NCBI RefSeq assembly: GCF_001899075.1
Contig: NZ_MKVA01000008.1
Location: forward strand, 124,001 to 188,000
Direction: 5' to 3'
Source of the DNA: Devosia sp. 67-54
Lineage (GTDB): Bacteria > Pseudomonadota > Alphaproteobacteria > Rhizobiales > Devosiaceae
DNA: 64,000 nt
Shown: positions 1-64,000 of the stretch, piece after piece
How the letters are laid out: the number at the start of each line of letters is the position of its first letter
Numbering within the stretch: the first letter of the stretch is position 1
Notes under the pieces: model-generated
What the model saw: only the letters and a program-made list of their open reading frames with translations
The model's database searches: none
Told to the model about the DNA's origin: nothing
Made by a program: the position numbers and the translations under genes

Positions 1-660
1 ATCAGCAAGGCCATCCTTGCCGAAGGCTACGGCCTGACCGAGGCCTCGCCGGTGGTCTGCTGCGCCGCATTGCGCGCGCCCAGCAAGCCGATGTCGATCG
101 GCCTGCCGGTGCCGGCGACCGACATCCGCTTCGTCGACATCGAGACCATGCAGCCGGCCAAGCTCGGCGAGCGCGGCGAGCTGCAGGTCAAGGGGCCGCA
201 GGTCATGCTCGGCTATTACGAGAACCCGGAGGCGACCCGGGACGCCTTCATGGACGGCTGGCTGCGCACCGGCGACGTCGGCTACATCGACGACGAGGGA
301 TATGTGTTCCTGGTCGACCGCATCAAGGACCTCATCATCTCGTCCGGCTTCAACGTCTATCCGCGCACCATCGAGGAGGCGCTGATCGCTCATCCGGCGG
401 TGGACGAGGCCAACGTCATCGGCGTGCACGACGACTATCGCGGCGAGGCCGCGGTGGCCTTCGTCAAGCTCAAGGCAGGCCAGACGATCGGCGAGGCCGA
501 GCTCAAGAAATTCATCGGCGAACGGCTCAACAAACTTGAAATGCCGCGCGAGATCATCTTCAAGGACCAGCTCCCGAAAACGCTCATCGGCAAGCTCAGC
601 AAGAAGGAGCTGCGCGAGGAGTACCAGGCGATGAAGGGGAAAAAGAGTGAACCGGCGTGA
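1..660 (+). CDS. Acyl-CoA ligase (AMP-forming), C-terminal part
   Basis: This is the last 219 codons of an adenylate-forming acyl-CoA ligase; the N-terminal half lies outside the window. Visible ANL-family motifs in order are GYGLTEASPV (start of the AMP-binding core), GWLRTGDVGY (ribose-binding Asp), DRIKDLIISSG (hinge) and the C-terminal GKLSKKELRE segment holding the catalytic lysine. The family joins a carboxylate to CoA through an acyl-AMP intermediate, typically for fatty-acid activation in the cytoplasm. The stop codon overlaps the start of a MerR-type regulator by 14 bp, so the two are probably co-transcribed. The exact chain-length preference cannot be read from this part. Confidence 0.9.
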   Translation: MSKAILAEGYGLTEASPVVCCAALRAPSKPMSIGLPVPATDIRFVDIETMQPAKLGERGELQVKGPQVMLGYYENPEATRDAFMDGWLRTGDVGYIDDEGYVFLVDRIKDLIISSGFNVYPRTIEEALIAHPAVDEANVIGVHDDYRGEAAVAFVKLKAGQTIGEAELKKFIGERLNKLEMPREIIFKDQLPKTLIGKLSKKELREEYQAMKGKKSEPA

Positions 661-1045
661 GAGCGAGACCCGCGACCTGTTTGCGATAGCCGACCTCGCC
701 CGCGAGTTCGGCATCTCCACCCGGGCCATCCGCTTTTACGAGAGCAAGGGCCTACTCACCCCCGAACGCGTCGGCTCGACCCGCGTCTTCCGCCGCCGCG
801 ACCGCGCCCGGCTGATCCTGATCCTGCGCGGCAAACGGCTGGGCTTTTCGCTGCGCGACATCTCCGACTATCTGAGCCTGTACGAGGCCGACCGCACGCA
901 GCGCGCGCAGGTGAGCCTGCTGCTCGACATGGTCGACCAGCGCACCCGGATGCTCGAGCAGCAGCTCAGCGATCTGCAGACCACGCTCGGCGAATTGCGC
1001 GAGATCAAGAAGCTCGCGACCGAGCGCCTGGCGCAGGCCGGCTAA
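647..1045 (+). CDS. MerR-family transcriptional regulator
   Basis: A 132-residue regulator with a GTG start that overlaps the acyl-CoA ligase gene by 14 bp. The N-terminal winged helix-turn-helix reads IADLAREFGISTRAIRFYES, a standard MerR recognition helix, and the C-terminal third is a helical dimerisation coiled coil. No cysteine cluster for metal binding is visible, so it is not of the CueR or ZntR kind. Size and coupling to acyl-CoA metabolism fit the LiuR-type MerR proteins that control branched-chain acyl-CoA catabolism in proteobacteria; that specific role is inference from the neighbour. It converges on the gene to its right, sharing a few bases at the stop codons. Confidence 0.85.
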   Translation: MNRRESETRDLFAIADLAREFGISTRAIRFYESKGLLTPERVGSTRVFRRRDRARLILILRGKRLGFSLRDISDYLSLYEADRTQRAQVSLLLDMVDQRTRMLEQQLSDLQTTLGELREIKKLATERLAQAG

Positions 1046-3249
1046 GCGACGCCCCGCATCGGCTGGCCCTGGTGCAGCTCCAGCCAGTCGGCGAAGCCGG
1101 CGGGCGGCATGGCCTCGCCGAACAGATAGCCCTGCAGCACGTCGCAGCCCAGCGCTTCGAGGAACCGCCGCTGCGCCAGCGTCTCGACGCCCTCGGCGAC
1201 GACCCTGAGCTTGAGGCTTTCGCCGATGCGGATCACGGCGGTGACCAGCGTGCGCGCCGCCTCGCTGTCCTCGATATTGGCCATGAAGCTGCGGTCGATC
1301 TTCAGCTCCTTGACCGGCAGCCGCGCCAGATGGCTGAGGCTCGAATAGCCGGTGCCGAAATCGTCCATCGACAGCACCACGCCCATGTCGCGCAGCATGG
1401 TGGCGTTGGCGGCGGCGGCGGGCGACGACCCCATCATCACGCTCTCGGTGATTTCGATGGTCAGCCGCTGCGGCGCGATGCGGCTCGCCGCCAGCGCCCG
1501 GCTGACCAGATCGGGGAACGCCGGGTTGCCGAACTGGATGGCCGAGATGTTGACCGCGAGCTGCGGCACGTCGTGGCCGTCATCGTCCCAGCGGCGAAGC
1601 TGGCTCAGGGCCTCGAACAGGCAGAATTCGCCGATCGCTTCGATCAGCCCGCAATCTTCGGCCAGCGGAATGAAGCGGGTCGGCGGAATGATGCCCAGCG
1701 CCGGATGCTGCCAGCGCGCCAGCGCCTCGACGCCGGCGACGGCGCCGCTGCGCGCATCGATCTGCGGCTGGTAGGCGAGCCGCAGCTGGCGCGTCGCCAC
1801 GGCGTCGCGCAGCAGGGCTCCGAGCAGCAACCGGTCCTGCGCCTTGCGGTTCATCTCGGCATCGAAGAAGCGGTAGGTGCCGCGCCCTTCGGCCTTGGCG
1901 ACGTACATCGCCGTGTCGGCGTTGCGCAGCAGCGTCGCCGCGTCGCGCCCGTCTTCGGGGCAGAGCGTGATGCCGATGCTGGCCGAGGCCGGCAGCGACA
2001 CGCCGTCGACGATCACCGGCTCGCTCAGCTTTTCGAGCAGCACTTCGGCCACCGCACGCGCCCGGGGCGCATCGGCACCCGCCAGCACGATGACGAACTC
2101 GTCGCCGCCATGCCGCGCCACGATGTCCTCGGGCCACACCACCGCCTCGAGCCGCTCGGCGATCTCATTGAGGAAGGAATCGCCAATGGCGTGGCCGAGC
2201 GTGTCGTTGACGTCCTTGAAGTGGTCGATGTCGATGAACACCAGCGCCGCCTGCGGGTCGGCCGCCTGGTCGAAGCGGCGCTCCATCTCCTCGCGCAGCT
2301 TGGCGCGGTTGGGCAGGCCCGTCAGCCCGTCGTAATAGGCAAGGCGCGCAATGCTCTCCTTGCTCGCGTGGCGCTCGAGCGCGAGGATGCAAAGCTGCAC
2401 GCAGGCGTCGACCACCTGCTGATGCCAGGCATCGGGGCCGCGCTTGTCGCGGAAGTAGAAGGCGAAGGTGCCGGCCACCCGACCGGTCTTGAGCTTAATC
2501 GGGCTCGACCAGCAGGCGACGAGCCCGAGCGGCAGCGGCATTTGCTTGTACTCGGCCCAGAGCGGATCGGTCGCGATGTCGACCACCGTCACCGCTTCGC
2601 CGCGCCACGCACAGGTGCCGCACGAGCCGGTGGACGGTCCGACCGCCAGGCCGTCGACCGCCTGCGCGTAATAGTCGGGCAGCGACGGCGCCGCCAGCGG
2701 ACGCAGGCGCTGGTCCTGGTCGACCGCCAGCACGGTGCAGACGATCTCGGGGAACATGGTCTCGACGCGCTCGCAGATCAGCGTCATCACCCCTTCGAGC
2801 GGCATCTCCTGCGCCACCGCTTCCAGCACGTCGCGCTGCAGGCTCTGGATGTGACGCAGCTCGGTGGTGTTCTCGAGAAAGCCGATGAGGTGATCGCACT
2901 GCCCGTCATCGCCCATGATCGGGCGCAGGACCATGGTCAGCCACAGCTCCTGGCCGAAACGATCGTAGGTGCGCACCTCCTCGCGCACGGTGCGGCCGCG
3001 GGAGAGATCGGCCCACAGCCGCTCGTAGTCGACATTGCCGTAGCGGGCGCTGCCCAGGACGTCGCGGGCGCGCCGGCCATAGACCTCGTGCGGCTCCCAG
3101 CCGAGGATGTCGGTGAAGGTGCGGTTGACGAAGATGATCCTGGCCGCATCGTCAGTGACGTAGATGGCCGAATTCGACTCGTTCACCGCCAGCTCGATCG
3201 CCTCGAGCCGGCGTGCCTCGTTCCCGTCGATCGCCCGGTTCACATCCAT
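1042..3249 (-). CDS. PAS-GAF-GGDEF-EAL cyclic-di-GMP signalling protein
   Basis: About 735 residues from the ATG at 3249; a longer frame upstream exists but looks non-coding. Domain order is a PAS domain near the N-terminus (IYVTDDAARIIFVNRTF), a GAF-like sensor in the middle (with a Cys-containing SCGTCAWRGEAV stretch), a diguanylate cyclase domain with an intact GGDEF motif (RHGGDEFVIVL) and a C-terminal phosphodiesterase domain with intact EAL signature (VEALARW) and the metal-site loop DDFGTGYSSL. Both catalytic motifs are preserved, so it could make and break cyclic-di-GMP, with net direction set by the sensors. No membrane segment is seen, so it is probably cytoplasmic. Confidence 0.9.
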   Translation of the reverse strand: MDVNRAIDGNEARRLEAIELAVNESNSAIYVTDDAARIIFVNRTFTDILGWEPHEVYGRRARDVLGSARYGNVDYERLWADLSRGRTVREEVRTYDRFGQELWLTMVLRPIMGDDGQCDHLIGFLENTTELRHIQSLQRDVLEAVAQEMPLEGVMTLICERVETMFPEIVCTVLAVDQDQRLRPLAAPSLPDYYAQAVDGLAVGPSTGSCGTCAWRGEAVTVVDIATDPLWAEYKQMPLPLGLVACWSSPIKLKTGRVAGTFAFYFRDKRGPDAWHQQVVDACVQLCILALERHASKESIARLAYYDGLTGLPNRAKLREEMERRFDQAADPQAALVFIDIDHFKDVNDTLGHAIGDSFLNEIAERLEAVVWPEDIVARHGGDEFVIVLAGADAPRARAVAEVLLEKLSEPVIVDGVSLPASASIGITLCPEDGRDAATLLRNADTAMYVAKAEGRGTYRFFDAEMNRKAQDRLLLGALLRDAVATRQLRLAYQPQIDARSGAVAGVEALARWQHPALGIIPPTRFIPLAEDCGLIEAIGEFCLFEALSQLRRWDDDGHDVPQLAVNISAIQFGNPAFPDLVSRALAASRIAPQRLTIEITESVMMGSSPAAAANATMLRDMGVVLSMDDFGTGYSSLSHLARLPVKELKIDRSFMANIEDSEAARTLVTAVIRIGESLKLRVVAEGVETLAQRRFLEALGCDVLQGYLFGEAMPPAGFADWLELHQGQPMRGVA

Positions 3250-3394
3250 GCGGCCCCGACGCGCCGAAGCGCGCCTTCCAAGTGCGGCCGAGTAGGCGAC
3301 GGGGAGGGTAAACAATTGCATTACCGGGGCAGCCCAATGGGGTTCAAACTGCCGCAAAACCACAGGATGGTTGCAGAAACCTTGCAGCCCCGCT

Positions 3395-3658
3395 TTATTT
3401 CGGCTTGCCGCGCGACCTGACATTCGTTGTCATCGGGCTCGGCTTCTTCGGCCGCACCCACCCCCTGGGCGGCGCAGCGACCGGAATGTTGGTGCCGAGG
3501 CCCATCTGCCCCGGCGGCGGCTTGCGAACCGCCGGCCCCTTGAGCTGCTCGATGTCGTTGCGCAGCGCCGCCGCCCGCTCGAAATCCTCGGCGGCCGCCG
3601 CCTCGGCCATCTGCCGGGTCAGCTCGTCGATCTTCTTCTGGATGGATTGCGACGACAT
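3395..3658 (-). CDS. UvrB/UvrC-motif small protein
   Basis: An 87-residue protein whose N-terminal half is a UvrB/UvrC-type helical hairpin (EDFERAAALRNDIEQLKG). The C-terminal half is proline- and lysine-rich and probably flexible. Its ATG overlaps the stop of the upstream DNA ligase gene in a TGATG junction, showing translational coupling. The UVR motif in UvrB and UvrC mediates protein contact during nucleotide excision repair; a free-standing UVR protein next to a ligase and a nuclease suggests a repair accessory, but the function of this small family member is inference. Confidence 0.8.
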   Translation of the reverse strand: MSSQSIQKKIDELTRQMAEAAAAEDFERAAALRNDIEQLKGPAVRKPPPGQMGLGTNIPVAAPPRGWVRPKKPSPMTTNVRSRGKPK

Positions 3659-5235
3659 CAGGTGGCCTCCACGAAAATCTGCATGTCGGCGAGCGTCGCC
3701 GCCTCCGCCGCCGGCTTGTCCCAGCGGATGCGGCTGATGCGCGGAAAGCGCAGCGCCACCCCGGATTTGTGCCGGCTCGAGCGCTGCGCGCTGTCGAATG
3801 CCACCTCGAACACCAGCTCCTTCTTCACCTCGCGCACCGGGCCGAAGGCCTGCACCGTGTTGTTGCGCACCCATCTGTCGAGGTGCTTCAGTTCCTCGTC
3901 GGTGAAGCCGAAATACGCCTTGCCGATGGGCACGATCTCGTTGCCGGCCCAGACGCCGAACGTGTAGTCGGAATAGAACGAGCTTCGCTTGCCGTGCCCG
4001 CGCTGCGCATACATCAGGATGGCGTCGACCACGTTGGGGTCGCGCTTCCATTTGAACCACAGCCCCTTGGGCCGGCCCGGCACGTAGGGCGAGCTCCTGA
4101 GCTTGAGCATGACGCCTTCGTGTCCGTGCTCGGCGGCGCCGCGCCGGCGCAGCTCGGCCAGCTGCTCCCAATCGGCGAACGGCAGGATTTCGGACACGTC
4201 CATGCGCGTCTGCGGATGCCGCGCGAACCAGGCTTCGAGACGGCGGCGGCGCTCGCTCCAGGGCAGCGTGCGGATGTCGTCGCTGCCGTCGAACAGCATG
4301 TCGTAGACGCGCACGAAGGCGGGAAACTCGTCCAGCAGCCTTGGCGTCGCCACCTTGCGGTTGAGCCGCTGCTGCAGATCGTTGAACGGCGCCGCCTCGA
4401 ACGCGCGCCCCACCAGCAGCTCGCCGTCGAGCACGCCTTCGCCGAAGACGTTGTCGACGAGGTCGGGGAATGCCGTGGCGATGTCGTCGCCGGTGCGCGA
4501 GAACAGCGACGCCCGGCCCCGCCCGAGGATGAGCTGCACGCGGATGCCGTCCCATTTCCACTCGGCCGAGAACTCGGCCGGATCGAGCACCGCCAGATCC
4601 TTCGCCTCGTCGATGGGATTGGAGAGCATCAGCGGATGAAAGCGCGAGGCGTGGTCGACATCGGGCCGCGGAGCGGTGCCGTCGAGCCAGGCGAAGAGCT
4701 CGGCATAGGGCATGTCGAGCCCGTGCCAGATCTCCTCGAGCTGCTGCAATTCCTTGCCGCTCATCTCCGCCAGCGCCGTCTTGGCGAGGCGAGCATTGAC
4801 GCCGATGCGCAGGGCGCCGGTCGCGAGCTTCACCAGCGCCCAGCGCTCGTTGATCGCGGCGCGGGTGAGCAGCGAGGCGATCAGCTTCGACAGCTCGGAT
4901 TTCGAGGTGGTGTTGAACAGCTCGATCAGCTCGGTGAGCGACGGCAGGTCCTGCTGCGCGCCATGGTGCGGCCAGATCAGCGCGATGGTCTCGCCCAGGT
5001 CGCCGACATAGTCGTAGCTGAGCGCGAACAGGTGCGGGTCGACCTCGGCGGTGACCACCTCGCGCAGCACCGCCGGCTTGACGTTCTTGAAGGTCAGCGC
5101 CCCGGTGAGGATGGCGAGCGCGTAGCCGCGGTCGGGGTCCGGGGTCGAGGCGAAATACTGCATCATCGCCTCGAGCTTGCGGTTGCGCGACGGGGTGAGC
5201 GCCAGGAGCTCGAGCAATTGCGCGAATTTCTTCAT
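3658..5235 (-). CDS. ATP-dependent DNA ligase
   Basis: A 525-residue ATP-dependent DNA ligase. The catalytic lysine lies in motif I, EWKWDGIR (KxDG form), with motif III near VRVYDMLFDG and motifs IV-V near GHEGVMLKL and GLWFKWKR. An N-terminal helical DNA-binding domain precedes the nucleotidyltransferase and OB-fold domains. It seals nicks via a ligase-AMP intermediate. The ATG at 5235 was chosen because it overlaps the upstream nuclease gene by 4 bp, giving the usual coupled order nuclease-ligase. Such ligases in alphaproteobacteria act in repair beside the essential NAD-dependent enzyme. Confidence 0.93.
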   Translation of the reverse strand: MKKFAQLLELLALTPSRNRKLEAMMQYFASTPDPDRGYALAILTGALTFKNVKPAVLREVVTAEVDPHLFALSYDYVGDLGETIALIWPHHGAQQDLPSLTELIELFNTTSKSELSKLIASLLTRAAINERWALVKLATGALRIGVNARLAKTALAEMSGKELQQLEEIWHGLDMPYAELFAWLDGTAPRPDVDHASRFHPLMLSNPIDEAKDLAVLDPAEFSAEWKWDGIRVQLILGRGRASLFSRTGDDIATAFPDLVDNVFGEGVLDGELLVGRAFEAAPFNDLQQRLNRKVATPRLLDEFPAFVRVYDMLFDGSDDIRTLPWSERRRRLEAWFARHPQTRMDVSEILPFADWEQLAELRRRGAAEHGHEGVMLKLRSSPYVPGRPKGLWFKWKRDPNVVDAILMYAQRGHGKRSSFYSDYTFGVWAGNEIVPIGKAYFGFTDEELKHLDRWVRNNTVQAFGPVREVKKELVFEVAFDSAQRSSRHKSGVALRFPRISRIRWDKPAAEAATLADMQIFVEAT

Positions 5236-6242
5236 TCGCCCTCGAGCTCGCTGTCTTCGTACGCCTCGATGCGCAGCGGCTCGGCGGCCAGCCCCTGCTG
5301 CTGGCTCCAATAGACCAGCGCGTCCTCGCGTCCATGCGTGACCCAGACGGTCGCGGCGCCGGTCCCGGTGATGGTGTCGCGCAGCTCGTTCCAGTCGGCA
5401 TGGTCGGAGATCACCAGCGGCAGCTCGACGCCGGACTGCCGGGCGCGCTGCTTGACGCTCATCCAGCCCGAGGCGACGGCCAGCACCGGATCGGGCAGCC
5501 GCCGCGACCAGCGGTCCTTGATCGCCGAGGGCGGGGCGATGACCACCTGCCCCGCGAGCTCGGCCTTGGGCACGTCCAGCGACGGCCTGAGCTCGCCCAG
5601 CGCGATGCCGCGTTCGGCATAGAGCTGGCACAGCCGGATCATGGCGCCGTGCAGGTAGATCGGCGCGTCGTAGCCGGATTGCCTGAGCAGCGAGATGACG
5701 CGCTGCGCCTTGCCTAGCGCGTAGCAGCCGATGACGTGGGCGCGCTCGGGGAAGGCCGCGATGGAGCGCAGCAGGCGGGCGATCTCGTCGGCGGGCCTTG
5801 GATGCTGGAACACCGGCAGCCCGAACGTCGCCTCGGTGACCAGCAGGTCGCAGCGGACGAGCTCGAAGGGCTGCGCCGTACGATCCTCGAGCCGCTTGTA
5901 GTCGCCGGTGACGACGATGCGCTGGCCGCGATGCTCGAGCAGCACCTGCGCCGAGCCGAGGATGTGGCCGGCCGGATGCAGGCTGATCGTGACGCCGTCG
6001 ACGTCGCGCCGTTCGCCATAGGGCAGCGGCTCCCAGCGCCCGGCGGCGTCGGCGCCGTAGCGCGTCTGCATGATGGCGATGGTGTCGGGCGTCGCCAGCA
6101 CCGCGCCATGGCCCGAGCGCGCATGGTCGGCATGGCCGTGCGTGATGATGGCCCGCGCCTGCGGCTGCGGCGGATCGATATAGAGGCCGTTGGGCGCGAT
6201 GCGCAGATCGCGGGTGAGGAAGGGCTCCATGGTGCCGATCAT
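5232..6242 (-). CDS. Ligase-associated DNA exonuclease, metallo-beta-lactamase fold
   Basis: About 336 residues (ATG 6242, or 332 from ATG 6230). The metallo-beta-lactamase signature THGHADHA gives the HxHxDH metal ligands, followed by HPAGHILGSA and TGDYK, typical of the Snm1/beta-CASP-like nucleases found beside bacterial ATP-dependent ligases. The C-terminal region contains ISDHADW. It overlaps the ligase start by 4 bp. The pair is thought to process and seal damaged ends. The frame continues far upstream of 6242, but that extension is proline/arginine-rich and looks like open noncoding sequence. Confidence 0.9.
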   Translation of the reverse strand: MIGTMEPFLTRDLRIAPNGLYIDPPQPQARAIITHGHADHARSGHGAVLATPDTIAIMQTRYGADAAGRWEPLPYGERRDVDGVTISLHPAGHILGSAQVLLEHRGQRIVVTGDYKRLEDRTAQPFELVRCDLLVTEATFGLPVFQHPRPADEIARLLRSIAAFPERAHVIGCYALGKAQRVISLLRQSGYDAPIYLHGAMIRLCQLYAERGIALGELRPSLDVPKAELAGQVVIAPPSAIKDRWSRRLPDPVLAVASGWMSVKQRARQSGVELPLVISDHADWNELRDTITGTGAATVWVTHGREDALVYWSQQQGLAAEPLRIEAYEDSELEGE

Positions 6243-6721
6243 AACGCGAGGGAGCGGAGGGCGGTTCACCTTTCTTGCGGGCAGCGCGAGACGTCCGACG
6301 ACCCTCGGGCCTCGGGTGTTACCCTGCCGCGGCGCAAGCGGGGCCGCGGACGGAGGGCGCCGGGCGCCTCCGGATATGAAACTGAGTGCGAGGCACCCAG
6401 CGCACACTCCGCGGCGGGATTTTGGGAACAGTCGGGCGGGAGGGCGGCCGGCTTGCCGGTTGCGCGACAGGGGCATCAGATGCCCTCGCCGGCCGGTGCC
6501 GACCCACCCCGCGACCCGAAGGCTGGACCCGGAGCAGCGCGACCGCCACTCCACCCGCCCCGTCCACCCGGCCCCTCGTCAGAGCCCCGCGGTCATGCGG
6601 TGGACGGTAGCCGCAATATACGCCCCGCCGCGAAGGGGGTGGACGCGGAAACACGAAACGGGGCGCAAGCCATTGATGCGACTGCGAGAGGCGCGGGGAC
6701 AGGACTGCCGGCCACGCCGCC
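6243..6721. other. Gene-free interval of 479 bp
   Basis: Between the nuclease gene and the M16 protease gene there is no convincing gene. Frames are open on both strands because the sequence is very GC-rich, but the translations are arginine- and proline-rich with no domain and no ribosome-binding site. I looked for RNase P RNA, tmRNA and 4.5S RNA landmarks and did not find them. The interval may hold the nuclease-ligase promoter. Confidence 0.5.
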
Positions 6722-9634
6722 TTACAGCACCCGCGTCACCGCCAGGAAGCCGCCGCGGTCGTCGTTGGCGGCTTTGATGGCGGCGGCGGAGCCGAGGACG
6801 GCGACCTGACCGGTGCGCGCCACCTGCGCCAGCACGTCGCCGAAGCGCCTGAAATCGGCGGCAGTAGCGCCGAGGATTTCGTCGCGGCGCTGCTGGCGGT
6901 TGGCGTCGGTGTTGCCGGTGAGCTCCCACATCAGCGAGATGTAGCCCTTGGCGTCGGGCAGCCGGTAGGTGTCGATGGCGCCGATGGCGCCGATGATCGA
7001 GCGCACCAGGTCCTGCTCGCCGACGCCGGCCGCGAGGAAGGCCGCCGCCTGGTCGTAGGCATCGAGCGTCGCCAGCAGATTGGGGTCGCGGTAGGAGGTG
7101 AAGGCGAAGCCGCCCGAGAACGGATCGAAGCTCGAGCTGCCGCCATAGGCGCCGCCCTGTACGCGCACCTTGTCCCACAGATAGGTGGTGTTGAGGTGGC
7201 GCAGCGCCACCGCCGTGGCGCCGCTGTGCACATAGCCCAGATCGTAGAGATTGGCGCCCTTGGCGACGAAATTGACCTGGCCGGGAAAGGTGAGCCCCTC
7301 CGATTTCGGCGTCGCCACCGGCCAGTCCTGCACCGCGCCGGCGGCGGCGGGAAGGCTGGCAACGAAGGCGGCGAGCTGCGGCTCGAGCCCGGCCCAGATG
7401 CCGGCATCGGTGGTGACGTTGACCACCATCGATTTGCGGTCGATCAGCAGGTCGCGCAGCCGGTAGAGCGCCGCTTCAACCGACGCCCAGTCGCTGTCGA
7501 CGCGCTGGATCAGCTCGCGCAGGAAGAACAGATAGGTGATGCCGCTCGAGGCCTCGTTGGCCCACGCCGCCGGATTCATCGCCGCCCCCAGCCGCGACGC
7601 CGCGAGGCCGTTGCCGCGCCCGGCGAGCGAGGATTCGAACCCGGCCTTTTCCTCGAGCAGCATCTGCTTGATGCGCTCGCGGTTGTCGAGCCGCGCGCCG
7701 GTGAGCACGTCGGTGATGATGCTGAGCAGCTCCGCCGCCTTGTCGGGCACCGCCTTGCCGCGGACGAAGAACCACGCCGCGGTGGTCCTGGTGTCGCGCA
7801 TGGTGCCGATCGAGCGGCTGGCGCCGACGCCGCCGGTGGAGCGGCCGATGCGCTGCATCAGCGACACGAAATCTTCCTTCGCCGTGCCCGTCTGGAACAG
7901 CGCGCGCGAAAAGATCGACAGATACGGCACGAGCTCGGCCGGGATGCGGCGGAGGTCGAAGCCGAGATCGAGATAGATCACGCCATTGGTGGGCAGCAGA
8001 TGCGTGTAGAGCCGCGCCCCGGCCAGGCTGCCGCGCTCGATCGGGATCGGCTTGTTGGAGCGGTCGAGATCGGCAAGGCCGAGCGAGGGAATCCTGGCCA
8101 GCGCCGCCGGCGGATCGGGCTCTTCCTGCAGCGCCTTGAGCCGGGCGGTCATTTCGACCACATCCTCGCGCTCGTCCTCGTCCATGTCGGCGGCCGCCGC
8201 GTCGAGCCGGGCCCGCTCCTCGGCCACGTCCTCGGCGGCGAGGTCGGGATCGGCCTTGAGCAGCACGGTGACGCGATGCCGGTTGTCGACCAAGAGCGTC
8301 TGGATCAGCGTTTCGAACAACCGCTCGCCGGCCGCCACCTTGCCCTTCACCGCCGCGAGCGGCGTTTCGTAATGCAGCGCCTCAAACGGATCGCCGCCAT
8401 GCAGCCAGTTGCGCATGGTGCGGAACATCAGCGCCATGCCGCGCGGGAAGGAGCCGGTGTTGTTCTCGCGCAGCGCGAACTCGAACGAGTTCATCGAGGC
8501 TTCGACGGTGAGCGGATCGAGCCCGTCGCGGGCGAGCGCCGCGAGCGTATCGAGCACCAGCGCCTCGACCTTGCCGCCATCGGCCTCGTCGATGCCCTTC
8601 ATGCCGACGGTGAAATAGGGCTGCCGCAGATCGTCGGCGAGGCCGGAGCCGGTCAGCCCCTCGCCCAGTCCGGATTCGGTCAGCGCCTTGCGCAGCGGCG
8701 AGGCCGGCGTGCCGAGCAGGATGTGCTCGAGCACGCTGAGCGCGATGACGGTTTCGGGGCTCTCGAGCTCGTCGAGCATCCAGTTGACCTGCACCATGCC
8801 GGTCTTCTTGCCGGGTTCGGCATCGCTCGCCGCGTAGCGCGATTCGATGTGGCGCGGCGCGCTCCAGCGCGGTTGCAGCCGCACCTCGGCATCGATCGGC
8901 GCCGCCTCGAACTGGCTGAGATAGGCGTCGAGCAGCTCCAGCCGGCGGTCGGCCGGATCGTCGCCATAGAACATGATTTTGCTGTTCGACGGATGGTAGA
9001 AGCGGCGGTGGAAATTCTTGAAATAGCTGTAGGTGAGGTCGGGGATGGCCTTGGGGTCGCCGCCCGAATTGACGCCATAGGCGTTGTCGGGGAACAGCGC
9101 CTGCTGGCTGAGCTTGCCCAGCACGGCGGCGGGCGACGAATAGGCGCCCTTCATCTCGTTGAACACCACGCCCTTGAACGCCAGCGGCATCTGCGTGCCG
9201 TCGGCCTCGTAGTGCCAGCCCTCCTGCCGGAACGTGTCCTCCGAGATCAGCGGGAAGAACACCGCGTCGAGATAGACGTCGACGAGGTTGTAGAAGTCCT
9301 GCAAATTCTGCGACGCCACCGGATAGGCGGTCTTGTCGGGAAAGGTCATGGCGTTGAGGAAGGTCTGCATCGAGCTCTTGAGCAGCTCGACGAACGGCTT
9401 CTTCACCGGATATTTGCGGCTGCCGCACAGCACCGAATGTTCGAGGATGTGCGCGACGCCGGTCGAATCCTCGGGTGGCGTCTTGAAGGTGATGCCGAAC
9501 ACCTTGTTCTCGTCGTCGTTGACGAAGCTCAGCACCTCGGCGCCGGTCTTCTTGTGGCGGTAGAGGCGGACTTCGGAAGCGATTTCGGGGATCGTCTCGT
9601 CGCGGACGAGGTCGAAGGCGGCATGCACGGACAT
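6722..9634 (-). CDS. M16C-family zinc protease (presequence-protease type)
   Basis: A 970-residue insulinase-superfamily protease. The inverted zinc motif HxxEH is visible as HILEH about 70 residues in (VAHILEHSVLCGSRKYP), with the distal zinc-ligand glutamate region near FNEMKGAYSS. Length and the second, catalytically inactive half (ending with RVQGGAYGGSS) match the PreP/M16C group that degrades unfolded peptides in a closed chamber. No signal peptide is seen, so it should be cytoplasmic. The ATG at 9634 was chosen because residues after it match the family start; upstream sequence in the same frame is a shadow of the aldo/keto reductase gene. Confidence 0.92.
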   Translation of the reverse strand: MSVHAAFDLVRDETIPEIASEVRLYRHKKTGAEVLSFVNDDENKVFGITFKTPPEDSTGVAHILEHSVLCGSRKYPVKKPFVELLKSSMQTFLNAMTFPDKTAYPVASQNLQDFYNLVDVYLDAVFFPLISEDTFRQEGWHYEADGTQMPLAFKGVVFNEMKGAYSSPAAVLGKLSQQALFPDNAYGVNSGGDPKAIPDLTYSYFKNFHRRFYHPSNSKIMFYGDDPADRRLELLDAYLSQFEAAPIDAEVRLQPRWSAPRHIESRYAASDAEPGKKTGMVQVNWMLDELESPETVIALSVLEHILLGTPASPLRKALTESGLGEGLTGSGLADDLRQPYFTVGMKGIDEADGGKVEALVLDTLAALARDGLDPLTVEASMNSFEFALRENNTGSFPRGMALMFRTMRNWLHGGDPFEALHYETPLAAVKGKVAAGERLFETLIQTLLVDNRHRVTVLLKADPDLAAEDVAEERARLDAAAADMDEDEREDVVEMTARLKALQEEPDPPAALARIPSLGLADLDRSNKPIPIERGSLAGARLYTHLLPTNGVIYLDLGFDLRRIPAELVPYLSIFSRALFQTGTAKEDFVSLMQRIGRSTGGVGASRSIGTMRDTRTTAAWFFVRGKAVPDKAAELLSIITDVLTGARLDNRERIKQMLLEEKAGFESSLAGRGNGLAASRLGAAMNPAAWANEASSGITYLFFLRELIQRVDSDWASVEAALYRLRDLLIDRKSMVVNVTTDAGIWAGLEPQLAAFVASLPAAAGAVQDWPVATPKSEGLTFPGQVNFVAKGANLYDLGYVHSGATAVALRHLNTTYLWDKVRVQGGAYGGSSSFDPFSGGFAFTSYRDPNLLATLDAYDQAAAFLAAGVGEQDLVRSIIGAIGAIDTYRLPDAKGYISLMWELTGNTDANRQQRRDEILGATAADFRRFGDVLAQVARTGQVAVLGSAAAIKAANDDRGGFLAVTRVL

Positions 9635-9717
9635 GTGGAGCACTCGGGAGGAGGGTGCATCCAATCTAGGTGCTGCGGCCGGGCATTGGAAGGGCGGTCG
9701 AGAGGCTGTGAGAGGGC

Positions 9718-10701
9718 CTAGATGCCGCCGCGCACTTCCGGCCGCACCTTCTCGAGGTAGAAATCGCGCAGCCTGGCGACCAGCGGCGCCTCCAGCGGCT
9801 CCATGGCCGCGGCGGCCACGTTGTCCTCGAGCTGCGCCGGCCGCGTGACGCCGGCGATGACGGTGGAGACGGCCGGCTGGTCGAGGATGAAGCGCAGCGC
9901 CAGATGCGCGAGGCTCATGCCGGCGGGCAGCCAGTGCTTGATCTCGTCGGCGAAGGCGACGCCGCGCTCGAACGGCAGGCCCGAGAAGGTTTCGCCGACA
10001 TAGAAGGCCTGGCCGTCGCGGTTGTAGCTGCGATGATCCTGCGCGGTGAAGGTGGTGCTTGCGCTCATCCTGCCCGACAGCAGGCCGGAGGCGAGTGGCA
10101 GGCGCACGATGATGCCGGCGTTGGCCTTTTGCGCGGCCGGGAACAGGCTGTCGATGGCGTCCTGCCGGAACAGGTTGAAGATGGTCTGCAGCGCCGTGCA
10201 GGTGTCGGCGCGCAGCGCGAGCATGCCCTCCTCCACCGTCTGCACGCTGGCGCCCCAATGGCGGATCATGCCGGCCGCGCGCATGTCGTCGAGCCAGGTG
10301 AAGATCTCGCCGTCGCGCAGCACCTCGATGGGGATGCAGTGGAGCTGCGCCAGGTCGAGCGTCTCGACTCCGAGCCGCCCGATCGAGCCGGCGAGGCTCT
10401 GCTTGACCCGCTCGCGCGTGTAGCGCGTCATCCCCTCGAACTCCGGCCCGCGCCCGAGCTTGGTGGCGACGAGAACGCCCTTCTTGTCCGTGAAGGCGCC
10501 GATGCGGCTCTCCGACTGGCCGCCGCCATAGACGTCGGCGGTATCCCAGAAATTGACGTCGAGCGAGCGGGCGGTCCTCAGGATATCGCGCGCCGTCTCG
10601 TCCCCCACCGGCCCGAAATCACCCCCCAGCTGCCAGCAGCCGAGCCCGATCGCGCTGACGCCGTAGCCGGTCTTGCCGAGGGTGCGGGTGGGCATGGTCA
10701 T
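9718..10701 (-). CDS. Aldo/keto reductase
   Basis: A 327-residue TIM-barrel oxidoreductase. The catalytic tetrad can be placed: Asp and Tyr in NFWDTADVYGGG, Lys in VATKLGRG and His in LAQLHC. These enzymes reduce carbonyl compounds with NADPH. It starts within the last bases of the dehydrogenase gene to its right (4-bp overlap), so the two form an operon with the RidA gene probably further upstream. The substrate cannot be told from sequence. Confidence 0.9.
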   Translation of the reverse strand: MTMPTRTLGKTGYGVSAIGLGCWQLGGDFGPVGDETARDILRTARSLDVNFWDTADVYGGGQSESRIGAFTDKKGVLVATKLGRGPEFEGMTRYTRERVKQSLAGSIGRLGVETLDLAQLHCIPIEVLRDGEIFTWLDDMRAAGMIRHWGASVQTVEEGMLALRADTCTALQTIFNLFRQDAIDSLFPAAQKANAGIIVRLPLASGLLSGRMSASTTFTAQDHRSYNRDGQAFYVGETFSGLPFERGVAFADEIKHWLPAGMSLAHLALRFILDQPAVSTVIAGVTRPAQLEDNVAAAAMEPLEAPLVARLRDFYLEKVRPEVRGGI

Positions 10702-11618
10702 GGCTTGAGCCTCTTTGGCGTGAGGTCGACCCCGCTGGCGCGGCCGACATATTCGGGCAGATGCGGCACGTAGTTCTCCGCGCCGTCACCGCCGGTGTTG
10801 AAGGCCAGCGCGAAAGAGTTCTTGATCGCATTGCCCACCGGGTTGGACAGCTTTGCGGCGTCGGCCATCGATTCGAGATAGGTCAGGTCCTTGAGGGCAT
10901 TGGCGATGGTGAATTTGTGCGCCTCGCGGTTGCCCTCGATCGTGTAGCCCATGAAGGTCTGGTAGAAGCCGTTGTCCATGCGGCCGCCGCGGATGACGCT
11001 GTCGAAGCGTTCCGGCGAGATGCCGACCTTGACCGACAGCGCCAGCGCCTCGGCGTAGATGGCGGCGTAGCCCAGCGACAGGAAGTTGTTGAGCAGCTTC
11101 ATGCGGTGCCCGTCGCCGACGCCGCCGATATGGACGATCTTGCCGGCCCAGGTCGCGAGCACCGGCTCGATGCGCCCGAACACCTCGTCGCTCGCCCCGA
11201 CCATGGCGCTGAGCTTGCCTTCGGCCGCCTGCACCGGCGTGCCGCCGAGCGGCGCATCGGCATAGCCGATGCCGGCCGCGGCGAGCTCGTCGGCCAGCGC
11301 CACCGTGGAATTGGGATCGGCGGTCGAGCAGTCGACGACGATCGAGCCCGGCTTGAGGCCGGCCTTGAGCCCGTCCTTGCCGCGCACCAGCGCTTCGACC
11401 TCGCGCGAGCCGGTGACGCACAGCAGCACGATGCTGCTCCGCTCCGCCAGCTCGCGCGGCGACGCCGCTTCGGCCGCGCCGCGCTTGACGAGATCGTCGA
11501 CGGGCGCCCGGTTGCGGTGCGCCGCGACGACGAGCGGGAAGCCCTTCTCGACGATGTTCCTGGCCATGCCGTGGCCCATGAGCCCCAGGCCCAGGAAGCC
11601 GATCGTCTCGCTGCTCAT
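10698..11618 (-). CDS. 3-hydroxyisobutyrate-dehydrogenase-like NAD(P)-dependent oxidoreductase
   Basis: A 306-residue beta-hydroxyacid dehydrogenase. The N-terminal dinucleotide fold begins GFLGLGLMGHGMARN, the substrate-binding Ser/Gly segment is DAPLGGTPVQA and the catalytic lysine is in GHRMKLLNNFLS. The family oxidises or reduces 3-hydroxy acids such as 3-hydroxyisobutyrate, tartronate semialdehyde or glyoxylate. It overlaps the aldo/keto reductase gene, suggesting a shared small-molecule pathway. Exact substrate unknown. Confidence 0.9.
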   Translation of the reverse strand: MSSETIGFLGLGLMGHGMARNIVEKGFPLVVAAHRNRAPVDDLVKRGAAEAASPRELAERSSIVLLCVTGSREVEALVRGKDGLKAGLKPGSIVVDCSTADPNSTVALADELAAAGIGYADAPLGGTPVQAAEGKLSAMVGASDEVFGRIEPVLATWAGKIVHIGGVGDGHRMKLLNNFLSLGYAAIYAEALALSVKVGISPERFDSVIRGGRMDNGFYQTFMGYTIEGNREAHKFTIANALKDLTYLESMADAAKLSNPVGNAIKNSFALAFNTGGDGAENYVPHLPEYVGRASGVDLTPKRLKP

Positions 11619-11642
11619 GCTCCCCTCCCGCTCGATCCGTGG

Positions 11643-11993
11643 CTAATCCAGCGCCGCGATGGCGATGATTTCGATCTTGAGCGCCGGCGAGGCGAGGCGG
11701 GCTTCGATGCAGGCGCGGGCGGGCGGGTTGGCCGGGTCGATCCAGGCATCGTAGATGCTGTTCATCGCGGCGAAATCGGCGATGTTGTTGAGCACCACCT
11801 GGCAGCTCAGCAGCTTGCTCTTGCTGGTGCCGGCCTCGGCCAGCACCTTGTCGATGGCCGCCAGCACCTCCTTGGTCTGCTCCTCGATGGTGCCGTTCGG
11901 ATTGTCGGCCACCTGGCCGGCGAGATACAGGGTGTTGCCGTGCTTGACGGCCTCGCTCAGGCGCTTGCCGGGGTGCAGGCGGGTGATGGTCAT
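11643..11993 (-). CDS. RidA family protein (enamine/imine deaminase-like)
   Basis: A 116-residue protein with the YjgF/RidA fold. The conserved Arg of the active-site cleft is in NPPARACIEARLASP and the N-terminal segment GNTLYLAGQVADN matches the family. RidA proteins hydrolyse reactive enamine and imine intermediates made by PLP enzymes. It lies 17 bp downstream of the release factor 3 gene on the same strand and 24 bp before the dehydrogenase gene, so it may be in one transcript with both. Confidence 0.9.
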   Translation of the reverse strand: MTITRLHPGKRLSEAVKHGNTLYLAGQVADNPNGTIEEQTKEVLAAIDKVLAEAGTSKSKLLSCQVVLNNIADFAAMNSIYDAWIDPANPPARACIEARLASPALKIEIIAIAALD

Positions 11994-12010
11994 GTAACGC
12001 TCCGTTGGGG

Positions 12011-13606
12011 TTAGTGGCGCTCTTTGGTCGCCAGGAACTCGATCCCGGGGTTGTCGCGCTGGGCGCGGCCGAGCCACCAGGCCGACTGCGCCAGATAGAC
12101 CGGATCGCCGTCCTTGTCCTCGGCGAATTCGAGCTTCTGCGCGCTGATGAATTTGTCGAGCGCCGCCTTGTCGTCGGAGCGCACCCAGCGCGCCATCTCG
12201 AAATTGATGCTCTCGAACGAGATCGGCACGTTGTATTCCTTGAGGATGCGCGCCTGCAGCACCTCGAGCTGCAGCTGTCCGACGACGCCCACCACGTAGT
12301 CGCCGCCGATCATGCGGCGGAACACCTGCGCCACGCCCTCTTCGGCGAGATCGCTGAGCGCCTTGCCGAGCTGCTTGGCCTTGATCGGATCGGTGAGGCG
12401 CACGCGGCGGATGATTTCCGGCGCGAAATTGGGGATGCCGGTGACCTTGATCTGCGCGCCCTCGGTCAGCGTGTCGCCGACGCTGAGCGTGCCGTGATTG
12501 GGGATGCCGACGATGTCGCCGGCCACCGCCTCTTCCGCCAGCTCGCGGTCGTGGCCGAGAAAGAACATCGGGTTGGCGACGGCGAGATCCTTGCCGGTGC
12601 GGACGTTGCGAAGCTTCATGCCGCGCTGGAAGGTGCCCGAGCTCAGCCGCACGAAGGCGACGCGGTCGCGATGGTGCGCGTCCATGTTGGCCTGCACCTT
12701 GAACACGAAGCCGGTGACCCTGGGCTCGCCGGGATCGATCGGCGCCGGCTCGGCCGGCTGCGGCCTCGGTTCGGGCGCCCAGGTGCCGAGCGCGCGCAGC
12801 AGTTCCGCCACCGACACGGTCTTGAGGGCAGAACCGAAGACCACCGGCGTCAGGTGACCGGCGCGGTAGGTCTCGAGGTCGAATTCGGGGTAGCCGATGC
12901 GCGCCAGCTCCAGCGCTTCGAGCGACGCCTCGACCACCGGATCGGCGGTGAGCGCCGCGTCGTTGAGCAGCGTGTCGGGATCGTCGAACTGCCGCAGCAC
13001 CGCCCCCGACGGCGCAAGGATGCGCCTGCCGACGAGATCGACCGTGCCCTTGAAGTCGACGCCCTGCCCCAGCGGCCACACCACCGGCGTCACGTCGAGC
13101 GCCAGCGTGTCGGCGATCTCGTCGAGGATGGCGATGGGGTCCTTGCCCTCGCGGTCGACCTTGTTGGCGAAGGTGATGATGGGGATGTCGCGCAGCCGGC
13201 ACACCTCGAACAGCTTCAGCGTCTGCGCCTCGATGCCCTTGGCGACGTCGATCACCATCACCGCGGCGTCGACCGCCGTCAGGGTGCGATAGGTGTCTTC
13301 CGAAAAGTCGGAGTGGCCGGGGGTGTCGAGCAGGTTGAAGGTCAGCCCGTCATGCTCGAAGGTCATCACCGACGAGGTGATCGAGATGCCGCGCTGCTGC
13401 TCGATCTCCATCCAGTCCGAGCGGGTGGAGCGCTGGTTGGCGCGGCCGCGCACGGCGCCGGCCTGGTTGATGGCGCCCGACGCGGCCAGCAGCTTTTCGG
13501 TGAGCGTGGTCTTGCCGGCGTCCGGGTGCGAGATGATCGCAAAGGTCCGGCGCGACTGGTAGGGCATGAGCCGCGTGGCGGCGGCGGTTTGCGTCAGGGC
13601 GTTCAT
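12011..13606 (-). CDS. prfC: Peptide chain release factor 3
   Basis: A 531-residue translational GTPase. G1 reads SHPDAGKTTLTEK, G3 DTPGHSDFSEDTYRTL and G4 NKVD, and the FxFKVQANMDAHHRDRVAF segment of domain II is typical of RF3. RF3 recycles RF1 and RF2 from the ribosome after termination, using GTP. The ATG at 13606 gives the family-typical N-terminus a few residues before the first beta strand; the frame upstream runs into a terminator hairpin. Confidence 0.95.
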   Translation of the reverse strand: MNALTQTAAATRLMPYQSRRTFAIISHPDAGKTTLTEKLLAASGAINQAGAVRGRANQRSTRSDWMEIEQQRGISITSSVMTFEHDGLTFNLLDTPGHSDFSEDTYRTLTAVDAAVMVIDVAKGIEAQTLKLFEVCRLRDIPIITFANKVDREGKDPIAILDEIADTLALDVTPVVWPLGQGVDFKGTVDLVGRRILAPSGAVLRQFDDPDTLLNDAALTADPVVEASLEALELARIGYPEFDLETYRAGHLTPVVFGSALKTVSVAELLRALGTWAPEPRPQPAEPAPIDPGEPRVTGFVFKVQANMDAHHRDRVAFVRLSSGTFQRGMKLRNVRTGKDLAVANPMFFLGHDRELAEEAVAGDIVGIPNHGTLSVGDTLTEGAQIKVTGIPNFAPEIIRRVRLTDPIKAKQLGKALSDLAEEGVAQVFRRMIGGDYVVGVVGQLQLEVLQARILKEYNVPISFESINFEMARWVRSDDKAALDKFISAQKLEFAEDKDGDPVYLAQSAWWLGRAQRDNPGIEFLATKERH

Positions 13607-13657
13607 GGCGCTGCGGTCTATCGCCCCGGACGGGGGAAAGGCAAGCGCCGGCAGACG

Positions 13658-13683
13658 AAAGGGCCGCCACGCGGGCGGCCCTT
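13658..13683 (-). terminator. Intrinsic terminator hairpin
   Basis: A perfect inverted repeat (AAGGGCCGCC / GGCGGCCCTT) with a short loop lies just past the stop of the exported protein gene at 13708-14097, followed on that strand by TTTCGTC. It also insulates the prfC start. Confidence 0.65.
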
Positions 13684-13707
13684 CCGGCGATTGCGGCAGT
13701 CTCGGGC

Positions 13708-14097
13708 CTACCAGCGGCCGCGATGGTCCCACGGACGCGGATCCCAGGGACGCGGATGCAGGCGCTGCACGTAGACGATGCGGGCGCGGCAGCTATCGAC
13801 GCTGACGATGTAAGCGCGGTGATACTTCTCGGCCCGCGCCGACACGATGCGGCCGCGGCGGTCGGTGAAGCGGATGTTCTCGTAGCCCTGCCATTGCAGG
13901 AGGCGGCGGACCTGCCGGTCGCTGAGGCAGTACTGGCCGCCGCCGATCGACACGCCGCCCCCGCCGAAGCCGAAGTGGAAATCGATCTGCGGCGGGGCCG
14001 CCTGCGCCGGCATCGCGGCGCCGAGCGTGGCGCCGCCGAGGACCAGCGCGACCGCAGCGGATTTGGCGAAAGTGGAGAGCTTGGGGAAGCGTGACAT
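13708..14097 (-). CDS. Small exported protein of unknown function
   Basis: A 129-residue protein with a clear signal peptide (hydrophobic core after two lysines, ending near AMPAQAAPP). The mature part has a glycine-rich stretch (HFGFGGGGVSIGGG), a central section resembling short PepSY-like modules (LSDRQVRRLLQWQGYENI) and a C-terminus repeating PRPWD. Similar small periplasmic proteins are frequent in Rhizobiales, but no function is assigned. It stands alone, with a terminator at its end. Confidence 0.75.
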   Translation of the reverse strand: MSRFPKLSTFAKSAAVALVLGGATLGAAMPAQAAPPQIDFHFGFGGGGVSIGGGQYCLSDRQVRRLLQWQGYENIRFTDRRGRIVSARAEKYHRAYIVSVDSCRARIVYVQRLHPRPWDPRPWDHRGRW

Positions 14098-14248
14098 GGG
14101 GGTGTCTCCTTCAGTCTTCTTAGCGTGGATATTGACGCTGTGAGCCTGGCACTGTGCCCTGCCAAGCCTGAACTGCCCCGGACCGGTCCATTCATGCCCG
14201 CTTCACCCTGGCGCCACGGACTCGCCGCATTTGCCGGCGGCAAAAGAA

Positions 14249-14272
14249 AAGGGCCGTCTCACGACGGCCCTT
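14249..14272 (-). terminator. Intrinsic terminator hairpin
   Basis: AAGGGCCGT and ACGGCCCTT form a 9-bp perfect stem with a 6-nt loop; on the minus strand it is followed by TTTTCTTTTGC, a good U-tract. It ends the transcript of the response regulator at 14498-14878 and the possible micro-gene at 14334-14402. Confidence 0.7.
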
Positions 14273-14333
14273 CCCGATCTCGCATGGTCTTCCGCGGTCT
14301 TTTGCAGATCGAACTGCCGGACCGCTGCGACGA

Positions 14334-14402
14334 CTACAGAGGCTGCTCCATATGAAAGCGCAACGACCCAAGACCAACGGAAACCTTCGATTTCTGATGC
14401 AC
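14334..14402 (-). CDS. Possible 22-residue micropeptide with a perfect Shine-Dalgarno
   Basis: A GTG-started frame of 22 codons preceded at 7 nt by AGGAGGTGATCC (minus strand, 14415-14404), which is complementary to the whole anti-Shine-Dalgarno tail of 16S rRNA. The peptide is basic and not hydrophobic (starts with HQKSKVSVG after the initiator). It lies between the response regulator gene and a good terminator, so it should be transcribed. No family is recognised. The main reason to believe it is the ribosome-binding site; without conservation data it could be chance. Confidence 0.4.
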   Translation of the reverse strand: MHQKSKVSVGLGSLRFHMEQPL

Positions 14403-14403
14403 T

Positions 14404-14415
14404 GGATCACCTCCT
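14404..14415 (-). promoter_or_regulatory. Full-length Shine-Dalgarno sequence
   Basis: AGGAGGTGATCC on the minus strand pairs with 12 nt of the 16S rRNA 3' end. It decides the start of the 22-codon frame ending at 14334. The flanking bases do not resemble 16S rRNA, so this is not an rRNA fragment. Confidence 0.55.
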
Positions 14416-14497
14416 CTCGCTGTTGAACTCACCGTGAGGGTGCCGGCAAATGGCGGACTTGGCAAGCCCAATTTTCGCCGGCCCGCGATCGGCCGCT

Positions 14498-14878
14498 TCA
14501 GGCGGCGGCGACGTCGTTCTCGGGCAGCAGCGATTGCAGCACCGCGACGAGCTCGTCCGTCGAGAACGGCTTGTTGACCAGCGGCACGTCGGCGAAGCTC
14601 TCGACGATCGCGGTGCTGCCCGACAGGAAGACGAATGGAACGCCCTTCTGCTGCAGCCGGCGCGCCGGCTCCTCGCTGGTCTCCGCCCGCCCGAGGCGCA
14701 GGTCGAGCACCGCCGCATCGAGCGGCGTCGTTTCGATGATGGCCAGCGCCTCCGCGCTGGTGGTGGCGGTGAGCACCCGGCCGACGCCGGCCTCGACCAG
14801 CGTCTGCTCGATGTCGAGCAGGATCAGCGCTTCGTCTTCGACGACGAGCATCTGACGCAGAGGAGAAAGAATTGCCAT
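14498..14878 (-). CDS. Single-domain response regulator (receiver only)
   Basis: A 126-residue CheY-like receiver without output domain. Acidic pocket EDEA near the N-terminus, phospho-acceptor Asp in AAVLDLRLG, Thr/Ser in VFLSGS and Lys in LVNKPFS. It should relay or sequester phosphoryl groups for a kinase elsewhere. The ATG at 14878 has GGAG 10 nt upstream; a TTG at 14887 is possible but sits too close to that site. No histidine kinase is adjacent. Confidence 0.88.
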   Translation of the reverse strand: MAILSPLRQMLVVEDEALILLDIEQTLVEAGVGRVLTATTSAEALAIIETTPLDAAVLDLRLGRAETSEEPARRLQQKGVPFVFLSGSTAIVESFADVPLVNKPFSTDELVAVLQSLLPENDVAAA

Positions 14879-15031
14879 GTCGCGCAATCTCCTTTGACGG
14901 CATTTGGAATTGCGATTGGTGGCGCCCGGTCACAGCCCTTCGGGGTGCTGCCCGCCGGACAGCGGCTCAAGCCGGTCTTGATGGCAGGACTCTCGCACCG
15001 GCGCCGACGAGCTGTCACTAAGAAAAGACAT

Positions 15032-15049
15032 GTCGCAAAATTTTGTGAC
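15032..15049. promoter_or_regulatory. Near-perfect 18-bp palindrome in a divergent intergenic region
   Basis: GTCGCAAAATTTTGTGAC, one mismatch from a perfect palindrome, lies between the response regulator gene (minus) and the 74-residue protein gene (plus). The position and symmetry fit an operator for a dimeric regulator; which one is unknown. Confidence 0.4.
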
Positions 15050-15124
15050 GCGTGGGTGAAACCGGCCGCCCGATCAATGCATTAGCTCGGCAAAGCGTCG
15101 CGATCGGAGCACACGGGACCGGCC

Positions 15125-15349
15125 ATGACGCGCATCCGCTACGACATCATCCCGCAAAGCGGCGGCTGGAGCATCGCCATGGGTGGCGCCGTCGGCCCGC
15201 TCTATCCGCAGCTCGACGAAGCGGTGCGCGACGCCGAGCAGGTGGCGTCGGTGCTCACCCGCAGCGGCGACGTGGTCGATATCGTCGTCTGGCGCGGCGG
15301 CCGGCCGCATCTGCTCGAGCGGCTCGAACCGGGCGACCGGCTGCACTAG
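15125..15349 (+). CDS. Small conserved-looking protein, DUF2188-like
   Basis: A 74-residue cytoplasmic protein. The layout, a beta-strand pair (YDIIPQSGGWSIAMGGA) followed by a helix (LDEAVRDAEQVASVL) and a last strand (VVDIVVWRGGRPHLLE), resembles the DUF2188-type small alpha/beta fold common in Rhizobiales. No role is known. It is followed by a tiny membrane peptide gene on the same strand. Confidence 0.65.
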   Translation: MTRIRYDIIPQSGGWSIAMGGAVGPLYPQLDEAVRDAEQVASVLTRSGDVVDIVVWRGGRPHLLERLEPGDRLH

Positions 15350-15420
15350 CGGCGCCCGAAATTAACCTTCCGTTCACCCTGTCCCGGCACAATCGCCAGA
15401 TATCACAAAGGGATAGGTGT

Positions 15421-15510
15421 ATGCCCCAGGTCGCCCAGACGCTCTGGCTCTATATTCTCGTCGGCACCTTGGCGCTGACGCCGGTGCTGATGCTGCTCGG
15501 CAAGCTCTAG
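15421..15510 (+). CDS. 29-residue single-span membrane peptide
   Basis: A short frame coding for a peptide that is almost wholly one transmembrane helix (LYILVGTLALTPVLMLLGKL). AAAGGGA lies about 9 nt upstream of the ATG. Codon use matches its surroundings. No family recognised; the case rests on the ribosome-binding site and the sharply hydrophobic pattern. Confidence 0.45.
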   Translation: MPQVAQTLWLYILVGTLALTPVLMLLGKL

Positions 15511-15560
15511 GGCGTTGCGAGGGAACGCGGCGCCGCTGAACCTCGAACCAGCGACCGGCT

Positions 15561-17333
15561 TCAGGCGGCGATCCGCTCGCTGACGCCTTCGGGCGTCAGT
15601 TCCACCACCACGTCGCCCGGCGCGATCACCGTCTTGCGGTGGGTGATGGCGAGGATGGTCATCTCGTCGGCCAGCGCGCGGATTTCGCCCATGATCTCGG
15701 CCTCGGTGCGCTCGTCGAGCGCCGAGCTCGCCTCGTCGAGGAACAGGATCTGCGGATCGGCATAAAGCGCCCGCGCAATGGCGACGCGCTGCCGCTCGCC
15801 GCCCGAGAGCTTCAGGCCGCGCTCGCCGATGCGGGTGTCGAATTTCTCCGGCAGCCCGTCGATGAATTTGGCGATCGAGGCGCGCTCGACAGCGCTGCGC
15901 AGCCGCGCCTCGTCCAGCGGCCGGCCGAGGATGATGTTGGAGGTGATGGTGTCGTTGAGCAGCATGATCTCCTGCGGCACGACGCCGATCACCGAATACC
16001 AGTCGGCCCGCGCGATATCGCTGAGCGGCACGCCGTCGATCAGCACCCGCCCCTCGCGCGGCTCCAGCGATTTGAGCGCGATCTTGAACAGCGTGGTCTT
16101 GCCCGAGCCGGTCTCGCCGGTGAGGAAGTTGAGCCGGCCGCGGCGCGCGGTGAAGCTCACGTCGGACACCGCCGGCTTGTCGCGATAGGCGTAGCCGACA
16201 TGCTCGAAGACGATGCTGCCGGCGGCCAGCCGGAAATCCGGATGCGGCGCCACGTCGGGCTCCTCGGGCGCGCCCCACATCTTGGCGAAGGGGATGAAGC
16301 GCGAATAGGAGCGCAGCACGTCGTCGATCGACGAGCCGATGGTCTGGAACGGCCGGTTGAGCTGCAGCAGCAGTGAATCGAACAGCACCACGTCGCCGAT
16401 GGTGAGCTCGCCGGCGCGGTAGCGCGGCAGCAGCACGAAATAGGTGATGCCGATCTGCGCCGCGAGCATGGCGCCGAACACCAGCGAGTAGAAGATGCGC
16501 CGCGTGGCAAAGCTCGCCCAGCTGTCGCGCACCTCGCGCGCCTGTTCGGCGAAGCGTCCGGCCACCCACTGGTCGCCGCCGAAATAGCGCAGCGTCTCCA
16601 TGGCGTTGATCGAATTGCCGACGAATTTCGAATTGGCCTGGTCGGCCTTGATGGCGGCGTCGAGATAGGGCCGCGTCCAGCGGTTGGCGAAGAAGGTGAA
16701 GGCGATGAACGCCGCGCCATAGACGAAGACGATGACCACGATCTCGAGATTGATCGAGGCCCCGAGCACCAACAGCGTCAGCGTGATCTGGATGATGCCG
16801 GGGATCAAGACGATCAGCCCGAGCTGCACCAGCGTATAGACCGCGTTCTGGCCGCGCGACTTGGCCTGCTGGATCTCGGCCGGATTGTAGTCGATGAAGA
16901 AGTTGATGGTCTTTTTCAGCAGCCGCTCGAAGAACGCCGTTCCAGCGATGAAGTTGAGGTTCTCGGCGCTCATCATCGCCATGTAGTTGACCATGTTGCT
17001 GAGCGCCTGGCTGAGCCCGAACAGCAGGCCGTAGCCGACGAAGGCCCAGATGATGGTCTCGCCCCAGCTATCGGCGCGCAGCGTGTCGACGAGCCGCGAG
17101 AACACGTAGGGGGCGGCGATGCCGGCGGTCGCCGAGCAGAGCACGATGAACGCGACGCCCGCCAGCAGCAGCTTGGCCTCGTCCCAGTAGCGCCGGTAGA
17201 TGTAGAGCATCGGCCCGAGCATTTCGGCCCAGGTCGCATCGAGCTGCTGCTCCTCGGCGGCGCCGCCGCGCGGACGGAAGGCGTTCTTGCCCGCGCGCGG
17301 ACGGGAGCTGCTGGAGACGGACGGCATGGTCAT
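15561..17333 (-). CDS. ABC exporter, fused membrane and ATPase domains (Atm1/HMT1 type)
   Basis: A 590-residue half-transporter: a long hydrophilic N-terminus, six predicted membrane spans between about residues 50 and 320, then an ATPase domain with Walker A GETGSGKTTL, signature LKLSGGERQRVAIARAL, Walker B ILFLDEAS and the H-loop AITHRKT. The membrane part (NFFIDYNPAEIQQAKSRGQNA) resembles the Atm1/heavy-metal-tolerance group that exports glutathione-linked or sulphur compounds. It should work as a homodimer in the inner membrane. It sits downstream of emrB, separated by the 55-bp repeat array. Confidence 0.88.
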   Translation of the reverse strand: MTMPSVSSSSRPRAGKNAFRPRGGAAEEQQLDATWAEMLGPMLYIYRRYWDEAKLLLAGVAFIVLCSATAGIAAPYVFSRLVDTLRADSWGETIIWAFVGYGLLFGLSQALSNMVNYMAMMSAENLNFIAGTAFFERLLKKTINFFIDYNPAEIQQAKSRGQNAVYTLVQLGLIVLIPGIIQITLTLLVLGASINLEIVVIVFVYGAAFIAFTFFANRWTRPYLDAAIKADQANSKFVGNSINAMETLRYFGGDQWVAGRFAEQAREVRDSWASFATRRIFYSLVFGAMLAAQIGITYFVLLPRYRAGELTIGDVVLFDSLLLQLNRPFQTIGSSIDDVLRSYSRFIPFAKMWGAPEEPDVAPHPDFRLAAGSIVFEHVGYAYRDKPAVSDVSFTARRGRLNFLTGETGSGKTTLFKIALKSLEPREGRVLIDGVPLSDIARADWYSVIGVVPQEIMLLNDTITSNIILGRPLDEARLRSAVERASIAKFIDGLPEKFDTRIGERGLKLSGGERQRVAIARALYADPQILFLDEASSALDERTEAEIMGEIRALADEMTILAITHRKTVIAPGDVVVELTPEGVSERIAA

Positions 17334-17492
17334 TGGACGCCCAGATTTAGGGATGAAGCGGCGGATCGGCAAGGCGCGCACGCGGTGGTGAAGGCCGCGA
17401 CGCGGCGCCGTCGTCGAGATGATGAAGCCCGGCTCGCTTGCGGCGAGTCGGGCTCCGACTGACCTGGAGGAGGTCGGTAGAGGAGTTCCTGC

Positions 17493-17756
17493 GCTCTGGC
17501 CGATCGATCCCGAGTGGGCTCGCTCGGCCAACCGCGGTCTTGTTTCCGCTCTGGCCGATCGATCCCTAAAGGGCTCGCTCGGCCAACCGTCGTTTCGCTT
17601 GCGCTCTGGCCGAGCGATCCCGAGAGGGCTCGCTCGGCCAACCGCGGTTTCGTTTGCGCTCTGTCCGATCGATCCCTAAAGGGCTCGCTCGGCCAACCGC
17701 GGTTTCGTTTGCGCTCTGTCCGATCGATCCCTAAAGGGCTCGCTCGGCCAACCGCT
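17493..17756. repeat. Tandem array of five 55-bp units, each an imperfect palindrome
   Basis: Units start at 17493, 17548, 17603, 17658 and 17713 (the last is cut short before the emrB stop codon). Each unit begins GCTCTGG/TCCGATCGATCCC and holds a matching right arm GGGCTCGCTCGGCCAAC, so each can fold into a hairpin. Copies 4 and 5 are almost identical; copies 1 and 3 differ in the loop. The array fills the gap between emrB and the ABC exporter gene. Confidence 0.9.
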
Positions 17757-17757
17757 T

Positions 17758-19338
17758 TTATTCCGCCATGGCGTGGGCGCGTTCGAGGGCGACCTCGTCC
17801 TGCGACTTCGGCTTGGCGTTGGCCGGCGGTTTCTTGGGGCCGCGCAGCAGCAGGATCAGCGGGATGGCGCTGAGGCTGAGCAGCATCATCAGCCAGAAAT
17901 CGTCGAGATAGCTCAGCATCGCCGCCTGCTGCGTGACGAGGCCGTTGATGATCGACACGATCTGCGGGTTGCCGGTGAGCAGGCTCGGCATCTGCGTGGC
18001 GACGGCCTGCGAGGTGGCGGTCAGCCGCTCGCCCAGCTCCTCGTGGTTGACCTGCATCATGTTGGAGAGCACGGCCGTGACGATGGAGATGCCGACGCCC
18101 TGCCCCATGTTGCGCACCAGGCTGAACATGGCGGTGCCGTCGGCGCGGAACTTCGGCGCCATGGTGGCGAACGCCATGGTCGAGAGCGGCACGAACACGA
18201 AGCCCATGCCGAAGCCCTGCAGCACGCCCGTCCACACCACCGGCCAGTAGTCCATCTGCAGGTCGAAGCCGGTCATGGCGTAGAGCGAGTAGACCATGAA
18301 GCTGGTGCCGAACAGCATCATGATGCGGGCATCGACCTTGCCGGTCAGCCGACCGACGATCATCATCGCCGCCATCGTGGCGAGGCCGCGCGGCGCCATC
18401 ATGATGCTGGAAAAGATCACCGGATAGCCCATCAGGTTCTGCAGCAGCGGCGGCAGCAGCGCCAGGCCCGAGAACAGCGTGATGCCGACCACGAACATGA
18501 ACACCGAGCCCAGCGTGAAGTTCATGTCCTTGAAGATGCGCAGGTCGATGAACGGCTGTTCCGCGGTGAACGAATGCACCAGGAACACCCACAGGCCGGC
18601 GACCACCAGGCCGAGCTCGAGCCAGGTTTCGGTGGCGCTGAACCAGCCATTGTCGGCGCCGCGGTCGAGCAGCATCTGCAGCGCCCCGACCGCCAGCGCC
18701 AGCATGGCGAAGCCGAAGAAGTCGAAGCGCCGGATCCTGATCTCATTCTTGGGCATGAAGGTGAGCAGCATGATCACGCAGACGACGCCGACCGGCAGGT
18801 TGATGAGGAACACCCAGCGCCAGTCGAAGCTCTCGGTCAGATAGCCGCCCAGCGTCGGCCCGATGATCGGGGCGACCATGATGCCCATGCCGTAGATGGC
18901 CATGGCCTGGCCAAAGCGCTCCTTGGGATTGATGTTGAGCATCACCGTCTGCGCCAGCGGCGCGATCATGGCGCCGCAGATGCCCTGCAGGATGCGGAAC
19001 AGCACCATTTCGGGCAGGCTAGTGGCGATGCCGCACAGCGCCGAGGCGACGGTGAAGCCGATCACCGACGCCACGAACAGCCGCTTCTGGCCGATGCGGT
19101 CGCTGACCCAGCCGGTGAGCGGCGTGGCGATGGCGGCGGCGACGATATAGGAGGTGAGGACCCAGGTGATCTCGTTCTGCGCCGCGCCGAGCGAGGCGGC
19201 CATATGCGGCAGCGCCACGTTGGCGATGGTGGTGTCGAGCACCTGCATGACGGTGCCGAGCATCAGGGCGAGCGTCAGCAGGCCCTTGTGCTTGACCACG
19301 ATGGTGGGCTGGGAGAGGTGCTGCGGTGCTTTGGCCAT
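17758..19338 (-). CDS. emrB: EmrB-type multidrug efflux MFS transporter (DHA2, 14 spans)
   Basis: A 526-residue inner-membrane proton-coupled drug exporter. The DHA2 features are present: 14 predicted spans, motif A-like loop GWVSDRIGQKRLF, motif C region MGIMVAPIIGPTLGGYL and an N-terminal ATIANVALPHMAASLG stretch. It pairs with the EmrA adaptor encoded immediately upstream to move hydrophobic compounds across both membranes. The ATG at 19338 removes a spurious six-residue extension. Regulation is by the MarR gene of the same operon. Confidence 0.93.
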   Translation of the reverse strand: MAKAPQHLSQPTIVVKHKGLLTLALMLGTVMQVLDTTIANVALPHMAASLGAAQNEITWVLTSYIVAAAIATPLTGWVSDRIGQKRLFVASVIGFTVASALCGIATSLPEMVLFRILQGICGAMIAPLAQTVMLNINPKERFGQAMAIYGMGIMVAPIIGPTLGGYLTESFDWRWVFLINLPVGVVCVIMLLTFMPKNEIRIRRFDFFGFAMLALAVGALQMLLDRGADNGWFSATETWLELGLVVAGLWVFLVHSFTAEQPFIDLRIFKDMNFTLGSVFMFVVGITLFSGLALLPPLLQNLMGYPVIFSSIMMAPRGLATMAAMMIVGRLTGKVDARIMMLFGTSFMVYSLYAMTGFDLQMDYWPVVWTGVLQGFGMGFVFVPLSTMAFATMAPKFRADGTAMFSLVRNMGQGVGISIVTAVLSNMMQVNHEELGERLTATSQAVATQMPSLLTGNPQIVSIINGLVTQQAAMLSYLDDFWLMMLLSLSAIPLILLLRGPKKPPANAKPKSQDEVALERAHAMAE

Positions 19339-19399
19339 CGATGGCCTCCGAAACAAAAAGGCGGCGGGCGCGGGAACCGGTGTCCCCGCGCCCCGCGGA

Positions 19400-20575
19400 T
19401 TACTTGCCGAGCAGCTTGTCGAGCGTCGAGTGGCCGGTATCGACCGTGACGTTGGCGCTCATGCCGGTCTTCAGCATGGCCACCTGCTGGCTGGGCGGGC
19501 ATTCGATGCGCACCGGCAGGCGCTGCACCACCTTGACCCAGTTGCCGGTGGCGTTCTGCGCCGGGATCAGCGAGAACTCCGAGCCGGTCGCCGCGCCGAT
19601 GCTGGCGACGCGGCAGTCGAGGTTGTCGCCATAGGCGTCGACCTTCACTTCCGCCGGCTGGCCGACCTTGATGTCGGCGAGCTGGGTTTCCTTGTAATTG
19701 GCCTCGATCCAGGTGCCGTTGGTTTCGACCAGCGTGGCGATGGTGGTGCCCGCGGCGACGAACTGGCCGGCATTGAGGCTCGAAACGTTGGCGACGATGC
19801 CGTCGGCCGGCGCCTTCACCGAGGTCTTGGCGAGGTTGCGCTCGGCGCTTTCGACCTGCGCCTGGGCGGCGAGCACCGCCGGATGCTGGTCGATGGCGAT
19901 GTCCGGATTGCCGGCCAGCGCCGCGGTGGAGGCCGCGACCTGCTGCTTGGCCTGGTCGACCGCCGCCTGCGCCTGCTGCAGCGCCAGCTTGACGTCGTCG
20001 AGCGTCGAGTCGGAATTGACCCCGGACTCGACCAGCGACTGCTTGCGGTCGAACGCCGCCTGCCGGATCACCAGCGTCTGCTGCGCGGCCTTGAGCTGCA
20101 CCTGCGCGGTGCCGTAGGCGACCTTGAGCTGCTCGACATTGACGCGCGCCGAAGCGAGCGCCGCATTGGCCTGGTCGAGGGCGATCTGGTAGGGCTGCGG
20201 ATCGATGGTGAAGAGCACCGTTCCAGCCTTGACCGGCTGGTTCTCGGTGACGTTGACCGTCGTGATGCGGCCGGCGATGTCGGCGCTGAGCGACACCTTG
20301 GCCTGCTGCACATAGGCGTTGTCGGTATCCTCGTAGCGGCCGCCGGTGAGCCAGAAATAGCCACCGCCGACGACCAGCACGAGCGGCACCGCGATCATCA
20401 GGATCAGGCGGCGCGAGCCGCCCTTCTTCTTGGGCGCAGCCTCGGGCGCGGCGGCCTGCGGCGGCGGTGCGGACTGCGGCGCGGGAGCCTCTGCCGTGGT
20501 CTGGCCCTTCTCGGCGCGGGGCATGTTCACGATCGTCGCTTCCCCGGCCTTGGGTTCGGTAACGCGGGCGTTCAT
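19400..20575 (-). CDS. emrA: EmrA-type membrane fusion (HlyD-family) adaptor
   Basis: A 391-residue periplasmic adaptor with a cytoplasmic N-terminus rich in Ala/Pro, one membrane span (RRLILMIAVPLVLVVGGGYFW), a lipoyl/barrel-sandwich half (ENQPVKAGTVLFTIDPQPYQ), a long coiled-coil hairpin rich in Ala/Gln, and the second barrel half (VKAPADGIVANVSSLNAGQ). It links EmrB to an outer-membrane channel. The start codon overlaps the MarR stop by one base. Confidence 0.93.
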   Translation of the reverse strand: MNARVTEPKAGEATIVNMPRAEKGQTTAEAPAPQSAPPPQAAAPEAAPKKKGGSRRLILMIAVPLVLVVGGGYFWLTGGRYEDTDNAYVQQAKVSLSADIAGRITTVNVTENQPVKAGTVLFTIDPQPYQIALDQANAALASARVNVEQLKVAYGTAQVQLKAAQQTLVIRQAAFDRKQSLVESGVNSDSTLDDVKLALQQAQAAVDQAKQQVAASTAALAGNPDIAIDQHPAVLAAQAQVESAERNLAKTSVKAPADGIVANVSSLNAGQFVAAGTTIATLVETNGTWIEANYKETQLADIKVGQPAEVKVDAYGDNLDCRVASIGAATGSEFSLIPAQNATGNWVKVVQRLPVRIECPPSQQVAMLKTGMSANVTVDTGHSTLDKLLGK

Positions 20576-21051
20576 CAGACGGCTTCCTTCTCTTCGGCAG
20601 TCATATTGTTCAGATTGTTGCGGATGCAGATGAGGCCGGCGGCGATCTCGGCGCGCTGCGCCTCGTCCAGCCCGGCCAGGGCATTCTCGTAGAGCTCGCG
20701 TCCGACATGGCGGGCGGTCCTGACCAGCGCCCCGCCCTCTTCGCTCAGCCGCGCGAGCTTGGCACGGCTGTCGTTAGGATCGGGATAACGCTCGACCAGG
20801 CCACGCTTTTCCAGCCGGTCGAGGATGCCGCTCAGCGTCATCGGGTCGGTGTCGATGCAGCCGGCCAGCGACACCTGCGAGATGCCCTCGTTCTTGTGGA
20901 TCTCGACCAGCGCGCGCCATTGCGGCAGCGTCACGCCGTGGATCCGCGCTTCGTCCTCGAAGCGCCGGCGGAACAGCCGCGCCACTTCGTGAACGAGGAA
21001 GCCGATGGACTTCTCCTTCTCGAAATGCGGATTGCTGAACTCCTGCTTCAT
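20575..21051 (-). CDS. MarR-family repressor of the emrAB operon
   Basis: A 158-residue MarR protein with the winged helix LPQWRALVEIHKNEGISQVSL and wing PNDSRAKLARLSEEG. It is first in an operon with emrA and emrB and should repress them until a hydrophobic ligand binds. A pair of direct repeats just upstream of its start is the likely operator. Confidence 0.9.
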   Translation of the reverse strand: MKQEFSNPHFEKEKSIGFLVHEVARLFRRRFEDEARIHGVTLPQWRALVEIHKNEGISQVSLAGCIDTDPMTLSGILDRLEKRGLVERYPDPNDSRAKLARLSEEGGALVRTARHVGRELYENALAGLDEAQRAEIAAGLICIRNNLNNMTAEEKEAV

Positions 21052-21069
21052 CTTTTCCTACGTGTACTT

Positions 21070-21093
21070 ATGGTAAGCGCACATATGATAAGC
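21070..21093. promoter_or_regulatory. Putative MarR operator (direct repeats)
   Basis: ATGGTAAGC (21070-21078) and ATGATAAGC (21085-21093) are 9-mers repeated at a 15-bp period, 19 bp upstream of the marR start; CTTAtggTAAG at the left copy is also an inverted repeat. This AT-rich island in GC-rich DNA fits an autoregulated MarR promoter. Confidence 0.5.
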
Positions 21094-21253
21094 ATGCGTA
21101 GAAAGTCAATTGCGCCGGGAACACAGCTGCCGCGACAATTCTGCATGGGTTAACCGGCGGCTAAGACCGGCCGGTTTCACATCGCCGTGCTACCCGCTTC
21201 GCGCGGCTCGGGCGGCGGCATAGGATGAGCGCCGCGTGTTTGAGGATGCCTCG

Positions 21254-21898
21254 ATGCTCCGCCTGCTCGGACTGATCGCCGCGCTGCTCGCCTGCTACGC
21301 CGCCGTTCCGGCGGAGGCCATGCAGTTCTCCCTGCTCAACGACGGCAGCGGCGGCCGCATCGTGTCGGCGCGCGGCGTCATCGGCCCCGGCGATGCCGGC
21401 CGGCTGGCCCGCGCCCTCAGCCGCGCCAGCATCGACCGCCACGGCACCCGCGCGCTGTGGCTCGACAGCCCCGGCGGCAGCGTCGTCGACGCCATGGAGA
21501 TGGCCGACGTGATCGGCGCGCTCGGCGTCACCACCGTGGTGCGCGGCAAGGCGATGTGCGCCTCGGCCTGCGCCAGCGTGGTGTTCGTCGCCGGCAAATA
21601 TCGCCGCATCGACAAGGGCGGCCAGTTGCTGATCCATTCCTGCTTCGATGCCCGCAACGGCGAGAAGATGGACGAGTGCGACCTCGCCATCTCGCAGCGC
21701 GCCGCGGCCAATGGCCTCTCCGGCCGCGCCATGATGGCCTTCCAGGAGGTGGCGCCGGGACCGCGCTATGGCGTGCTGTTCAACGCCGCGGACGCCGCCT
21801 GTTTCGGCCTCACCCGGGCGCCCGGCAAGGCCGAGTTGGGCGACAACGCCCCCTGCGTCCGGCAGGTGCTGCACGCCGCGCGCAAGAAAAAGCAGTAG
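21254..21898 (+). CDS. Exported ClpP/crotonase-like protein (COG3904 type)
   Basis: A 214-residue protein with a signal peptide ending near AVPAEAMQ. The core shows the family pattern: WLDSPGGSVVDAMEMADVIG (oxyanion loop plus helix), then CASACASVVFVAGKYR (Cys/Ser-Ala-Cys where the ClpP nucleophile would lie). COG3904 proteins are predicted periplasmic serine-protease relatives without established substrate. Six cysteines in the mature part suggest disulphides. It converges with the lysine-aminomutase-like gene, ending one base before its stop. Confidence 0.75.
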   Translation: MLRLLGLIAALLACYAAVPAEAMQFSLLNDGSGGRIVSARGVIGPGDAGRLARALSRASIDRHGTRALWLDSPGGSVVDAMEMADVIGALGVTTVVRGKAMCASACASVVFVAGKYRRIDKGGQLLIHSCFDARNGEKMDECDLAISQRAAANGLSGRAMMAFQEVAPGPRYGVLFNAADAACFGLTRAPGKAELGDNAPCVRQVLHAARKKKQ

Positions 21899-22972
21899 CT
21901 ACGGCGCTTCCGGAAAGGCGTGCGCCACCCCGTTGGGGTCGGTGACGCGGTAGCCGCCGGGCACGGCCTCGACATGGTTCGGGCCGATCGGCACCTTGCC
22001 GTGGCCGCCCGGGATATCGAGCATGTAGGTCGGCTGGCAGAGGCCGGAGACGCGGCCGCGCAACTGCCGCATGATCTCCTGCCCGCGCGCCATCGAGACC
22101 CGGAAATGCGAGGTGCCGGGCGCCCGGTCGAGATGGTGCAGATAGTACGGCTTGACGTTGTGGGCGACGAGCGCGCGGAACAGCCCGGCCAGCACCGCCG
22201 CGTCGTCGTTGATGCCCCTGAGCAGCACGGTCTGGCTGAGCAGCGTGATGCCGCTGCGCGTCATGGCGTGGAGCGCCGCGATCGCTTCGGGCGTCAGCTC
22301 GTCGCGATGGTTGACGTGCACCGCGACATAGCGCGCGGCGCGCCCCGCGAGCGCCTCGAGCATGGCGCCGTCGATGGCGGCCGGCAGCACCACGGGCACG
22401 CGGCTGTGGAAGCGCACCACCTCGACATGCGGCATGGCGTCGATCTCGGCGAGCACCGCCTTGAGCTTTTTCGGCGGCAGATGGAGCGGGTCGCCACCGC
22501 TGAACACCACCTCCCAGATTTCGGGATGGCTGCGGATGTAGTCGAGCGCGGTCTCGACATCGTCCTTGCCCAGCGCCTCGCCGCCGGGCCCGACCTGCTC
22601 GCGGCGAAAGCAGAAGCGGCAATAGACCGGGCAGGCATGGGTGAGCTTCAGCAGGACGCGATCGGGGTAGCGGTGCACGATGCCGCGCACCGGCGAATGC
22701 GCGGCATCGCCGATCGGATCGACGATCTCGTCGGGCAGCGACACCGCTTCGGCGATCGTGGGCAGGTATTGCCGGGCCACCGGCCCGTCGGGGTCGGCGG
22801 CGATCAGCGCGGCCACCGGCTCGGTGACCGCCACGGCATAGCGCTCGGTGACGCGCTCGAGTTCGGGATCGGCATCGGCGCCGGCGAGGCCGCGCTGCTG
22901 CAGGCCCCTAAGCCCGCGGATCGAGCGGCGCGACGAAATCGGCGATACGGTGCCCATCGGCGCGCTGGCCAT
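21899..22972 (-). CDS. Lysine-2,3-aminomutase-like radical SAM enzyme (EpmB/KamA type)
   Basis: A 357-residue radical SAM enzyme with the cluster motif CPVYCRFCFRRE (CxxxCxxC), the SAM-binding GGDPLH segment and PLP-site features (KPYYLHHLDRAPGTSHF). Size matches EpmB, which makes beta-lysine for elongation factor P, rather than the larger catabolic KamA; no efp or epmA gene is in the window. Before island insertion it lay about 30 bp downstream of the tRNA-Val(CAC) gene; now only the displaced tRNA 3' end precedes it, so its native promoter may have been separated. Confidence 0.85.
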   Translation of the reverse strand: MASAPMGTVSPISSRRSIRGLRGLQQRGLAGADADPELERVTERYAVAVTEPVAALIAADPDGPVARQYLPTIAEAVSLPDEIVDPIGDAAHSPVRGIVHRYPDRVLLKLTHACPVYCRFCFRREQVGPGGEALGKDDVETALDYIRSHPEIWEVVFSGGDPLHLPPKKLKAVLAEIDAMPHVEVVRFHSRVPVVLPAAIDGAMLEALAGRAARYVAVHVNHRDELTPEAIAALHAMTRSGITLLSQTVLLRGINDDAAVLAGLFRALVAHNVKPYYLHHLDRAPGTSHFRVSMARGQEIMRQLRGRVSGLCQPTYMLDIPGGHGKVPIGPNHVEAVPGGYRVTDPNGVAHAFPEAP

Positions 22973-22995
22973 GGCGGACGGATCCGGTGCTTCTC

Positions 22996-23051
22996 GAAAG
23001 GATGGTGGGTGCGACAGGGATTGAACCTGTGACCCCCGCCGTGTGAAGGCG
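22996..23051. repeat. Left attachment site of the island (attL), 56-bp direct repeat
   Basis: Identical over 56 bp to 63574-63629. From 23003 it is the 3' 49 nt of tRNA-Val(CAC), from anticodon stem through CCA, on the minus strand; the first seven bases are shared flank. The tRNA 5' half is missing here, which marks this as the displaced original 3' end and the distal boundary of the element. Confidence 0.95.
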
Positions 23052-23249
23052 TGGGTCGTTCGCCAAAGGGGCTGTTTTCAGATGGTTGTCAACCTAGCCA
23101 GGCCCAAACTGATTGGTCTAACCCTGCCCAAGATGGCTAAGTCGGTTCGATTGAACCAAAGAGCACCGCCATCAACAGCGCAACCGCCGTCGGCCGGAGG
23201 TGGCCATGTGCCGGAAAGGATGTACCTTATGGTTGGCCGTCGGGCACAA

Positions 23250-23291
23250 TAAGCTTGGGAAGCTTCTGCTCTACCATTGAGCTACACCCGC
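23250..23291 (-). pseudogene. 5' fragment of a tRNA-Gly(CCC) gene
   Basis: On the minus strand the 42 nt starting GCGGGTGTAGCTCAATGG give the acceptor 5' strand, the D arm and the whole anticodon arm with loop TTCCCAA (anticodon CCC). The T arm and 3' acceptor strand are absent; what follows is unrelated. It is a relic, not a working tRNA, and lies 200 bp inside the left end of the island. Confidence 0.75.
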
Positions 23292-23515
23292 AACGGTTTG
23301 CTTCTTACTGGAGATGGCGCACGGAGCAACTGCATCGGAGCGGATATCCAAATTTGGTCGTTGGATTTTGACACCTCGTGGATCGGAAGCATCCACTGAA
23401 CGACCTTCCCTTTGATGCGAGATTCCACCTGAACTTTCTGGACGTCGGTCATGTCGCTGAACGGGACGAACGCACGAGCTATCTCCCCATGAGGAGACAG
23501 GCCATCGGGAACTAC
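23282..23515 (-). pseudogene. Remnant of an unrecognised gene running into the tRNA-Gly fragment
   Basis: A 77-codon open stretch with good coding character (FVPFSDMTDVQKVQVESRI, then KGKVVQWMLPIHEV) but no start codon at its upstream end; its TAG stop falls inside the tRNA-Gly fragment. This suggests a truncated gene joined to tRNA sequence by recombination. I do not recognise the family. Confidence 0.4.
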
Positions 23516-23616
23516 CTAGGCTAGCATAGTTCTGCTCGATATGGCCACGGCTCCGACCCGAATGAGGTTGAACCACGGCAAATCGGTCCGATGCGGCAAC
23601 AATGGGGCCACTTCAC

Positions 23617-23628
23617 TACAGATCTGTA
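23617..23628. promoter_or_regulatory. Shared palindromic box 1
   Basis: TACAGATCTGTA, a perfect 12-bp palindrome, 85 bp upstream of the PepSY protein ATG. The identical 12-mer recurs at 33980-33991. Confidence 0.65.
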
Positions 23629-23713
23629 TGCGCACTGACAGTCTGCTGCGAGATCGGAGACGTAGCTCTTGCGCAACCGGGCACTCCCGCCTGGTGCGTA
23701 AGGAGAAATATCG

Positions 23714-24103
23714 ATGCGTATCAAACTCGCCGCCGTCCTGGCGTTCCTGTTGGCCGCGGCTGCAAGCTCGGCGTCGTTCGCCGTCACCTCGAGCAGCGCC
23801 GAGTCGTCGGCCTTGTCGGGCGCGACTGTCTCGGTGGCAGAGGCCGTGGCCGCAGTTGAAGCCAATGGCCAAGGCAAGGTCGTCGAGTTGGCCCTCGCCG
23901 GATCGGCGTCTGCACCAGTGTACAACGTCACCGTTCAGATGCCCGATGGTACGGAGAGCAATTTCACCGTCGATGCGAGGACCGGCAAGGTGGCGGCCAG
24001 CACGGACGTTGCCGACAATCAGGGAAATGCCGCCGATCCGGTGGAGCCCGAAGACGGCAACGGGGACGACAGCGCCGAAAGCGGTGAGAGCGGTTCAAAC
24101 TAA
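23714..24103 (+). CDS. Exported PepSY-domain protein
   Basis: A 129-residue protein with a signal peptide (hydrophobic run ending near SASFA) and a single PepSY-like module (VSVAEAVAAVEANGQGKVVELALAG, then YNVTVQMPDG and FTVDARTGKVAAS). The tail is acidic. AGGAG lies 8 nt before the ATG. Small PepSY proteins often accompany QseBC/PmrAB-type two-component systems, and two such systems follow here. It may tune sensor or protease activity in the periplasm; that is inference. The palindromic box upstream implies it belongs to the island regulon. Confidence 0.75.
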   Translation: MRIKLAAVLAFLLAAAASSASFAVTSSSAESSALSGATVSVAEAVAAVEANGQGKVVELALAGSASAPVYNVTVQMPDGTESNFTVDARTGKVAASTDVADNQGNAADPVEPEDGNGDDSAESGESGSN

Positions 24104-24108
24104 GCGAA

Positions 24109-24139
24109 AGGCCCGGAGACCCCACGGTTTTTCGGGCCT
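24109..24139 (+). terminator. Possible terminator after the PepSY gene
   Basis: AGGCCCG and CGGGCCT form a 7-bp stem around a long loop that includes TTTTT. It is followed immediately by the second palindromic box. The long loop makes this uncertain. Confidence 0.35.
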
Positions 24140-24142
24140 CTC

Positions 24143-24156
24143 TTACAGAACTGTAA
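24143..24156. promoter_or_regulatory. Shared palindromic box 2
   Basis: TTACAG-AA-CTGTAA, perfect half-sites with a 2-nt spacer, 86 bp upstream of the ATG at 24243, which opens the run of six genes to 29559. Confidence 0.65.
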
Positions 24157-24242
24157 TCCGGCTGCCAGTCGGTTGTGAGGTGGCCATCCTAACCCCGAAC
24201 TGCGCCTGTCGCGGACAGACGCCCAACCCTTCGGATTCCCAC

Positions 24243-24632
24243 ATGAAGCAAGTCTTCCTCGCGATCGTGCTGATCGCGGTTCCGGTCGCGATGTTCAGCG
24301 GCTACGAGCTCTACACCGCCAACACCGCCGTCGCTGCTGAACGCGGCCTGGGCGACCTTTCGAACTTCAAGGCGATCATCGCTGATGTCCAGGCGCTCGT
24401 GGACAAGGGTGACATCGCTGGCGGGGCCAGGCGTATCACCGATTATGAGACCGCTTGGGACGGTGCCGAGACGGCGATCCGCCCGCTCAACCAGACGCAG
24501 TGGGGCAACATCGACTCCGCCAACGACGCGGCCTTCAGCGCCATCCGCAAGAGCAAGCCCGATCCGGCCGCCGTCAAGGATGCGCTCGCGACGCTGATGG
24601 CGACGCTCAATGATCCCAGCAAGGCCCCGTGA
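24243..24632 (+). CDS. Small exported protein of unknown function
   Basis: A 129-residue protein. The N-terminus is a signal peptide or anchor (MKQVFLAIVLIAVPVAMFSGY), and the rest is a helical domain (RGLGDLSNFKAIIADVQALV ... ARRITDYETAWDGAETAIRP). The ATG was chosen over an upstream frame because it gives the signal peptide and follows the palindromic box. It is 9 bp before the COG4705-type gene, so the two are likely a functional pair. No family function recognised. Confidence 0.7.
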   Translation: MKQVFLAIVLIAVPVAMFSGYELYTANTAVAAERGLGDLSNFKAIIADVQALVDKGDIAGGARRITDYETAWDGAETAIRPLNQTQWGNIDSANDAAFSAIRKSKPDPAAVKDALATLMATLNDPSKAP

Positions 24633-24641
24633 GGACAAACC

Positions 24642-25427
24642 ATGACCGCAACCACCTTTCCCGGCCAGTCCGCCTATAATCGCGTTCCACGCGTGACACC
24701 TGACTTCTGGCTCATCAAGCTCATGGCCGTGACCATGGGCGAAACCGCTGCCGACTATCTCAGCGTGCAGCTCGGTCTCGGCCTGACCACTACCTCCCTA
24801 TTGATGGCGGCGGTGCTGATCGCTGCACTCGTCTGGCAGTTCTGGCAGAAGCGCTACGTGCCGGCGCCGTATTGGCTGGCCGTCGTTCTGATCAGCATCG
24901 TCGGTACGCTGATCACCGATAATCTGGTCGACAATTTTGGCGTACCGCTCATCGTGACCACGATTACCTTCTCGATCCTACTTGCGATCACCTTCGTTGT
25001 CTGGTGGCGGATCGAGGGAACGCTCTCGATCCACACGGTCATCACGACACGCCGGGAGGCATTCTACTGGCTCGCAATCCTGTTCACTTTTGCACTCGGC
25101 ACAGCCGCCGGCGACCTGGTCGCGGAGCAGTTCTCGCTTGGCTATCTTGCCACCGGGATATTGTTCGGCATGATCATCGCATCGCTGGCGATCGGATATT
25201 TCTTCCTGAAGCTCGATCCAATCCTGGGCTTCTGGCTGGTCTACATCCTGACTCGCCCGCTTGGGGCTTCGTTCGGCGATCTTCTGTCGCAACCACGGCA
25301 GTACGGTGGGTTGGGCCTCGGAACGATCGTGACCAGCGCGATGTTCTTGCTGATCATCGTGTGTACAGTGGTCTATATGTCGATCCGTAACCGGGACGGC
25401 GAAGAAGTTCTCGAGGCGGCGCGATAA
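24642..25427 (+). CDS. COG4705-type integral membrane protein, copy 1
   Basis: A 261-residue inner-membrane protein made of four related units. Each has an aromatic-Trp pair, then Gly, then Asp at fixed spacing: W23/G33/D38, W78/G88/D93, W143/G153/D158 and W198/G208/D213 (pattern [FY]W-x9-G-x4-D). The function of the COG4705 group is not established. A second copy of equal length lies at 40635-41420. It is embedded between a small exported protein and a response regulator, suggesting an envelope role under that system. Confidence 0.8.
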   Translation: MTATTFPGQSAYNRVPRVTPDFWLIKLMAVTMGETAADYLSVQLGLGLTTTSLLMAAVLIAALVWQFWQKRYVPAPYWLAVVLISIVGTLITDNLVDNFGVPLIVTTITFSILLAITFVVWWRIEGTLSIHTVITTRREAFYWLAILFTFALGTAAGDLVAEQFSLGYLATGILFGMIIASLAIGYFFLKLDPILGFWLVYILTRPLGASFGDLLSQPRQYGGLGLGTIVTSAMFLLIIVCTVVYMSIRNRDGEEVLEAAR

Positions 25428-25441
25428 CGCGTAGGTCATCA

Positions 25442-26113
25442 ATGCGCATCATGGTGGTCGAGGACGACCAGAGAACGGCGGAATATGTACGCAACGGACT
25501 GACGGAGGCCGGTCACGTCGTCGACAGCTTGACGGACGGCCGGGATGCCCTGACGCACGGCAGCCGGATGAAGTTCGACGTGATCGTGGTCGATCGAATG
25601 CTCCCGGGCCTCGATGGTCTGTCTCTGGTGAAGGCGCTTCGTGCGACGGGGGTCTCGACCCCCGTTATCTTTTTGACTGCGGTGAATGGCGTTGACGATC
25701 GAGTGGAAGGCCTCGAATCCGGCGGTGACGATTACCTGGTCAAGCCCTTCGCGTTCTCCGAGTTGCTGGCCCGGGTCAACGCGCTGGCGCGACGCCCACC
25801 GCAACAGGTGGAAAAGACGACACTGCAGATCGGTGCTCTCGAACTCGACCTCGTTCGCCGCACCTGCCGGCGCGAGGGTAAGCCGATCGATCTCTTGCCG
25901 CGCGAATACGCGCTGCTCGAATATCTGATGCGCAACGAGGGCCGGGTGGTGACCCGTACCATGCTTCTGGAACGCGTTTGGGACTTCCATTTCGACCCGC
26001 AGACCAGCGTCGTCGAAACCCATATCAGTCGGTTGCGGGCCAAGATCGACCGACCGTACGGGCAGCAACTACTGCACACCGTCCGCAATACGGGCTACGT
26101 GATGCATGACTAG
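25442..26113 (+). CDS. OmpR-family response regulator 1
   Basis: A 223-residue regulator: receiver with acidic pair VVEDDQ, phospho-acceptor Asp51 in VVDRMLPGLDG and Lys in YLVKPFAF, then a winged-helix output domain (LLPREYALLEYLMRNEGRVV ... VETHISRLRAKI). This is the CusR/QseB-like branch. The downstream kinase gene starts inside its last codons (8-bp overlap), so the pair is coupled. OmpR-family proteins bind direct repeats spaced about 11 bp, which fits the TGTAAG sites in this island. Confidence 0.92.
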   Translation: MRIMVVEDDQRTAEYVRNGLTEAGHVVDSLTDGRDALTHGSRMKFDVIVVDRMLPGLDGLSLVKALRATGVSTPVIFLTAVNGVDDRVEGLESGGDDYLVKPFAFSELLARVNALARRPPQQVEKTTLQIGALELDLVRRTCRREGKPIDLLPREYALLEYLMRNEGRVVTRTMLLERVWDFHFDPQTSVVETHISRLRAKIDRPYGQQLLHTVRNTGYVMHD

Positions 26114-27476
26114 CCTAGGGCTGCTCAAGAGCACGCCGTTCCGTGTCGCGCTCATCCTGGGCGCGACATTTTTCGTAGCCATGTTGATTGCCGGTTTCGC
26201 GGCGTTTGAGCTCATCGGCCGCGAACTCGAATCCAGGATGGATCAGACCATCGGCGACACGTTCCGGGTTATCGCCGAGTCCTATGGCGACAGCGACCAG
26301 GCTGATCTCATCGATTCGGTCACCAGCCATTCGAGGTCGACCCTCAATCACGATCAGATATATGGCCTCATCTCGGAGACGGGCGCCCGTCTTGCGGGTG
26401 ATGTTCAGAGTTTGCCCAAGGCTAACGGATGGACGACGCAGACCGGACAGGAGCTCGGTCTTGCCGATGCCCAGTCGGAGCGGTTTCGGGTCTTTGTCGG
26501 GCAAGCCGGACTCAACCGCTTGCTCGTGGGCAGCAGTTTTGCGGAGACCCGCGAAGTCGGTCGACTGGCGCTGTTGATGCTGGCCTGTGCCGGGCTTGTG
26601 ACATTCGTGATCGTGGTGGGTGCAGGAACCGTTTTAGCCACTCGGGCGCAAAAGCGGATCGATGTCATCGCGGCTACGATGACCAGAATCGGTCAGGGCG
26701 AGCTTGATGCCAGGATCCCGCCCGGACGGCGCAACGATGATATCGATCAGCTCACCCGACAGGTGAATGCCGCACTCGATCGGCTATCCGCATTGGTCGA
26801 GGGGATGCGGCAGGTCAGCGTCAACATCGCGCACGATTTAAAGACGCCGCTCAACCGCCTCGCGATCAGCGTCGAGTCGGCAACGCTCGCGAGCGATCGT
26901 GGAGAAAACGTCTCCGACCAGCTGGCTCAGGTTGAATTCGAAATCCATCGTATCAACTCGACGTTCGATGCCTTGCTCAGGATTGCTCAGATCGAGGCGG
27001 GCGCCCGGCGGGCGCGCTTTGTCCGCGTCCGGATGGGGGACATTCTCGACCGCATCGCTGATGCCTATGGCGATGTGGCCGATGAGGAACACCAGACTCT
27101 AGTCGTACGACGCCCTCCGGCGATGCCGGACATCGATGGCGACCAGGAACTGCTGATCCAGCTGAGCGCCAATCTCATCGAAAACTCGATCCGGCACTGC
27201 CCGCCCGGAACTCTGATCGAGGTCACCGGGGAGGTTCAGAACAGGCAGGTCATCCTGACCTTTGCTGACAACGGCCCGGGTATTCCGCCGGATGAGTACG
27301 ACAAAGTCTTTCAGCGGCTCTATCGGTTGGAGAAGAGCCGAACAACGCCCGGCAGCGGTTTGGGCCTCAGCCTGGTCAGGGCGATCGCCGATTTGCACGG
27401 TGCCAGCATTGTTGTCAGCGACCGCGCGCCGGGTCTCGTCGTAACGGTGGCTTTTCCGACCGTCGGGATCGTCTAG
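26106..27476 (+). CDS. Sensor histidine kinase 1
   Basis: A 456-residue membrane kinase: first span near residues 13-36, a periplasmic sensor of about 120 residues, second span near 155-180, HAMP, dimerisation/phospho-acceptor helix with His in VNIAHDLKTPLNRL (about residue 243), and an ATPase domain with N box LIENSIRHC, G1 DNGPGIP and G2 GSGLGLSLV. Partner of response regulator 1. The sensor region has no recognisable ligand motif. Confidence 0.92.
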   Translation: MTSLGLLKSTPFRVALILGATFFVAMLIAGFAAFELIGRELESRMDQTIGDTFRVIAESYGDSDQADLIDSVTSHSRSTLNHDQIYGLISETGARLAGDVQSLPKANGWTTQTGQELGLADAQSERFRVFVGQAGLNRLLVGSSFAETREVGRLALLMLACAGLVTFVIVVGAGTVLATRAQKRIDVIAATMTRIGQGELDARIPPGRRNDDIDQLTRQVNAALDRLSALVEGMRQVSVNIAHDLKTPLNRLAISVESATLASDRGENVSDQLAQVEFEIHRINSTFDALLRIAQIEAGARRARFVRVRMGDILDRIADAYGDVADEEHQTLVVRRPPAMPDIDGDQELLIQLSANLIENSIRHCPPGTLIEVTGEVQNRQVILTFADNGPGIPPDEYDKVFQRLYRLEKSRTTPGSGLGLSLVRAIADLHGASIVVSDRAPGLVVTVAFPTVGIV

Positions 27477-27514
27477 CAGTATTCGGCGGCAGCCTCTCGA
27501 TGTAGGCTCTGCGG

Positions 27515-28183
27515 GTGAGACTCCTGCTGGTTGAAGACAATTCATCGCTGGCCACGTGGCTCGCCAAGCTTTTGCAGGGCGAGAACTATGCTGTGGACGC
27601 TCTTACGGACGCGGAAAGCGTCATCGCCGGCACGGACCTGGGCCAATACGATATCGCGCTCGTCGACCTCGGTCTTCCAGGGATGAGCGGCCTCGATCTG
27701 ATCCGGGAGATCCGCCGTCATCAACTCTCCCTGCCCATCCTGATCCTCACCGCCCGGAATGATCTGAAGAGCCGGGTCGAGGGCCTCAATCTGGGTGCCG
27801 ACGACTATCTGACCAAACCTTTCGAAATCGAGGAACTCGAAGCCCGCATGCGTGCCTTGCTGCGGCGCAGTCATGCACCGGCGCGACGCGAAATCAGCAT
27901 TGGTCCCTTGACCTTCGATCAGACCGGCCGGGCTTTTCGCCTCGGCGAGACCGACCTGGCGCTATCGCCGCGCGAGGCCGCCGTGCTTGAGGCGCTGATG
28001 CGCCGGCAGGGCCAGCCGGTGAGCAAGGAACGGTTGCTCGAGAGCACTTACGGTTTCGACGACGATGTCAATCTGAGCGCCGTGGAAGTCATCGTTCATC
28101 GCCTCCGCAAACGGCTGGAAGGATCATCGGTCGTGATCGCGACGCTACGTGGGCTGGGCTATTTGCTGAGGCTGCAGGAATGA
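27515..28183 (+). CDS. OmpR-family response regulator 2 (TctD/QseB-like)
   Basis: A 222-residue regulator with a GTG start. Receiver: LLVEDNSS, phospho-acceptor Asp in ALVDLGLPGMSG, Lys in YLTKPFE. Output domain: LSPREAAVLEALMRRQGQPVS and VEVIVHRLRKRLEG. It follows kinase 1 by 38 bp and overlaps kinase 2 by 4 bp (ATGA), so two complete two-component systems lie head to tail. Confidence 0.92.
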   Translation: MRLLLVEDNSSLATWLAKLLQGENYAVDALTDAESVIAGTDLGQYDIALVDLGLPGMSGLDLIREIRRHQLSLPILILTARNDLKSRVEGLNLGADDYLTKPFEIEELEARMRALLRRSHAPARREISIGPLTFDQTGRAFRLGETDLALSPREAAVLEALMRRQGQPVSKERLLESTYGFDDDVNLSAVEVIVHRLRKRLEGSSVVIATLRGLGYLLRLQE

Positions 28184-29559
28184 AAAGCGGCAGCATCCGG
28201 GTCAATCTTCTGGCCTGGCTGATCATTCCGGGGCTGCTGGTGCTCGGCATCGGAGCCTGGTTGTCCTACGAGCAGGCGTTTCGCCTGTCCAACATCGTCA
28301 CAGACCAGCAGTTGACTGCCTCAGCGCGGATGATCGCCGAGGAGGTCGCCTATTCCGACGACTCGCTGGTCGTGACGATTCCGCCGGCCGCCCTTGAGCT
28401 ATTCGCCTCGGAAAGCCATGATGAAGTCGCCTATGCCGTCACCGATTCAGCCGGCAATCTCATCGCCGGCTATCCCGGGCTCGACACGCCGACGAAGACT
28501 GGCCGCGGCAATTTGCTGTTTTTCGAGACGGTCTTTCGTGACGAAGAGCCGATGCGGGCTGTGGACTTCCTGCAGACGGTCGTCACCCCGACGGGTGGCG
28601 TGATCGTGCGGGTTTCGGTCGGCGAGACCCTCAAGGCGCGCAACGCGCTGGTCACGACCTTGTGGATGCGCGGCTTTTTGGAGCAAGGAGCCCTGGTGGT
28701 CGCCGGCGCGATCTCGATCTGGTTCGGGATCAGCCGCGAACTGGCGCCGCTGCTGCGCCTGCGCCAGGAGGTACGCGACCGGCGGCCGGACCAGTTCGAG
28801 CCCTTCGACGCGGACAGGGTGCAGACCGAAATCCGCCCGCTCGTTCAGGCGCTCAACGCCCACATGGACCGGCTGCGGCAACAGCTCGAGCGGCAGCGGC
28901 GTTTCCTCGATAGCGCCGCGCACCAATTGCGAACGCCACTGGCGGTGATCAAGACTCAGGTCAACTACGCGCTCCGCTCACGGGAGCGGTCCGAGATCGA
29001 CCTCGCCTTGACGGAGGTCGATTCGAACCTGACTTCGATGGCCCGTATGACCAGCCAGCTCCTCACACTGGGCGGTGTCGATCACAACCGAACAGCGCTC
29101 CAATCGGAAACGATCGATCTGAGCGATATCGCGCATCAGGTGGTTCTCGAGGCGGCCAGTCGGGCCCTCGATGCCGGCATCGAGATGGCGTTCGATTCCG
29201 ACGGCCCCGCCGGCGTCGTCGGGTCGGACGTCATGCTTGTCGAGCTCGTGACCAATCTGGTCGAGAACATCATTGCCCATGCGGGTGCAGGAGCCGAGGC
29301 GACAATCGCCGTCCGCAGGGGCGTCCGAGACGTGATCCTGCGGGTCGAAGATACCGGCGAGGGAGCTACGGATGAGGACCGAACGGGGCTGCTGCAGAGA
29401 TTTCGGCGTGGCAGGAATGCTCGGCCAGGGGGTAGTGGGCTCGGCCTGTCGATCGTGTCGGAGGTCGTGGAATCGATGGGTGGGACAATAGACCTTCCAG
29501 CGCCCCGTGCAGGCAAAGGATTTGCGGTTGAGGTTCGCCTCCCCGCCGCGGTGAGCTAG
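28180..29559 (+). CDS. Sensor histidine kinase 2 (TctE/QseC-like)
   Basis: A 459-residue membrane kinase: N-terminal span (LLAWLIIPGLLVLGIGAWLS), a periplasmic 2CSK-like sensor, a second span near residue 165, the ISRELAPLLRLRQEV linker typical of TctE/QseC, His in SAAHQLRTPLAVI (about residue 248), N box LVENIIAHA, G2 GSGLGLSIVSEV. Its stop codon shares the palindrome CTAG with the stop of the convergent substrate-binding gene, leaving no room for a terminator between them. Confidence 0.92.
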   Translation: MKSGSIRVNLLAWLIIPGLLVLGIGAWLSYEQAFRLSNIVTDQQLTASARMIAEEVAYSDDSLVVTIPPAALELFASESHDEVAYAVTDSAGNLIAGYPGLDTPTKTGRGNLLFFETVFRDEEPMRAVDFLQTVVTPTGGVIVRVSVGETLKARNALVTTLWMRGFLEQGALVVAGAISIWFGISRELAPLLRLRQEVRDRRPDQFEPFDADRVQTEIRPLVQALNAHMDRLRQQLERQRRFLDSAAHQLRTPLAVIKTQVNYALRSRERSEIDLALTEVDSNLTSMARMTSQLLTLGGVDHNRTALQSETIDLSDIAHQVVLEAASRALDAGIEMAFDSDGPAGVVGSDVMLVELVTNLVENIIAHAGAGAEATIAVRRGVRDVILRVEDTGEGATDEDRTGLLQRFRRGRNARPGGSGLGLSIVSEVVESMGGTIDLPAPRAGKGFAVEVRLPAAVS

Positions 29560-30554
29560 CTCGCGCCAGCGCTGTCGACGAAGACGTTGGTGTAGGTCTT
29601 GCTCAGATCGACCGGTTTCCCCTTGAGGTTGCCGCGGATCTGGCTGAGCACCCGAAGCACGGTGTCCGGTCCGCCCTCCGGCATTCGCCCATCAGGCGAG
29701 AACATCTGCTTTCCCGCCGCCAGGGCGCTGACATAGAGTGCCTTGTCACCGACATAGAAATCCGACGGCATAGCGCCGGCGATGGTCTCGGCGTCGTTGT
29801 CGGCGATGAAGTGCAGCGTTCGGACGAGCGCCCGCGCGAGCTTCTGCACGATGTCCTTGTGCGCATCGACCCACGACGTTTCCATGTAGAGGCAGCTCGC
29901 GGGATAGGGACCGCCGAACACGGCACTGCTGCCCGCCAGGGTACGCGTATCGACGAGAACGCGCGCCGCGCCGCTGGCGAGCAGGCGCGAAACAGTCGGT
30001 TCCGTGGTCATGGCTGCCTGCACCTGATCGTGCGCCATCGCCGCGATGAGGCTATCGCCGGCGCCCACCGGCACCGGCGTGACCTCACTGAGCTTAAGGC
30101 CGTTCTGGACCAGCAGGTACGCGGTCAGGAAGTCGGTCGATGACCCAAGGCCCGTGATGCCGACATGCTTGCCCTTGAGGTCTGCGACCGACCGTATCTC
30201 GGGATGCTGGCTCGAAACGACTTCCACTTCGCCGGGCGCGAGTCCGAACTGGATGACCGATTGGGTATATTTGCCGAGCGATTGCAATTCGATGGTGTGG
30301 TCGTAAAAGCCGACCACCCCTTGCACCGCTCCCGCCAGCATCTCATCGGCCGCCTCGACGCCGGCCGGCTCGCTGAGGAGTTCAACATCCACGCCCGCAT
30401 CGCGGAAATAGCCGAGGCGCTGCGCAAGAACCACCGGCAGATAGATCTGCTTTTCGATGCCGCCAACCATCAGCGATACGTCCGCCGCCGCCGCGGTGGA
30501 TATTGGCGCGGCGAAGAGCGACACGGCAAAGAGCATCGTCGCAAGCGGTCTCAT
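29556..30554 (-). CDS. ABC importer substrate-binding protein 2 (NMT1/SsuA type)
   Basis: A 332-residue periplasmic binding protein with a signal peptide (ending near AAPISTAAAADV). It starts its mature part with LMVGGIEKQIYLPVVLAQRLGYF, nearly the same as the neighbouring paralogue at 30698-31732. The NMT1/SsuA fold binds small organics such as sulphonates, nitrate or pyrimidine precursors; the ligand is not evident. It is last in the importer operon, behind a stem-loop that may lower its expression. Confidence 0.85.
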   Translation of the reverse strand: MRPLATMLFAVSLFAAPISTAAAADVSLMVGGIEKQIYLPVVLAQRLGYFRDAGVDVELLSEPAGVEAADEMLAGAVQGVVGFYDHTIELQSLGKYTQSVIQFGLAPGEVEVVSSQHPEIRSVADLKGKHVGITGLGSSTDFLTAYLLVQNGLKLSEVTPVPVGAGDSLIAAMAHDQVQAAMTTEPTVSRLLASGAARVLVDTRTLAGSSAVFGGPYPASCLYMETSWVDAHKDIVQKLARALVRTLHFIADNDAETIAGAMPSDFYVGDKALYVSALAAGKQMFSPDGRMPEGGPDTVLRVLSQIRGNLKGKPVDLSKTYTNVFVDSAGAS

Positions 30555-30667
30555 GCATCCTCCCCTATCAGAGTCCGCGCAGTGTGGGCGGGGCGATCGG
30601 CGGCCCCACGCCGTTTCATTCTCCAGTCATGCCAGCCGAGCGACAGATTTGCCAGCGGACAAATGGC

Positions 30668-30690
30668 GGGGCGGCCGACAGGGCCGCCCC
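30668..30690 (-). terminator. Stem-loop between the two substrate-binding genes
   Basis: GGGGCGGCC and GGCCGCCCC form a 9-bp stem with a 5-nt loop just after the first substrate-binding gene. It lacks a strong U-tract, so it may act as an mRNA-stabilising hairpin or a partial terminator. Confidence 0.5.
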
Positions 30691-30697
30691 TTGGATA

Positions 30698-31732
30698 TTA
30701 CAGACCTTCGGCCTTGATCGCCGCATCGACATATTGGTCGGTGTAGGTCTTGCTGAGATCGACCGTTCCCGTCACCTTGCCGGCCGCCTTCTGGATGTCG
30801 AAGACCGTCTGCGGGCCGTTGGCCGGCATCTTGCCGAGGCCTTCGAGGTTGAACTGGCCCCAATCAGCCTTGAGCGCGGCGATGTATTCGTCCTTGGAGA
30901 CGAGCTGGTTGGAGACGAAGTCCTTGGGCATCACGTCGGCAACGTCGGCAGCGGTGTGCGACTTCATCCACGCGAGGGTGGCGACGAGAGCGTTGACCAC
31001 AGCCTGCGCCTCCTTCTGGTGGTCCTTCAGCCATTCGCCTCGTACCAGAACGCCGGCCGCCGGATAGTCGCCGCCCAGCCATTTCTGCGTGCCCTCACCG
31101 GTCGACAGGTCGATGGCCGAATAGCCGACCTTGAGCTTGGTGATGGCGTTGACCGTCGGCTGGCTGGTGATACCGCAGACCGCCTTGTTGTATTTGAGCG
31201 CCGCGATCATTGTCTGGCCCTGGCCGGCAGCGATCTTGGTATAGTCCTTGGAGGTCAGTCCGGCGCGGGTCGAAACGTAGCTGACGAGATCGTCCGTGCC
31301 CGAGCCGATGTCGGTGACGCCGACGCTCTTGCCCTTCCAGTCGGCCGGCGTTTTGACGTTGGATCCGGTAGCGCACATGATGCGCTCGCCAGGCGCCACC
31401 GCGAGCTGGATGAGGTTGATGACATCCTTGCCCTTCTGCTGGAAGTCGATGGTGTGCACGTACCACGCCCCGGCCATATCGACCTGGCCCGAGATCATTG
31501 CATCCTCGGCACCCACGCCGCCCGCCTGCTCGGTGCTGAGCTGCATGTCGACGCCATACTTCTTGAACATCCCCAGGCTCTGCGCCAGCTGATATTCGAG
31601 GTAGATCTGCTTATCGATACCACCGACCATCAGGGTGACTTTGGGCAGGGCATCCGCAGCGATCGCCACGCCAGCGAGGCTGCATGTCGCAGCAAGCGCA
31701 GTAGTAATCGCAACGAGCGTCTTTTTCGACAT
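30698..31732 (-). CDS. ABC importer substrate-binding protein 1 (NMT1/SsuA type)
   Basis: A 344-residue binding protein. The ATG at 31732 gives a clean signal peptide (MSKKTLVAITTALAATCSLA ... AIAAD). Mature start LMVGGIDKQIYLEYQLAQSLGMF parallels the second binding protein, so the two are diverged duplicates. It lies downstream of the permease and ATPase genes of the same importer. Two cysteines (IMCATG and KAVCGIT) distinguish it from its paralogue. Ligand unknown. Confidence 0.87.
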   Translation of the reverse strand: MSKKTLVAITTALAATCSLAGVAIAADALPKVTLMVGGIDKQIYLEYQLAQSLGMFKKYGVDMQLSTEQAGGVGAEDAMISGQVDMAGAWYVHTIDFQQKGKDVINLIQLAVAPGERIMCATGSNVKTPADWKGKSVGVTDIGSGTDDLVSYVSTRAGLTSKDYTKIAAGQGQTMIAALKYNKAVCGITSQPTVNAITKLKVGYSAIDLSTGEGTQKWLGGDYPAAGVLVRGEWLKDHQKEAQAVVNALVATLAWMKSHTAADVADVMPKDFVSNQLVSKDEYIAALKADWGQFNLEGLGKMPANGPQTVFDIQKAAGKVTGTVDLSKTYTDQYVDAAIKAEGL

Positions 31733-31779
31733 AGTCTTTCTCCTCCACGTTGATTTCCGAGGCTTCCGGCTCGGCCCGG

Positions 31780-32673
31780 TTAGATGCCGGCGATGCTGTT
31801 CTCCGACGGCGATTTTGGACGCCAGGCGAGCAGGCGATGCTCCAGTTGCGTCATCAATGCTTCGGCCCCCAAGGCGACCACTCCGATGACCAGCATGGCG
31901 CCGAACACGCCGTTGGAGTCGAAGGTGTTCTGCGCCGTGGCGATGACCAGCCCGAGGCCGCCCTGCGAGCCCAGGAACTCGCCGACGATCGCGCCAATGA
32001 TCGAGAAGCCAAGCGCCACGTGCAGGCTCGCGATGATCCAGGTCATGGCCGACGGGATCACTACATGCTGCACCACCTGCAGGCGCGATGCGCCCAGGAT
32101 GCGCGCATTGGAGACGAGGTTGCGATCGACGCTGCGCACGCCTTGAAAGGCGTTGAAGAAGACGACGAAGAACACCAGCACCGCGGCCAGCAGGACCTTC
32201 GAGGGCAGGCCAAGGCCGAGCCAGATCACGAAGATCGAACCGAGTACGATGCGCGGCAGGGCGTTGATGATCTTGATATAGGGGCTGAAGACGTCCGCGA
32301 GGAACGGCACCTCGCCGAGCAGGATGCCGAAGATCACCCCGCTGCCGACGCCGAAGACGAAGCCCAGGAGCGATTCCTCCAGCGTGATCCACAGCTGTTC
32401 CCAGAACGAGCCATAGGCGGTGCCGTTGACGAACCAGTCGGCGAGGCGCTGCACGATGCCGAGCGGCGAGCCGAAGAAGAATGGATCGATGAAGCCGACT
32501 ATCGCGCCCACCTGCCAGAGCCCGAGCAGCAACACGGCGACCGCCAGTTGCGTGGCACGCACGGCAAAGCGCCGGCGCTGGATGCGCTCGCGGGCGGCGC
32601 GCGCGATGGTCTGCTCGTCGGTGGATGGCGTGGTGGCGAGCGGGGTGGCCGCCGCGTTGGCCTCGATGGTCAT
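31780..32673 (-). CDS. ABC importer permease (SsuC/TauC type)
   Basis: A 297-residue inner-membrane permease with about six spans; the conserved cytoplasmic loop contacting the ATPase is seen as LGASRLQVVQHVVIPSAMTW (EAA motif). It overlaps the ATPase gene by 4 bp and precedes the first binding protein. The family imports alkanesulphonates, taurine, nitrate or related small molecules. Confidence 0.9.
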   Translation of the reverse strand: MTIEANAAATPLATTPSTDEQTIARAARERIQRRRFAVRATQLAVAVLLLGLWQVGAIVGFIDPFFFGSPLGIVQRLADWFVNGTAYGSFWEQLWITLEESLLGFVFGVGSGVIFGILLGEVPFLADVFSPYIKIINALPRIVLGSIFVIWLGLGLPSKVLLAAVLVFFVVFFNAFQGVRSVDRNLVSNARILGASRLQVVQHVVIPSAMTWIIASLHVALGFSIIGAIVGEFLGSQGGLGLVIATAQNTFDSNGVFGAMLVIGVVALGAEALMTQLEHRLLAWRPKSPSENSIAGI

Positions 32674-33503
32674 GCCGCACCTCTCTGCCGGTTGGATTCG
32701 ATCTGTCGGATGTAGGCGCGCTCGACCTCCTCGCGCAGCGACTCCCAGATCTGCTGGTAGAGCTCGAGGAAGCGCTTATCGAAGCGGATCTCCTGCACGG
32801 CACCGCGCGGGCGCGGCAGGTCGATGTCGTAGGTCGCTTTCACCGTGCCAGGCCCGGCGGTGATGACCACCACCTTGTCGGCGAGCGCGATCGCCTCTTC
32901 GAGGTCGTGCGTCACGAACATCACCGACGGGCGGGACTTCTCCCACAGCGCCAGCAATTCGTTCGACATGATGGCGCGCGTCTGCACGTCGAGCGCCGAG
33001 AAGGGCTCGTCCATCATCAGCATGGTAGGTTCGTTGATGAGCGCCGCGGCGAGGCTCACGCGCTTGCGCATGCCACCCGAAAGCTGGTGCGGATAATGCT
33101 TCTCGAAGCCCGACAGCCCGACCGTCGCCAGCCAGTCGCGCGCCAACCGCAGCGCCTCCGCCTTGCGGGTGCCGCGAAACATCGGGCCGAGCGCGACATT
33201 GGCCTCGACCGATTTCCAGGGCATCAGTGCGTCGGTCTGGAAGACGAAGCTCGCCCCCTTGGTGATGCCCGTGACCGGCTGCTCGTTGACGAGCACCGAG
33301 CCTGCGCTGGGCAGTTCCAGTCCCGACGCCAGGGTCAGGGTCGTCGACTTGCCGCAGCCGGTGGGCCCGACGATGGTGACGAACTGGCCGGGCTCGACCG
33401 TGAGGTTGATGTCGCGGATGGCCGTCATCGCCGCCCCCGTGGGCGTGACGAAACGCTTGGTCACGCCGATCAGCTTGACGCCGCCGCTTGCACTGGAGGT
33501 CAT
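32670..33503 (-). CDS. ABC importer ATP-binding protein (SsuB/TauB type)
   Basis: A 277-residue ATPase: Walker A GPTGCGKSTTL, Q-loop FVFQTDALMPWKS, signature LSGGMRKRVSLAAAL, Walker B MLMMDEPFSALD, H-loop FVTHDLEEA. The ATG at 33503 was preferred to an upstream start whose 32-residue extension has no family counterpart. First gene of the importer operon (ATPase, permease, two binding proteins). Confidence 0.92.
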   Translation of the reverse strand: MTSSASGGVKLIGVTKRFVTPTGAAMTAIRDINLTVEPGQFVTIVGPTGCGKSTTLTLASGLELPSAGSVLVNEQPVTGITKGASFVFQTDALMPWKSVEANVALGPMFRGTRKAEALRLARDWLATVGLSGFEKHYPHQLSGGMRKRVSLAAALINEPTMLMMDEPFSALDVQTRAIMSNELLALWEKSRPSVMFVTHDLEEAIALADKVVVITAGPGTVKATYDIDLPRPRGAVQEIRFDKRFLELYQQIWESLREEVERAYIRQIESNRQRGAA

Positions 33504-33708
33504 TTCGCTCCCCGAACGGGCGCTGGAAAAAGGATGCAGAAAGTCCTGTCGCCGCGCGCAACGCGCGGGCGGTTGTCCGCAAGCATTGAAGCCTCCCATA
33601 GCGTCGGGCCGTTTCGGTCCTCGACGCTCGAACCTTAGGCCGCCAAGCTTTCAGTCACCTTTCAATCGGAGCAGTCGCACGGCACGCGGCCCGACGATTT
33701 AATGAGCG

Positions 33709-33725
33709 TGTAAGGCGGCTGTAAG
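33709..33725 (+). promoter_or_regulatory. TGTAAG direct-repeat site A
   Basis: TGTAAG at 33709-33714 and again at 33720-33725, an 11-bp period with a 5-nt spacer (GCGGC). Architecture is that of an OmpR-family binding site. The target gene is uncertain: the importer start is 206 bp to the left, the coupled operon 333 bp to the right. Confidence 0.55.
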
Positions 33726-33979
33726 CTGAAGAGCAGATGCCTACTCCTGCTGGGATTGGGCGGACCCACCAGCGCTCCAGTCATTGCTTCATGGGGCGTT
33801 GGGCTCGACTGCAGCTGACCTTGGGTCTTTCATCGGTCCGAGGTGGGGACGCTGCTGGCGTGGCGCCGGCGAGCATGTTTTTCGTCGATGCCAACGTCCC
33901 TTGGCTCGTATCGCAGGAACGCAATTCCACTCGTGAACCGTAGTGTACGATCGCTGGCCGCATGACCAAGGTTGGATCA

Positions 33980-33991
33980 TACAGATCTGTA
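33980..33991. promoter_or_regulatory. Shared palindromic box 3
   Basis: TACAGATCTGTA, identical to box 1, followed by AG so that the right half reads CTGTAAG. It lies 66 bp upstream of the ATG at 34058, first gene of the six-gene coupled operon. Confidence 0.65.
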
Positions 33992-34057
33992 AGAAACCGG
34001 ACATACGGACGTAAGACCAGGGGCCGAGCCTGGGCTTCCAGAACAGGAGCCCGGAAC

Positions 34058-34627
34058 ATGACATCTCGTAGCCTCGCATTCGCCCTGGCACTCTCCGCTG
34101 GTGCAGCAATTTCGTTGCCGGCAGTTTCAATTGCGGTCGAAAAGCCCGTCGCTTCCGAGAAGAACCCACCCGGCGACATTCCCGACACCCAGGTCTTCGT
34201 CGACTATCAGGGAGCCGGGGTGACCATGAAAGTCCCGGAGGGCTGGGCCCGTGCTGACGAGGCCAATGGCGCGATCTTTTCCGACAAATACAATCGCGTC
34301 GAGCTGACGACGCAGACGACCGCGTCGTCCCCCTCGGTGTCGTCCGTGACCAGTCACGAGGCCAAAGATCTCGTCGCCGGCGGGCGGGCCGTGAAGATCA
34401 TCGCCGTGAAGGAGGTCAAGCTCGACGGAGGTAGGGCAGTACGCGTCGACTATTCGGCCAATTCGGAGCCTAACGCCGTGACGAGCAAGCAGATCCGGCT
34501 CGAAGAGGTTCGCTTTTACCTGCGGGGCCCGAGCGGCAAGCTGGCCGTGCTCGATATGTCGGCGCCGAACGGGGCGGACAACGTCGACCAGTGGAACCTG
34601 ATGTCCAACTCCCTGCGGGTGCAATGA
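34058..34627 (+). CDS. Exported protein, PsbP-like, first gene of a coupled operon
   Basis: A 189-residue protein with a signal peptide (LAFALALSAGAAISLPAVSIA). The mature domain reads GVTMKVPEGWARADEANGAIFSD and ends with a repeated strand-helix pattern, resembling the PsbP/Mog1 fold of small envelope proteins. Its stop overlaps the next gene (ATGA). The link to an FtsX-type transporter suggests a periplasmic partner. Fold assignment is tentative. Confidence 0.65.
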   Translation: MTSRSLAFALALSAGAAISLPAVSIAVEKPVASEKNPPGDIPDTQVFVDYQGAGVTMKVPEGWARADEANGAIFSDKYNRVELTTQTTASSPSVSSVTSHEAKDLVAGGRAVKIIAVKEVKLDGGRAVRVDYSANSEPNAVTSKQIRLEEVRFYLRGPSGKLAVLDMSAPNGADNVDQWNLMSNSLRVQ

Positions 34628-35286
34628 GCGGGGTGGTGCTGGAGGCGTCAGATCTCTACCGCTTCTATCATGTGGGCGAGGAGGAAATCTTTGCCCTGCG
34701 CGGCGTCAGTCTCCGACTGCGAAGCGGCGAATTGGTTGCGGTGACCGGGCCGTCGGGCAGCGGAAAGTCGACCCTGCTCAACTGCGTCGCAGGCCTCGAC
34801 GATCCGGACGGCGGCTACGTCGCAATCACCGGCGAACGGATCAGTCGCGCACCAGAGCGCGTGCGCGCGCGGCTGCGAGCCGAACGCGTGGGCATCATGA
34901 TGCAGTCCGGCAACCTCTTTCCGCACCTCGCGGTGATCGACAATCTCCGGCTTCAACAGCGGCTTTCGGGCAAGAAGCACTTGCCAGCGCCGGAAGCGCT
35001 GCTGGACCGGGTGGGCTTGGGCCATAGAGTGCAGGCTCTCCCAGAAACACTTTCGGGCGGCGAAGCCGCGCGTGCGGGTCTCGCGGTAGCCCTGTCGACG
35101 CTCCCGAGTGTCCTGATCTGCGATGAACCGACCGGTGAGGTCGATGAAGCCAACGAGACCGCCATCATTTCACTGCTCAAGCGCGCGCAGGCCGATGGCG
35201 CAGCAATTCTGATTGCCACCCACAGTCCTTCTTTGGCCGGTAAGGCGGACCGTATTCTCGAGCTCAACGACGGAGCGGTCGCGTGA
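34624..35286 (+). CDS. ABC transporter ATPase 1 of the FtsX-type system
   Basis: A 220-residue LolD/MacB-like ATPase: Walker A GPSGSGKSTLLN, Q-loop MMQSGNLFPHL, signature LSGGEAARAGLAVAL, Walker B VLICDEPTGEVDE, H-loop ATHSP. The signature is unusual in that the usual QxQR after LSGG is replaced by EAAR. The ATG overlaps the preceding stop by 4 bp. Confidence 0.9.
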   Translation: MSGVVLEASDLYRFYHVGEEEIFALRGVSLRLRSGELVAVTGPSGSGKSTLLNCVAGLDDPDGGYVAITGERISRAPERVRARLRAERVGIMMQSGNLFPHLAVIDNLRLQQRLSGKKHLPAPEALLDRVGLGHRVQALPETLSGGEAARAGLAVALSTLPSVLICDEPTGEVDEANETAIISLLKRAQADGAAILIATHSPSLAGKADRILELNDGAVA

Positions 35287-35921
35287 CGGCGCTCGTGCAG
35301 TTCGATCATGTCCGCAAGGATTATCGTGGTGCGTCGGCGCCCGCGCTCATTGACGTGACCTTTGACATCTTCGAGCGCGACCGCATTGCGCTGATGGGAC
35401 GCTCAGGGAGCGGCAAGTCCACGGTTCTCAACCTGATCGCCGGTTTGGACGAAGCGACGGCGGGAGAGGTGAGATGGCCTCTCTACGGGCATCCTGTGGC
35501 CACCGATATTGGACTGGCCTTCCAGTCACCCAGCCTGATTCCATGGCTGACCGTCGAAGAGAACGTGCGGCTGCCGCTGCTCATCTCGACGGTAACTCGG
35601 CCGGGCGACGTCCTGGGCCTTTTGTCCCGACTTGGCCTGAGTGATCTCGCCTCGAAACTGCCGTCAGAACTCTCCGGCGGCCAGGCGCAGCGTGTTGCGT
35701 TGGCCCGAGCGATGGTGACAACGCCGCGCTTGCTGCTTGCCGACGAGCCGTCCGGCCAACTCGATCATGAAACCGCCAATCGAGTGCTGGATATGCTCGA
35801 CGGCTGGGCGGACGATTCCGGAACAGCCCTGGTTATTGCCACCCATGATCCGATGGTGGCTGCCTCCACGCAACGATGCTGGACGCTTGACCACGGGCAT
35901 CTTGCGGAGATCCCGGTATGA
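35283..35921 (+). CDS. ABC transporter ATPase 2 of the FtsX-type system
   Basis: A 212-residue ATPase with GTG start overlapping the previous stop (GTGA). Walker A GRSGSGKSTVLN, Q-loop AFQSPSLIPWL, signature LSGGQAQRVALARAM, Walker B LLLADEPSGQLD, H-loop ATHDP. Two non-identical ATPases beside one long permease imply a heteromeric engine. Canonical signature here contrasts with the altered one in ATPase 1. Confidence 0.9.
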   Translation: MTALVQFDHVRKDYRGASAPALIDVTFDIFERDRIALMGRSGSGKSTVLNLIAGLDEATAGEVRWPLYGHPVATDIGLAFQSPSLIPWLTVEENVRLPLLISTVTRPGDVLGLLSRLGLSDLASKLPSELSGGQAQRVALARAMVTTPRLLLADEPSGQLDHETANRVLDMLDGWADDSGTALVIATHDPMVAASTQRCWTLDHGHLAEIPV

Positions 35922-38557
35922 CCTTGAGTTGGCTCGCAGGCCTGGTGCGAAGTCGGTTCGGACGCATCGCCGGAACCATCGCCTGCCTTTGCCTTGCGGT
36001 TGCGATGGTGACCGATCTGGCGGTCTTCATCGACCAAAGCTCGCGGTCGATGACTGAGCGCGCCCTGCTCGGTCTGACCACCGACCTGCAGGTCGAGCTC
36101 GTGCCCGGTGGCGACCCCGCAGCCGCTGAGCAGATCATCCGGGGTGCGGTGCCGATCCGGGCAATCGCACAAGTCGGTTATGGCGATGTCGCCGGGTTCG
36201 AGCTTCGCGCCGACGGCACAACCCAGACCACCGGTGCCGGTAAGGCGGTGGGACTTGCGACCGACTACTTCAAGGATCGCGGCAATGACATCCGCCTGCT
36301 TGCAGGTGACATGTCGGGACCGGTGCTGCTGCAGCAAACCGCTGCCAATCTGCACGCCAAGCCTGGCGATACGGTTACGCTCAAGCTCACGGCGTCGAAT
36401 ACGTCACGGGTAAAAATCACCGGCATCGTCGATCTCAAATCGGCGGATGCCTTCTTCCAGGCCGTCGGAGTGCCACCCGGAGCCGCCCCGGCTGCCCCAC
36501 CTGACAACGCGATCCTCTTGCCACTCGACGTCTGGCAGCAGCTCTATCCCGCGGGCGGGCCGGGCAATCCACGCACGCAACTGCATGTCGTCATCGATCG
36601 AACGATTCTCAGTACCGACCCCAACGACGCCTTTGCCAAGGCAGCGGGCCTCGGACGCAATCTGGAGGCCCGCTTCGCAGGCACAGGAGTGGTCGGCAAC
36701 AACCTCGCGGCGCAGCTCGACGCAACGCGCGGCGATGCGCTGTACGCCAAAGTGCTGTTTCTTTTTCTCGGTCTGCCTGGGGCAGTCCTTGGGGTGCTCC
36801 TTGCTTTCATCATCGTCCGCTCGGGCCAGGAGACGCGCGCTCGCGACCAGGCGCTGCTACGGCTGAGAGGCGCGACGGTCGCACGCCGGCTCGGGCTGAT
36901 AGCGACGGAGGCGGGCGTTGTCGGCGGTATTGCGGCCATCTTGGGAGTCGGGCTGGCAGTCGCGGCGGCGTCGATCCTCGCCGGGTTCGAGATCGACTCG
37001 TTCGGCGTAACTCCGCTCGGTGTCGGTTTTGGCGTCGGCATTGTCCTTTCCATCGCTTCGGCGCTCATCCCCGCACTGATGACAGCACGGGGCCAGTCCG
37101 TGATGGCCCTGCGCCGACCCGAGTATCGGGCGCGCACCGCATTGTGGGAGCGGCTCTACCTGGACATTCTCCTGCTGGCCCTGTCGGGCCTGATCTTTTG
37201 GAGGACAGCGGCCAGCGGCTACCAGATCGTGCTTGCCACGGAAGGTGTCACGGCGACTGCGGTCGATTACACCGCCTTCCTGTCGCCCCTTCTGTTCTGG
37301 ATCGGGGCGGGGTTACTGACGATACGGTTGACGCGCCTCGCGCTACGGGGCGGCCGGGCCGTCCTCACCCGAGCTGTGTCGCCCCTCGCCGGGATCGCGG
37401 CTCCCTTGGTATCGTCCGCCTTGAGCTGGCAGCGAAACCGCCTGGCGCTCGCGGTCGCGCTCGTCGCGCTTGCGACCGCATTTCTCGTGTCCACAGCGAT
37501 CTTCAATTCTACCTATGAGGCCCAGGCGCGGGTCGATGCCGAGCTGACCAATGGCGCCGACATTACGGTCACGGGAGCAACGACCACGCCGGCCGGCGCC
37601 TACATCGATGCGATCCGCCGGCTGGCCGGCGTGGCGAATGTCGAGCCCATGCAACATCGCTACGCCTATGTTGGCACTGATCTGCAGGACCTTTACGGCA
37701 TCGACCCAATGAAGATCGGCCGCGCGACGGACTTGTCGAACGCCTATTTTCAGGGTGGAGACGCGGTGGCGACGATGAGCGCGCTGGCGGGCCGAGCGGA
37801 CGGCGTCCTCGTCTCCGAGGAAACTGTGAACGACTTCCAACTCAGCCTTGGTGACCAGATCAACCTGAGACTGCAGGGACGGGATCACGCCTATCGCGCG
37901 ATCCCGTTCACCTTTGTCGGCGTGGCGCGCGAGTTCCCGACGGCTCCCCATGACAGCTTCCTTGTCGCCAATGCCAGCTATGTTGCGCAGATGACAGGCG
38001 TCGATGCCAACGAGGTGGTGCTGATCCGGGCCACAGGAAACGTCGATGCCGTCAAACGGGGCGTGGCGTCGTTGCTTAGAGGCAAAGGACAGCAGGTAAG
38101 CTCGCTGCTCGACGCCGTCCACACGATCGGCACCAGCCTGACCGCGGTCGATGTCAGCGGCCTCGCCCGCATCGAACTGGCGTTCGCCGTTTTGCTCGGG
38201 GCCGCGGCCACCGGCCTGAACCTGGCACTCGGCTTCGCCGACCGCCGCCGCGACTTCACTATCCTCAAGGTCTTGGGCGCCAAGGGGCGAACCCTCCGAG
38301 CCTTCGTCTGGAGCGAAGGCGGTCTGATCCTCGTCGCAGGGATCATTGCCGGCGCGGTGACGGGGACGATCGTGGCGGAGATCCTCATCGTGGTTCTGCA
38401 GGGTGTCTTCGATCCGCCGCCCGAAGCGCCCGCTGTCCCTTGGGTCTACGTCATCGGCGCTCTCGCAGCCCTGGTCTGTGCTGCTGCGATCGCGCTGGCC
38501 AATGCAACGTGGCGGGCCGAGCATGCCGCCGTTTCACAGATGCGAGAACTGCGGTGA
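35918..38557 (+). CDS. FtsX/MacB-like ABC permease
   Basis: An 879-residue membrane protein: a span near the N-terminus (IAGTIACLCLAVAMVTDLAVF), a large periplasmic domain of about 230 residues, a group of spans between about residues 280 and 520, a second periplasmic domain and a final group near 745-860. The duplicated layout (two periplasmic core domains) resembles long FtsX/LolCE-like permeases acting as mechanotransmitters rather than channels. ATGA overlap at its start, GTGA at its end. Confidence 0.87.
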   Translation: MTLSWLAGLVRSRFGRIAGTIACLCLAVAMVTDLAVFIDQSSRSMTERALLGLTTDLQVELVPGGDPAAAEQIIRGAVPIRAIAQVGYGDVAGFELRADGTTQTTGAGKAVGLATDYFKDRGNDIRLLAGDMSGPVLLQQTAANLHAKPGDTVTLKLTASNTSRVKITGIVDLKSADAFFQAVGVPPGAAPAAPPDNAILLPLDVWQQLYPAGGPGNPRTQLHVVIDRTILSTDPNDAFAKAAGLGRNLEARFAGTGVVGNNLAAQLDATRGDALYAKVLFLFLGLPGAVLGVLLAFIIVRSGQETRARDQALLRLRGATVARRLGLIATEAGVVGGIAAILGVGLAVAAASILAGFEIDSFGVTPLGVGFGVGIVLSIASALIPALMTARGQSVMALRRPEYRARTALWERLYLDILLLALSGLIFWRTAASGYQIVLATEGVTATAVDYTAFLSPLLFWIGAGLLTIRLTRLALRGGRAVLTRAVSPLAGIAAPLVSSALSWQRNRLALAVALVALATAFLVSTAIFNSTYEAQARVDAELTNGADITVTGATTTPAGAYIDAIRRLAGVANVEPMQHRYAYVGTDLQDLYGIDPMKIGRATDLSNAYFQGGDAVATMSALAGRADGVLVSEETVNDFQLSLGDQINLRLQGRDHAYRAIPFTFVGVAREFPTAPHDSFLVANASYVAQMTGVDANEVVLIRATGNVDAVKRGVASLLRGKGQQVSSLLDAVHTIGTSLTAVDVSGLARIELAFAVLLGAAATGLNLALGFADRRRDFTILKVLGAKGRTLRAFVWSEGGLILVAGIIAGAVTGTIVAEILIVVLQGVFDPPPEAPAVPWVYVIGALAALVCAAAIALANATWRAEHAAVSQMRELR

Positions 38558-39423
38558 ACAACGCCTTGTGCCTCAATCTCAGCTCGGCGGCAGGTCGAGC
38601 GATATTTTCACGCCGGGCGGCTATTGCGGCGACGGTCCTCATGGCGATGTCGGGCCTGCATGCTACCCCGGCGACAGCAGCCTCGGTCTTCCTCGAGGAT
38701 CAGACCTGGACCGAGTTGCGCGACGAGATCAAGGCAGGCACGACGACGATCATTGTGCCGATCGGCGGGGTGGAGCAAAGCGGCCCGGCGATGGCGCTCG
38801 GCAAGCACGACGCGCGGGTCAAGGCGCTGGCGCAAAAGATTGCCGAGCAACTCGGCAACGCGTTGGTGGCACCCGTGGTTTCGTACGTACCCGAGGGGTC
38901 GATCAGCCCGCCCACGGCGCATATGAAATTTCCCGGCACGATCACCATCAGCGATACCACCTTCAAGGCGCTGCTCGACTCCTCGGCGCGCAGCTTCAAG
39001 CTGCACGGCTTCAAGACCATCGTGCTGATCGGCGATCATGGCGGCTATCAGGCCGACGAAAGCGCCGTCGCCGACAACCTCAATGCCGAGTGGGCAAAGA
39101 CACGAGTTCGGGTCTTTGCCGACCGAAACTACTACAAAGTCACGCAGACCGGCTACATCGACAAGCTTCTCGCAGCCGGCGTCAAGCGGACCGAGATTGG
39201 CACGCACGCCGCACTGGCCGACACGTCCCTGATGCTGGCGGTAGACCCCGCGATGGTCCGGCAGGATCGGCTCGCGGCATCGCCGGCCCTCGGCCCCGCC
39301 GACGGGGTCTATGGCGGCGATCCATCGCGATCATCTGCGGCTTTCGGTCAACTTGGCGTCGATCTGATCGTCAGCACCACCGTCGCCGATATCCGCGCCT
39401 TTATCGGCAGGCAGCCAAAATGA
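38554..39423 (+). CDS. Exported creatininase-family hydrolase, divergent metal site
   Basis: A 289-residue protein with a GTG start and an N-terminal signal that includes a twin-arginine-like FSRRAAIAATVLMA. The creatininase fold is recognisable (IVPIGGVEQSGPAMALGKHD, VLIGDHGGYQADE, THAALADTSLMLAVDP). Compared with creatininase, the EQHGPH metal-ligand histidine is Ser, and the HAGExETS glutamates are Leu and Asp. It may therefore bind metal differently or act on another amide. Creatininase relatives include the peptide-cleaving MftE. Coupled to the permease and to the beta-propeller gene. Confidence 0.8.
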   Translation: MNNALCLNLSSAAGRAIFSRRAAIAATVLMAMSGLHATPATAASVFLEDQTWTELRDEIKAGTTTIIVPIGGVEQSGPAMALGKHDARVKALAQKIAEQLGNALVAPVVSYVPEGSISPPTAHMKFPGTITISDTTFKALLDSSARSFKLHGFKTIVLIGDHGGYQADESAVADNLNAEWAKTRVRVFADRNYYKVTQTGYIDKLLAAGVKRTEIGTHAALADTSLMLAVDPAMVRQDRLAASPALGPADGVYGGDPSRSSAAFGQLGVDLIVSTTVADIRAFIGRQPK

Positions 39424-40634
39424 AGCTCGTGGCAGCAACGCTTGTCACCGCGCTGGTGAGTATTGGACTGGCTGCCGCCGTACCGGCGGCTGACGGTGGA
39501 CCTGGCAGCGCCATGACCATGCGGGGCGTGGATGCGCCGTCGATCGCGCCGAGCGGTTCGAGCGCCGCCCCGCCGACTCCTGAACCTCCCGCGGCCATCA
39601 ACATCTACAGCCAGATCGGGGTCGGCCATCTAAGCTGGGCCGTGGTCGCCGACCTGCCTCGCGTGTACGTGCCGAACCACTCGGCCAATACGGTGTCGGT
39701 CATCGATCCGTCAACGCTCAAGGTGGTGAATACATTCAAGGTCGGTGTGCGGCCACAGCACGTCATCCCGTCCTGGGATTTGACCACGCTGTGGGTCGCC
39801 AACAATGGGCGCGGCAACCGCAACGGCAGCCTGACGCCGATCGATCCGACAACCGGCAAACCGGGGCTACCCGTCAAGGTGCCAGATCCCTACAACATGT
39901 ACTTCATGCCCGACGGCAGCGCCGCCATCGTCGTCGACGAGGCGCTGCGGCGCCTCGACCTACGCGACCCCAAAACGATGGCGCTCGAGGCGCAGATTCC
40001 GACGCCGACCTGTCACGGCATCAACCATGCCGACTTCGCCGCCGACGGCTCCTATGCGATCTTCACCTGCGAGTTCAATGGCGCATTGCTCAAGGTCGAT
40101 TTGCGCAATCGAGAGGTGCTCGGCACGCTCGCCTTACCCAAAATGTCGATGCCGCAGGACATTCGTCTGTCTCCCGATGGCCAGGTGTTCTACGTTGCCG
40201 ACATGGCCGCGGACGGCGTCCACCTGGTCAATGGGGAAAGCTTCACAATTGCCGGCTTCATCCCGACCGGTCCCGGCGCGCACGGGCTGACCGTCAGCCG
40301 CGACGGAACCAAACTCTACGTGTCCAACCGTGGCTCGCACAGCATGCATCGGGCCAGCAGACACGGACCCGGTAGTGTCAGTGTGATCGACTTCGCCACC
40401 AGAGCAGTCGTTGCACAGTGGCCGATCCCAGGCGGCGGCAGCCCCGACATGGGCAATGTCAGCGCCGACGGCAAGCAGTTGTGGTTGTCCGGACGGTTCG
40501 ACAACGAGGTCTACATGTTCGACACCACCAGTGGGGCCGTCAGCAAAGTGCCGGTTGGGCGCGAGCCGCACGGCCTCGCGGTGTGGCCCCAGCCGGGCCG
40601 CTATTCGCTTGGTCACACCGGAAACATGCGGTGA
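39420..40634 (+). CDS. Exported YVTN-type beta-propeller protein
   Basis: A 404-residue protein with a signal peptide (LVAATLVTALVSIGLAAAVP) and repeated blades of the YVTN type: RVYVPNHSANTVSVIDPSTL, TTLWVANNGRGNRNGSLTPI, QVFYVADMAADGVHLV, TKLYVSNRGSHS and QLWLSGRFDNEVYMFDTTSG. Such propellers bind partners or ligands in the periplasm and are often near redox enzymes. It ends the six-gene operon; its ATG overlaps the creatininase stop. Confidence 0.88.
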   Translation: MKLVAATLVTALVSIGLAAAVPAADGGPGSAMTMRGVDAPSIAPSGSSAAPPTPEPPAAINIYSQIGVGHLSWAVVADLPRVYVPNHSANTVSVIDPSTLKVVNTFKVGVRPQHVIPSWDLTTLWVANNGRGNRNGSLTPIDPTTGKPGLPVKVPDPYNMYFMPDGSAAIVVDEALRRLDLRDPKTMALEAQIPTPTCHGINHADFAADGSYAIFTCEFNGALLKVDLRNREVLGTLALPKMSMPQDIRLSPDGQVFYVADMAADGVHLVNGESFTIAGFIPTGPGAHGLTVSRDGTKLYVSNRGSHSMHRASRHGPGSVSVIDFATRAVVAQWPIPGGGSPDMGNVSADGKQLWLSGRFDNEVYMFDTTSGAVSKVPVGREPHGLAVWPQPGRYSLGHTGNMR

Positions 40635-41420
40635 TCAATTTCGGTCCAGGCGAGCGGAGATGGCAGCCGCATCGAACGTGCTGAGGGCGACAATGCCCCA
40701 GGCCACGACAACGAGTGCCAGACTGATGAAACCCGTGCCGAGGCCCACCCCGCCGCGTTCCGGTCCGACTCCCAGCCAGTCGGCAAAGGACGCGCCAAGC
40801 GGCCGTGTCAGGATATAGGCGATCCAGAACGTCGAAATCTCACTGGCGCCCGCCCAGCGGCGTACGACGAGAGGGACCAGGAACGCCGCCAGAAACATGA
40901 CGCCTGAAACGAAATAGCCGAGACCGAGCGTGGTGGCCGTCATATCACCGGCCGCGGTGCCTAAAGCGAACGTAGCGAGGACCGTCAACCAGTAAAAGCT
41001 CTCGCGCCGTCTCGTGTAAATACTGTGAATGGAAAGCGTCTTCTCGACCCACCACCAACAAGCGAACACGATAAGGAGGCCACCGAGAAATACGACCGTG
41101 GAAACCAGATAAGGAACACCCAACACAACGTGAATGACATCCGCCACCATCGTCCCAAATACGGCAACTAGAGAAACGGCGATCCAGTAGCGCCATTTGG
41201 AGAAGACGGGGATGATCCATTGCACAACGAGCGCGACGGTGAGGGCGACGCCACTAAGCGCGATCACCAACGGGGGATCAAAAGCCCGGACAAGATAATC
41301 CGAGGTTGTCTCGCCGAGGCCGGTCGTCAAGACCTTCACGACCCAGAATGTTAGGGCTACTTCCGGGACCTTGGCTGTCTGCACGACGGCATAGCCTACG
41401 GTCTCGGCGGTATCGGTCAT
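40635..41420 (-). CDS. COG4705-type integral membrane protein, copy 2
   Basis: A 261-residue paralogue of the protein at 24642-25427 with the same four units at W26/D41, W79/D94, W144/D159 and W199/D214, each Trp-to-Asp distance being 15. The segments FYWLTVLATFALGTAAGD and LTRPLGASFAD are almost identical to copy 1. The ATG at 41420 gives the same length as copy 1 and follows palindromic box 4. It lies convergent with the coupled operon, starting its stop right after the propeller stop. Confidence 0.82.
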   Translation of the reverse strand: MTDTAETVGYAVVQTAKVPEVALTFWVVKVLTTGLGETTSDYLVRAFDPPLVIALSGVALTVALVVQWIIPVFSKWRYWIAVSLVAVFGTMVADVIHVVLGVPYLVSTVVFLGGLLIVFACWWWVEKTLSIHSIYTRRRESFYWLTVLATFALGTAAGDMTATTLGLGYFVSGVMFLAAFLVPLVVRRWAGASEISTFWIAYILTRPLGASFADWLGVGPERGGVGLGTGFISLALVVVAWGIVALSTFDAAAISARLDRN

Positions 41421-41473
41421 GGTACTCCCCTTCACAGGGCGTGGCGTTACCACGGCGCGGCGGCGTGGTCATT

Positions 41474-41487
41474 TTACAGTGTTGTAA
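41474..41487. promoter_or_regulatory. Shared palindromic box 4
   Basis: TTACAG-TG-TTGTAA, 2-nt spacer, one mismatch between half-sites. It lies 53 bp upstream of the ATG of COG4705 copy 2 on the minus strand. Confidence 0.6.
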
Positions 41488-41539
41488 GGTCACGTCCCGA
41501 CGTTGTCTCGGGCCCGCCGTTAACTTCCGATAACCCCTC

Positions 41540-41567
41540 TGTAAGGCGGGTGTAAGTCCCATGTAAG
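41540..41567 (+). promoter_or_regulatory. TGTAAG direct-repeat site B (three copies)
   Basis: TGTAAG at 41540, 41551 and 41562, three exact copies at an 11-bp period with 5-nt spacers. It lies 57 bp upstream of the micropeptide ATG at 41625 and serves the spermidine-synthase-like gene. Confidence 0.75.
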
Positions 41568-41624
41568 ACGAAGCGCGCACACCAGGGCCGACGTGAGACT
41601 TTCGAACAAGCGTTGGAGACCATC

Positions 41625-41687
41625 ATGGGCATCTATGGCGCACTCAGCACCGTCGCCGGGTTGCTGACGCTGGTTTTGATCCTGTAG
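41625..41687 (+). CDS. 20-residue single-span micropeptide
   Basis: ATG with GGAG 6 nt upstream, coding for a 20-residue peptide that is one hydrophobic helix after a short MGIYGALS start. The stop codon overlaps a possible GTG start of the next gene by one base. It sits directly behind the triple TGTAAG site. It could be a structural micropeptide of the membrane enzyme downstream or a translated leader. Confidence 0.5.
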   Translation: MGIYGALSTVAGLLTLVLIL

Positions 41688-41707
41688 TGCTGGTCAAGAG
41701 GAGCAGC

Positions 41708-44344
41708 ATGCCTGCAACGCCGACCGCTCCGACGATTGCCATCACCGCGCGTACGCCGCTCTATCTGGCAGTGGGGCTGCTGGCGGGCGCCGTGATCGCG
41801 CTCCAGATTGCTATCATGCGGGTCTTCGCGGTGGGGAGCTGGGCGCATTTTGGTTCGCTCGTGGTCAGCCTGGCGCTGCTCGGCTTCGGCCTGTCGAGCG
41901 TCGTCATCTTCGTCGTACGCGGCTGGTTCGACCGGCATTGGCGCGGCGCCGCCGGCACCGCGCTGCTGTTGCTCGGACCGCTCGCGGTCGCCGCCAATCT
42001 CACCGCGCAGGCGGTGCCGTTCAACGCTATCTTCCTCGTCTCCGATCCGAGCCAGGTGTGGCGGCTTGCGGCGAACTTCGTGCTGTACCTACTGCCGTTC
42101 CTTGCCGGCGCGATGGTCCTTGGAATTGTGTTCCTGAGGAACCGCGAAGGCTTCGGCCGGGTGTACTTTGCCGATCTCGTCGGCTCCGGCGTCAGCGGCT
42201 TCGTCATTCTGATGGCGATGTACCTGCTTCCGCCCGAGCAACTGATCGCCGTGCCGCTGACGCTCTGGATGCTGAGTGCCATCCTCTGGTTCGGCCTGAG
42301 CGGGCACGTCTTCGGCAGCCTTGTCTCGTCGGTGCTCGGTATCGCCTGTGTCGGCGCCTATCTCTGGCTGCCGGGGTTAACCGGCATCCCGGACATTGCG
42401 ACATCGCAATACAAGGGCGTCGCCTATGCGCGGAACTTTCCGGACGGGCACCGCATCTATCGCTCGATCTCGCCGTTCGGCGACCTGCAGATCTACGCCA
42501 GCTCCTACATGCACTTCTCGCCGGGCCTGTCAGACAACGCGGCGTTCAACCTACCGGAGCTGCCGGGCAACTCGTTCGTCGCCATGTACATCGATGGCGA
42601 GGGACCGGAAGGCATCATGCATGAGCCGCCGGAGGAGGCGAATAACTACTTCCACTACCTGCCGATGGCGTTTCCCTACGTGCTGCGCAGCACGCCCAAT
42701 GCGTTCGTCGTGCAGTTCGGCGGCGGCATCTCGACCATGGCGGCACTGCATTCCGGTGCGAGGAGCGTCACCATCGCCGAGAGCAACCCGGCGGTGCTGC
42801 AGGCCTTCGACGATCCGGCGATCCGCGACGCCAGCAGCAGCATCCTCAGCGATCCGCGCGTGAAGGTGGTCGACTACGACGGCCGGCTTTATCTGAAGCA
42901 CACCATCAACCGCTACGACGTGATCGACCTGAGCCTCGCGGACTCGGTGGGTCTCTCCAATCCCGGCGGCTTCGCCATTACTGAGAAGTATGCGTACACG
43001 CGCGAGGCGATGGTCGACTACATGCGGGCGCTGAGCGACGACGGCATCCTGTCGATCACGGCGTGGAACAAGGAAGAGCCGCCCAAGTCGATCCTGAAAC
43101 TCTATTCTACCCTGGCCGATGCGGCCAGGCAGTTCGACCCGACGACCGCGTCGCGCTCGATCTTCGTCGCCTCGGGCTATCTGTCGACAACGACGCTCCT
43201 CTACCGCAAAGGCGGCTTCACCGACGCGGAGATCGACAAGCTGCGCAAATACACGAGCTCGATGTCGTGGGACGAGATCTACTCGCCCGGCTTTGCCGTC
43301 GACGACAGCGTGACGCCGACTATCCTCGCGCAATACGAAGACTCGATCTTCGGCAGCGGCGATGCCGACGCGGCCAACCCGACGACGACCACGACGTCGT
43401 CCGAAGTCGCGGACCCGACGCTCGACGTGCCGGACAGCGCCGACAACACCGGCACGGCCGAACCCGCGACCACGCTCGGCCGCCTGTTCTGGTACTGGAC
43501 ACTCGGGGGCGGCGCCATCGAGCACGCGCGCGACTACGTCTTCGACACGCGCCCGCTGACCAACGCTCGCCCGTACTTTGCCGCCTACGAGAAGTTCGAC
43601 GACCTGCCGCGGACCCTCGACCGGCTCGATCTGTTCCAGGACGATTGGGGTTACCTGTTGCTCTGGGCGACGCTGGGCATCGCTGCGGCGACCGCCACGG
43701 TGCTGATCGGGCTGCCGATGCTGATTGGCTGGCGCAGCGTGTTCGCGCGGGCGCCGGGCAAGCTCGGCACCATCGCCTACTTCGCAGCGCTGGGCCTCGG
43801 CTACATCACGGTCGAGGTCGGGCTGATCAGCCGCTTCGCCGTGGCGCTCGCCAACCCGACCATCTCGGCCTCGGTGCTGATTTCCGGCATGCTCGTCTTC
43901 TCCGGCATCGGCAGCTACTTCTCCGACCGCATCGTCGACGGCGCGAAAGTCATCCTGCCGCTGATCCTCGTCGGCATCGCGGTGCTGCTTTTCGCCTACG
44001 GGCTGTTCCTCGATCCGGTGCTCGACAAGATCGGCGCCTTGGCGTTCCCGCTGCGCCTGCCATGCTGCTTCGTGCTGGTTGCGCCGCCGGCGCTTCTCAT
44101 GGGCTACCCTATGGCGACGGCGATGGCGTGGCTTGCGCGGCTGGGCAAGGACCACATGTTCGTCTGGGCGTGGGGGATCAACGGCTGCTTCTCGGTCGTT
44201 GGCGCCGCGGCAGTGCCCATCATCGCCACAACCTTCGACCTTCCGGCGGTGCTCAAGGTCAGTGCGGCTGCTTACCTCATAGCCATCCCCGCATTTCTCG
44301 CGGTACTGCAGCCAGCGAGCAGGGCGAGCACGAGCATCTATTAA
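41708..44344 (+). CDS. Membrane-embedded spermidine-synthase-like protein
   Basis: An 878-residue protein from ATG 41708 (AGAGGAG 4 nt upstream; a GTG at 41687 is possible). About six membrane spans occupy the first 220 residues, then a soluble SAM/dcSAM-binding Rossmann domain (VVQFGGGISTMAALHSGARS, TIAESNPAV) and another group of spans at the C-terminus. This layout is that of the large bacterial spermidine-synthase-like membrane proteins; whether it makes polyamines is unproven. The aspartate-rich insert near residues 555-590 (TTTTTSSEVADPTLD) is low complexity. Confidence 0.8.
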   Translation: MPATPTAPTIAITARTPLYLAVGLLAGAVIALQIAIMRVFAVGSWAHFGSLVVSLALLGFGLSSVVIFVVRGWFDRHWRGAAGTALLLLGPLAVAANLTAQAVPFNAIFLVSDPSQVWRLAANFVLYLLPFLAGAMVLGIVFLRNREGFGRVYFADLVGSGVSGFVILMAMYLLPPEQLIAVPLTLWMLSAILWFGLSGHVFGSLVSSVLGIACVGAYLWLPGLTGIPDIATSQYKGVAYARNFPDGHRIYRSISPFGDLQIYASSYMHFSPGLSDNAAFNLPELPGNSFVAMYIDGEGPEGIMHEPPEEANNYFHYLPMAFPYVLRSTPNAFVVQFGGGISTMAALHSGARSVTIAESNPAVLQAFDDPAIRDASSSILSDPRVKVVDYDGRLYLKHTINRYDVIDLSLADSVGLSNPGGFAITEKYAYTREAMVDYMRALSDDGILSITAWNKEEPPKSILKLYSTLADAARQFDPTTASRSIFVASGYLSTTTLLYRKGGFTDAEIDKLRKYTSSMSWDEIYSPGFAVDDSVTPTILAQYEDSIFGSGDADAANPTTTTTSSEVADPTLDVPDSADNTGTAEPATTLGRLFWYWTLGGGAIEHARDYVFDTRPLTNARPYFAAYEKFDDLPRTLDRLDLFQDDWGYLLLWATLGIAAATATVLIGLPMLIGWRSVFARAPGKLGTIAYFAALGLGYITVEVGLISRFAVALANPTISASVLISGMLVFSGIGSYFSDRIVDGAKVILPLILVGIAVLLFAYGLFLDPVLDKIGALAFPLRLPCCFVLVAPPALLMGYPMATAMAWLARLGKDHMFVWAWGINGCFSVVGAAAVPIIATTFDLPAVLKVSAAAYLIAIPAFLAVLQPASRASTSIY

Positions 44345-45210
44345 CCGGAGTGCGTACCCACGATCTTGTCGCCCTCGAGCTTGGTGAACGGCACGAAGTT
44401 GACGATCGCGCCGCCGTAAATGTCGGACCGCGTCACGGTCACGGCTCCCGCCGTGTCGGTGCGCTTGGTGATCTTGAGCACGTGCTGCGCTCCGGGCGGT
44501 CCGATCGGGATGACCATGAGCCCATTGGGCTTGAGCTGCTTGAGCAGATCGGGCGGCACATGGTCGATACCGCACGTCACAATGATCTTGTCGAAGGGCG
44601 CAGCGTCCGCCCAGCCATAGTAGCCATCGGCATTCTGGCGCTGAATCGCCTTATACTCGGTGTACCCCTCGGCGATCAGGTCGGCGTAGACGCCGCCGGT
44701 ACGCTCGAACAGCGGCTTGATGATCTCGATCGAATAGACTTGGTCGGTAAGGTTCGAGAGATAGGCCGATTGATAACCGGATCCTGTGCCGATCTCGAGC
44801 ACGCGCTCGCCCTTCTGTACATCGATCGAATTGGTCATCCGGGCCACCGAATGTGGACCGGTGATCGTCACGCCAAAGCCGATGTCGAGATAGTGCACCT
44901 GATAGGCGCGGGTCAGATTGGGCGCGGTTACGAACCGTTCGCGCGGCACCATTAGGAAGGCTCGCTTGTTGCGAGTGTCCCAGACGTCGTGATGTGCGAT
45001 CAACTGCAGGAAGCGGTCGTAGCGCTCGCCCAGATAGCCCGGATCCTCCCCTCGGTTCTTGACCATCCAATCGATGAAGGCCTGCCTATCGTCGAAGGGC
45101 GGGCTGGCAGTCCAGTCGTAGGGCGTTGGAACAGAAGCCAAGGCGGCGTGAGGGAGGGCGGCTCCTGCGAGTGAAGCTGCTAGAACCCCAATGGCTGTGC
45201 GACGACGCAT
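44341..45210 (-). CDS. Exported protein-L-isoaspartate O-methyltransferase-like protein
   Basis: A 289-residue protein with an N-terminal signal containing RRRTAIGVLAASLAGAALP (Tat-like). The methyltransferase core has motif I VLEIGTGSGYQSAYLS and the PCMT pattern GPHSVARM and ERFVTAPN. PCMT repairs isoaspartyl damage using SAM, which is normally cytoplasmic, so an exported form is odd. Its stop shares TTAA with the stop of the convergent spermidine-synthase-like gene. Box 5 is upstream. Confidence 0.82.
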   Translation of the reverse strand: MRRRTAIGVLAASLAGAALPHAALASVPTPYDWTASPPFDDRQAFIDWMVKNRGEDPGYLGERYDRFLQLIAHHDVWDTRNKRAFLMVPRERFVTAPNLTRAYQVHYLDIGFGVTITGPHSVARMTNSIDVQKGERVLEIGTGSGYQSAYLSNLTDQVYSIEIIKPLFERTGGVYADLIAEGYTEYKAIQRQNADGYYGWADAAPFDKIIVTCGIDHVPPDLLKQLKPNGLMVIPIGPPGAQHVLKITKRTDTAGAVTVTRSDIYGGAIVNFVPFTKLEGDKIVGTHSG

Positions 45211-45274
45211 GGCGGCTCTCCCCTTGCAAGTCGCCAGGTTATGCAGTGCTCCTCACAGGAGCCTTTCGGCAAGC

Positions 45275-45288
45275 TTACAGCGCTGTAT
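45275..45288. promoter_or_regulatory. Shared palindromic box 5
   Basis: TTACAG-CG-CTGTAT; the inner TACAGCGCTGTA is a perfect palindrome. It lies 64 bp upstream of the methyltransferase ATG on the minus strand. The rest of the interval 45211-45437 shows no gene. Confidence 0.62.
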
Positions 45289-45437
45289 GATTTGAGCTAC
45301 TTCAGCTGCCGCGAGCGCGGGCGTGGCCAAAGTCGGGTCGCCACGAGACTGGGGAGACCGTGAGCACGGCGATCAACACCAGGCAGGGCCAGGCGACGAA
45401 GCGGACAACTTGCGCAGAGGGGACGGACGGGTGCCGT

Positions 45438-45932
45438 TCATTGCTTGCCTGAGAGACGGCTGGCAATCGCATTCATCTGGTCGATCTCGCGGCGCTGGCC
45501 GGCAGAAATCTCCGCGCAAAGAGACTTGAGCTCGCTATCATGGATCTGCGCTTCGCGGCACATCAGGATCGCGCCGGAGTGGTGAGGGATCATCGAAGCG
45601 ATGAACTGCATGTCGCCCACGGGCGTCTGGGTGCGGATGCCGGCGAGGCTCGCGATGAATACGAAAACGAAGCCCGCATAGAGCGCGATATTGGCGCGGC
45701 GGTTGGAATACATGCCGCGCATGGTCAGCAGCATGATCACGCCCATCGGACAGAGCATCGTCAACGACATGTAGAGCATATTGATGTTGTTGCGGAAATC
45801 GCCCCAGCTATCGATCATCGTGAACATGAGGACATACATGGCAGCGAGACTGAGAACCAGATTTGCAGCCAGCCACAGATAGGGGTGGCCGTGCGACCGC
45901 TGGTGCGCTCCCTGCATCTGATTGTGTGTCAT
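45438..45932 (-). CDS. DUF305-domain membrane protein
   Basis: A 164-residue protein with three predicted spans (WLAANLVLSLAAMYVLMF, MLYMSLTMLCPMGVIMLL, IALYAGFVFVFIASLAG) and a C-terminal DUF305 segment FIASMIPHHSGAILMCREA. The HH-plus-Met/Cys pattern of DUF305 is thought to contact metal, and these genes are common in copper loci. ATG 45932 has GGAG 6 nt upstream. Last gene of a four-gene run led by the CueR-type promoter at 47732-47762. Confidence 0.82.
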   Translation of the reverse strand: MTHNQMQGAHQRSHGHPYLWLAANLVLSLAAMYVLMFTMIDSWGDFRNNINMLYMSLTMLCPMGVIMLLTMRGMYSNRRANIALYAGFVFVFIASLAGIRTQTPVGDMQFIASMIPHHSGAILMCREAQIHDSELKSLCAEISAGQRREIDQMNAIASRLSGKQ

Positions 45933-45973
45933 GACTTTCTCCAAGGTTTGTAGAGCTGTTTCTCGAGCACTTG

Positions 45974-46714
45974 CTATTCGTCATCGTCGTCCTGGGCATT
46001 GAGGTTGTGTTCCTCCCAGAGATCCTTCGGGATCGCCGCACCGGTCTTGAAGCTGTAGTCGGCAACTCCGCTCAAGTCGGGCAGCACCGTGCAGACGAAG
46101 CTGAGGGCGTACCAGTTTCGTCCGCTGCGATATGCGCCGCCGTTTACAGTCATCGTCAGGTTGGCAAGCGATGTCTCGGCAAACGCCGCGGCCGAGACGG
46201 TGTCGGGGTTCGAGCCGTTGATCGAGCGCCTGATCTGTTCGGTCGACTCGATGTTGCAGAGTTGCGTGATGCGCTCGTAGCGATCAAGCGTCGACAGCGT
46301 CAGGCGGACCTCTGTGCTCGCGGGTTCCTTGAGGAGAGCCGTCGCGAATAGTCTGGTGGCGTGCGTCATGGAAGGGACGGCCGGCGGCGGCACCGAAGGC
46401 GCTCGTTGCCGCAAAGTTTCTTCGGGCTTCGCGATCGAGGCTTCGGCTCGCGGGAGCTGCAGTGGCGCGGGTTGCACCGATGGGAAGGGCAACGCCGGGG
46501 ACGGTTCCGTTACCCGCGCGTAGTCCGTTTCGCTCAGGACCTGCACATCGATCGGCTTGGGCGGCGGTAGGAGAATGGGACGTGCGGACCAGAGGTAGAG
46601 CAACGACATAAGGAGCGCGACATGCGCGACTGATGACGTCAAAAAACCGAACGACCGCTCGAGCCCACGCTCGGACGGATGCGGCAGGATATCGATAGCA
46701 AGCGAGGGCGCCAT
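45974..46714 (-). CDS. DUF930-domain protein with TonB-like N-terminus
   Basis: A 246-residue protein: one N-terminal span (SSVAHVALLMSLLYLW), a proline-rich linker (ILLPPPKPIDVQVLSE) and a C-terminal DUF930 domain (LDRYERITQLCNIESTEQI) with an acidic tail. DUF930 proteins are typical of Rhizobiales and have no assigned function; the layout resembles TonB-type periplasm-spanning proteins. In a minus-strand run between two DUF305 genes. Confidence 0.82.
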   Translation of the reverse strand: MAPSLAIDILPHPSERGLERSFGFLTSSVAHVALLMSLLYLWSARPILLPPPKPIDVQVLSETDYARVTEPSPALPFPSVQPAPLQLPRAEASIAKPEETLRQRAPSVPPPAVPSMTHATRLFATALLKEPASTEVRLTLSTLDRYERITQLCNIESTEQIRRSINGSNPDTVSAAAFAETSLANLTMTVNGGAYRSGRNWYALSFVCTVLPDLSGVADYSFKTGAAIPKDLWEEHNLNAQDDDDE

Positions 46715-46760
46715 CGGTGCCAGGACGGACCACTGGCGTGGTCCGTCCGAAGCTGCCTGG

Positions 46761-47195
46761 CTACTTTGTCTGCTTCTTCAGCCAGTCGAGCATCTCGGCG
46801 ATTTCCTTGGTCTGGGCATCAATGACGCTTTGCGCCATCTGCTTGACCCATGGATCGTCCCCATGGGCGAGTTCGGCCTTGGCCATGTCGATTGCGCCTT
46901 GATGGTGCGGGATCATCCCGCACACGAAAGCGACGTCGATGTCCTTGGCCATCATGCCCTCATCCATATGGGAGTTCATGTCGGCCATGCCCTTCATGAG
47001 GTCCTGATGGGCCTGATCCATGCTGGTCATGTCCATTCCCTTCATGTTGCCCATGTCCGGGTTGCCCATGGCGGTGGGCTTGCAGATGTCGGGCAGGTTG
47101 CGGCCTGCGTCGGTGGCATCGGCCGCAATGGAAGGACCCATGAAGGCGATAATCGAGGTCACCGCAAGAGCGGCGGTTGCAAGGTTGGTCGTCAT
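46761..47195 (-). CDS. Exported DUF305-domain protein, Met/Asp-rich
   Basis: A 144-residue protein with signal peptide (ATAALAVTSIIAFMG). A methionine-rich stretch (GNPDMGNMKGMDMTSMDQ) precedes the DUF305 motif CGMIPHHQGAIDMAKAE. Methionine clusters of this kind bind Cu(I) in other periplasmic proteins; here that is inference. ATG 47195 was chosen to begin the signal peptide. Confidence 0.85.
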   Translation of the reverse strand: MTTNLATAALAVTSIIAFMGPSIAADATDAGRNLPDICKPTAMGNPDMGNMKGMDMTSMDQAHQDLMKGMADMNSHMDEGMMAKDIDVAFVCGMIPHHQGAIDMAKAELAHGDDPWVKQMAQSVIDAQTKEIAEMLDWLKKQTK

Positions 47196-47260
47196 TTGAT
47201 TCTCGTGATCGTGAGGTTGAAATTGGACCCCCGCCGTGACGGGCGGGTTCAATGGCAACT

Positions 47261-47704
47261 TCAGACCATGGCCGGCGGTCGGAACGGCCGGATGATGATG
47301 GGCGCCGTCGGGACCATCATTGGACCGGCCATGGGCTCGGCTTTCGCCGTCGACAGAAAGGCCGGTGGGCTCGCCGGCGCAACTCCGAGCAGGCATTGAC
47401 CCATAAGGCAGCAGGATGGTCCTCGAGAGTCGCAGTGGTGGGCGCAGTTGGCATCGTGAGCGTCTGCCACCGCCATCTGCATCGGCATTGCGGCTGTGAC
47501 CATGAATGCCTTGTCAGCGGGCATAGGCTCCGTGCCCATGGCCACGGCGTGGGCCGACGCGCCAAGGGAAAAAAGGATCAGCAAAAGCAACACGCGAAAT
47601 TGCGGTGCAAGACCGGCAGCCATGTCGGTCAAACATCTTTTGAAGCGTCGGGTTCCTTTAGCCGCAGTCCTTTTGGCCGTGGTAGTCGCTCCAGCAATCG
47701 TCAT
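47261..47704 (-). CDS. Cys/His/Met-rich exported protein behind a CueR-type promoter
   Basis: Up to 147 residues (ATG 47704; alternatives are GTG 47710 and ATG 47623, the last giving the cleanest signal peptide FRVLLLLILFSLGASAHA). The mature part holds NCAHHCDSRGPSCCLMGQC and many methionines, a plausible metal-binding surface. The promoter 15-25 bp upstream has the MerR-family arrangement, so it is probably induced by Cu(I) or a similar ion. First gene of the DUF305-DUF930-DUF305 run. Confidence 0.65.
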   Translation of the reverse strand: MTIAGATTTAKRTAAKGTRRFKRCLTDMAAGLAPQFRVLLLLILFSLGASAHAVAMGTEPMPADKAFMVTAAMPMQMAVADAHDANCAHHCDSRGPSCCLMGQCLLGVAPASPPAFLSTAKAEPMAGPMMVPTAPIIIRPFRPPAMV

Positions 47705-47731
47705 GGTCACCCAATGATCGGCCCCATACCA

Positions 47732-47762
47732 AATATGGACCTTCCCATCATGGGAAGGTCAA
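47732..47762 (-). promoter_or_regulatory. CueR-type (MerR-family) promoter and operator
   Basis: On the minus strand TTGACC (47762-47757) and CATATT (47737-47732) are separated by 19 bp, the long spacer typical of MerR-family promoters. The spacer carries the perfect palindrome ACCTTCC-N7-GGAAGGT (47739-47759), the classical CueR operator form. It drives the metal-binding gene run at 47704-45438. No cueR gene is in the window. Confidence 0.75.
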
Positions 47763-47834
47763 GGGCGGCTTCATCGGGAGTGGGATTTCCATGCACCCTT
47801 GCCGCATCTGCGACGTTCTCGGGTAGCTGCGCCG

Positions 47835-48223
47835 ATGGATAGCTTGCTTTCCTGTTTGATCGTCTTCGGCGGCGCCGGCATCGGCGGGTCATTGCGCTAT
47901 GGCGTCAACACATTGGTGCTGCGCGTTCTCGGACCCGACTATCCGGTTGGTACGCTGATCATCAACGTCACGGGCTGCTTGGTGATGGGCGGTTGCGGCC
48001 CGGCTCGGCCTACGAGGTGACGTGCCGCAGCCTTGGCGCATCTTTCCTCATGACCGGCGTTCTGGGCGGCTACACAACGTTCTCCGCTTTTTCGCTGGAC
48101 CTGATGACACTATGGGAACGGGGAGAGCCCTGGCCAGCACTCGTCTACGGCCTGGCATCGGTCCTGGGCTCCGTCATTGCCGTCGGCGCTGGGCTCTTTC
48201 TTATCCGGAGCATAGCGGCATGA
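47835..48223 (+). pseudogene. crcB: crcB fluoride channel gene with two single-base frameshifts
   Basis: The N-terminal frame (GGAGIGGSLRYGVNTL, PVGTLIINVTGCLVMG) and the C-terminal frame (LMTGVLGGYTTFSAFSLDLM) are both typical CrcB, with the middle segment GLRGDVPQPWRIF in the third frame. One extra base near the GGG at 47987-47989 and one near the CC at 48046-48047 would restore a protein of about 128 residues. The indels sit in short homopolymers, so a sequencing error is possible. No fluoride riboswitch is seen upstream. Confidence 0.75.
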
Positions 48224-48251
48224 CCCACAGCCCGCTCCGGCGCGCCAACGC

Positions 48252-48458
48252 CTACCGACGCAAAGTGCGCGCGAGGCTCATCGCGACGACTGTCAGGCAA
48301 CCGGCAAGCAGCAGAGTTCCAACTAAGCCCTTTGGCACGCTCGTCCAAACCGACAGCACTCCGGTGATGGCGACCACCACCAAGATGGCGATGGCCAGGA
48401 ACTCGTCGTCGACGAACAAGCCAAAGAGTTCACCGGCAACAAGGCGAATGAGTTGCAT
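48252..48458 (-). CDS. Small two-span membrane protein
   Basis: A 68-residue protein with two hydrophobic helices (FLAIAILVVVAITGVLSVW and GLVGTLLLAGCLTVVAMS). Its ATG overlaps the stop of the larger membrane protein gene in a TGATG junction, so it is likely a small subunit of that protein. No named family recognised. Confidence 0.65.
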   Translation of the reverse strand: MQLIRLVAGELFGLFVDDEFLAIAILVVVAITGVLSVWTSVPKGLVGTLLLAGCLTVVAMSLARTLRR

Positions 48459-49201
48459 CAGGCAATGGCCCCCCGAAACTGCCGGATAAAGACAATGGCA
48501 GCAACACCGAAGACGAGATAGACCGCTACAAACGCAAGGATGACGAGATCGGCTCCTGGCCAATCGACGCCCAGGCCTTCTCCGGTCCAGAACGTGCCAA
48601 AAGCCGAGAGCAGAACCGCGACACCAAACTTCAGCGTGTTTTCGGGTACGCGCGCCAAAGGCTTATGGACCGTGACCGCAAGCAGCACCGTGAGAACGCC
48701 GGCGGCCAGTGCGCCGAGCGATGCCGGAACGACGAGGCCATGGTCGGTGCCGACTGCAATGACAATGAAGACGACCTCGAGGCCTTCAAGGACGACGGCC
48801 TTGAATGAAGTCAGGCCGGCAAGCCATTCGAGGCGCGCCCCCGGTCGCTGGCCGTCGGCCCGAAGCCGCGCCTCCTCGGCTGCGAACGCCTTGTCTTCAT
48901 CGTGAAGTGCAATCACGCCGCCATAGCGCAGGATCGCCTTTCGGAGCCAGCGCAGACCAAACAGAAGCAGCAGCACACCGATGACCAACTGCAGGATGTG
49001 GAGGGGCACCAGTCGCAGCAAAGGCCCGAACAGGCCGACAAGGACGACCAGCACGGCGACGCCGGCACCGGCTCCCACCAACGCCGGCCGCCATCCCTTT
49101 ATCGTGGAGGCTGCCAGGACGATGGTGAACGCCTCGACGAATTCAACCAGCGACGCAAGGAACGCCGCAACAACTGCGGGCCCGACGGTCGCCCACATCA
49201 T
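48458..49201 (-). CDS. Membrane protein with duplicated E-x-x-E motif (COG4280 type)
   Basis: A 247-residue inner-membrane protein of six or seven spans. It is built from two related halves: LVEFVEAFTIVLAAS (Glu20, Glu23) and VLEGLEVVFIVIAVG (Glu139, Glu142), each followed by a GVxxLLxxFG helix. Paired acidic motifs in duplicated helices are typical of cation transporters such as FTR1 and TMEM165-like proteins, but this COG4280-type group is uncharacterised. Operon with the RpiR regulator (start overlaps its stop) and the 68-residue protein. Confidence 0.75.
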   Translation of the reverse strand: MMWATVGPAVVAAFLASLVEFVEAFTIVLAASTIKGWRPALVGAGAGVAVLVVLVGLFGPLLRLVPLHILQLVIGVLLLLFGLRWLRKAILRYGGVIALHDEDKAFAAEEARLRADGQRPGARLEWLAGLTSFKAVVLEGLEVVFIVIAVGTDHGLVVPASLGALAAGVLTVLLAVTVHKPLARVPENTLKFGVAVLLSAFGTFWTGEGLGVDWPGADLVILAFVAVYLVFGVAAIVFIRQFRGAIA

Positions 49202-50100
49202 CGCGGTTCTCCTCTGCCGGCCTGCCGCGTGCCACGTCGACTCCAGCCGCGGTCGAGTTTGCCCCTGAGGTCCCCGAAGTCGGAAAGCGCCCCGAGAGCT
49301 GATTGTCCCTGGCGTTCAGCCAAGCCGGCCACCATCGCATCGAGTAGCACCATGGTTGCCCCGTGCGTCGCGAGGTGTCCCGCTTTGCCACGAGGGACCG
49401 TAAGGATGGCATCGAGTGGACCGTCAATCAGGGGACCGAGACTATCGCTGATAAGAACGATTCTGACGCCGACCTGCCGTGCCCGCTCGAGCGTCACCCG
49501 CACTTCACGGTAGAGAGGCGCATAGGCAATGATCATCACTGCATCGCGCGGCCGCAGCGCGAGAAGCCGGTCGGCAAGCGCTATTCCGGTGGCGTTGAGC
49601 GAGGTCGATCGGAGCCCGATGCGATTGAACTGCAGCGCGGCGTAGTCCGCCAAGGCCCCGGAAGGCCCAACGCCAAAGACATGTCGCATTGGGGATTTCG
49701 TCAGCGTCGACAACGCATCGCTAAATGACTTCGCAAAGTCCGGATCGTCGAAGGCGTTGAGGCTGTCCTGATGTACGGCGAGGACGTGTTCCAGAACGCC
49801 ACCCTTGGCGCCTTTGGCGGCCTTCAGCGTGCGCGCGAGGCGTTCGGCGGGCGGTGGCGTCATCAAGTCCTCGACGAACGCCGCACGCAGCTCGGCAAGG
49901 CTGCCATATCCCAGTGCCCGCGCGGTGCGCACGACCGTAGCGTCGCTGGTTCCCAATCGTTCGGCGATCTGCGCCGCAGAGCCAAGGATGGCGTCCTGCG
50001 GATGGCGGAGGAAATGCCTGGCCATCTTCTGCTCCGCAATGCGGAGCCCTGGCAGCGCAGCCTCAATGCGGGTCGTCAGCGCACTCATTCTCATCGCCAT
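49198..50100 (-). CDS. RpiR/MurR-family transcriptional regulator
   Basis: A 300-residue regulator (ATG 50100; 50094 and 50088 are also possible). N-terminal RpiR helix-turn-helix (GSAAQIAERLGTSDATVVRTA) and C-terminal SIS sugar-phosphate domain (HVFGVGPSGALADYAALQFN, VMIIAYAPLY). RpiR proteins usually sense sugar phosphates. Here it leads an operon with two membrane proteins, and two inverted repeats occupy the divergent promoter region, indicating autoregulation. Confidence 0.87.
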   Translation of the reverse strand: MAMRMSALTTRIEAALPGLRIAEQKMARHFLRHPQDAILGSAAQIAERLGTSDATVVRTARALGYGSLAELRAAFVEDLMTPPPAERLARTLKAAKGAKGGVLEHVLAVHQDSLNAFDDPDFAKSFSDALSTLTKSPMRHVFGVGPSGALADYAALQFNRIGLRSTSLNATGIALADRLLALRPRDAVMIIAYAPLYREVRVTLERARQVGVRIVLISDSLGPLIDGPLDAILTVPRGKAGHLATHGATMVLLDAMVAGLAERQGQSALGALSDFGDLRGKLDRGWSRRGTRQAGRGEPR

Positions 50101-50101
50101 G

Positions 50102-50145
50102 TGTTGTAAATGCAACAATATATCATCTATGTAGCAATTGCTACA
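50102..50145. promoter_or_regulatory. Inverted repeats between the RpiR gene and a phosphatase gene
   Basis: TGTTG-N6-CAACA at 50102-50117 and the perfect 16-bp palindrome TGTAGCAATTGCTACA at 50130-50145. They lie in a 69-bp divergent gap and are the probable operators of the RpiR protein, controlling both directions. Confidence 0.6.
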
Positions 50146-50169
50146 CACAGATGATGCTTGGACACTGGA

Positions 50170-50802
50170 ATGACTCGACGTGATCCGGCGGTTAAAACCG
50201 CATCAAGGCAAGGCGGAAGACTGCGTCTGCTCCGGCGCGTGGCTCTGGGGATTGCCGCTCTCCTCCTCCTCGCTGGAGTCATGGCGGGCGGGTGGGCGAC
50301 CTTTATTCAGTACACGGGCAACTTCCATGCCGTGGAGCCTGGGAGCGTCTACCGCTCCAATACCCTTGGGTCCGCGCAGCTCGAAAAGGTTTTGGCGGAT
50401 GAGCACATCAAGACCATCCTCAACCTTCGTGGCGGATCGGAAAGCGACGCGTGGTATGCAGCCGAGCGACAGACGGCCGCTGCCCACGGCGTAAAGTTCG
50501 TGGACGTGACGCTTTCTGCCTACGAAATCCCCGACAAGGCTTTGATGGGAGAGTTGATCAGCGCGCTCGAGACCCTTCCACGCCCGCTGTTGGTTCATTG
50601 CAATCACGGGGCAGACCGCACGGGGCTTGCGTCGGCCCTCTACGAATATCTGGTGGCTGGGAAGAGTGCCAACGAGTCCGGTCGGCAGCTATCGTTCTAC
50701 TACGGCCACTTCCCGTGGTTTCCGAGCCGGACCGGGGCCATGGACATTGCCTTCTGGCAGGTCGTTCACGACAGGCCAATGCCACCGGCGAAGATCCTGT
50801 AA
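50170..50802 (+). CDS. Membrane-anchored tyrosine/dual-specificity phosphatase
   Basis: A 210-residue protein with one N-terminal span (VALGIAALLLLAGVMAGGW) and a phosphatase domain: general-acid loop near KFVDVTLSAYEIPD and the P-loop LVHCNHGADRTGLAS (HCxxGxxR). The signature is complete, so it should be active. The domain would face the periplasm, as in envelope phosphatases acting on lipid phosphates or sugars. It diverges from the RpiR gene. Confidence 0.87.
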   Translation: MTRRDPAVKTASRQGGRLRLLRRVALGIAALLLLAGVMAGGWATFIQYTGNFHAVEPGSVYRSNTLGSAQLEKVLADEHIKTILNLRGGSESDAWYAAERQTAAAHGVKFVDVTLSAYEIPDKALMGELISALETLPRPLLVHCNHGADRTGLASALYEYLVAGKSANESGRQLSFYYGHFPWFPSRTGAMDIAFWQVVHDRPMPPAKIL

Positions 50803-50830
50803 CTCAGGCCGAGAGCGGGACCAGCGTCGC

Positions 50831-52348
50831 TCAAGCCAAGCCGGGGAAAAAGTCCGTCTTGATGCGCCAGGCTGGGACGCCGAGCTCACGCAGCGACTCG
50901 CGCGTCGCGCTCACCATTGGTTGCGGTCCCGAGACATAGAAGGTGCGATCGCGATAGTCCGGGATGCGCTCCTCAATCATGTCGGCGTCGATGAAACCGA
51001 CTTTCATGTCCGACGTCGCGCCCGTGGCGTCGCGCACCGCATACCAGGTTGGGATGCCCAGTTCGTCGCGGGCTCGCTTCAGTACGTCGGCATAGGCGAC
51101 TTCATCGAGGCGGTTGTTGCCGTAGAGCACTTTGATTGGCCGCGTTTCGCCGCGTTCGAGCAGTTCCTCAAGCATTGAGCGAAACGGCGTCATGCCGATC
51201 CCACCAGCGATGAAGGCGAGCTTGCGCCGCCGATTGCGCGGTAGCGTGAAGCTGCCTGCCAACTGCGATGCCACGATCTGGTCGCCGGGCTGCAACTGCG
51301 ACAGCCCCCGCTTGAACGCGCTCCCCCGCGGAGAGAACTTCACGCCGAGCCGCACTGCGTCCTCGCTGGGCGACGATGCAATGGTAAAGTAGCGGCGGTT
51401 GCCGCGGCTGTCCGACCCCTGCAGCGGCAGCGTCCATTCGAGATACTGCCCGGCAGCAAACGCGAGTTTCCGGTCGGGCTGGAAGACGAAGTCGTAGACG
51501 CCCGCTGCAGCCTGCTCGATCCGCTCGAGCGTCAGGACAACGCGGCCCTGAGGGCTCACGATCACGGTCAACAGGTTGCCGACCAGCAGGGCGACCTCGG
51601 GCGTGAAGTAATAACGGGCGATGGCGACGTTGGGCGCGGCCAACCCACCGACCACTACACCGTAAATGAGGCGCCAGACTTTGCCTTGGGGTGCAGTCAG
51701 GGGTTCGGTCAGCATGACACAGGCGAAGAAGAAGAACGGGGAGTCGAAGAGGGCGAAGCGCATCGACTGCAGCGCGTCGGAGGGATTGCCGGTCAGCACA
51801 GTGACACCAAGGTTGGCAACCGCGAAGGCAAGCACCAGATCGAACCGCCGCAGCTTCCGCACGATCAGCAGCCCGCCGATGACGACAATTGGCATCAGCC
51901 AAATTTGCCCCGAGACCCACCAGGTCGCCGGATGGTCGAGCAGCAGCGCGGGGAGCGCCACGCCGAGTGCCGCCGGGTTGAAGACGTGCCGCCGACGCAC
52001 CGAGAAGATAAACTTCGAGGCCATCGCCCAAGCGGACGCAAACACGATCGCCCCGGCCGCTGAGAGATCCCCGAGCGGCGCCGGGTCCATGATCAGCACG
52101 ATAATCAGGCCGGTAATGTAGATACTCTCGACGTTGGGGATCGCGCCGAAGACACGAGCGAAAATCTGGTTGGCGATCCAGCCGCCGGTGATCACCAGCA
52201 CCGTCGATAAAGCGAGCGCGATGGGATCGACGGCGATCAGGTGGAGCGTGCCGAGCACAGCAGCCACGAGCACAAGACCGACGAGATACCAAAGGACCAG
52301 CCGATACATGGTAACGCGGTCGATGAAGCGGTCGATGAGGGAAATCAT
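50831..52348 (-). CDS. RnfD/NqrB-like membrane domain fused to FNR-type reductase
   Basis: A 505-residue fusion. Residues 1-250 hold about eight spans like NqrB/RnfD (VRRRHVFNPAALGVALPALL). Residues 265-505 form a ferredoxin-NADP reductase module: FAD motif RRYFTIASSP, NAD(P) loop AGGIGMTPFRSM and YVSGPQPMV. It would pass electrons from cytosolic NAD(P)H across the membrane. No [ST]GAT flavinylation motif is visible in the membrane half. Coupled by ATGA to ApbE. Confidence 0.85.
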   Translation of the reverse strand: MISLIDRFIDRVTMYRLVLWYLVGLVLVAAVLGTLHLIAVDPIALALSTVLVITGGWIANQIFARVFGAIPNVESIYITGLIIVLIMDPAPLGDLSAAGAIVFASAWAMASKFIFSVRRRHVFNPAALGVALPALLLDHPATWWVSGQIWLMPIVVIGGLLIVRKLRRFDLVLAFAVANLGVTVLTGNPSDALQSMRFALFDSPFFFFACVMLTEPLTAPQGKVWRLIYGVVVGGLAAPNVAIARYYFTPEVALLVGNLLTVIVSPQGRVVLTLERIEQAAAGVYDFVFQPDRKLAFAAGQYLEWTLPLQGSDSRGNRRYFTIASSPSEDAVRLGVKFSPRGSAFKRGLSQLQPGDQIVASQLAGSFTLPRNRRRKLAFIAGGIGMTPFRSMLEELLERGETRPIKVLYGNNRLDEVAYADVLKRARDELGIPTWYAVRDATGATSDMKVGFIDADMIEERIPDYRDRTFYVSGPQPMVSATRESLRELGVPAWRIKTDFFPGLA

Positions 52349-53088
52349 GACGCGATGAACCTCTGGAAGCCGGAAGTCATCGTCGCCACATGGTTGCTGT
52401 CGATGGCGTAGCCCTCAAGCCCGGACGACGCCTCGATGAAAGCGATACCGTCCCTGCCCATGGCGAAGGCGGCTGTGGCGAAGCGGTCTGCCTCGTAGGC
52501 ATCGGGGCCTACGATTGTCATGCCAGCAATGTCGCCGGACGCGGCGGTCGCTCTATGTGGATCATAGATGTGCTCGCCCCGGACATAGCTGCCGGACGTG
52601 GCGATGCCAGCATCGCCAGGCACCAGCACTTTGATGATTTCCTGCTCCGAGAACGGGCTGCGGATGCCGACGCGCCAGCACTGGCCCCGCTCGTTGTGGC
52701 CGCGGCACTGAATGTCGCCGCCCGCCTCGAGACAGTAGTTGCGAAAGCCGAGCCCTTCCACGAGCCGCGCCGCGTTGCGGATAGCCCAGCCCTTGACCAG
52801 ACCGGACGGGTCAATCAGGCCATCGGGCCGTCGGATGTCGAAGTAGCCGGCCGTTTCGTGCCGCGTCAGCTCGGCAAGCCCCAGCACCTCGGTCATCTCG
52901 GCGCTCAGCCGCGCGCCGCGCAGCTCGCCGCGGTTCATCGCGGAGAGCTCGCTCGCTGGCTTGTACGGACTGAAGCGTTCGTCCACATTGTTGAAATACT
53001 GGAACGCCGCTTCAGCTGCGCGGCCGTCCACATCCTCAACTACGTCGACGGTGATCGGCATGCCCATGATCAGGCGGGTCTCACGCAC
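52345..53088 (-). CDS. apbE: FAD:protein FMN transferase (ApbE)
   Basis: A 247-residue ApbE-family enzyme that attaches FMN to Thr in target proteins. Visible landmarks are the start RLIMGMPITVDV, the DPSGLVKGWA segment, LEAGGDIQCRG and the FAD/Mg site GIATSGSYVRGEHIYDP. The usual signal peptide or lipobox is absent, which is odd because its target is exported. It overlaps the FMN-binding gene by 8 bp and the reductase gene by 4 bp. Confidence 0.9.
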   Translation of the reverse strand: MRETRLIMGMPITVDVVEDVDGRAAEAAFQYFNNVDERFSPYKPASELSAMNRGELRGARLSAEMTEVLGLAELTRHETAGYFDIRRPDGLIDPSGLVKGWAIRNAARLVEGLGFRNYCLEAGGDIQCRGHNERGQCWRVGIRSPFSEQEIIKVLVPGDAGIATSGSYVRGEHIYDPHRATAASGDIAGMTIVGPDAYEADRFATAAFAMGRDGIAFIEASSGLEGYAIDSNHVATMTSGFQRFIAS

Positions 53089-53767
53089 CGGCGCCGCCAG
53101 CTTGCTGCAGCGCGTTGCCGAGCGAGCGCAGATAGGCCTCGCTGGTCAGCGTCGCACCGGACACCGTGTCGACATTAGCACTGTCGGCAGCAATCACTTC
53201 CTGCTTCAGCATCGGCAGCGCCTGGCTGTTGATGTAGCGCGAGGTACGGCGGTCGCTGGGGTACGACAGCACTTTGACTGCTGCGATCTGGTGATTGGCA
53301 ACGGTCACCTGCACTTGAACCCGGCCGTAGTAGGCGTTTTCGCTCGTCCCGGTATAAGTGCCGTCGCGATATCCGCTCGAGCTTGCCGCTGCCGTGTCGA
53401 CAGAGGCTGCAGTCTCTACTGCGGCGGGAGGTGGGGTTGGCCGCGGGCGTGGCAGCGGCGGGACTGGCCTCGACGTGATCTCGGCGATGATCGGCGCAGT
53501 GAGTTGCCGCTTAAGGGCGGGCGCGACCGCAACTGGCTTTGCGTCGGCGATCGTCGGGGCAAGCTGGCTGCTCGAGGGCTCGGACGACGCGGCCTGCAAA
53601 GACCCAGACGGTGCTCTCTGAGGGAGCGTAGTGAAGGCCGCAGGTGCCACACTTTGAGGGATTGGAGGCGGCGTATCTTGGTCGCCGAACGGCAAGACAT
53701 GGTTTGCCGCGGCTACGTAGACACCAGAGGCGGCAATGAAGGCGATCGAAAACAGGGTCTTCTTCAC
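53081..53767 (-). CDS. Exported FMN-binding-domain protein, ApbE substrate
   Basis: About 228 residues from the GTG at 53767; a longer GTG start at 53839 is possible. Signal/anchor helix (KKTLFSIAFIAASGVYVAA), a long Pro/Ala-rich linker and a C-terminal FMN_bind domain with the flavinylation site DTVSGATLTS (Thr near residue 205) and preceding YRDGTYTGTS. It should carry covalent FMN in the periplasm, reached by a flexible tether. Translationally coupled to apbE. Confidence 0.87.
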   Translation of the reverse strand: MKKTLFSIAFIAASGVYVAAANHVLPFGDQDTPPPIPQSVAPAAFTTLPQRAPSGSLQAASSEPSSSQLAPTIADAKPVAVAPALKRQLTAPIIAEITSRPVPPLPRPRPTPPPAAVETAASVDTAAASSSGYRDGTYTGTSENAYYGRVQVQVTVANHQIAAVKVLSYPSDRRTSRYINSQALPMLKQEVIAADSANVDTVSGATLTSEAYLRSLGNALQQAGGAGA

Positions 53768-53848
53768 GGGACGGGCCTTGCAGAATGATGCGTTGCCGGT
53801 AGTCAGCGCCCGTAAACTGACATGAACCTGACGCACCACATTAACGCC

Positions 53849-53865
53849 CGTAAGGTTGGTGTAAG
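53849..53865 (+). promoter_or_regulatory. TGTAAG direct-repeat site C
   Basis: CGTAAG (53849-53854) and TGTAAG (53860-53865) at an 11-bp period. It lies 38 bp upstream of response regulator 3 and in the divergent promoter region of the flavinylation operon, so it could control both. Confidence 0.6.
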
Positions 53866-53903
53866 TCTCGCCGCGTATGACGCAGCACCGCCATCTTTGA
53901 GTT

Positions 53904-54566
53904 ATGATGCGAATATTGTTGGTTGAGGATGACGAAATGCTTGGAGGCGCGGTGCGCGATCACCTTGGCGCCAACGGGCACGCAACCGACTGGATGCTGT
54001 CGATTGCCGACGCGGCGCACGCACGTGCGACGACTTCATACGACCTGGTCCTGCTCGATCTTGGTCTCCCTGACGGAAGTGGTCTCGGATTCCTGCGAGC
54101 GCTAAGGCGCATGAATGAGGGGGTGCCGGTGATCATCCTCACGGCGATGGACCAGCTGACGACCCGCATCGATGGTCTCAACGCGGGAGCCGACGACTAT
54201 CTCGTCAAGCCTTTCGATCTGGGAGAACTTTTGGCGCGCGTATCGGCCGTCTCACGGCGGTATACCGGCAACGCCAATCCCCTCATCAAGATCGGTCCAC
54301 TGACGATCGATCAGGCACGCCGGACTGCTGCCGTCGACGGTCAAGGCCTCGATCTAACGGCACGCGAATGGGCGATCCTGGACAGACTTGCTCAGCATCC
54401 GGGTGTCGTGATTTCCAAGGCACAACTGGAAGATGCGCTGTTCGAATTCGGCGCCGAAGTCGAAAGCAATGCGGTAGAGGTTTATGTCAGCCGTCTGCGC
54501 AAAAAGCTGGGCCATCACCTGATCCACACATCGCGTGGCATGGGATATCGGCTGGCTGCTTCATGA
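53904..54566 (+). CDS. OmpR-family response regulator 3
   Basis: A 220-residue regulator: VEDDEM acidic pair, phospho-acceptor Asp in VLLDLGLPDGSG, Lys in YLVKPFDLGE, winged-helix output LTAREWAILDRLAQHP and VEVYVSRLRKKLG. QseB/TctD branch. Kinase 3 overlaps its end by 4 bp. It diverges from the flavinylation operon, a likely target. Confidence 0.92.
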   Translation: MMRILLVEDDEMLGGAVRDHLGANGHATDWMLSIADAAHARATTSYDLVLLDLGLPDGSGLGFLRALRRMNEGVPVIILTAMDQLTTRIDGLNAGADDYLVKPFDLGELLARVSAVSRRYTGNANPLIKIGPLTIDQARRTAAVDGQGLDLTAREWAILDRLAQHPGVVISKAQLEDALFEFGAEVESNAVEVYVSRLRKKLGHHLIHTSRGMGYRLAAS

Positions 54567-55906
54567 CCGCACCGAGCTTGACCCGGCGACTGATCTGGAC
54601 GCTGACGCTGGCGGCGGTGATCCTGTGGCTGCTGTCGGCGCTGCTCGCCGCCAACACACTGCGCGCTCGCCTCAACGATGCGTTTGACGGCGGACTCAGG
54701 GAGACCGCCGAACGCATCCTGTCACTGGCCGTGGACAGCCTCCGGGACGAGTCGAACGAACTACACGTCGACGACCGGGGCCATGAAGTTCCACTGCTCG
54801 ACGACGGTGGCGCTGAGTACATTGTCTATCAGGTGCGCGTGGCCGATGGCCATGTTCTGCTGCGCTCCCACGACGCACCAGAAACAGCCTTCGAAGTTCC
54901 CCTCAAAGGCGGGTTTGCCGACGCTGGAGCTTGGCGTGTCTACACCGTAGGGGACCCGAGCGGTCAGGCGTTCACGCAGGTTGCGGAAAGCAATGCCCAT
55001 CGCGCTGACTCTCTTTGGAGCAGTGTTCTCGCACTACTGTGGCCGATCGGTCTCTTGGTTCCGCTATCAGCGCTAGGGATCTACACAGCCGTGCGAACGG
55101 GGCTTCGCCCAGTACGAACGTTCAGTGCGCGAGTTGCGGAGCAGCACGCCACCAGTCTCGCCCCGGTCGCCGCTGATGAGCTGCCCCGGGAGTTGCAACC
55201 AATCGCAGGTGCGGTGAATGACTTGATCAGCCGCGTAAGCATGGCGCTCGAGGCTGAGCGGGCATTCGCGTCTAACAGCGCCCATGAACTTAGAACCCCG
55301 ATCGCCGGCAGTCTGGCGCAAACGCAACGGCTAGTCGCAGAACTGGGCGACGGCCCTACGAAAGAGCGCGCCCTTCAGATCGAGGCCTCGCTGATGCGCC
55401 TCAAGCATCTGTCGGAAAAACTCCTGCAGCTCGCACGCGCAGAGGCAGGTCTCGGCGCATCGGCCGGGGCCGTCAATCTGTTGCCAGCACTTGACGTCGT
55501 TGTAGACGATTTCAGGCGAACGCTGCGCTCCGAGGGAACCCTGCACTACGAGGTCTCCCCGGATGCCAACCTGTTCGCCACGATGGATGTTGACGCCTTC
55601 GGCATTGCGATCCGCAATTTGCTTGAGAACGCCCATCGCTACGGAGATCTCAGCCAGCCGATCACTGTCAGGGCAGGGGCGGGCTCGGTGGAAATCAGTA
55701 ACGGCGGAGCATCCGTCCCGGCGGATCGACTGTCTCGTCTCACGGATCGGTTCGTGCGCGCCAGTGATCGTGGACAGGGCGCCGGACTTGGGCTCGCTAT
55801 TGTCGTGAGCCTCGTCCAGCAGGCTGGAGGGCATTTGGAGCTAATTTCGCCGGTACAGGGCTCGGACAAAGGCTTCATGGTACGCATCGTCCTTCCGACC
55901 TCCTAG
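54563..55906 (+). CDS. Sensor histidine kinase 3
   Basis: A 447-residue membrane kinase: N-terminal span (LIWTLTLAAVILWLLSALLA), a periplasmic 2CSK-type sensor, a second span near residue 155, HAMP-like linker, His in SNSAHELRTPIAGS (about residue 241), N box LLENAHRYGD and G2 GQGAGLGLAIV. Partner of response regulator 3. The ATG at 54563 follows from the ATGA overlap. Confidence 0.92.
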   Translation: MTAPSLTRRLIWTLTLAAVILWLLSALLAANTLRARLNDAFDGGLRETAERILSLAVDSLRDESNELHVDDRGHEVPLLDDGGAEYIVYQVRVADGHVLLRSHDAPETAFEVPLKGGFADAGAWRVYTVGDPSGQAFTQVAESNAHRADSLWSSVLALLWPIGLLVPLSALGIYTAVRTGLRPVRTFSARVAEQHATSLAPVAADELPRELQPIAGAVNDLISRVSMALEAERAFASNSAHELRTPIAGSLAQTQRLVAELGDGPTKERALQIEASLMRLKHLSEKLLQLARAEAGLGASAGAVNLLPALDVVVDDFRRTLRSEGTLHYEVSPDANLFATMDVDAFGIAIRNLLENAHRYGDLSQPITVRAGAGSVEISNGGASVPADRLSRLTDRFVRASDRGQGAGLGLAIVVSLVQQAGGHLELISPVQGSDKGFMVRIVLPTS

Positions 55907-56201
55907 CGAGTTTGCATGACTACGGACAATCCTAGCGTTCATCCGAAACCCACTACGTGCATCTGTTGGCTAGAGGCGAGCGGCGGCCCGAGCATATCCG
56001 GCGGGGCTCCGCTCCGTCCGCGCTCGGCCTCCCGACCAGCCAAACGGGCCAATCACAGGAGCGAACACAGCCAAATCGCCGACTAAATCAACGATATCGG
56101 CCAGGAGCTGCCGTCAGCGGTCATCGTCGCTCGTTGGGGCGCCCCCTCAGTCCACATCGAGCCTGCAACGTGTCGTCATCCAGCCCACATTGCTCTGAAG
56201 C

Positions 56202-56585
56202 TCACCGGGCGCACCACAAACCTCGCAACATGACCGGACACACATGTTCGGCTGCCTCGATCGCCTGCTGGGCAAGGTCGGGAAGGTCGCCGGTCCAGTA
56301 GAGGCGCAGGCTGGCAAACTTCTCGTTGATCTGGACCGGCTGCCAGTCGGGCTGCGGCGCGATTTCCGTCAGCCAGCAGAAGAGCGCATCGAGCAGATCG
56401 GTCCAGCCGTGGAAGCACTCGAATCCAACGGTGGCGTGCATATGTCGCGAGTGAAGCGCCAGCAGATCGTCGTGGGTCGGCCGCACCAGCATGCGCGTCG
56501 TCGGGTTGAAGCGGCGCCGGCGGATGCGCTGCACATTTATGACGTCATCGCGATAGAACTGCATGATGGCGTGGTCGGCCTGCAC
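56202..56585 (-). CDS. Chimeric open frame, DUF932 tail joined to an unrecognised domain
   Basis: 127 codons. The first 20 or so (QADHAIMQFYRDDVINVQRI) continue the reading of the broken DUF932 gene just upstream, past its premature stop; from RRRFNPTTRMLVRP on a different domain follows (FECFHGWTDLLDALFCWL, then INEKFASLRLYWTG), resembling small plasmid/phage proteins with a VxEKFGxLRFY motif. Probably the decayed joint of two genes. Confidence 0.45.
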   Translation of the reverse strand: MQADHAIMQFYRDDVINVQRIRRRRFNPTTRMLVRPTHDDLLALHSRHMHATVGFECFHGWTDLLDALFCWLTEIAPQPDWQPVQINEKFASLRLYWTGDLPDLAQQAIEAAEHVCPVMLRGLWCAR

Positions 56586-57060
56586 CTCGGAAAGTTCCGT
56601 CTCTTAGTAGGTGAGGAGCTTCTGGTGCTGCTTCTCGCGGGTAAGCGCCAGGGGCTCGATTATCTCCCCGATGAGGCCGGGCAAGTCGCGCTTCGCGTTC
56701 GCCGTGTGCTTGCGCTTGATGGCGATGTCGGCGACGAACGCGAGGTTGTCGCAAACGAACACGCGAGAGCCGAAGCCTATCGAGATGGGAAGCGCTTGTC
56801 GTGGCTGTTCCGCAGCCCCACGGTGGCGGTATGACCAGTGTATTTGCTCTTGAGGGTGAGTACCCCGAAGAAGCGCATGCCGTCGGGCGTAACGCCGAAA
56901 TGCTGCTCGACAATCTCGTGGCCGAAGTAGGCCAAGCTGTGGGCAACCAAGTCAACGACGCGGTGGTGGCAATCGGGACATGCGTCTCGGTCGCCTCGAA
57001 GGAGACCGACCAGTTGAATGCCGGCGATCTCCTGAACGCTGCCAAGTCCCTAGAGCGAGC
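56524..57060 (-). pseudogene. Broken DUF932 (plasmid/phage-related) gene
   Basis: Read on the minus strand, the DUF932 hallmarks GLRNSHDKRFP, FGSRVFVCDNLAF and KRKHTANAKRDLP are clear, but they lie in two frames with frameshifts near 56788 and 56970, and a TAA (56606-56604) interrupts the frame after KLLTY. DUF932 genes are typical accessory genes of plasmids and phages. Neighbouring DNA on both sides is also degenerate. Confidence 0.7.
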
Positions 57061-57085
57061 CGAAGACTTCGTAGCAAGCCAATGA

Positions 57086-57984
57086 CAAGGGGCGCCCTCT
57101 TCCTTTAGAAAAGCCGCCCGATGGCGACAAACCACGAAGCCCAGGGCACAGGAAGTGCCAAGGCGAGGCGGTAGTTCGTACCGTCCGGCTTGCTGGCTTC
57201 GAACAAGAGGAAGCTGGTCATGACCAGTTCTCCTTATTCTCGCGCGGGGTCCCTTGGGGTAGCCAAAACTCGCGACGCTAGACCAGCGTTTGCGGGATTT
57301 TTCCGGTAAGCCATCAGGAGTGATCCCGCGAAGACGCTTTGACTATCTCGTTTCGAGCGCATCTTTGCGTCGCGCGGATGATACATGTCGCTGGCAGGGT
57401 CAAAGTTCAAGTCCCCTAGAGTTCAGAAACGCCAGAATTAGGAAAACTGGGAGAGACGTCGTGGTGGCGAAGTCAGCGCGGCGCACCGGCTCGTTGTTGA
57501 GGTCAACTTCAAGGGCGAATAGAGCTTGCCGCCAGACGGATACTGAAGGCCGAATAGCGCGTCCAGCGTAAGGGGCTCATCGTAGCTTTTGATGCCGTGG
57601 CGGATGCAGAGATATGATAGTATTGGTGAGCGACGACATTTTTGCGCGCGATGTTTGACCCCATGGCGGGCGCAAGCCGTTCGGGCGCCAATAAAAAAGG
57701 TGTACTCCTTCGCTTTTGACTGACCAATGCTTCTGCCATTCCGCACTACGTGGGGCCTGTTGATCTGGTTACGGGTTGTCCCGGTTGTTTGGAGCTCGAT
57801 TAGCGAGCACGGGCGCCTACGGCCCATTGTGCTTTCATTCTCGGCCTCCTAACTGCGTACCGCGCAGGCACGGCGATGCCCAACGACCTCCATCTCGATA
57901 TCCCATGGACTCTGTTTCGATCGCCCCTTCAACCTGGACGACCGAGACCCATCTGCGTGGTCATGTACAACTCGCGCATGATCC
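57086..57984. other. Degenerate interval of about 900 bp
   Basis: Several short frames on both strands, none with a recognisable domain, and composition less GC-rich than elsewhere. A minus-strand stretch near 57440-57620 (LCIRHGIKSYDEPLTLDALF) has some coding character but no start or complete frame. I take it as decayed mobile-element DNA containing the promoter of the primase gene. Confidence 0.45.
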
Positions 57985-60435
57985 ATGACCCGCTCACCTG
58001 ACAAGACTTCTATCTTCACCACCGAGGCCCCGTTCTACTGGGCGGCGGGCCTTCCGGCCATCCCGCTCATGTACCAGGAGAAGCGGCCGGCTATCCAACG
58101 CTGGCAGATGTATGCCGACACCTTCCCGACCCAGGAAGAGCGCGACGTGTGGCTGAATACCTTCCCCGACAACAACATCGGACTACCACTGGGGCCGACC
58201 GCCGGCCTGGTGGCGATCGATATCGATACCGACGACCCCAAGGTGTTGCGTGTCCTCGACGACCTGCTGCCGCCCACGCCCTGGACGCGTGTCGGCAAGA
58301 AGGGAATGGTCCGCATCTACCGCTACAATGGTGAGCGGACGACCCGCATCAAGACGGTCGACAACCAGATGGTCTGCGAAGTCCTGTCCAAGGGGACGCA
58401 GATCGTGCTGCCGCCCTCGATCCACCCCGACACCCGGCGGCCGTACACCGCCAACTGCAACCTCTATGACGTTGCAAAGGCCTGTCCGACCCTGCCCTTC
58501 GGCATCGAGGACCTGATCCGTGGTGCCCTAAAAGGTGCTGGAATGGAGGTAGACACCGGTGGCGGTCAGACCAAGATCACGTCCTTCGTCCCTGCCGGTG
58601 CACGCGACAACACCATGGTGTCCCACGCGGGCCTCCTTGCCAGGGCGGTCGTTCGTGGTGAGAGGACGTTGCTTGAGGCGCTTGGCGAGATGGCTCATTG
58701 GGTCGAATCATACGTCGAACAGGTCATTGGCGATCCACTCCCGGTTGAAAAGGCCCAGAAAAAGGTCGTCGAGTTCCTGGTCCGCGACGTTACTGGCGAA
58801 CGGCCTAGAGCTCTTCCCGTGGGATGGGACCGGGGTTTGTCGTCAGAGGACAAGGAACGGCTCGGGCTAGCGCTAACGCCGGATGATGAAAAGTGGGACG
58901 CTGATCGTTTGCTCAACTGGTTAGCGGCCGAGTTTCAGCAACATGCAGCCGGCTCGAGGGACTGGACTAGGCAAGTTCACATTGCCCTGCAACGGATGGC
59001 GCGCGCTAACGAGACAGTCAGCGCAGTGGATGAGGAACATATACTCCGCTTTATCGCTGGGCAGTCGGCCTCCACCGTGACGTTGCGGGCTCTGAAGCAG
59101 GACCTTGCGAGGCTCCGACGTGGCTCAGTCTCCGGCGAGAACCAGCAAGAGATCGCTAAGGCTGCTGCGGAGCAGATTGAACAATTCGGCGAGCTCAAGT
59201 TCGCAGCAGGCAACTTCTGGCAATGGGGAGGCGCATTCTGGCAGAAGAAGAGCCGCACCGACCTCTTGAAGGTCATTCAGGAGGACTTTGGCTTCTACGA
59301 AACATCCAAACGCGCGTCCGACTACAACGGCGTATTGAAGGTGATCGAAACGAATGTGGCTAGCGAGCTCGCCAGTGTTGACGTTCGCGGCCTAAATTTC
59401 GCCAACGGGTTCCTCACCGAGGATATGGACCTAGTCGATCACAGCCCTGACCACGGGATGACTTATGTGTTGCCCTACCGCTATCTTCCCGACGCAGCAG
59501 GAAACATGCCCAACTTCGCCAAGTATCTCCAGGACAGTTGGGGGGACGATTCTGACTGCACAGAGAAGGTCGCGGCGTTGCAGGAGGCAATGGGAGCGAC
59601 CTTGTTCTCGCACGGTCCGACGTATCAGCGCGCAATCCTGCTCTACGGTGCGCCTGGCTCCGGCAAGTCGGTGCTTATGTCTATCATGCGCAACCTGCTG
59701 CCTAACGGGAGCGTGTCGTCCGTGTCTCCGAATGATTGGAGCGACAAGTTTCTGCCGGCGGAGATGTACGGCAAGGTATTGAACGTGGCGGGAGAGTTGT
59801 CGGAGAGTCGCCCCATCCCCGGTGATATCTTCAAGCAGGTCGTAGTTGGTGAGTCGATCCAGACCCAGCGAAAGAACCAACAGCCGTTCGAGTTTGCTCC
59901 TCGCTGCGCGCAATGGTTTTCCTCCAATCACCCCCCGAGAACCCGGGACCCTAGCGGTGGCTTCAATCGAAGGTGGTTGATCCTTGAATGGACACGGCGA
60001 GTGCCGGACGAAAAGAAGATAGTCGATCTGGACAGCATCATCGTTGCCAGTGAGCGCGAGGCAATCGTAGCTTGGGCCGTCGACGGCTTTGTTCGACTAC
60101 GGAAGCAAGGACGCTACACGCTGCCGGGGTCCCACTCACATATCAGTGACATTATGGCCGCTCAGAACAATTCTGTTCGGTATTTCCTCATGGAGTGCAA
60201 TGGCATTCTCGTCGGACCACAAGCGGCGGGTGGAAGTCTTAGCTTCTCTGAGCTGTTCGGAATATGGTCGACATTCCGTCTCGGTAAAGGAGTGAGACCC
60301 GTGCGCGCGGATCGTTTCCTCATGCTGCTGCGGGAGGCTCAGGAAGAGTTCGGAATGACCGTCGAGTCGGGAACTCGCCCCGGGGGTACAATGATCCACG
60401 GCGTAAGGGCCGTCGTTCCGCCGGTTGGACGCTGA
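57985..60435 (+). CDS. Primase-polymerase / D5-type helicase fusion
   Basis: An 816-residue replication protein. N-terminal bifunctional primase-polymerase domain with the acidic metal motif VAIDIDTDDP (residues 77-86) and a basic patch (YNGERTTRIKTVDNQ). C-terminal SF3/D5-type helicase with Walker A LLYGAPGSGKSVL (about 551-563), Walker B-like VLNVAGEL and sensor FSSNHPPRTRDPSGGFNRR. Such fusions replicate P4-like satellites and integrative plasmids. The ATG was chosen for its position before FTTEAPFYWA. Suggests the island can replicate after excision. Confidence 0.88.
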   Translation: MTRSPDKTSIFTTEAPFYWAAGLPAIPLMYQEKRPAIQRWQMYADTFPTQEERDVWLNTFPDNNIGLPLGPTAGLVAIDIDTDDPKVLRVLDDLLPPTPWTRVGKKGMVRIYRYNGERTTRIKTVDNQMVCEVLSKGTQIVLPPSIHPDTRRPYTANCNLYDVAKACPTLPFGIEDLIRGALKGAGMEVDTGGGQTKITSFVPAGARDNTMVSHAGLLARAVVRGERTLLEALGEMAHWVESYVEQVIGDPLPVEKAQKKVVEFLVRDVTGERPRALPVGWDRGLSSEDKERLGLALTPDDEKWDADRLLNWLAAEFQQHAAGSRDWTRQVHIALQRMARANETVSAVDEEHILRFIAGQSASTVTLRALKQDLARLRRGSVSGENQQEIAKAAAEQIEQFGELKFAAGNFWQWGGAFWQKKSRTDLLKVIQEDFGFYETSKRASDYNGVLKVIETNVASELASVDVRGLNFANGFLTEDMDLVDHSPDHGMTYVLPYRYLPDAAGNMPNFAKYLQDSWGDDSDCTEKVAALQEAMGATLFSHGPTYQRAILLYGAPGSGKSVLMSIMRNLLPNGSVSSVSPNDWSDKFLPAEMYGKVLNVAGELSESRPIPGDIFKQVVVGESIQTQRKNQQPFEFAPRCAQWFSSNHPPRTRDPSGGFNRRWLILEWTRRVPDEKKIVDLDSIIVASEREAIVAWAVDGFVRLRKQGRYTLPGSHSHISDIMAAQNNSVRYFLMECNGILVGPQAAGGSLSFSELFGIWSTFRLGKGVRPVRADRFLMLLREAQEEFGMTVESGTRPGGTMIHGVRAVVPPVGR

Positions 60436-60568
60436 CACATGGCCACCTAAGACTCCCTCGCAGTATCCCCCACCAGGGGAAAAATTCATCCAATAGACTA
60501 ATCCCACCTCAGCAGAGAGAGGGGGGCCCCGGGGAGCTTGTCCCTCCAGTTGTCCGAAAGTGATAGCG

Positions 60569-60967
60569 ATGCCTCTTAGCGATCCCCAGTGGCGGGTAGC
60601 CCAACAAGTTCGGCTTCTAATGGTTGAGCGACGGCTAAGTCGAATGTCCGCAATCCAAGTGCTACTTAAGGACCCCAGGTGGCTGGCGACGATCAATGCC
60701 GCACGCTCGCGAAAGTCAAAACACGTTGGCGCGAAGCCAACCACCCTTGAATCATGGTGCGACGAGGCAGGTGTAACCGTGTCGGTGTTTCGCGACGCCC
60801 TAGTCGGAGAGTTGAGGCGGCGTGGTGGTAACCTGGCTGCTGCCAAGGCCATACTGGAAGACAATGAGTGGCGCGAGTGGGTTCTCGCAGCCCGTGCTCG
60901 AACAAGCGGATCAGGCCCGGTTCCACGAACTCTAATGCGTTGGCTTGCCAAAGCGGGGACAGGGTGA
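60569..60967 (+). CDS. Small protein of unknown function next to the primase
   Basis: 132 residues from ATG 60569 (a GTG at 60560 adds three). Arg- and Ala-rich and helical. It contains two similar helical units, MPLSDPQWRVAQQVRLL and AILEDNEWREWVLAARA (each with a D/E-x-W-R core). Third gene-like unit of the replication end; no family recognised. Confidence 0.5.
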   Translation: MPLSDPQWRVAQQVRLLMVERRLSRMSAIQVLLKDPRWLATINAARSRKSKHVGAKPTTLESWCDEAGVTVSVFRDALVGELRRRGGNLAAAKAILEDNEWREWVLAARARTSGSGPVPRTLMRWLAKAGTG

Positions 60968-61085
60968 CGTTGCTGTGATCGATCCTTAGCCGATTTCCTT
61001 GAACCGATCCGGGAGGGAAAAGCCGTACGACGGCGCGTCGAGCCTAAAGCTGTCTACCCCTTTGCCAACGTCTGGCAGGCAGCAG

Positions 61086-61594
61086 GCCGCATCGCCCGTC
61101 CCAGCCATCGTGTGACCGGCAATCGCCGCGACAGTGTCGAGGGCATCGGCTGGGAACATCTGCATGTGGTTGTCGATGACTGTTCCCGGCTCGCCTATAC
61201 CGAAGTGCTCGATGGCCTTGGGCGCGAGCACGCCACGGCCTTCCTCGGCCGCGCCCTCAACTGGTTCGAGCGCCTCGGGGTCAGGGTCGAACGGGTCATG
61301 ACCGACAATGGCTCGGCCTACCGTTCCAAGCTCTTCGCCCAGGCAATGCAGCAGGCCGGCATCCGCCACGTCCGCACCCGACCCTACACCCCGCGCACCA
61401 ATGGCAAGACCGAGCGCTTCATCCAGACCTCGCTCAGAGAGTGGGTCTATGCCCGGCCTTACATCTCCTCAGCCCATCGAAACCAGGCCATCGGCCAGTG
61501 GACCGATGCCTACAACACCATCCGACCTCACGCCGGCATCGGCGGCATCAGTCCCTTCCAAAGACTGAACAACCTGCTTGGAAACGACAGCTAG
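61086..61594 (+). pseudogene. IS481-family transposase remnant
   Basis: C-terminal part of an IS481 transposase: GRIARPSHRVTGNRRDS, first Asp in VVDDCSRLAY, second Asp in MTDNGSAYRS and Glu in TNGKTERFIQ, with 35 residues between the last two (DD35E). The N-terminal helix-turn-helix part is missing and the sequence before 61086 is unrelated, so it is inactive. The closing Arg-rich part HAGIGGISPFQRL is intact. Confidence 0.8.
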
Positions 61595-61599
61595 ACGGC

Positions 61600-61836
61600 C
61601 TACGCGGACCGGCCTTTTCGCTCGACAAACTCGACATCCAGCCCCATCGCCTCTGAGACCTGCAACAGGAAGGCGGCGGTAAATGAACCCCGACTAATCT
61701 TGTTTCTGAGGTTCTGATCTGTTTCCGGCGTGCCGCCACTGGTCATGAGCTGGGCCAGTTCAGAGTACGTGATCCCTTTGGCGATCATCGCCCCTCGGAC
61801 GAGTTCCCGAGCTCGCTCCTCCCAAACGTCCCTCAC
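61600..61836 (-). CDS. DUF6471-type small helix-turn-helix protein
   Basis: A 78-residue protein with a helix-turn-helix-like core (ITYSELAQLMTSGGTPETDQ NLRNKIS region) and ending FVERKGRSA. It matches DUF6471-type proteins found on integrative elements. May regulate the divergent gene at 61948 or the integration genes. Confidence 0.7.
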   Translation of the reverse strand: MRDVWEERARELVRGAMIAKGITYSELAQLMTSGGTPETDQNLRNKISRGSFTAAFLLQVSEAMGLDVEFVERKGRSA

Positions 61837-61947
61837 ACTTCACCCTCAAAAAAAGTTTCGCCGCCCCTTGATGGCACAGCAACGTATCATAAATGAGTAC
61901 AACCGGAGGCGGCGCCGGCCAACTCATCATCAAGGAAACTCACCACC

Positions 61948-62187
61948 ATGGACCCGATCCATCAACGGCTCGTCAAGGAGCTCGTGCGCCACCTCTCCAT
62001 CGAGCTGGACCTCCACTACTCGAACATTCAGCTGAGCGAGGACAACAACGATGCCGTCCGAACCATCCAAGTAGCCGCCGCCCTGCTCATCATCGCGGGA
62101 GAAGAGGTGCCCGAAATCTACCAGCACCTAATGTCCCGCATCGCGCTTGGTGAACAGGAGGTCAACCCGACAACCACCGCGGACTAG
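61948..62187 (+). CDS. Small protein of unknown function
   Basis: A 79-residue acidic helical protein (DPIHQRLVKELVRHLSIELD). AAGGAA lies 14 nt upstream; a strong terminator follows, supporting expression. Divergent from the DUF6471 gene. No family recognised. Confidence 0.6.
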   Translation: MDPIHQRLVKELVRHLSIELDLHYSNIQLSEDNNDAVRTIQVAAALLIIAGEEVPEIYQHLMSRIALGEQEVNPTTTAD

Positions 62188-62199
62188 GTCTTGAGCATA

Positions 62200-62230
62200 C
62201 TCGGCTCCCTCGGGAGCCGAGCTCGTTTTC
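62200..62230 (+). terminator. Intrinsic terminator
   Basis: CTCGGCTCCC and GGGAGCCGAG form a perfect 10-bp stem with a 2-base loop, followed by CTCGTTTTC. It ends the 79-residue protein gene. Confidence 0.75.
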
Positions 62231-62373
62231 TAGTCTATTGGATTTGAGAATGGCGGCGCTGGAACGCCGCCCCAGTGTTCGCCATATGGGCGGTCATGAG
62301 GCACAGAACAAGCATAGACAACGGACACCTCGTTGCCCGTCGACCGGTCCCTGACCTGCGGCACGAACAGGCC

Positions 62374-62670
62374 ATGGACGCCCAACCAAACAACGGAAGC
62401 AGACCATTCTCAAGCGAGGAACTCGCTCAGCGATGGGGGGTGTCGGCTCAACACGTCCGAGACCTCATCGCAAAGGGCACCCTGCGGCACTTTAGAGTTG
62501 GTCGGCTAATACGCATCCCAGCTACCGCAGTGAGAGAGTTCGAAGAATGCCCGACTACCGCGCCAAACTATACCGCGGAAAATTCTACGCAGTCTGGACC
62601 GATGCCAGAGGTCAAACGAAACGTCAGTCCCTACGTACCGCCCTGCGGGATGAAGCAGAACGCCGCCTAG
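62374..62670 (+). CDS. Excisionase-like MerR-type helix-turn-helix protein
   Basis: A 98-residue protein with a winged helix typical of excisionase/AlpA proteins: FSSEELAQRWGVSAQHVRDL and GTLRHFRVGRLIRIPATAV. The last 41 codons overlap the integrase gene in another frame. It should set the direction of integrase action. ATG 62374 begins a good match. Confidence 0.75.
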   Translation: MDAQPNNGSRPFSSEELAQRWGVSAQHVRDLIAKGTLRHFRVGRLIRIPATAVREFEECPTTAPNYTAENSTQSGPMPEVKRNVSPYVPPCGMKQNAA

Positions 62671-63518
62671 CCGACTTCCAGCGGGACATGGCGGCGCCGG
62701 TCGGTTCTACGGTTGGCGACTACGTGGAGGCCTATCTCGGATACAAAAACGGGCGCATCCGAGATTACAATCGGCTGGCTGGTGCATGGGCTAATGCGAG
62801 GTCCACCTTCGGCCATCTTAGGCCCGATCAGATTACTCCGCTTCTCTGTGAGAAGTTCGCACAACATCGCCGGGCGATGGGTCGGAGTGATGGAACGATC
62901 CTGAAGGAGATCAACGTCATCAGACAGGCTCTAAATTGGAGTAAGATCGCGACGGCGCGGTTTGAAGCACCCAGCGCCCCTCCCCCTCGCGATCGCTACC
63001 TCACCAAGGTTGAAGCGAGAGCGCTGCTCGGTGGATGTTTCCAGCCCCATGTAAAGCTATTCGTTCGTCTGGCTCTGCAGACCGCGGCCCGTCGCTCCGC
63101 GTTGCTGGATCTGACTTGGGACCGCGTCGACTTTGAGCGGGGCCGCATTTACCTAGTTGTGCCGGGCGAGCATAACCGTAAGCGACGCGCATTGTCGGTA
63201 CCGATCAACGATCAACTACGGGCCGACCTTGAAGCAGCTAAGGCTGTCGCGCAGACTCCGTTCGTCATCGAGTATGCCGGCCATCGAGTTCTGAACATAA
63301 AGCGAGGGTTCGCGGCCGCCGTCCGTCGCGCTGGCTTGGAGGACGTGACGCCGCATGATCTCCGCCACACTGCGGCGGTGTGGATGGCTGAGGCTGGCGT
63401 GACGTTTGAGGAAATCGCGCAATATTTGGGCCACAGCTCAACCAGGATCACGTTCTCGGTTTACGCCCGCTTTAGCCCGTCACACCTACAAAGGGCGTCA
63501 AAGAGCCTAGAGTTTTGA
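62547..63518 (+). CDS. Tyrosine-type site-specific integrase
   Basis: A 323-residue integrase. N-terminal arm-binding strand (YRGKFYAVWTDARGQTKRQS), core-binding domain and catalytic domain with Arg in LQTAARRSALLDL, His-x-x-Arg in TPHDLRHTAAVW, His in YLGHSSTRIT and the nucleophile Tyr in FSVYARFSP. It ends 55 bp from attR and points at the tRNA, the usual order for tRNA-targeting elements. Confidence 0.95.
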   Translation: MPDYRAKLYRGKFYAVWTDARGQTKRQSLRTALRDEAERRLADFQRDMAAPVGSTVGDYVEAYLGYKNGRIRDYNRLAGAWANARSTFGHLRPDQITPLLCEKFAQHRRAMGRSDGTILKEINVIRQALNWSKIATARFEAPSAPPPRDRYLTKVEARALLGGCFQPHVKLFVRLALQTAARRSALLDLTWDRVDFERGRIYLVVPGEHNRKRRALSVPINDQLRADLEAAKAVAQTPFVIEYAGHRVLNIKRGFAAAVRRAGLEDVTPHDLRHTAAVWMAEAGVTFEEIAQYLGHSSTRITFSVYARFSPSHLQRASKSLEF

Positions 63519-63573
63519 CCCTGCGGAGCAATTGCACGGGCTGAGCACAGTCTGTGCATGAGCAAAAAGCCCG

Positions 63574-63629
63574 GAAAGGATGGTGGGTGCGACAGGGATT
63601 GAACCTGTGACCCCCGCCGTGTGAAGGCG
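63574..63629. repeat. Right attachment site of the island (attR), 56-bp direct repeat
   Basis: Same 56 bp as 22996-23051. Here it is part of a complete tRNA-Val(CAC): the element supplied a copy of the tRNA 3' end on integration, so the gene stayed functional. Confidence 0.95.
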
Positions 63630-63655
63630 ATGCTCTCCCGCTGAGCTACGCACCC
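63581..63655 (-). tRNA. tRNA-Val (anticodon CAC)
   Basis: 75 nt on the minus strand, GGGTGCG acceptor, D arm GCTCAGCGGGAGAGC, anticodon loop TTCACAC (anticodon CAC), T loop GGTTCAATCC and encoded CCA. Complete cloverleaf; target site of the island. Confidence 0.96.
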
Positions 63656-63695
63656 ATCCTGCAGGAACGCCGAAAGGCGTTGTATTTCAAAGAGA

Positions 63696-63770
63696 TGGTG
63701 GGTGTAACAGGGATTGAACCTGTGACCCCTACCATGTCAAGGTAGTGCTCTCCCGCTGAGCTATACACCC
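63696..63770 (-). tRNA. tRNA-Val (anticodon GAC)
   Basis: 75 nt on the minus strand, GGGTGTA acceptor, anticodon loop TTGACAT (anticodon GAC), T loop GGTTCAATCC, encoded CCA. It is upstream of tRNA-Val(CAC) by 40 bp, so both are probably one transcript. Confidence 0.96.
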
Positions 63771-63915
63771 ATCTCTCCGAGGCGACGGTCGGGGCCGTCG
63801 CGGCGCGGATAGACCATAAAAGCCGCCGCGGGGTCAAGCGTCAATCACCGCCCGCCCCGCGGGCTGGCGGAGTGCGTGCGGGGCGCTCGCCGATTCCATG
63901 ATTCGATGCGTTGCC

Positions 63916-64000
63916 CTAGTCGGTGACGAAGAACAGCAGCGAGCGGTCGGCGGTGTCGAGCAGCGTGTCGGCCAGCGTGCCCAGCGACAGCCGGTCGCCG
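63916..64000 (-). CDS. 3' end of an unidentified gene
   Basis: The last 27 codons of a minus-strand frame (ending RSLLFFVTD), running off the window. Strong host-type GC-rich codons support it. Too short for a function call. Confidence 0.55.
   Translation of the reverse strand, partial: GDRLSLGTLADTLLDTADRSLLFFVTD

Follow-up and report, generated by a model that had tools for sequence, protein, structure and literature searches.

Operators built as inverted repeats have been described for several bacterial regulators. In the available text on Cupriavidus metallidurans, the OmpR-type regulator AgrR recognizes the AgrR box, an inverted repeat ATKACA-N4-TGTMAT (6-4-6), at several promoters with autoregulation, and some of these operators carry extra in-phase direct half-sites; the same source states that the copper regulators PcoR/CopR bind an inverted repeat (PMC7380067). 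The LciR element in the copper island of Legionella, ATTACAA-N2-TTGTAAT, comes with two short conserved elements before the -10 and is described, in the accessible part of that report, only from the acquired island (PMC6989116). In Escherichia coli, the targets of HprR include the periplasmic repair gene msrP (PMC9302797, available portion). We confirmed TTACAAAATTGTAA beside E. coli hprR/hiuH, with a TTACA-N4-TGTAA core (L179:4372), and TGACAATTTTGTCA beside cusR/cusC, which is a TGACA-N4-TGTCA version (L178:2514). At both, a -10-like TA is seen by eye 33-35 bases past the palindrome.

The window, that is, the whole analysed stretch of 64,000 nucleotides from Devosia sp. 67-54, corresponds to C8:124001-188000 in a genome of 4,213,429 bases and 12 contigs. 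At 22-24 kb, its G+C content of about 67% gives way to about 62%, an ORF that looks integrase-like by eye lies at 62547 near two tRNA-Val genes, and orthologs (at least 65% identity) of the response regulator RR1 are confined to 12 of 121 family genomes. An acquired island is therefore plausible, and the stretch is probably acquired DNA. The genes to be considered are listed below.

23714-24103, plus strand: exported PepSY-domain protein, 129 aa, predicted target (PF03413, E=5.9e-10)
24243-24632, plus strand: leading gene of the RR1 operon, small exported protein of 129 aa, predicted helical bundle
24642-25427, plus strand: DUF347 (COG4705) membrane protein, copy 1 (PF03988, E=2.8e-56)
25442-26113, plus strand: RR1, OmpR-type response regulator, CusR/CopR-class-like, predicted palindrome binder (NCBIfam, structure and co-occurrence)
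26106-27476, plus strand: HK1, sensor kinase beside RR1 (HAMP, HisKA, HATPase_c)
27515-29559, plus strand: RR2 (TctD-like) and HK2 (2CSK_N), after a 38 bp gap behind HK1, not the predicted binder
34058-40634, plus strand: six-gene operon, predicted target, encoding an exported protein, two ABC ATPases, an FtsX-like permease, a creatininase-like protein and a sixth gene at the 3' end
40635-41420, minus strand: DUF347 (COG4705) membrane protein, copy 2, possible target (PF03988, E=2.7e-42)
44341-45210, minus strand: PCMT-like (protein-L-isoaspartate) methyltransferase, predicted target, with a signal-like N terminus by eye (PF01135, E=7.5e-40)

The two proteins previously assigned to COG4705 do match Pfam DUF347 (PF03988). 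The small exported protein matches no Pfam or NCBIfam family at E<=0.001; its AlphaFold model has a mean pLDDT of 82.9, with confident helices at residues 40-123, and a fold search against the PDB returned generic helical bundles alone, none at E<=0.001. In many species (L031-L093) a second domain, with its end near ERCNADDD, is joined to this protein; in Mesorhizobium (e.g., L085) that domain is an 85-aa protein by itself. As for the PCMT-like methyltransferase at 44341-45210, its export would require S-adenosylmethionine outside the cytoplasm.

A preliminary description of this DNA had reported the palindrome TTACAG-N2-CTGTAA before five start codons, and a pattern search of the window found all five copies where they had been placed. 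With no more than two mismatches, TTACAGNNCTGTAA occurs five times in the window against a mean of 0.20 in shuffled sequence, and none of 100 shuffles contained at least five. All five sites share the motif at this tolerance, but the perfect 14-mer is present solely at 24143, with one mismatch each at 33979, 41474 and 45275 and two at 23616. The sites at 23617 and 33980 have the same sequence, TACAGATCTGTA, as had been claimed. The inner 12-mer TACAGNNCTGTA (TACAG-N2-CTGTA) is exact at four window sites and has one core mismatch at 41474, where it reads TACAGTGTTGTA. The palindromes precede the start codons, as chosen by us, by 84 bp (PepSY protein), 86 bp (small exported protein), 65 bp (six-gene operon), 53 bp (DUF347 copy 2) and 64 bp (methyltransferase), in line with the 50-90 bp given before; the target units lie on both strands, three on the plus and two on the minus strand. 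That the sites avoid coding sequence is true for the accepted genes, but those at 23616, 24143 and 33979 fall within some mechanical ORFs, which include 23541..24632 and 33962..34627.

The exact 12-mer occurs at four places in the whole genome, all four inside the island (reversed control, 1), and the chance of finding four of four exact cores in one 21.7 kb stretch, 0.5% of the genome, is about 5e-7. The 14-mer with no more than two mismatches occurs at seven places, five of them in the island (reversed control, 46), and TTACANNNNTGTAA with no more than one mismatch at eight places, four of them in the island (control, 13). Near-matches of the short motif thus exist off the island, at or below the control level, and the exact core has none there. 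Equal density of the motif elsewhere in the genome, the finding that had been named as fatal to a common regulator, was not observed in the exact-core and extended-pattern scans.

Downstream of the palindrome, the aligned sites from other families and from our own family have a common layout: G[AC][CA]AG follows after 7 bases, GT[GA]A 6 further on and the -10 TA 11 more. Two models of this layout were used. The downstream-only model is based on 21 other-family sites and gives p values against 50,000 random positions; the 49-base promoter model was trained, without any window sequence, on the 21 other-family sites (mostly Rhodobacterales) and 10 own-family sites, with the L171 site excluded. 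Among 127,904 positions in the window, four palindrome sites rank at the top of the 49-base model with 31-44 bits, followed by 41531 (22.6) and then by 8.3. The sites are listed with their ranks and, for the four promoters, with the downstream-only result toward the gene.

23616-23664, plus strand: RR1-type promoter before PepSY; palindrome CTACAGATCTGTAT 23616-23629, GACAG 23637-23641, GCGA 23648-23651, TA (-10) 23663-23664; p=1e-4, rank 3
24143-24193, plus strand: RR1-type promoter, best site; palindrome TTACAGAACTGTAA 24143-24156, GCCAG 24164-24168, GTGA 24175-24178, TAAC (-10) 24190-24193; 0/50,000, rank 1
33979-34028, plus strand: RR1-type promoter before the six-gene operon; palindrome ATACAGATCTGTAA 33979-33992, GACAT 34000-34004, GTAA 34011-34014, no TA at the expected -10 place; p=4.6e-4, rank 4
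45238-45288, minus strand: RR1-type promoter before the exported methyltransferase; palindrome ATACAGCGCTGTAA 45288-45275, GAAAG 45267-45263, GTGA 45256-45253, TAAC (-10) 45241-45238; p=6e-5, rank 2
41474-41487, no strand assigned: fifth palindrome TTACAGTGTTGTAA, between DUF347 copy 2 (minus) and a spermidine-synthase-like protein (plus)
41531-41567, plus strand: degenerate RR1-type site, right palindrome half alone; score 22.6, rank 5; overlaps the triple repeat TGTAAG-N5-TGTAAG-N5-TGTAAG

On the opposite strand, the same four promoter sites give downstream-only p values of at least 0.26. A fixed distance to the -10 with elements between is therefore found at four of the five window sites (33979 without the -10 TA). 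It is absent at 41474, where p is 0.47 on the minus strand (DUF347 side) and 0.087 on the plus strand and the full-model scores are 1.7 and 2.9; since the palindrome is good but the promoter layout is missing, 41474 counts as a candidate binding site. In our reading, the short downstream elements look like imperfect copies of the right half-site spaced by 11 bases, as at AgrR operators. An extended 35-base pattern, TACANNNNTGTANNNNNNNNGNMANNNNNNNGNRA, which was designed after viewing the four window sites and to fit them, has with no more than one mismatch a single genome match beyond those four, C11:789743 (reversed control, 1). This off-island near-match (L096 1501-1514, own genome C11:789765) has the right layout and a model score of 21.0, and lies upstream of a 113-aa exported-looking protein; RR1 or a paralog may have a chromosomal target here.

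The same motif was then sought in 80 loci around DUF347 relatives. Of the spacings x from 0 to 11 in TTACA-Nx-TGTAA, x=4 alone gives exact copies, 25 in all; within one mismatch it gives 72, and no other spacing gives more than 9. Inverted TTACA/TGTAA halves at a spacing of exactly 4 are thus common to these relatives and to the window sites (0-2 mismatches). Of 30 arrangements of the half-site letters at spacing 4, TTACA leads the exact counts with 25 against 3 for the runner-up. Over whole loci the exact count alone is telling, since the order ATCAT equals TTACA within one mismatch (72 each) but is exact once against 25 times.

The site also accompanies RR1. Within 400 bp upstream, a copy with no more than one mismatch is present at 22 of 45 loci with RR1 within 5 kb and at 5 of 34 without (Fisher p=0.0018; L017, with under 101 upstream bases, left out), and the best other letter order of the 30 reaches 1 of 45 loci with RR1. 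In Rhodobacterales the palindrome mostly stands some 95 bases upstream of the small exported protein, with a divergently oriented RR1 gene on its other side. Based on the best five matches per locus and on RR1 anywhere in the stretch, promoters of at least 12 bits occur outside the training set at 23 of 26 loci with RR1 and 3 of 31 without (Fisher p=1e-9); L015 and L039, whose contigs overlap own-family training contigs, are removed from this count, and with them kept it is 24/27 versus 4/32. Three of these 27 RR1 loci (L040, L062 and L071) have no match of 12 bits. RR1 is present at 20 of the 21 training loci, L032 having none in its stretch; further stretches with sites and without RR1 include L042 (two exact palindromes, best 11.6 bits), L054, L056 and L066. 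In other species, RR1-type sites also precede genes for cytochrome b561, a PAP2 phosphatase, an ABC ATPase and a methyltransferase.

Within the family, a site precedes the RR1 unit or the gene of the exported protein at 9 of 14 RR1 loci. The other five, L167, L170, L172, L173 and L174, have none within one mismatch, the contig of L167 ending 8 bases before DUF347. The downstream-only p is below 0.03 at 10 of 11 own-family sites, and the L171 site misfits the layout toward RR1 (p=0.19). Two of the predicted targets have parallels: the PepSY gene is likewise preceded by an RR1-type site in L161 and L163, and the orthologous exported protein of the six-gene operon has one upstream in L162 and L033. 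Counts of the short motif over whole family genomes separate only modestly (29 forward and 19 control matches in 12 RR1 genomes, 155 and 352 in 109 others). The extended pattern is sharper, with matches in 6 of 12 RR1 genomes and 8 of 109 others (p=5e-4), one of the six (G043) having its match away from its RR1 genes; in four of the eight (G012, G025, G031 and G044) the site is less than 2 kb from a more distant CusR-class regulator.

Judged from its sequence, TTACA-N4-TGTAA is the operator class of the response regulators CusR, CopR, AgrR and HprR, and RR1 is of a matching type. Its best NCBIfam score is 255.8 bits for TIGR01387 (cztR_silR_copR), ahead of HprR (225.2) and CusR (209.7); since the curated cut-off is 279.2, we label it CusR/CopR-class-like rather than a TIGR01387 member. 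It has the architecture of that family, a receiver and an OmpR-type winged helix, and its partner kinase has HAMP-HisKA-HATPase. The solved structure nearest to its DNA-binding domain is PcoR (2jzy), with the recognition helix VIDVAVRRLR against VVETHISRLR in RR1. The residues of HK1 before 185 match no solved structure at E<=0.001. A palindrome of the BlaI/CopY or LexA-like type was considered and dropped, given the TTACA-N4-TGTAA core of the comparison and the link to an OmpR-type regulator.

The palindrome set very probably represents a real regulon. With high confidence we take the palindrome as the RR1 operator, through which RR1 would activate its own operon, the PepSY gene, the six-gene operon and the PCMT-like methyltransferase gene. 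In the proposed mechanism, HK1 would sense a cell-envelope signal and phosphorylate RR1, which would dimerise on TTACA-N4-TGTAA with its centre about 40 bases upstream of the -10 TA; extra half-site contacts between the palindrome and the -10 would be made, and transcription would be activated. From 24143, RR1 would switch on its own operon (small exported protein, DUF347, RR1 and HK1, with RR2-HK2 possibly forming the tail), and it would also switch on PepSY, the exported-protein/ABC/FtsX operon and the exported methyltransferase. The binding by RR1, the activation rather than repression and the positive autoregulation are what we infer from these data. As the likely recognition signal precedes four or five gene groups of the island, a single switch probably turns them on together. 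The proposal that one regulator governs these scattered units is well supported at four sites, with RR1 and not RR2 or RR3 as the most likely regulator; it does not extend safely to 41474, which is without the layout, and has to make room for a second, RR3-linked operator described below.

Could another regulator read these sites? A chromosomal paralog of the CusR/CopR class (C11:469969, 65% identical; C5:1162758; C3:388797) might do so, alone or with RR1. Other TIGR01387-like regulators exist in the genome, the recognition helix of the C11 paralog is identical to that of RR1 (VVETHISRLR), and a non-palindromic match of 18.0 bits lies near the C5 paralog (L176:11979). However, none of the three own-genome paralogs (55-65% identical) has a palindrome within one mismatch in 19.5 kb each, the extended pattern is represented elsewhere in the genome by the one C11 site with one mismatch alone, and the sites accompany RR1 in other species. 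We regard a paralog as an improbable reader.

The direct repeat TGTAAG-N5-TGTAAG is a second island signal, beyond the preliminary description. It is exact at three places in the genome, all in the window (33709, 41540 and 41551), with a one-mismatch copy at 53849 and a control of 2 within one mismatch. The relaxed form given below also fits 53817 on the minus strand of the window.

33709-33725, plus strand: direct repeat TGTAAG-N5-TGTAAG, upstream of an ABC transporter operon (minus)
53817-53865, both strands: mirror pair of direct repeats at the divergent promoter of RR3 and an FMN-binding gene, CGTCAGGTTCATGTCAG on minus 53817-53833 and CGTAAGGTTGGTGTAAG on plus 53849-53865
53904-54566, plus strand: RR3, PmrA/QseB-like response regulator, predicted direct-repeat binder (NCBIfam and ortholog comparison)

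RR3 orthologs were compared in 19 of 28 other family genomes that had a match. Strict TGTAAG repeats within two mismatches precede 5 of the 19, and at three mismatches the letter order TAAGGT is no worse than TGTAAG (10 versus 9). The relaxed pattern [CGT][GT]T[AC]AG-N5-[CT]GT[AC]AG, drawn from the very sequences on which it was tested, matches upstream of 18 of the 19 genes when oriented toward RR3 and of 16 when oriented the other way; with every other spacing from 0 to 12, or with the pattern reversed, the count is 0. Since the relaxed repeat precedes 18 of 19 orthologs, and at the N5 spacing alone, we assign the direct repeats to RR3, which, on these sequence comparisons, probably runs a second set of island promoters. 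With a second operator type linked to RR3, the island as a whole is probably not controlled by a single regulator.

These data also bear on whether RR2 or RR3 might bind the palindrome itself. Both are encoded in the same island, the RR3 half-site TGT[AC]AG is similar to the right half of the palindrome, and L042, which has no RR1 on its 8.7 kb contig, combines two exact palindromes with an RR3-like gene (61%). Yet 18 of 19 RR3 orthologs are preceded by their own direct repeat, RR2 is TctD-like, and of the 15 loci among 80 with an RR3-like gene and no RR1, L066 alone reaches 12 bits (14.9), L042 coming near with 11.6, so that binding by either seems very unlikely. At many loci of Rhizobium/Ochrobactrum type in L014-L030, the neighbour of DUF347 and the ABC/FtsX genes is an RR3-like regulator (42-44% identical) in place of RR1, and the palindrome is lacking, as if the regulator of this gene set had been swapped. 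The near-matches with one or two mismatches elsewhere in the genome, at or below the control level, would fit an origin of the palindromes by chance or from a decayed repeat element. This reading is hardly credible: the exact copies are clustered, the downstream layout, the window ranking and the co-occurrence with RR1 contradict it, and the flanks are alike only where promoter positions are conserved in other species, which disfavours copied repeats.

Returning to RR1 as the reader of the palindrome, we may tentatively suggest, as a possibility with the odds against it, that RR1 and RR3 read one half-site word, TGT[AC]AG, RR1 in inverted pairs supplemented by in-phase halves and RR3 as an 11-base direct repeat. 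The two would meet in the intergenic region 41474-41567 and jointly control a programme of envelope repair or metal stress comprising DUF347, a periplasmic methyltransferase and ABC/FtsX, and not metal efflux.

In the accessible text on Frankia, DUF347 is a proposed metal transporter, in operons with undecaprenyl phosphatase that are up-regulated by lead (PMC4531530). Together with the target genes in the island and those in other species, this proposal points to an envelope or metal stress programme. UzcR of Caulobacter was considered as a lead and dropped, the available part of PMC12864828 yielding neither a motif sequence nor a link to DUF347. Among the titles and abstract beginnings covered, which exclude most subscription journals, we recognized no paper on this regulon. 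A regulator, an operator and a promoter layout can now be named for a functionally obscure set, DUF347/COG4705 with its small exported partner, which is seen here in Rhizobiales, Rhodobacterales and some Gammaproteobacteria. A simple reporter built on this regulon could be screened for the signal, which would give a firm lead on the purpose of these genes.

Compared with the described systems, the island motif shares with the AgrR box an inverted repeat of the same half-site and spacing, but the AgrR regulon, in the available text, serves silver and copper (PMC7380067), whereas no efflux-pump family was found among the 20 island proteins scanned with Pfam. Similarly, there is no copper-resistance operon among these 20 proteins as in PcoR/CopR systems, and the recognition helix residues of RR1 differ. 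The E. coli HprR/CusR box CATTACAAAATTGTAATG has the half-site and spacing of the island palindromes (PMC9302797, available portion), although the E. coli promoters fit the downstream model weakly or not at all (hiuH p=0.057, cusR p=0.050, cusC p=0.42) and the target genes differ. For LciR, whose element agrees with the island palindromes in half-site and spacing, one target gene is given in the accessible text (PMC6989116), in contrast to the four or five units of the RR1 island, which include DUF347, PepSY, ABC/FtsX and methyltransferase genes. The mechanism is usual for its class; the novelty lies in the content of the regulon.
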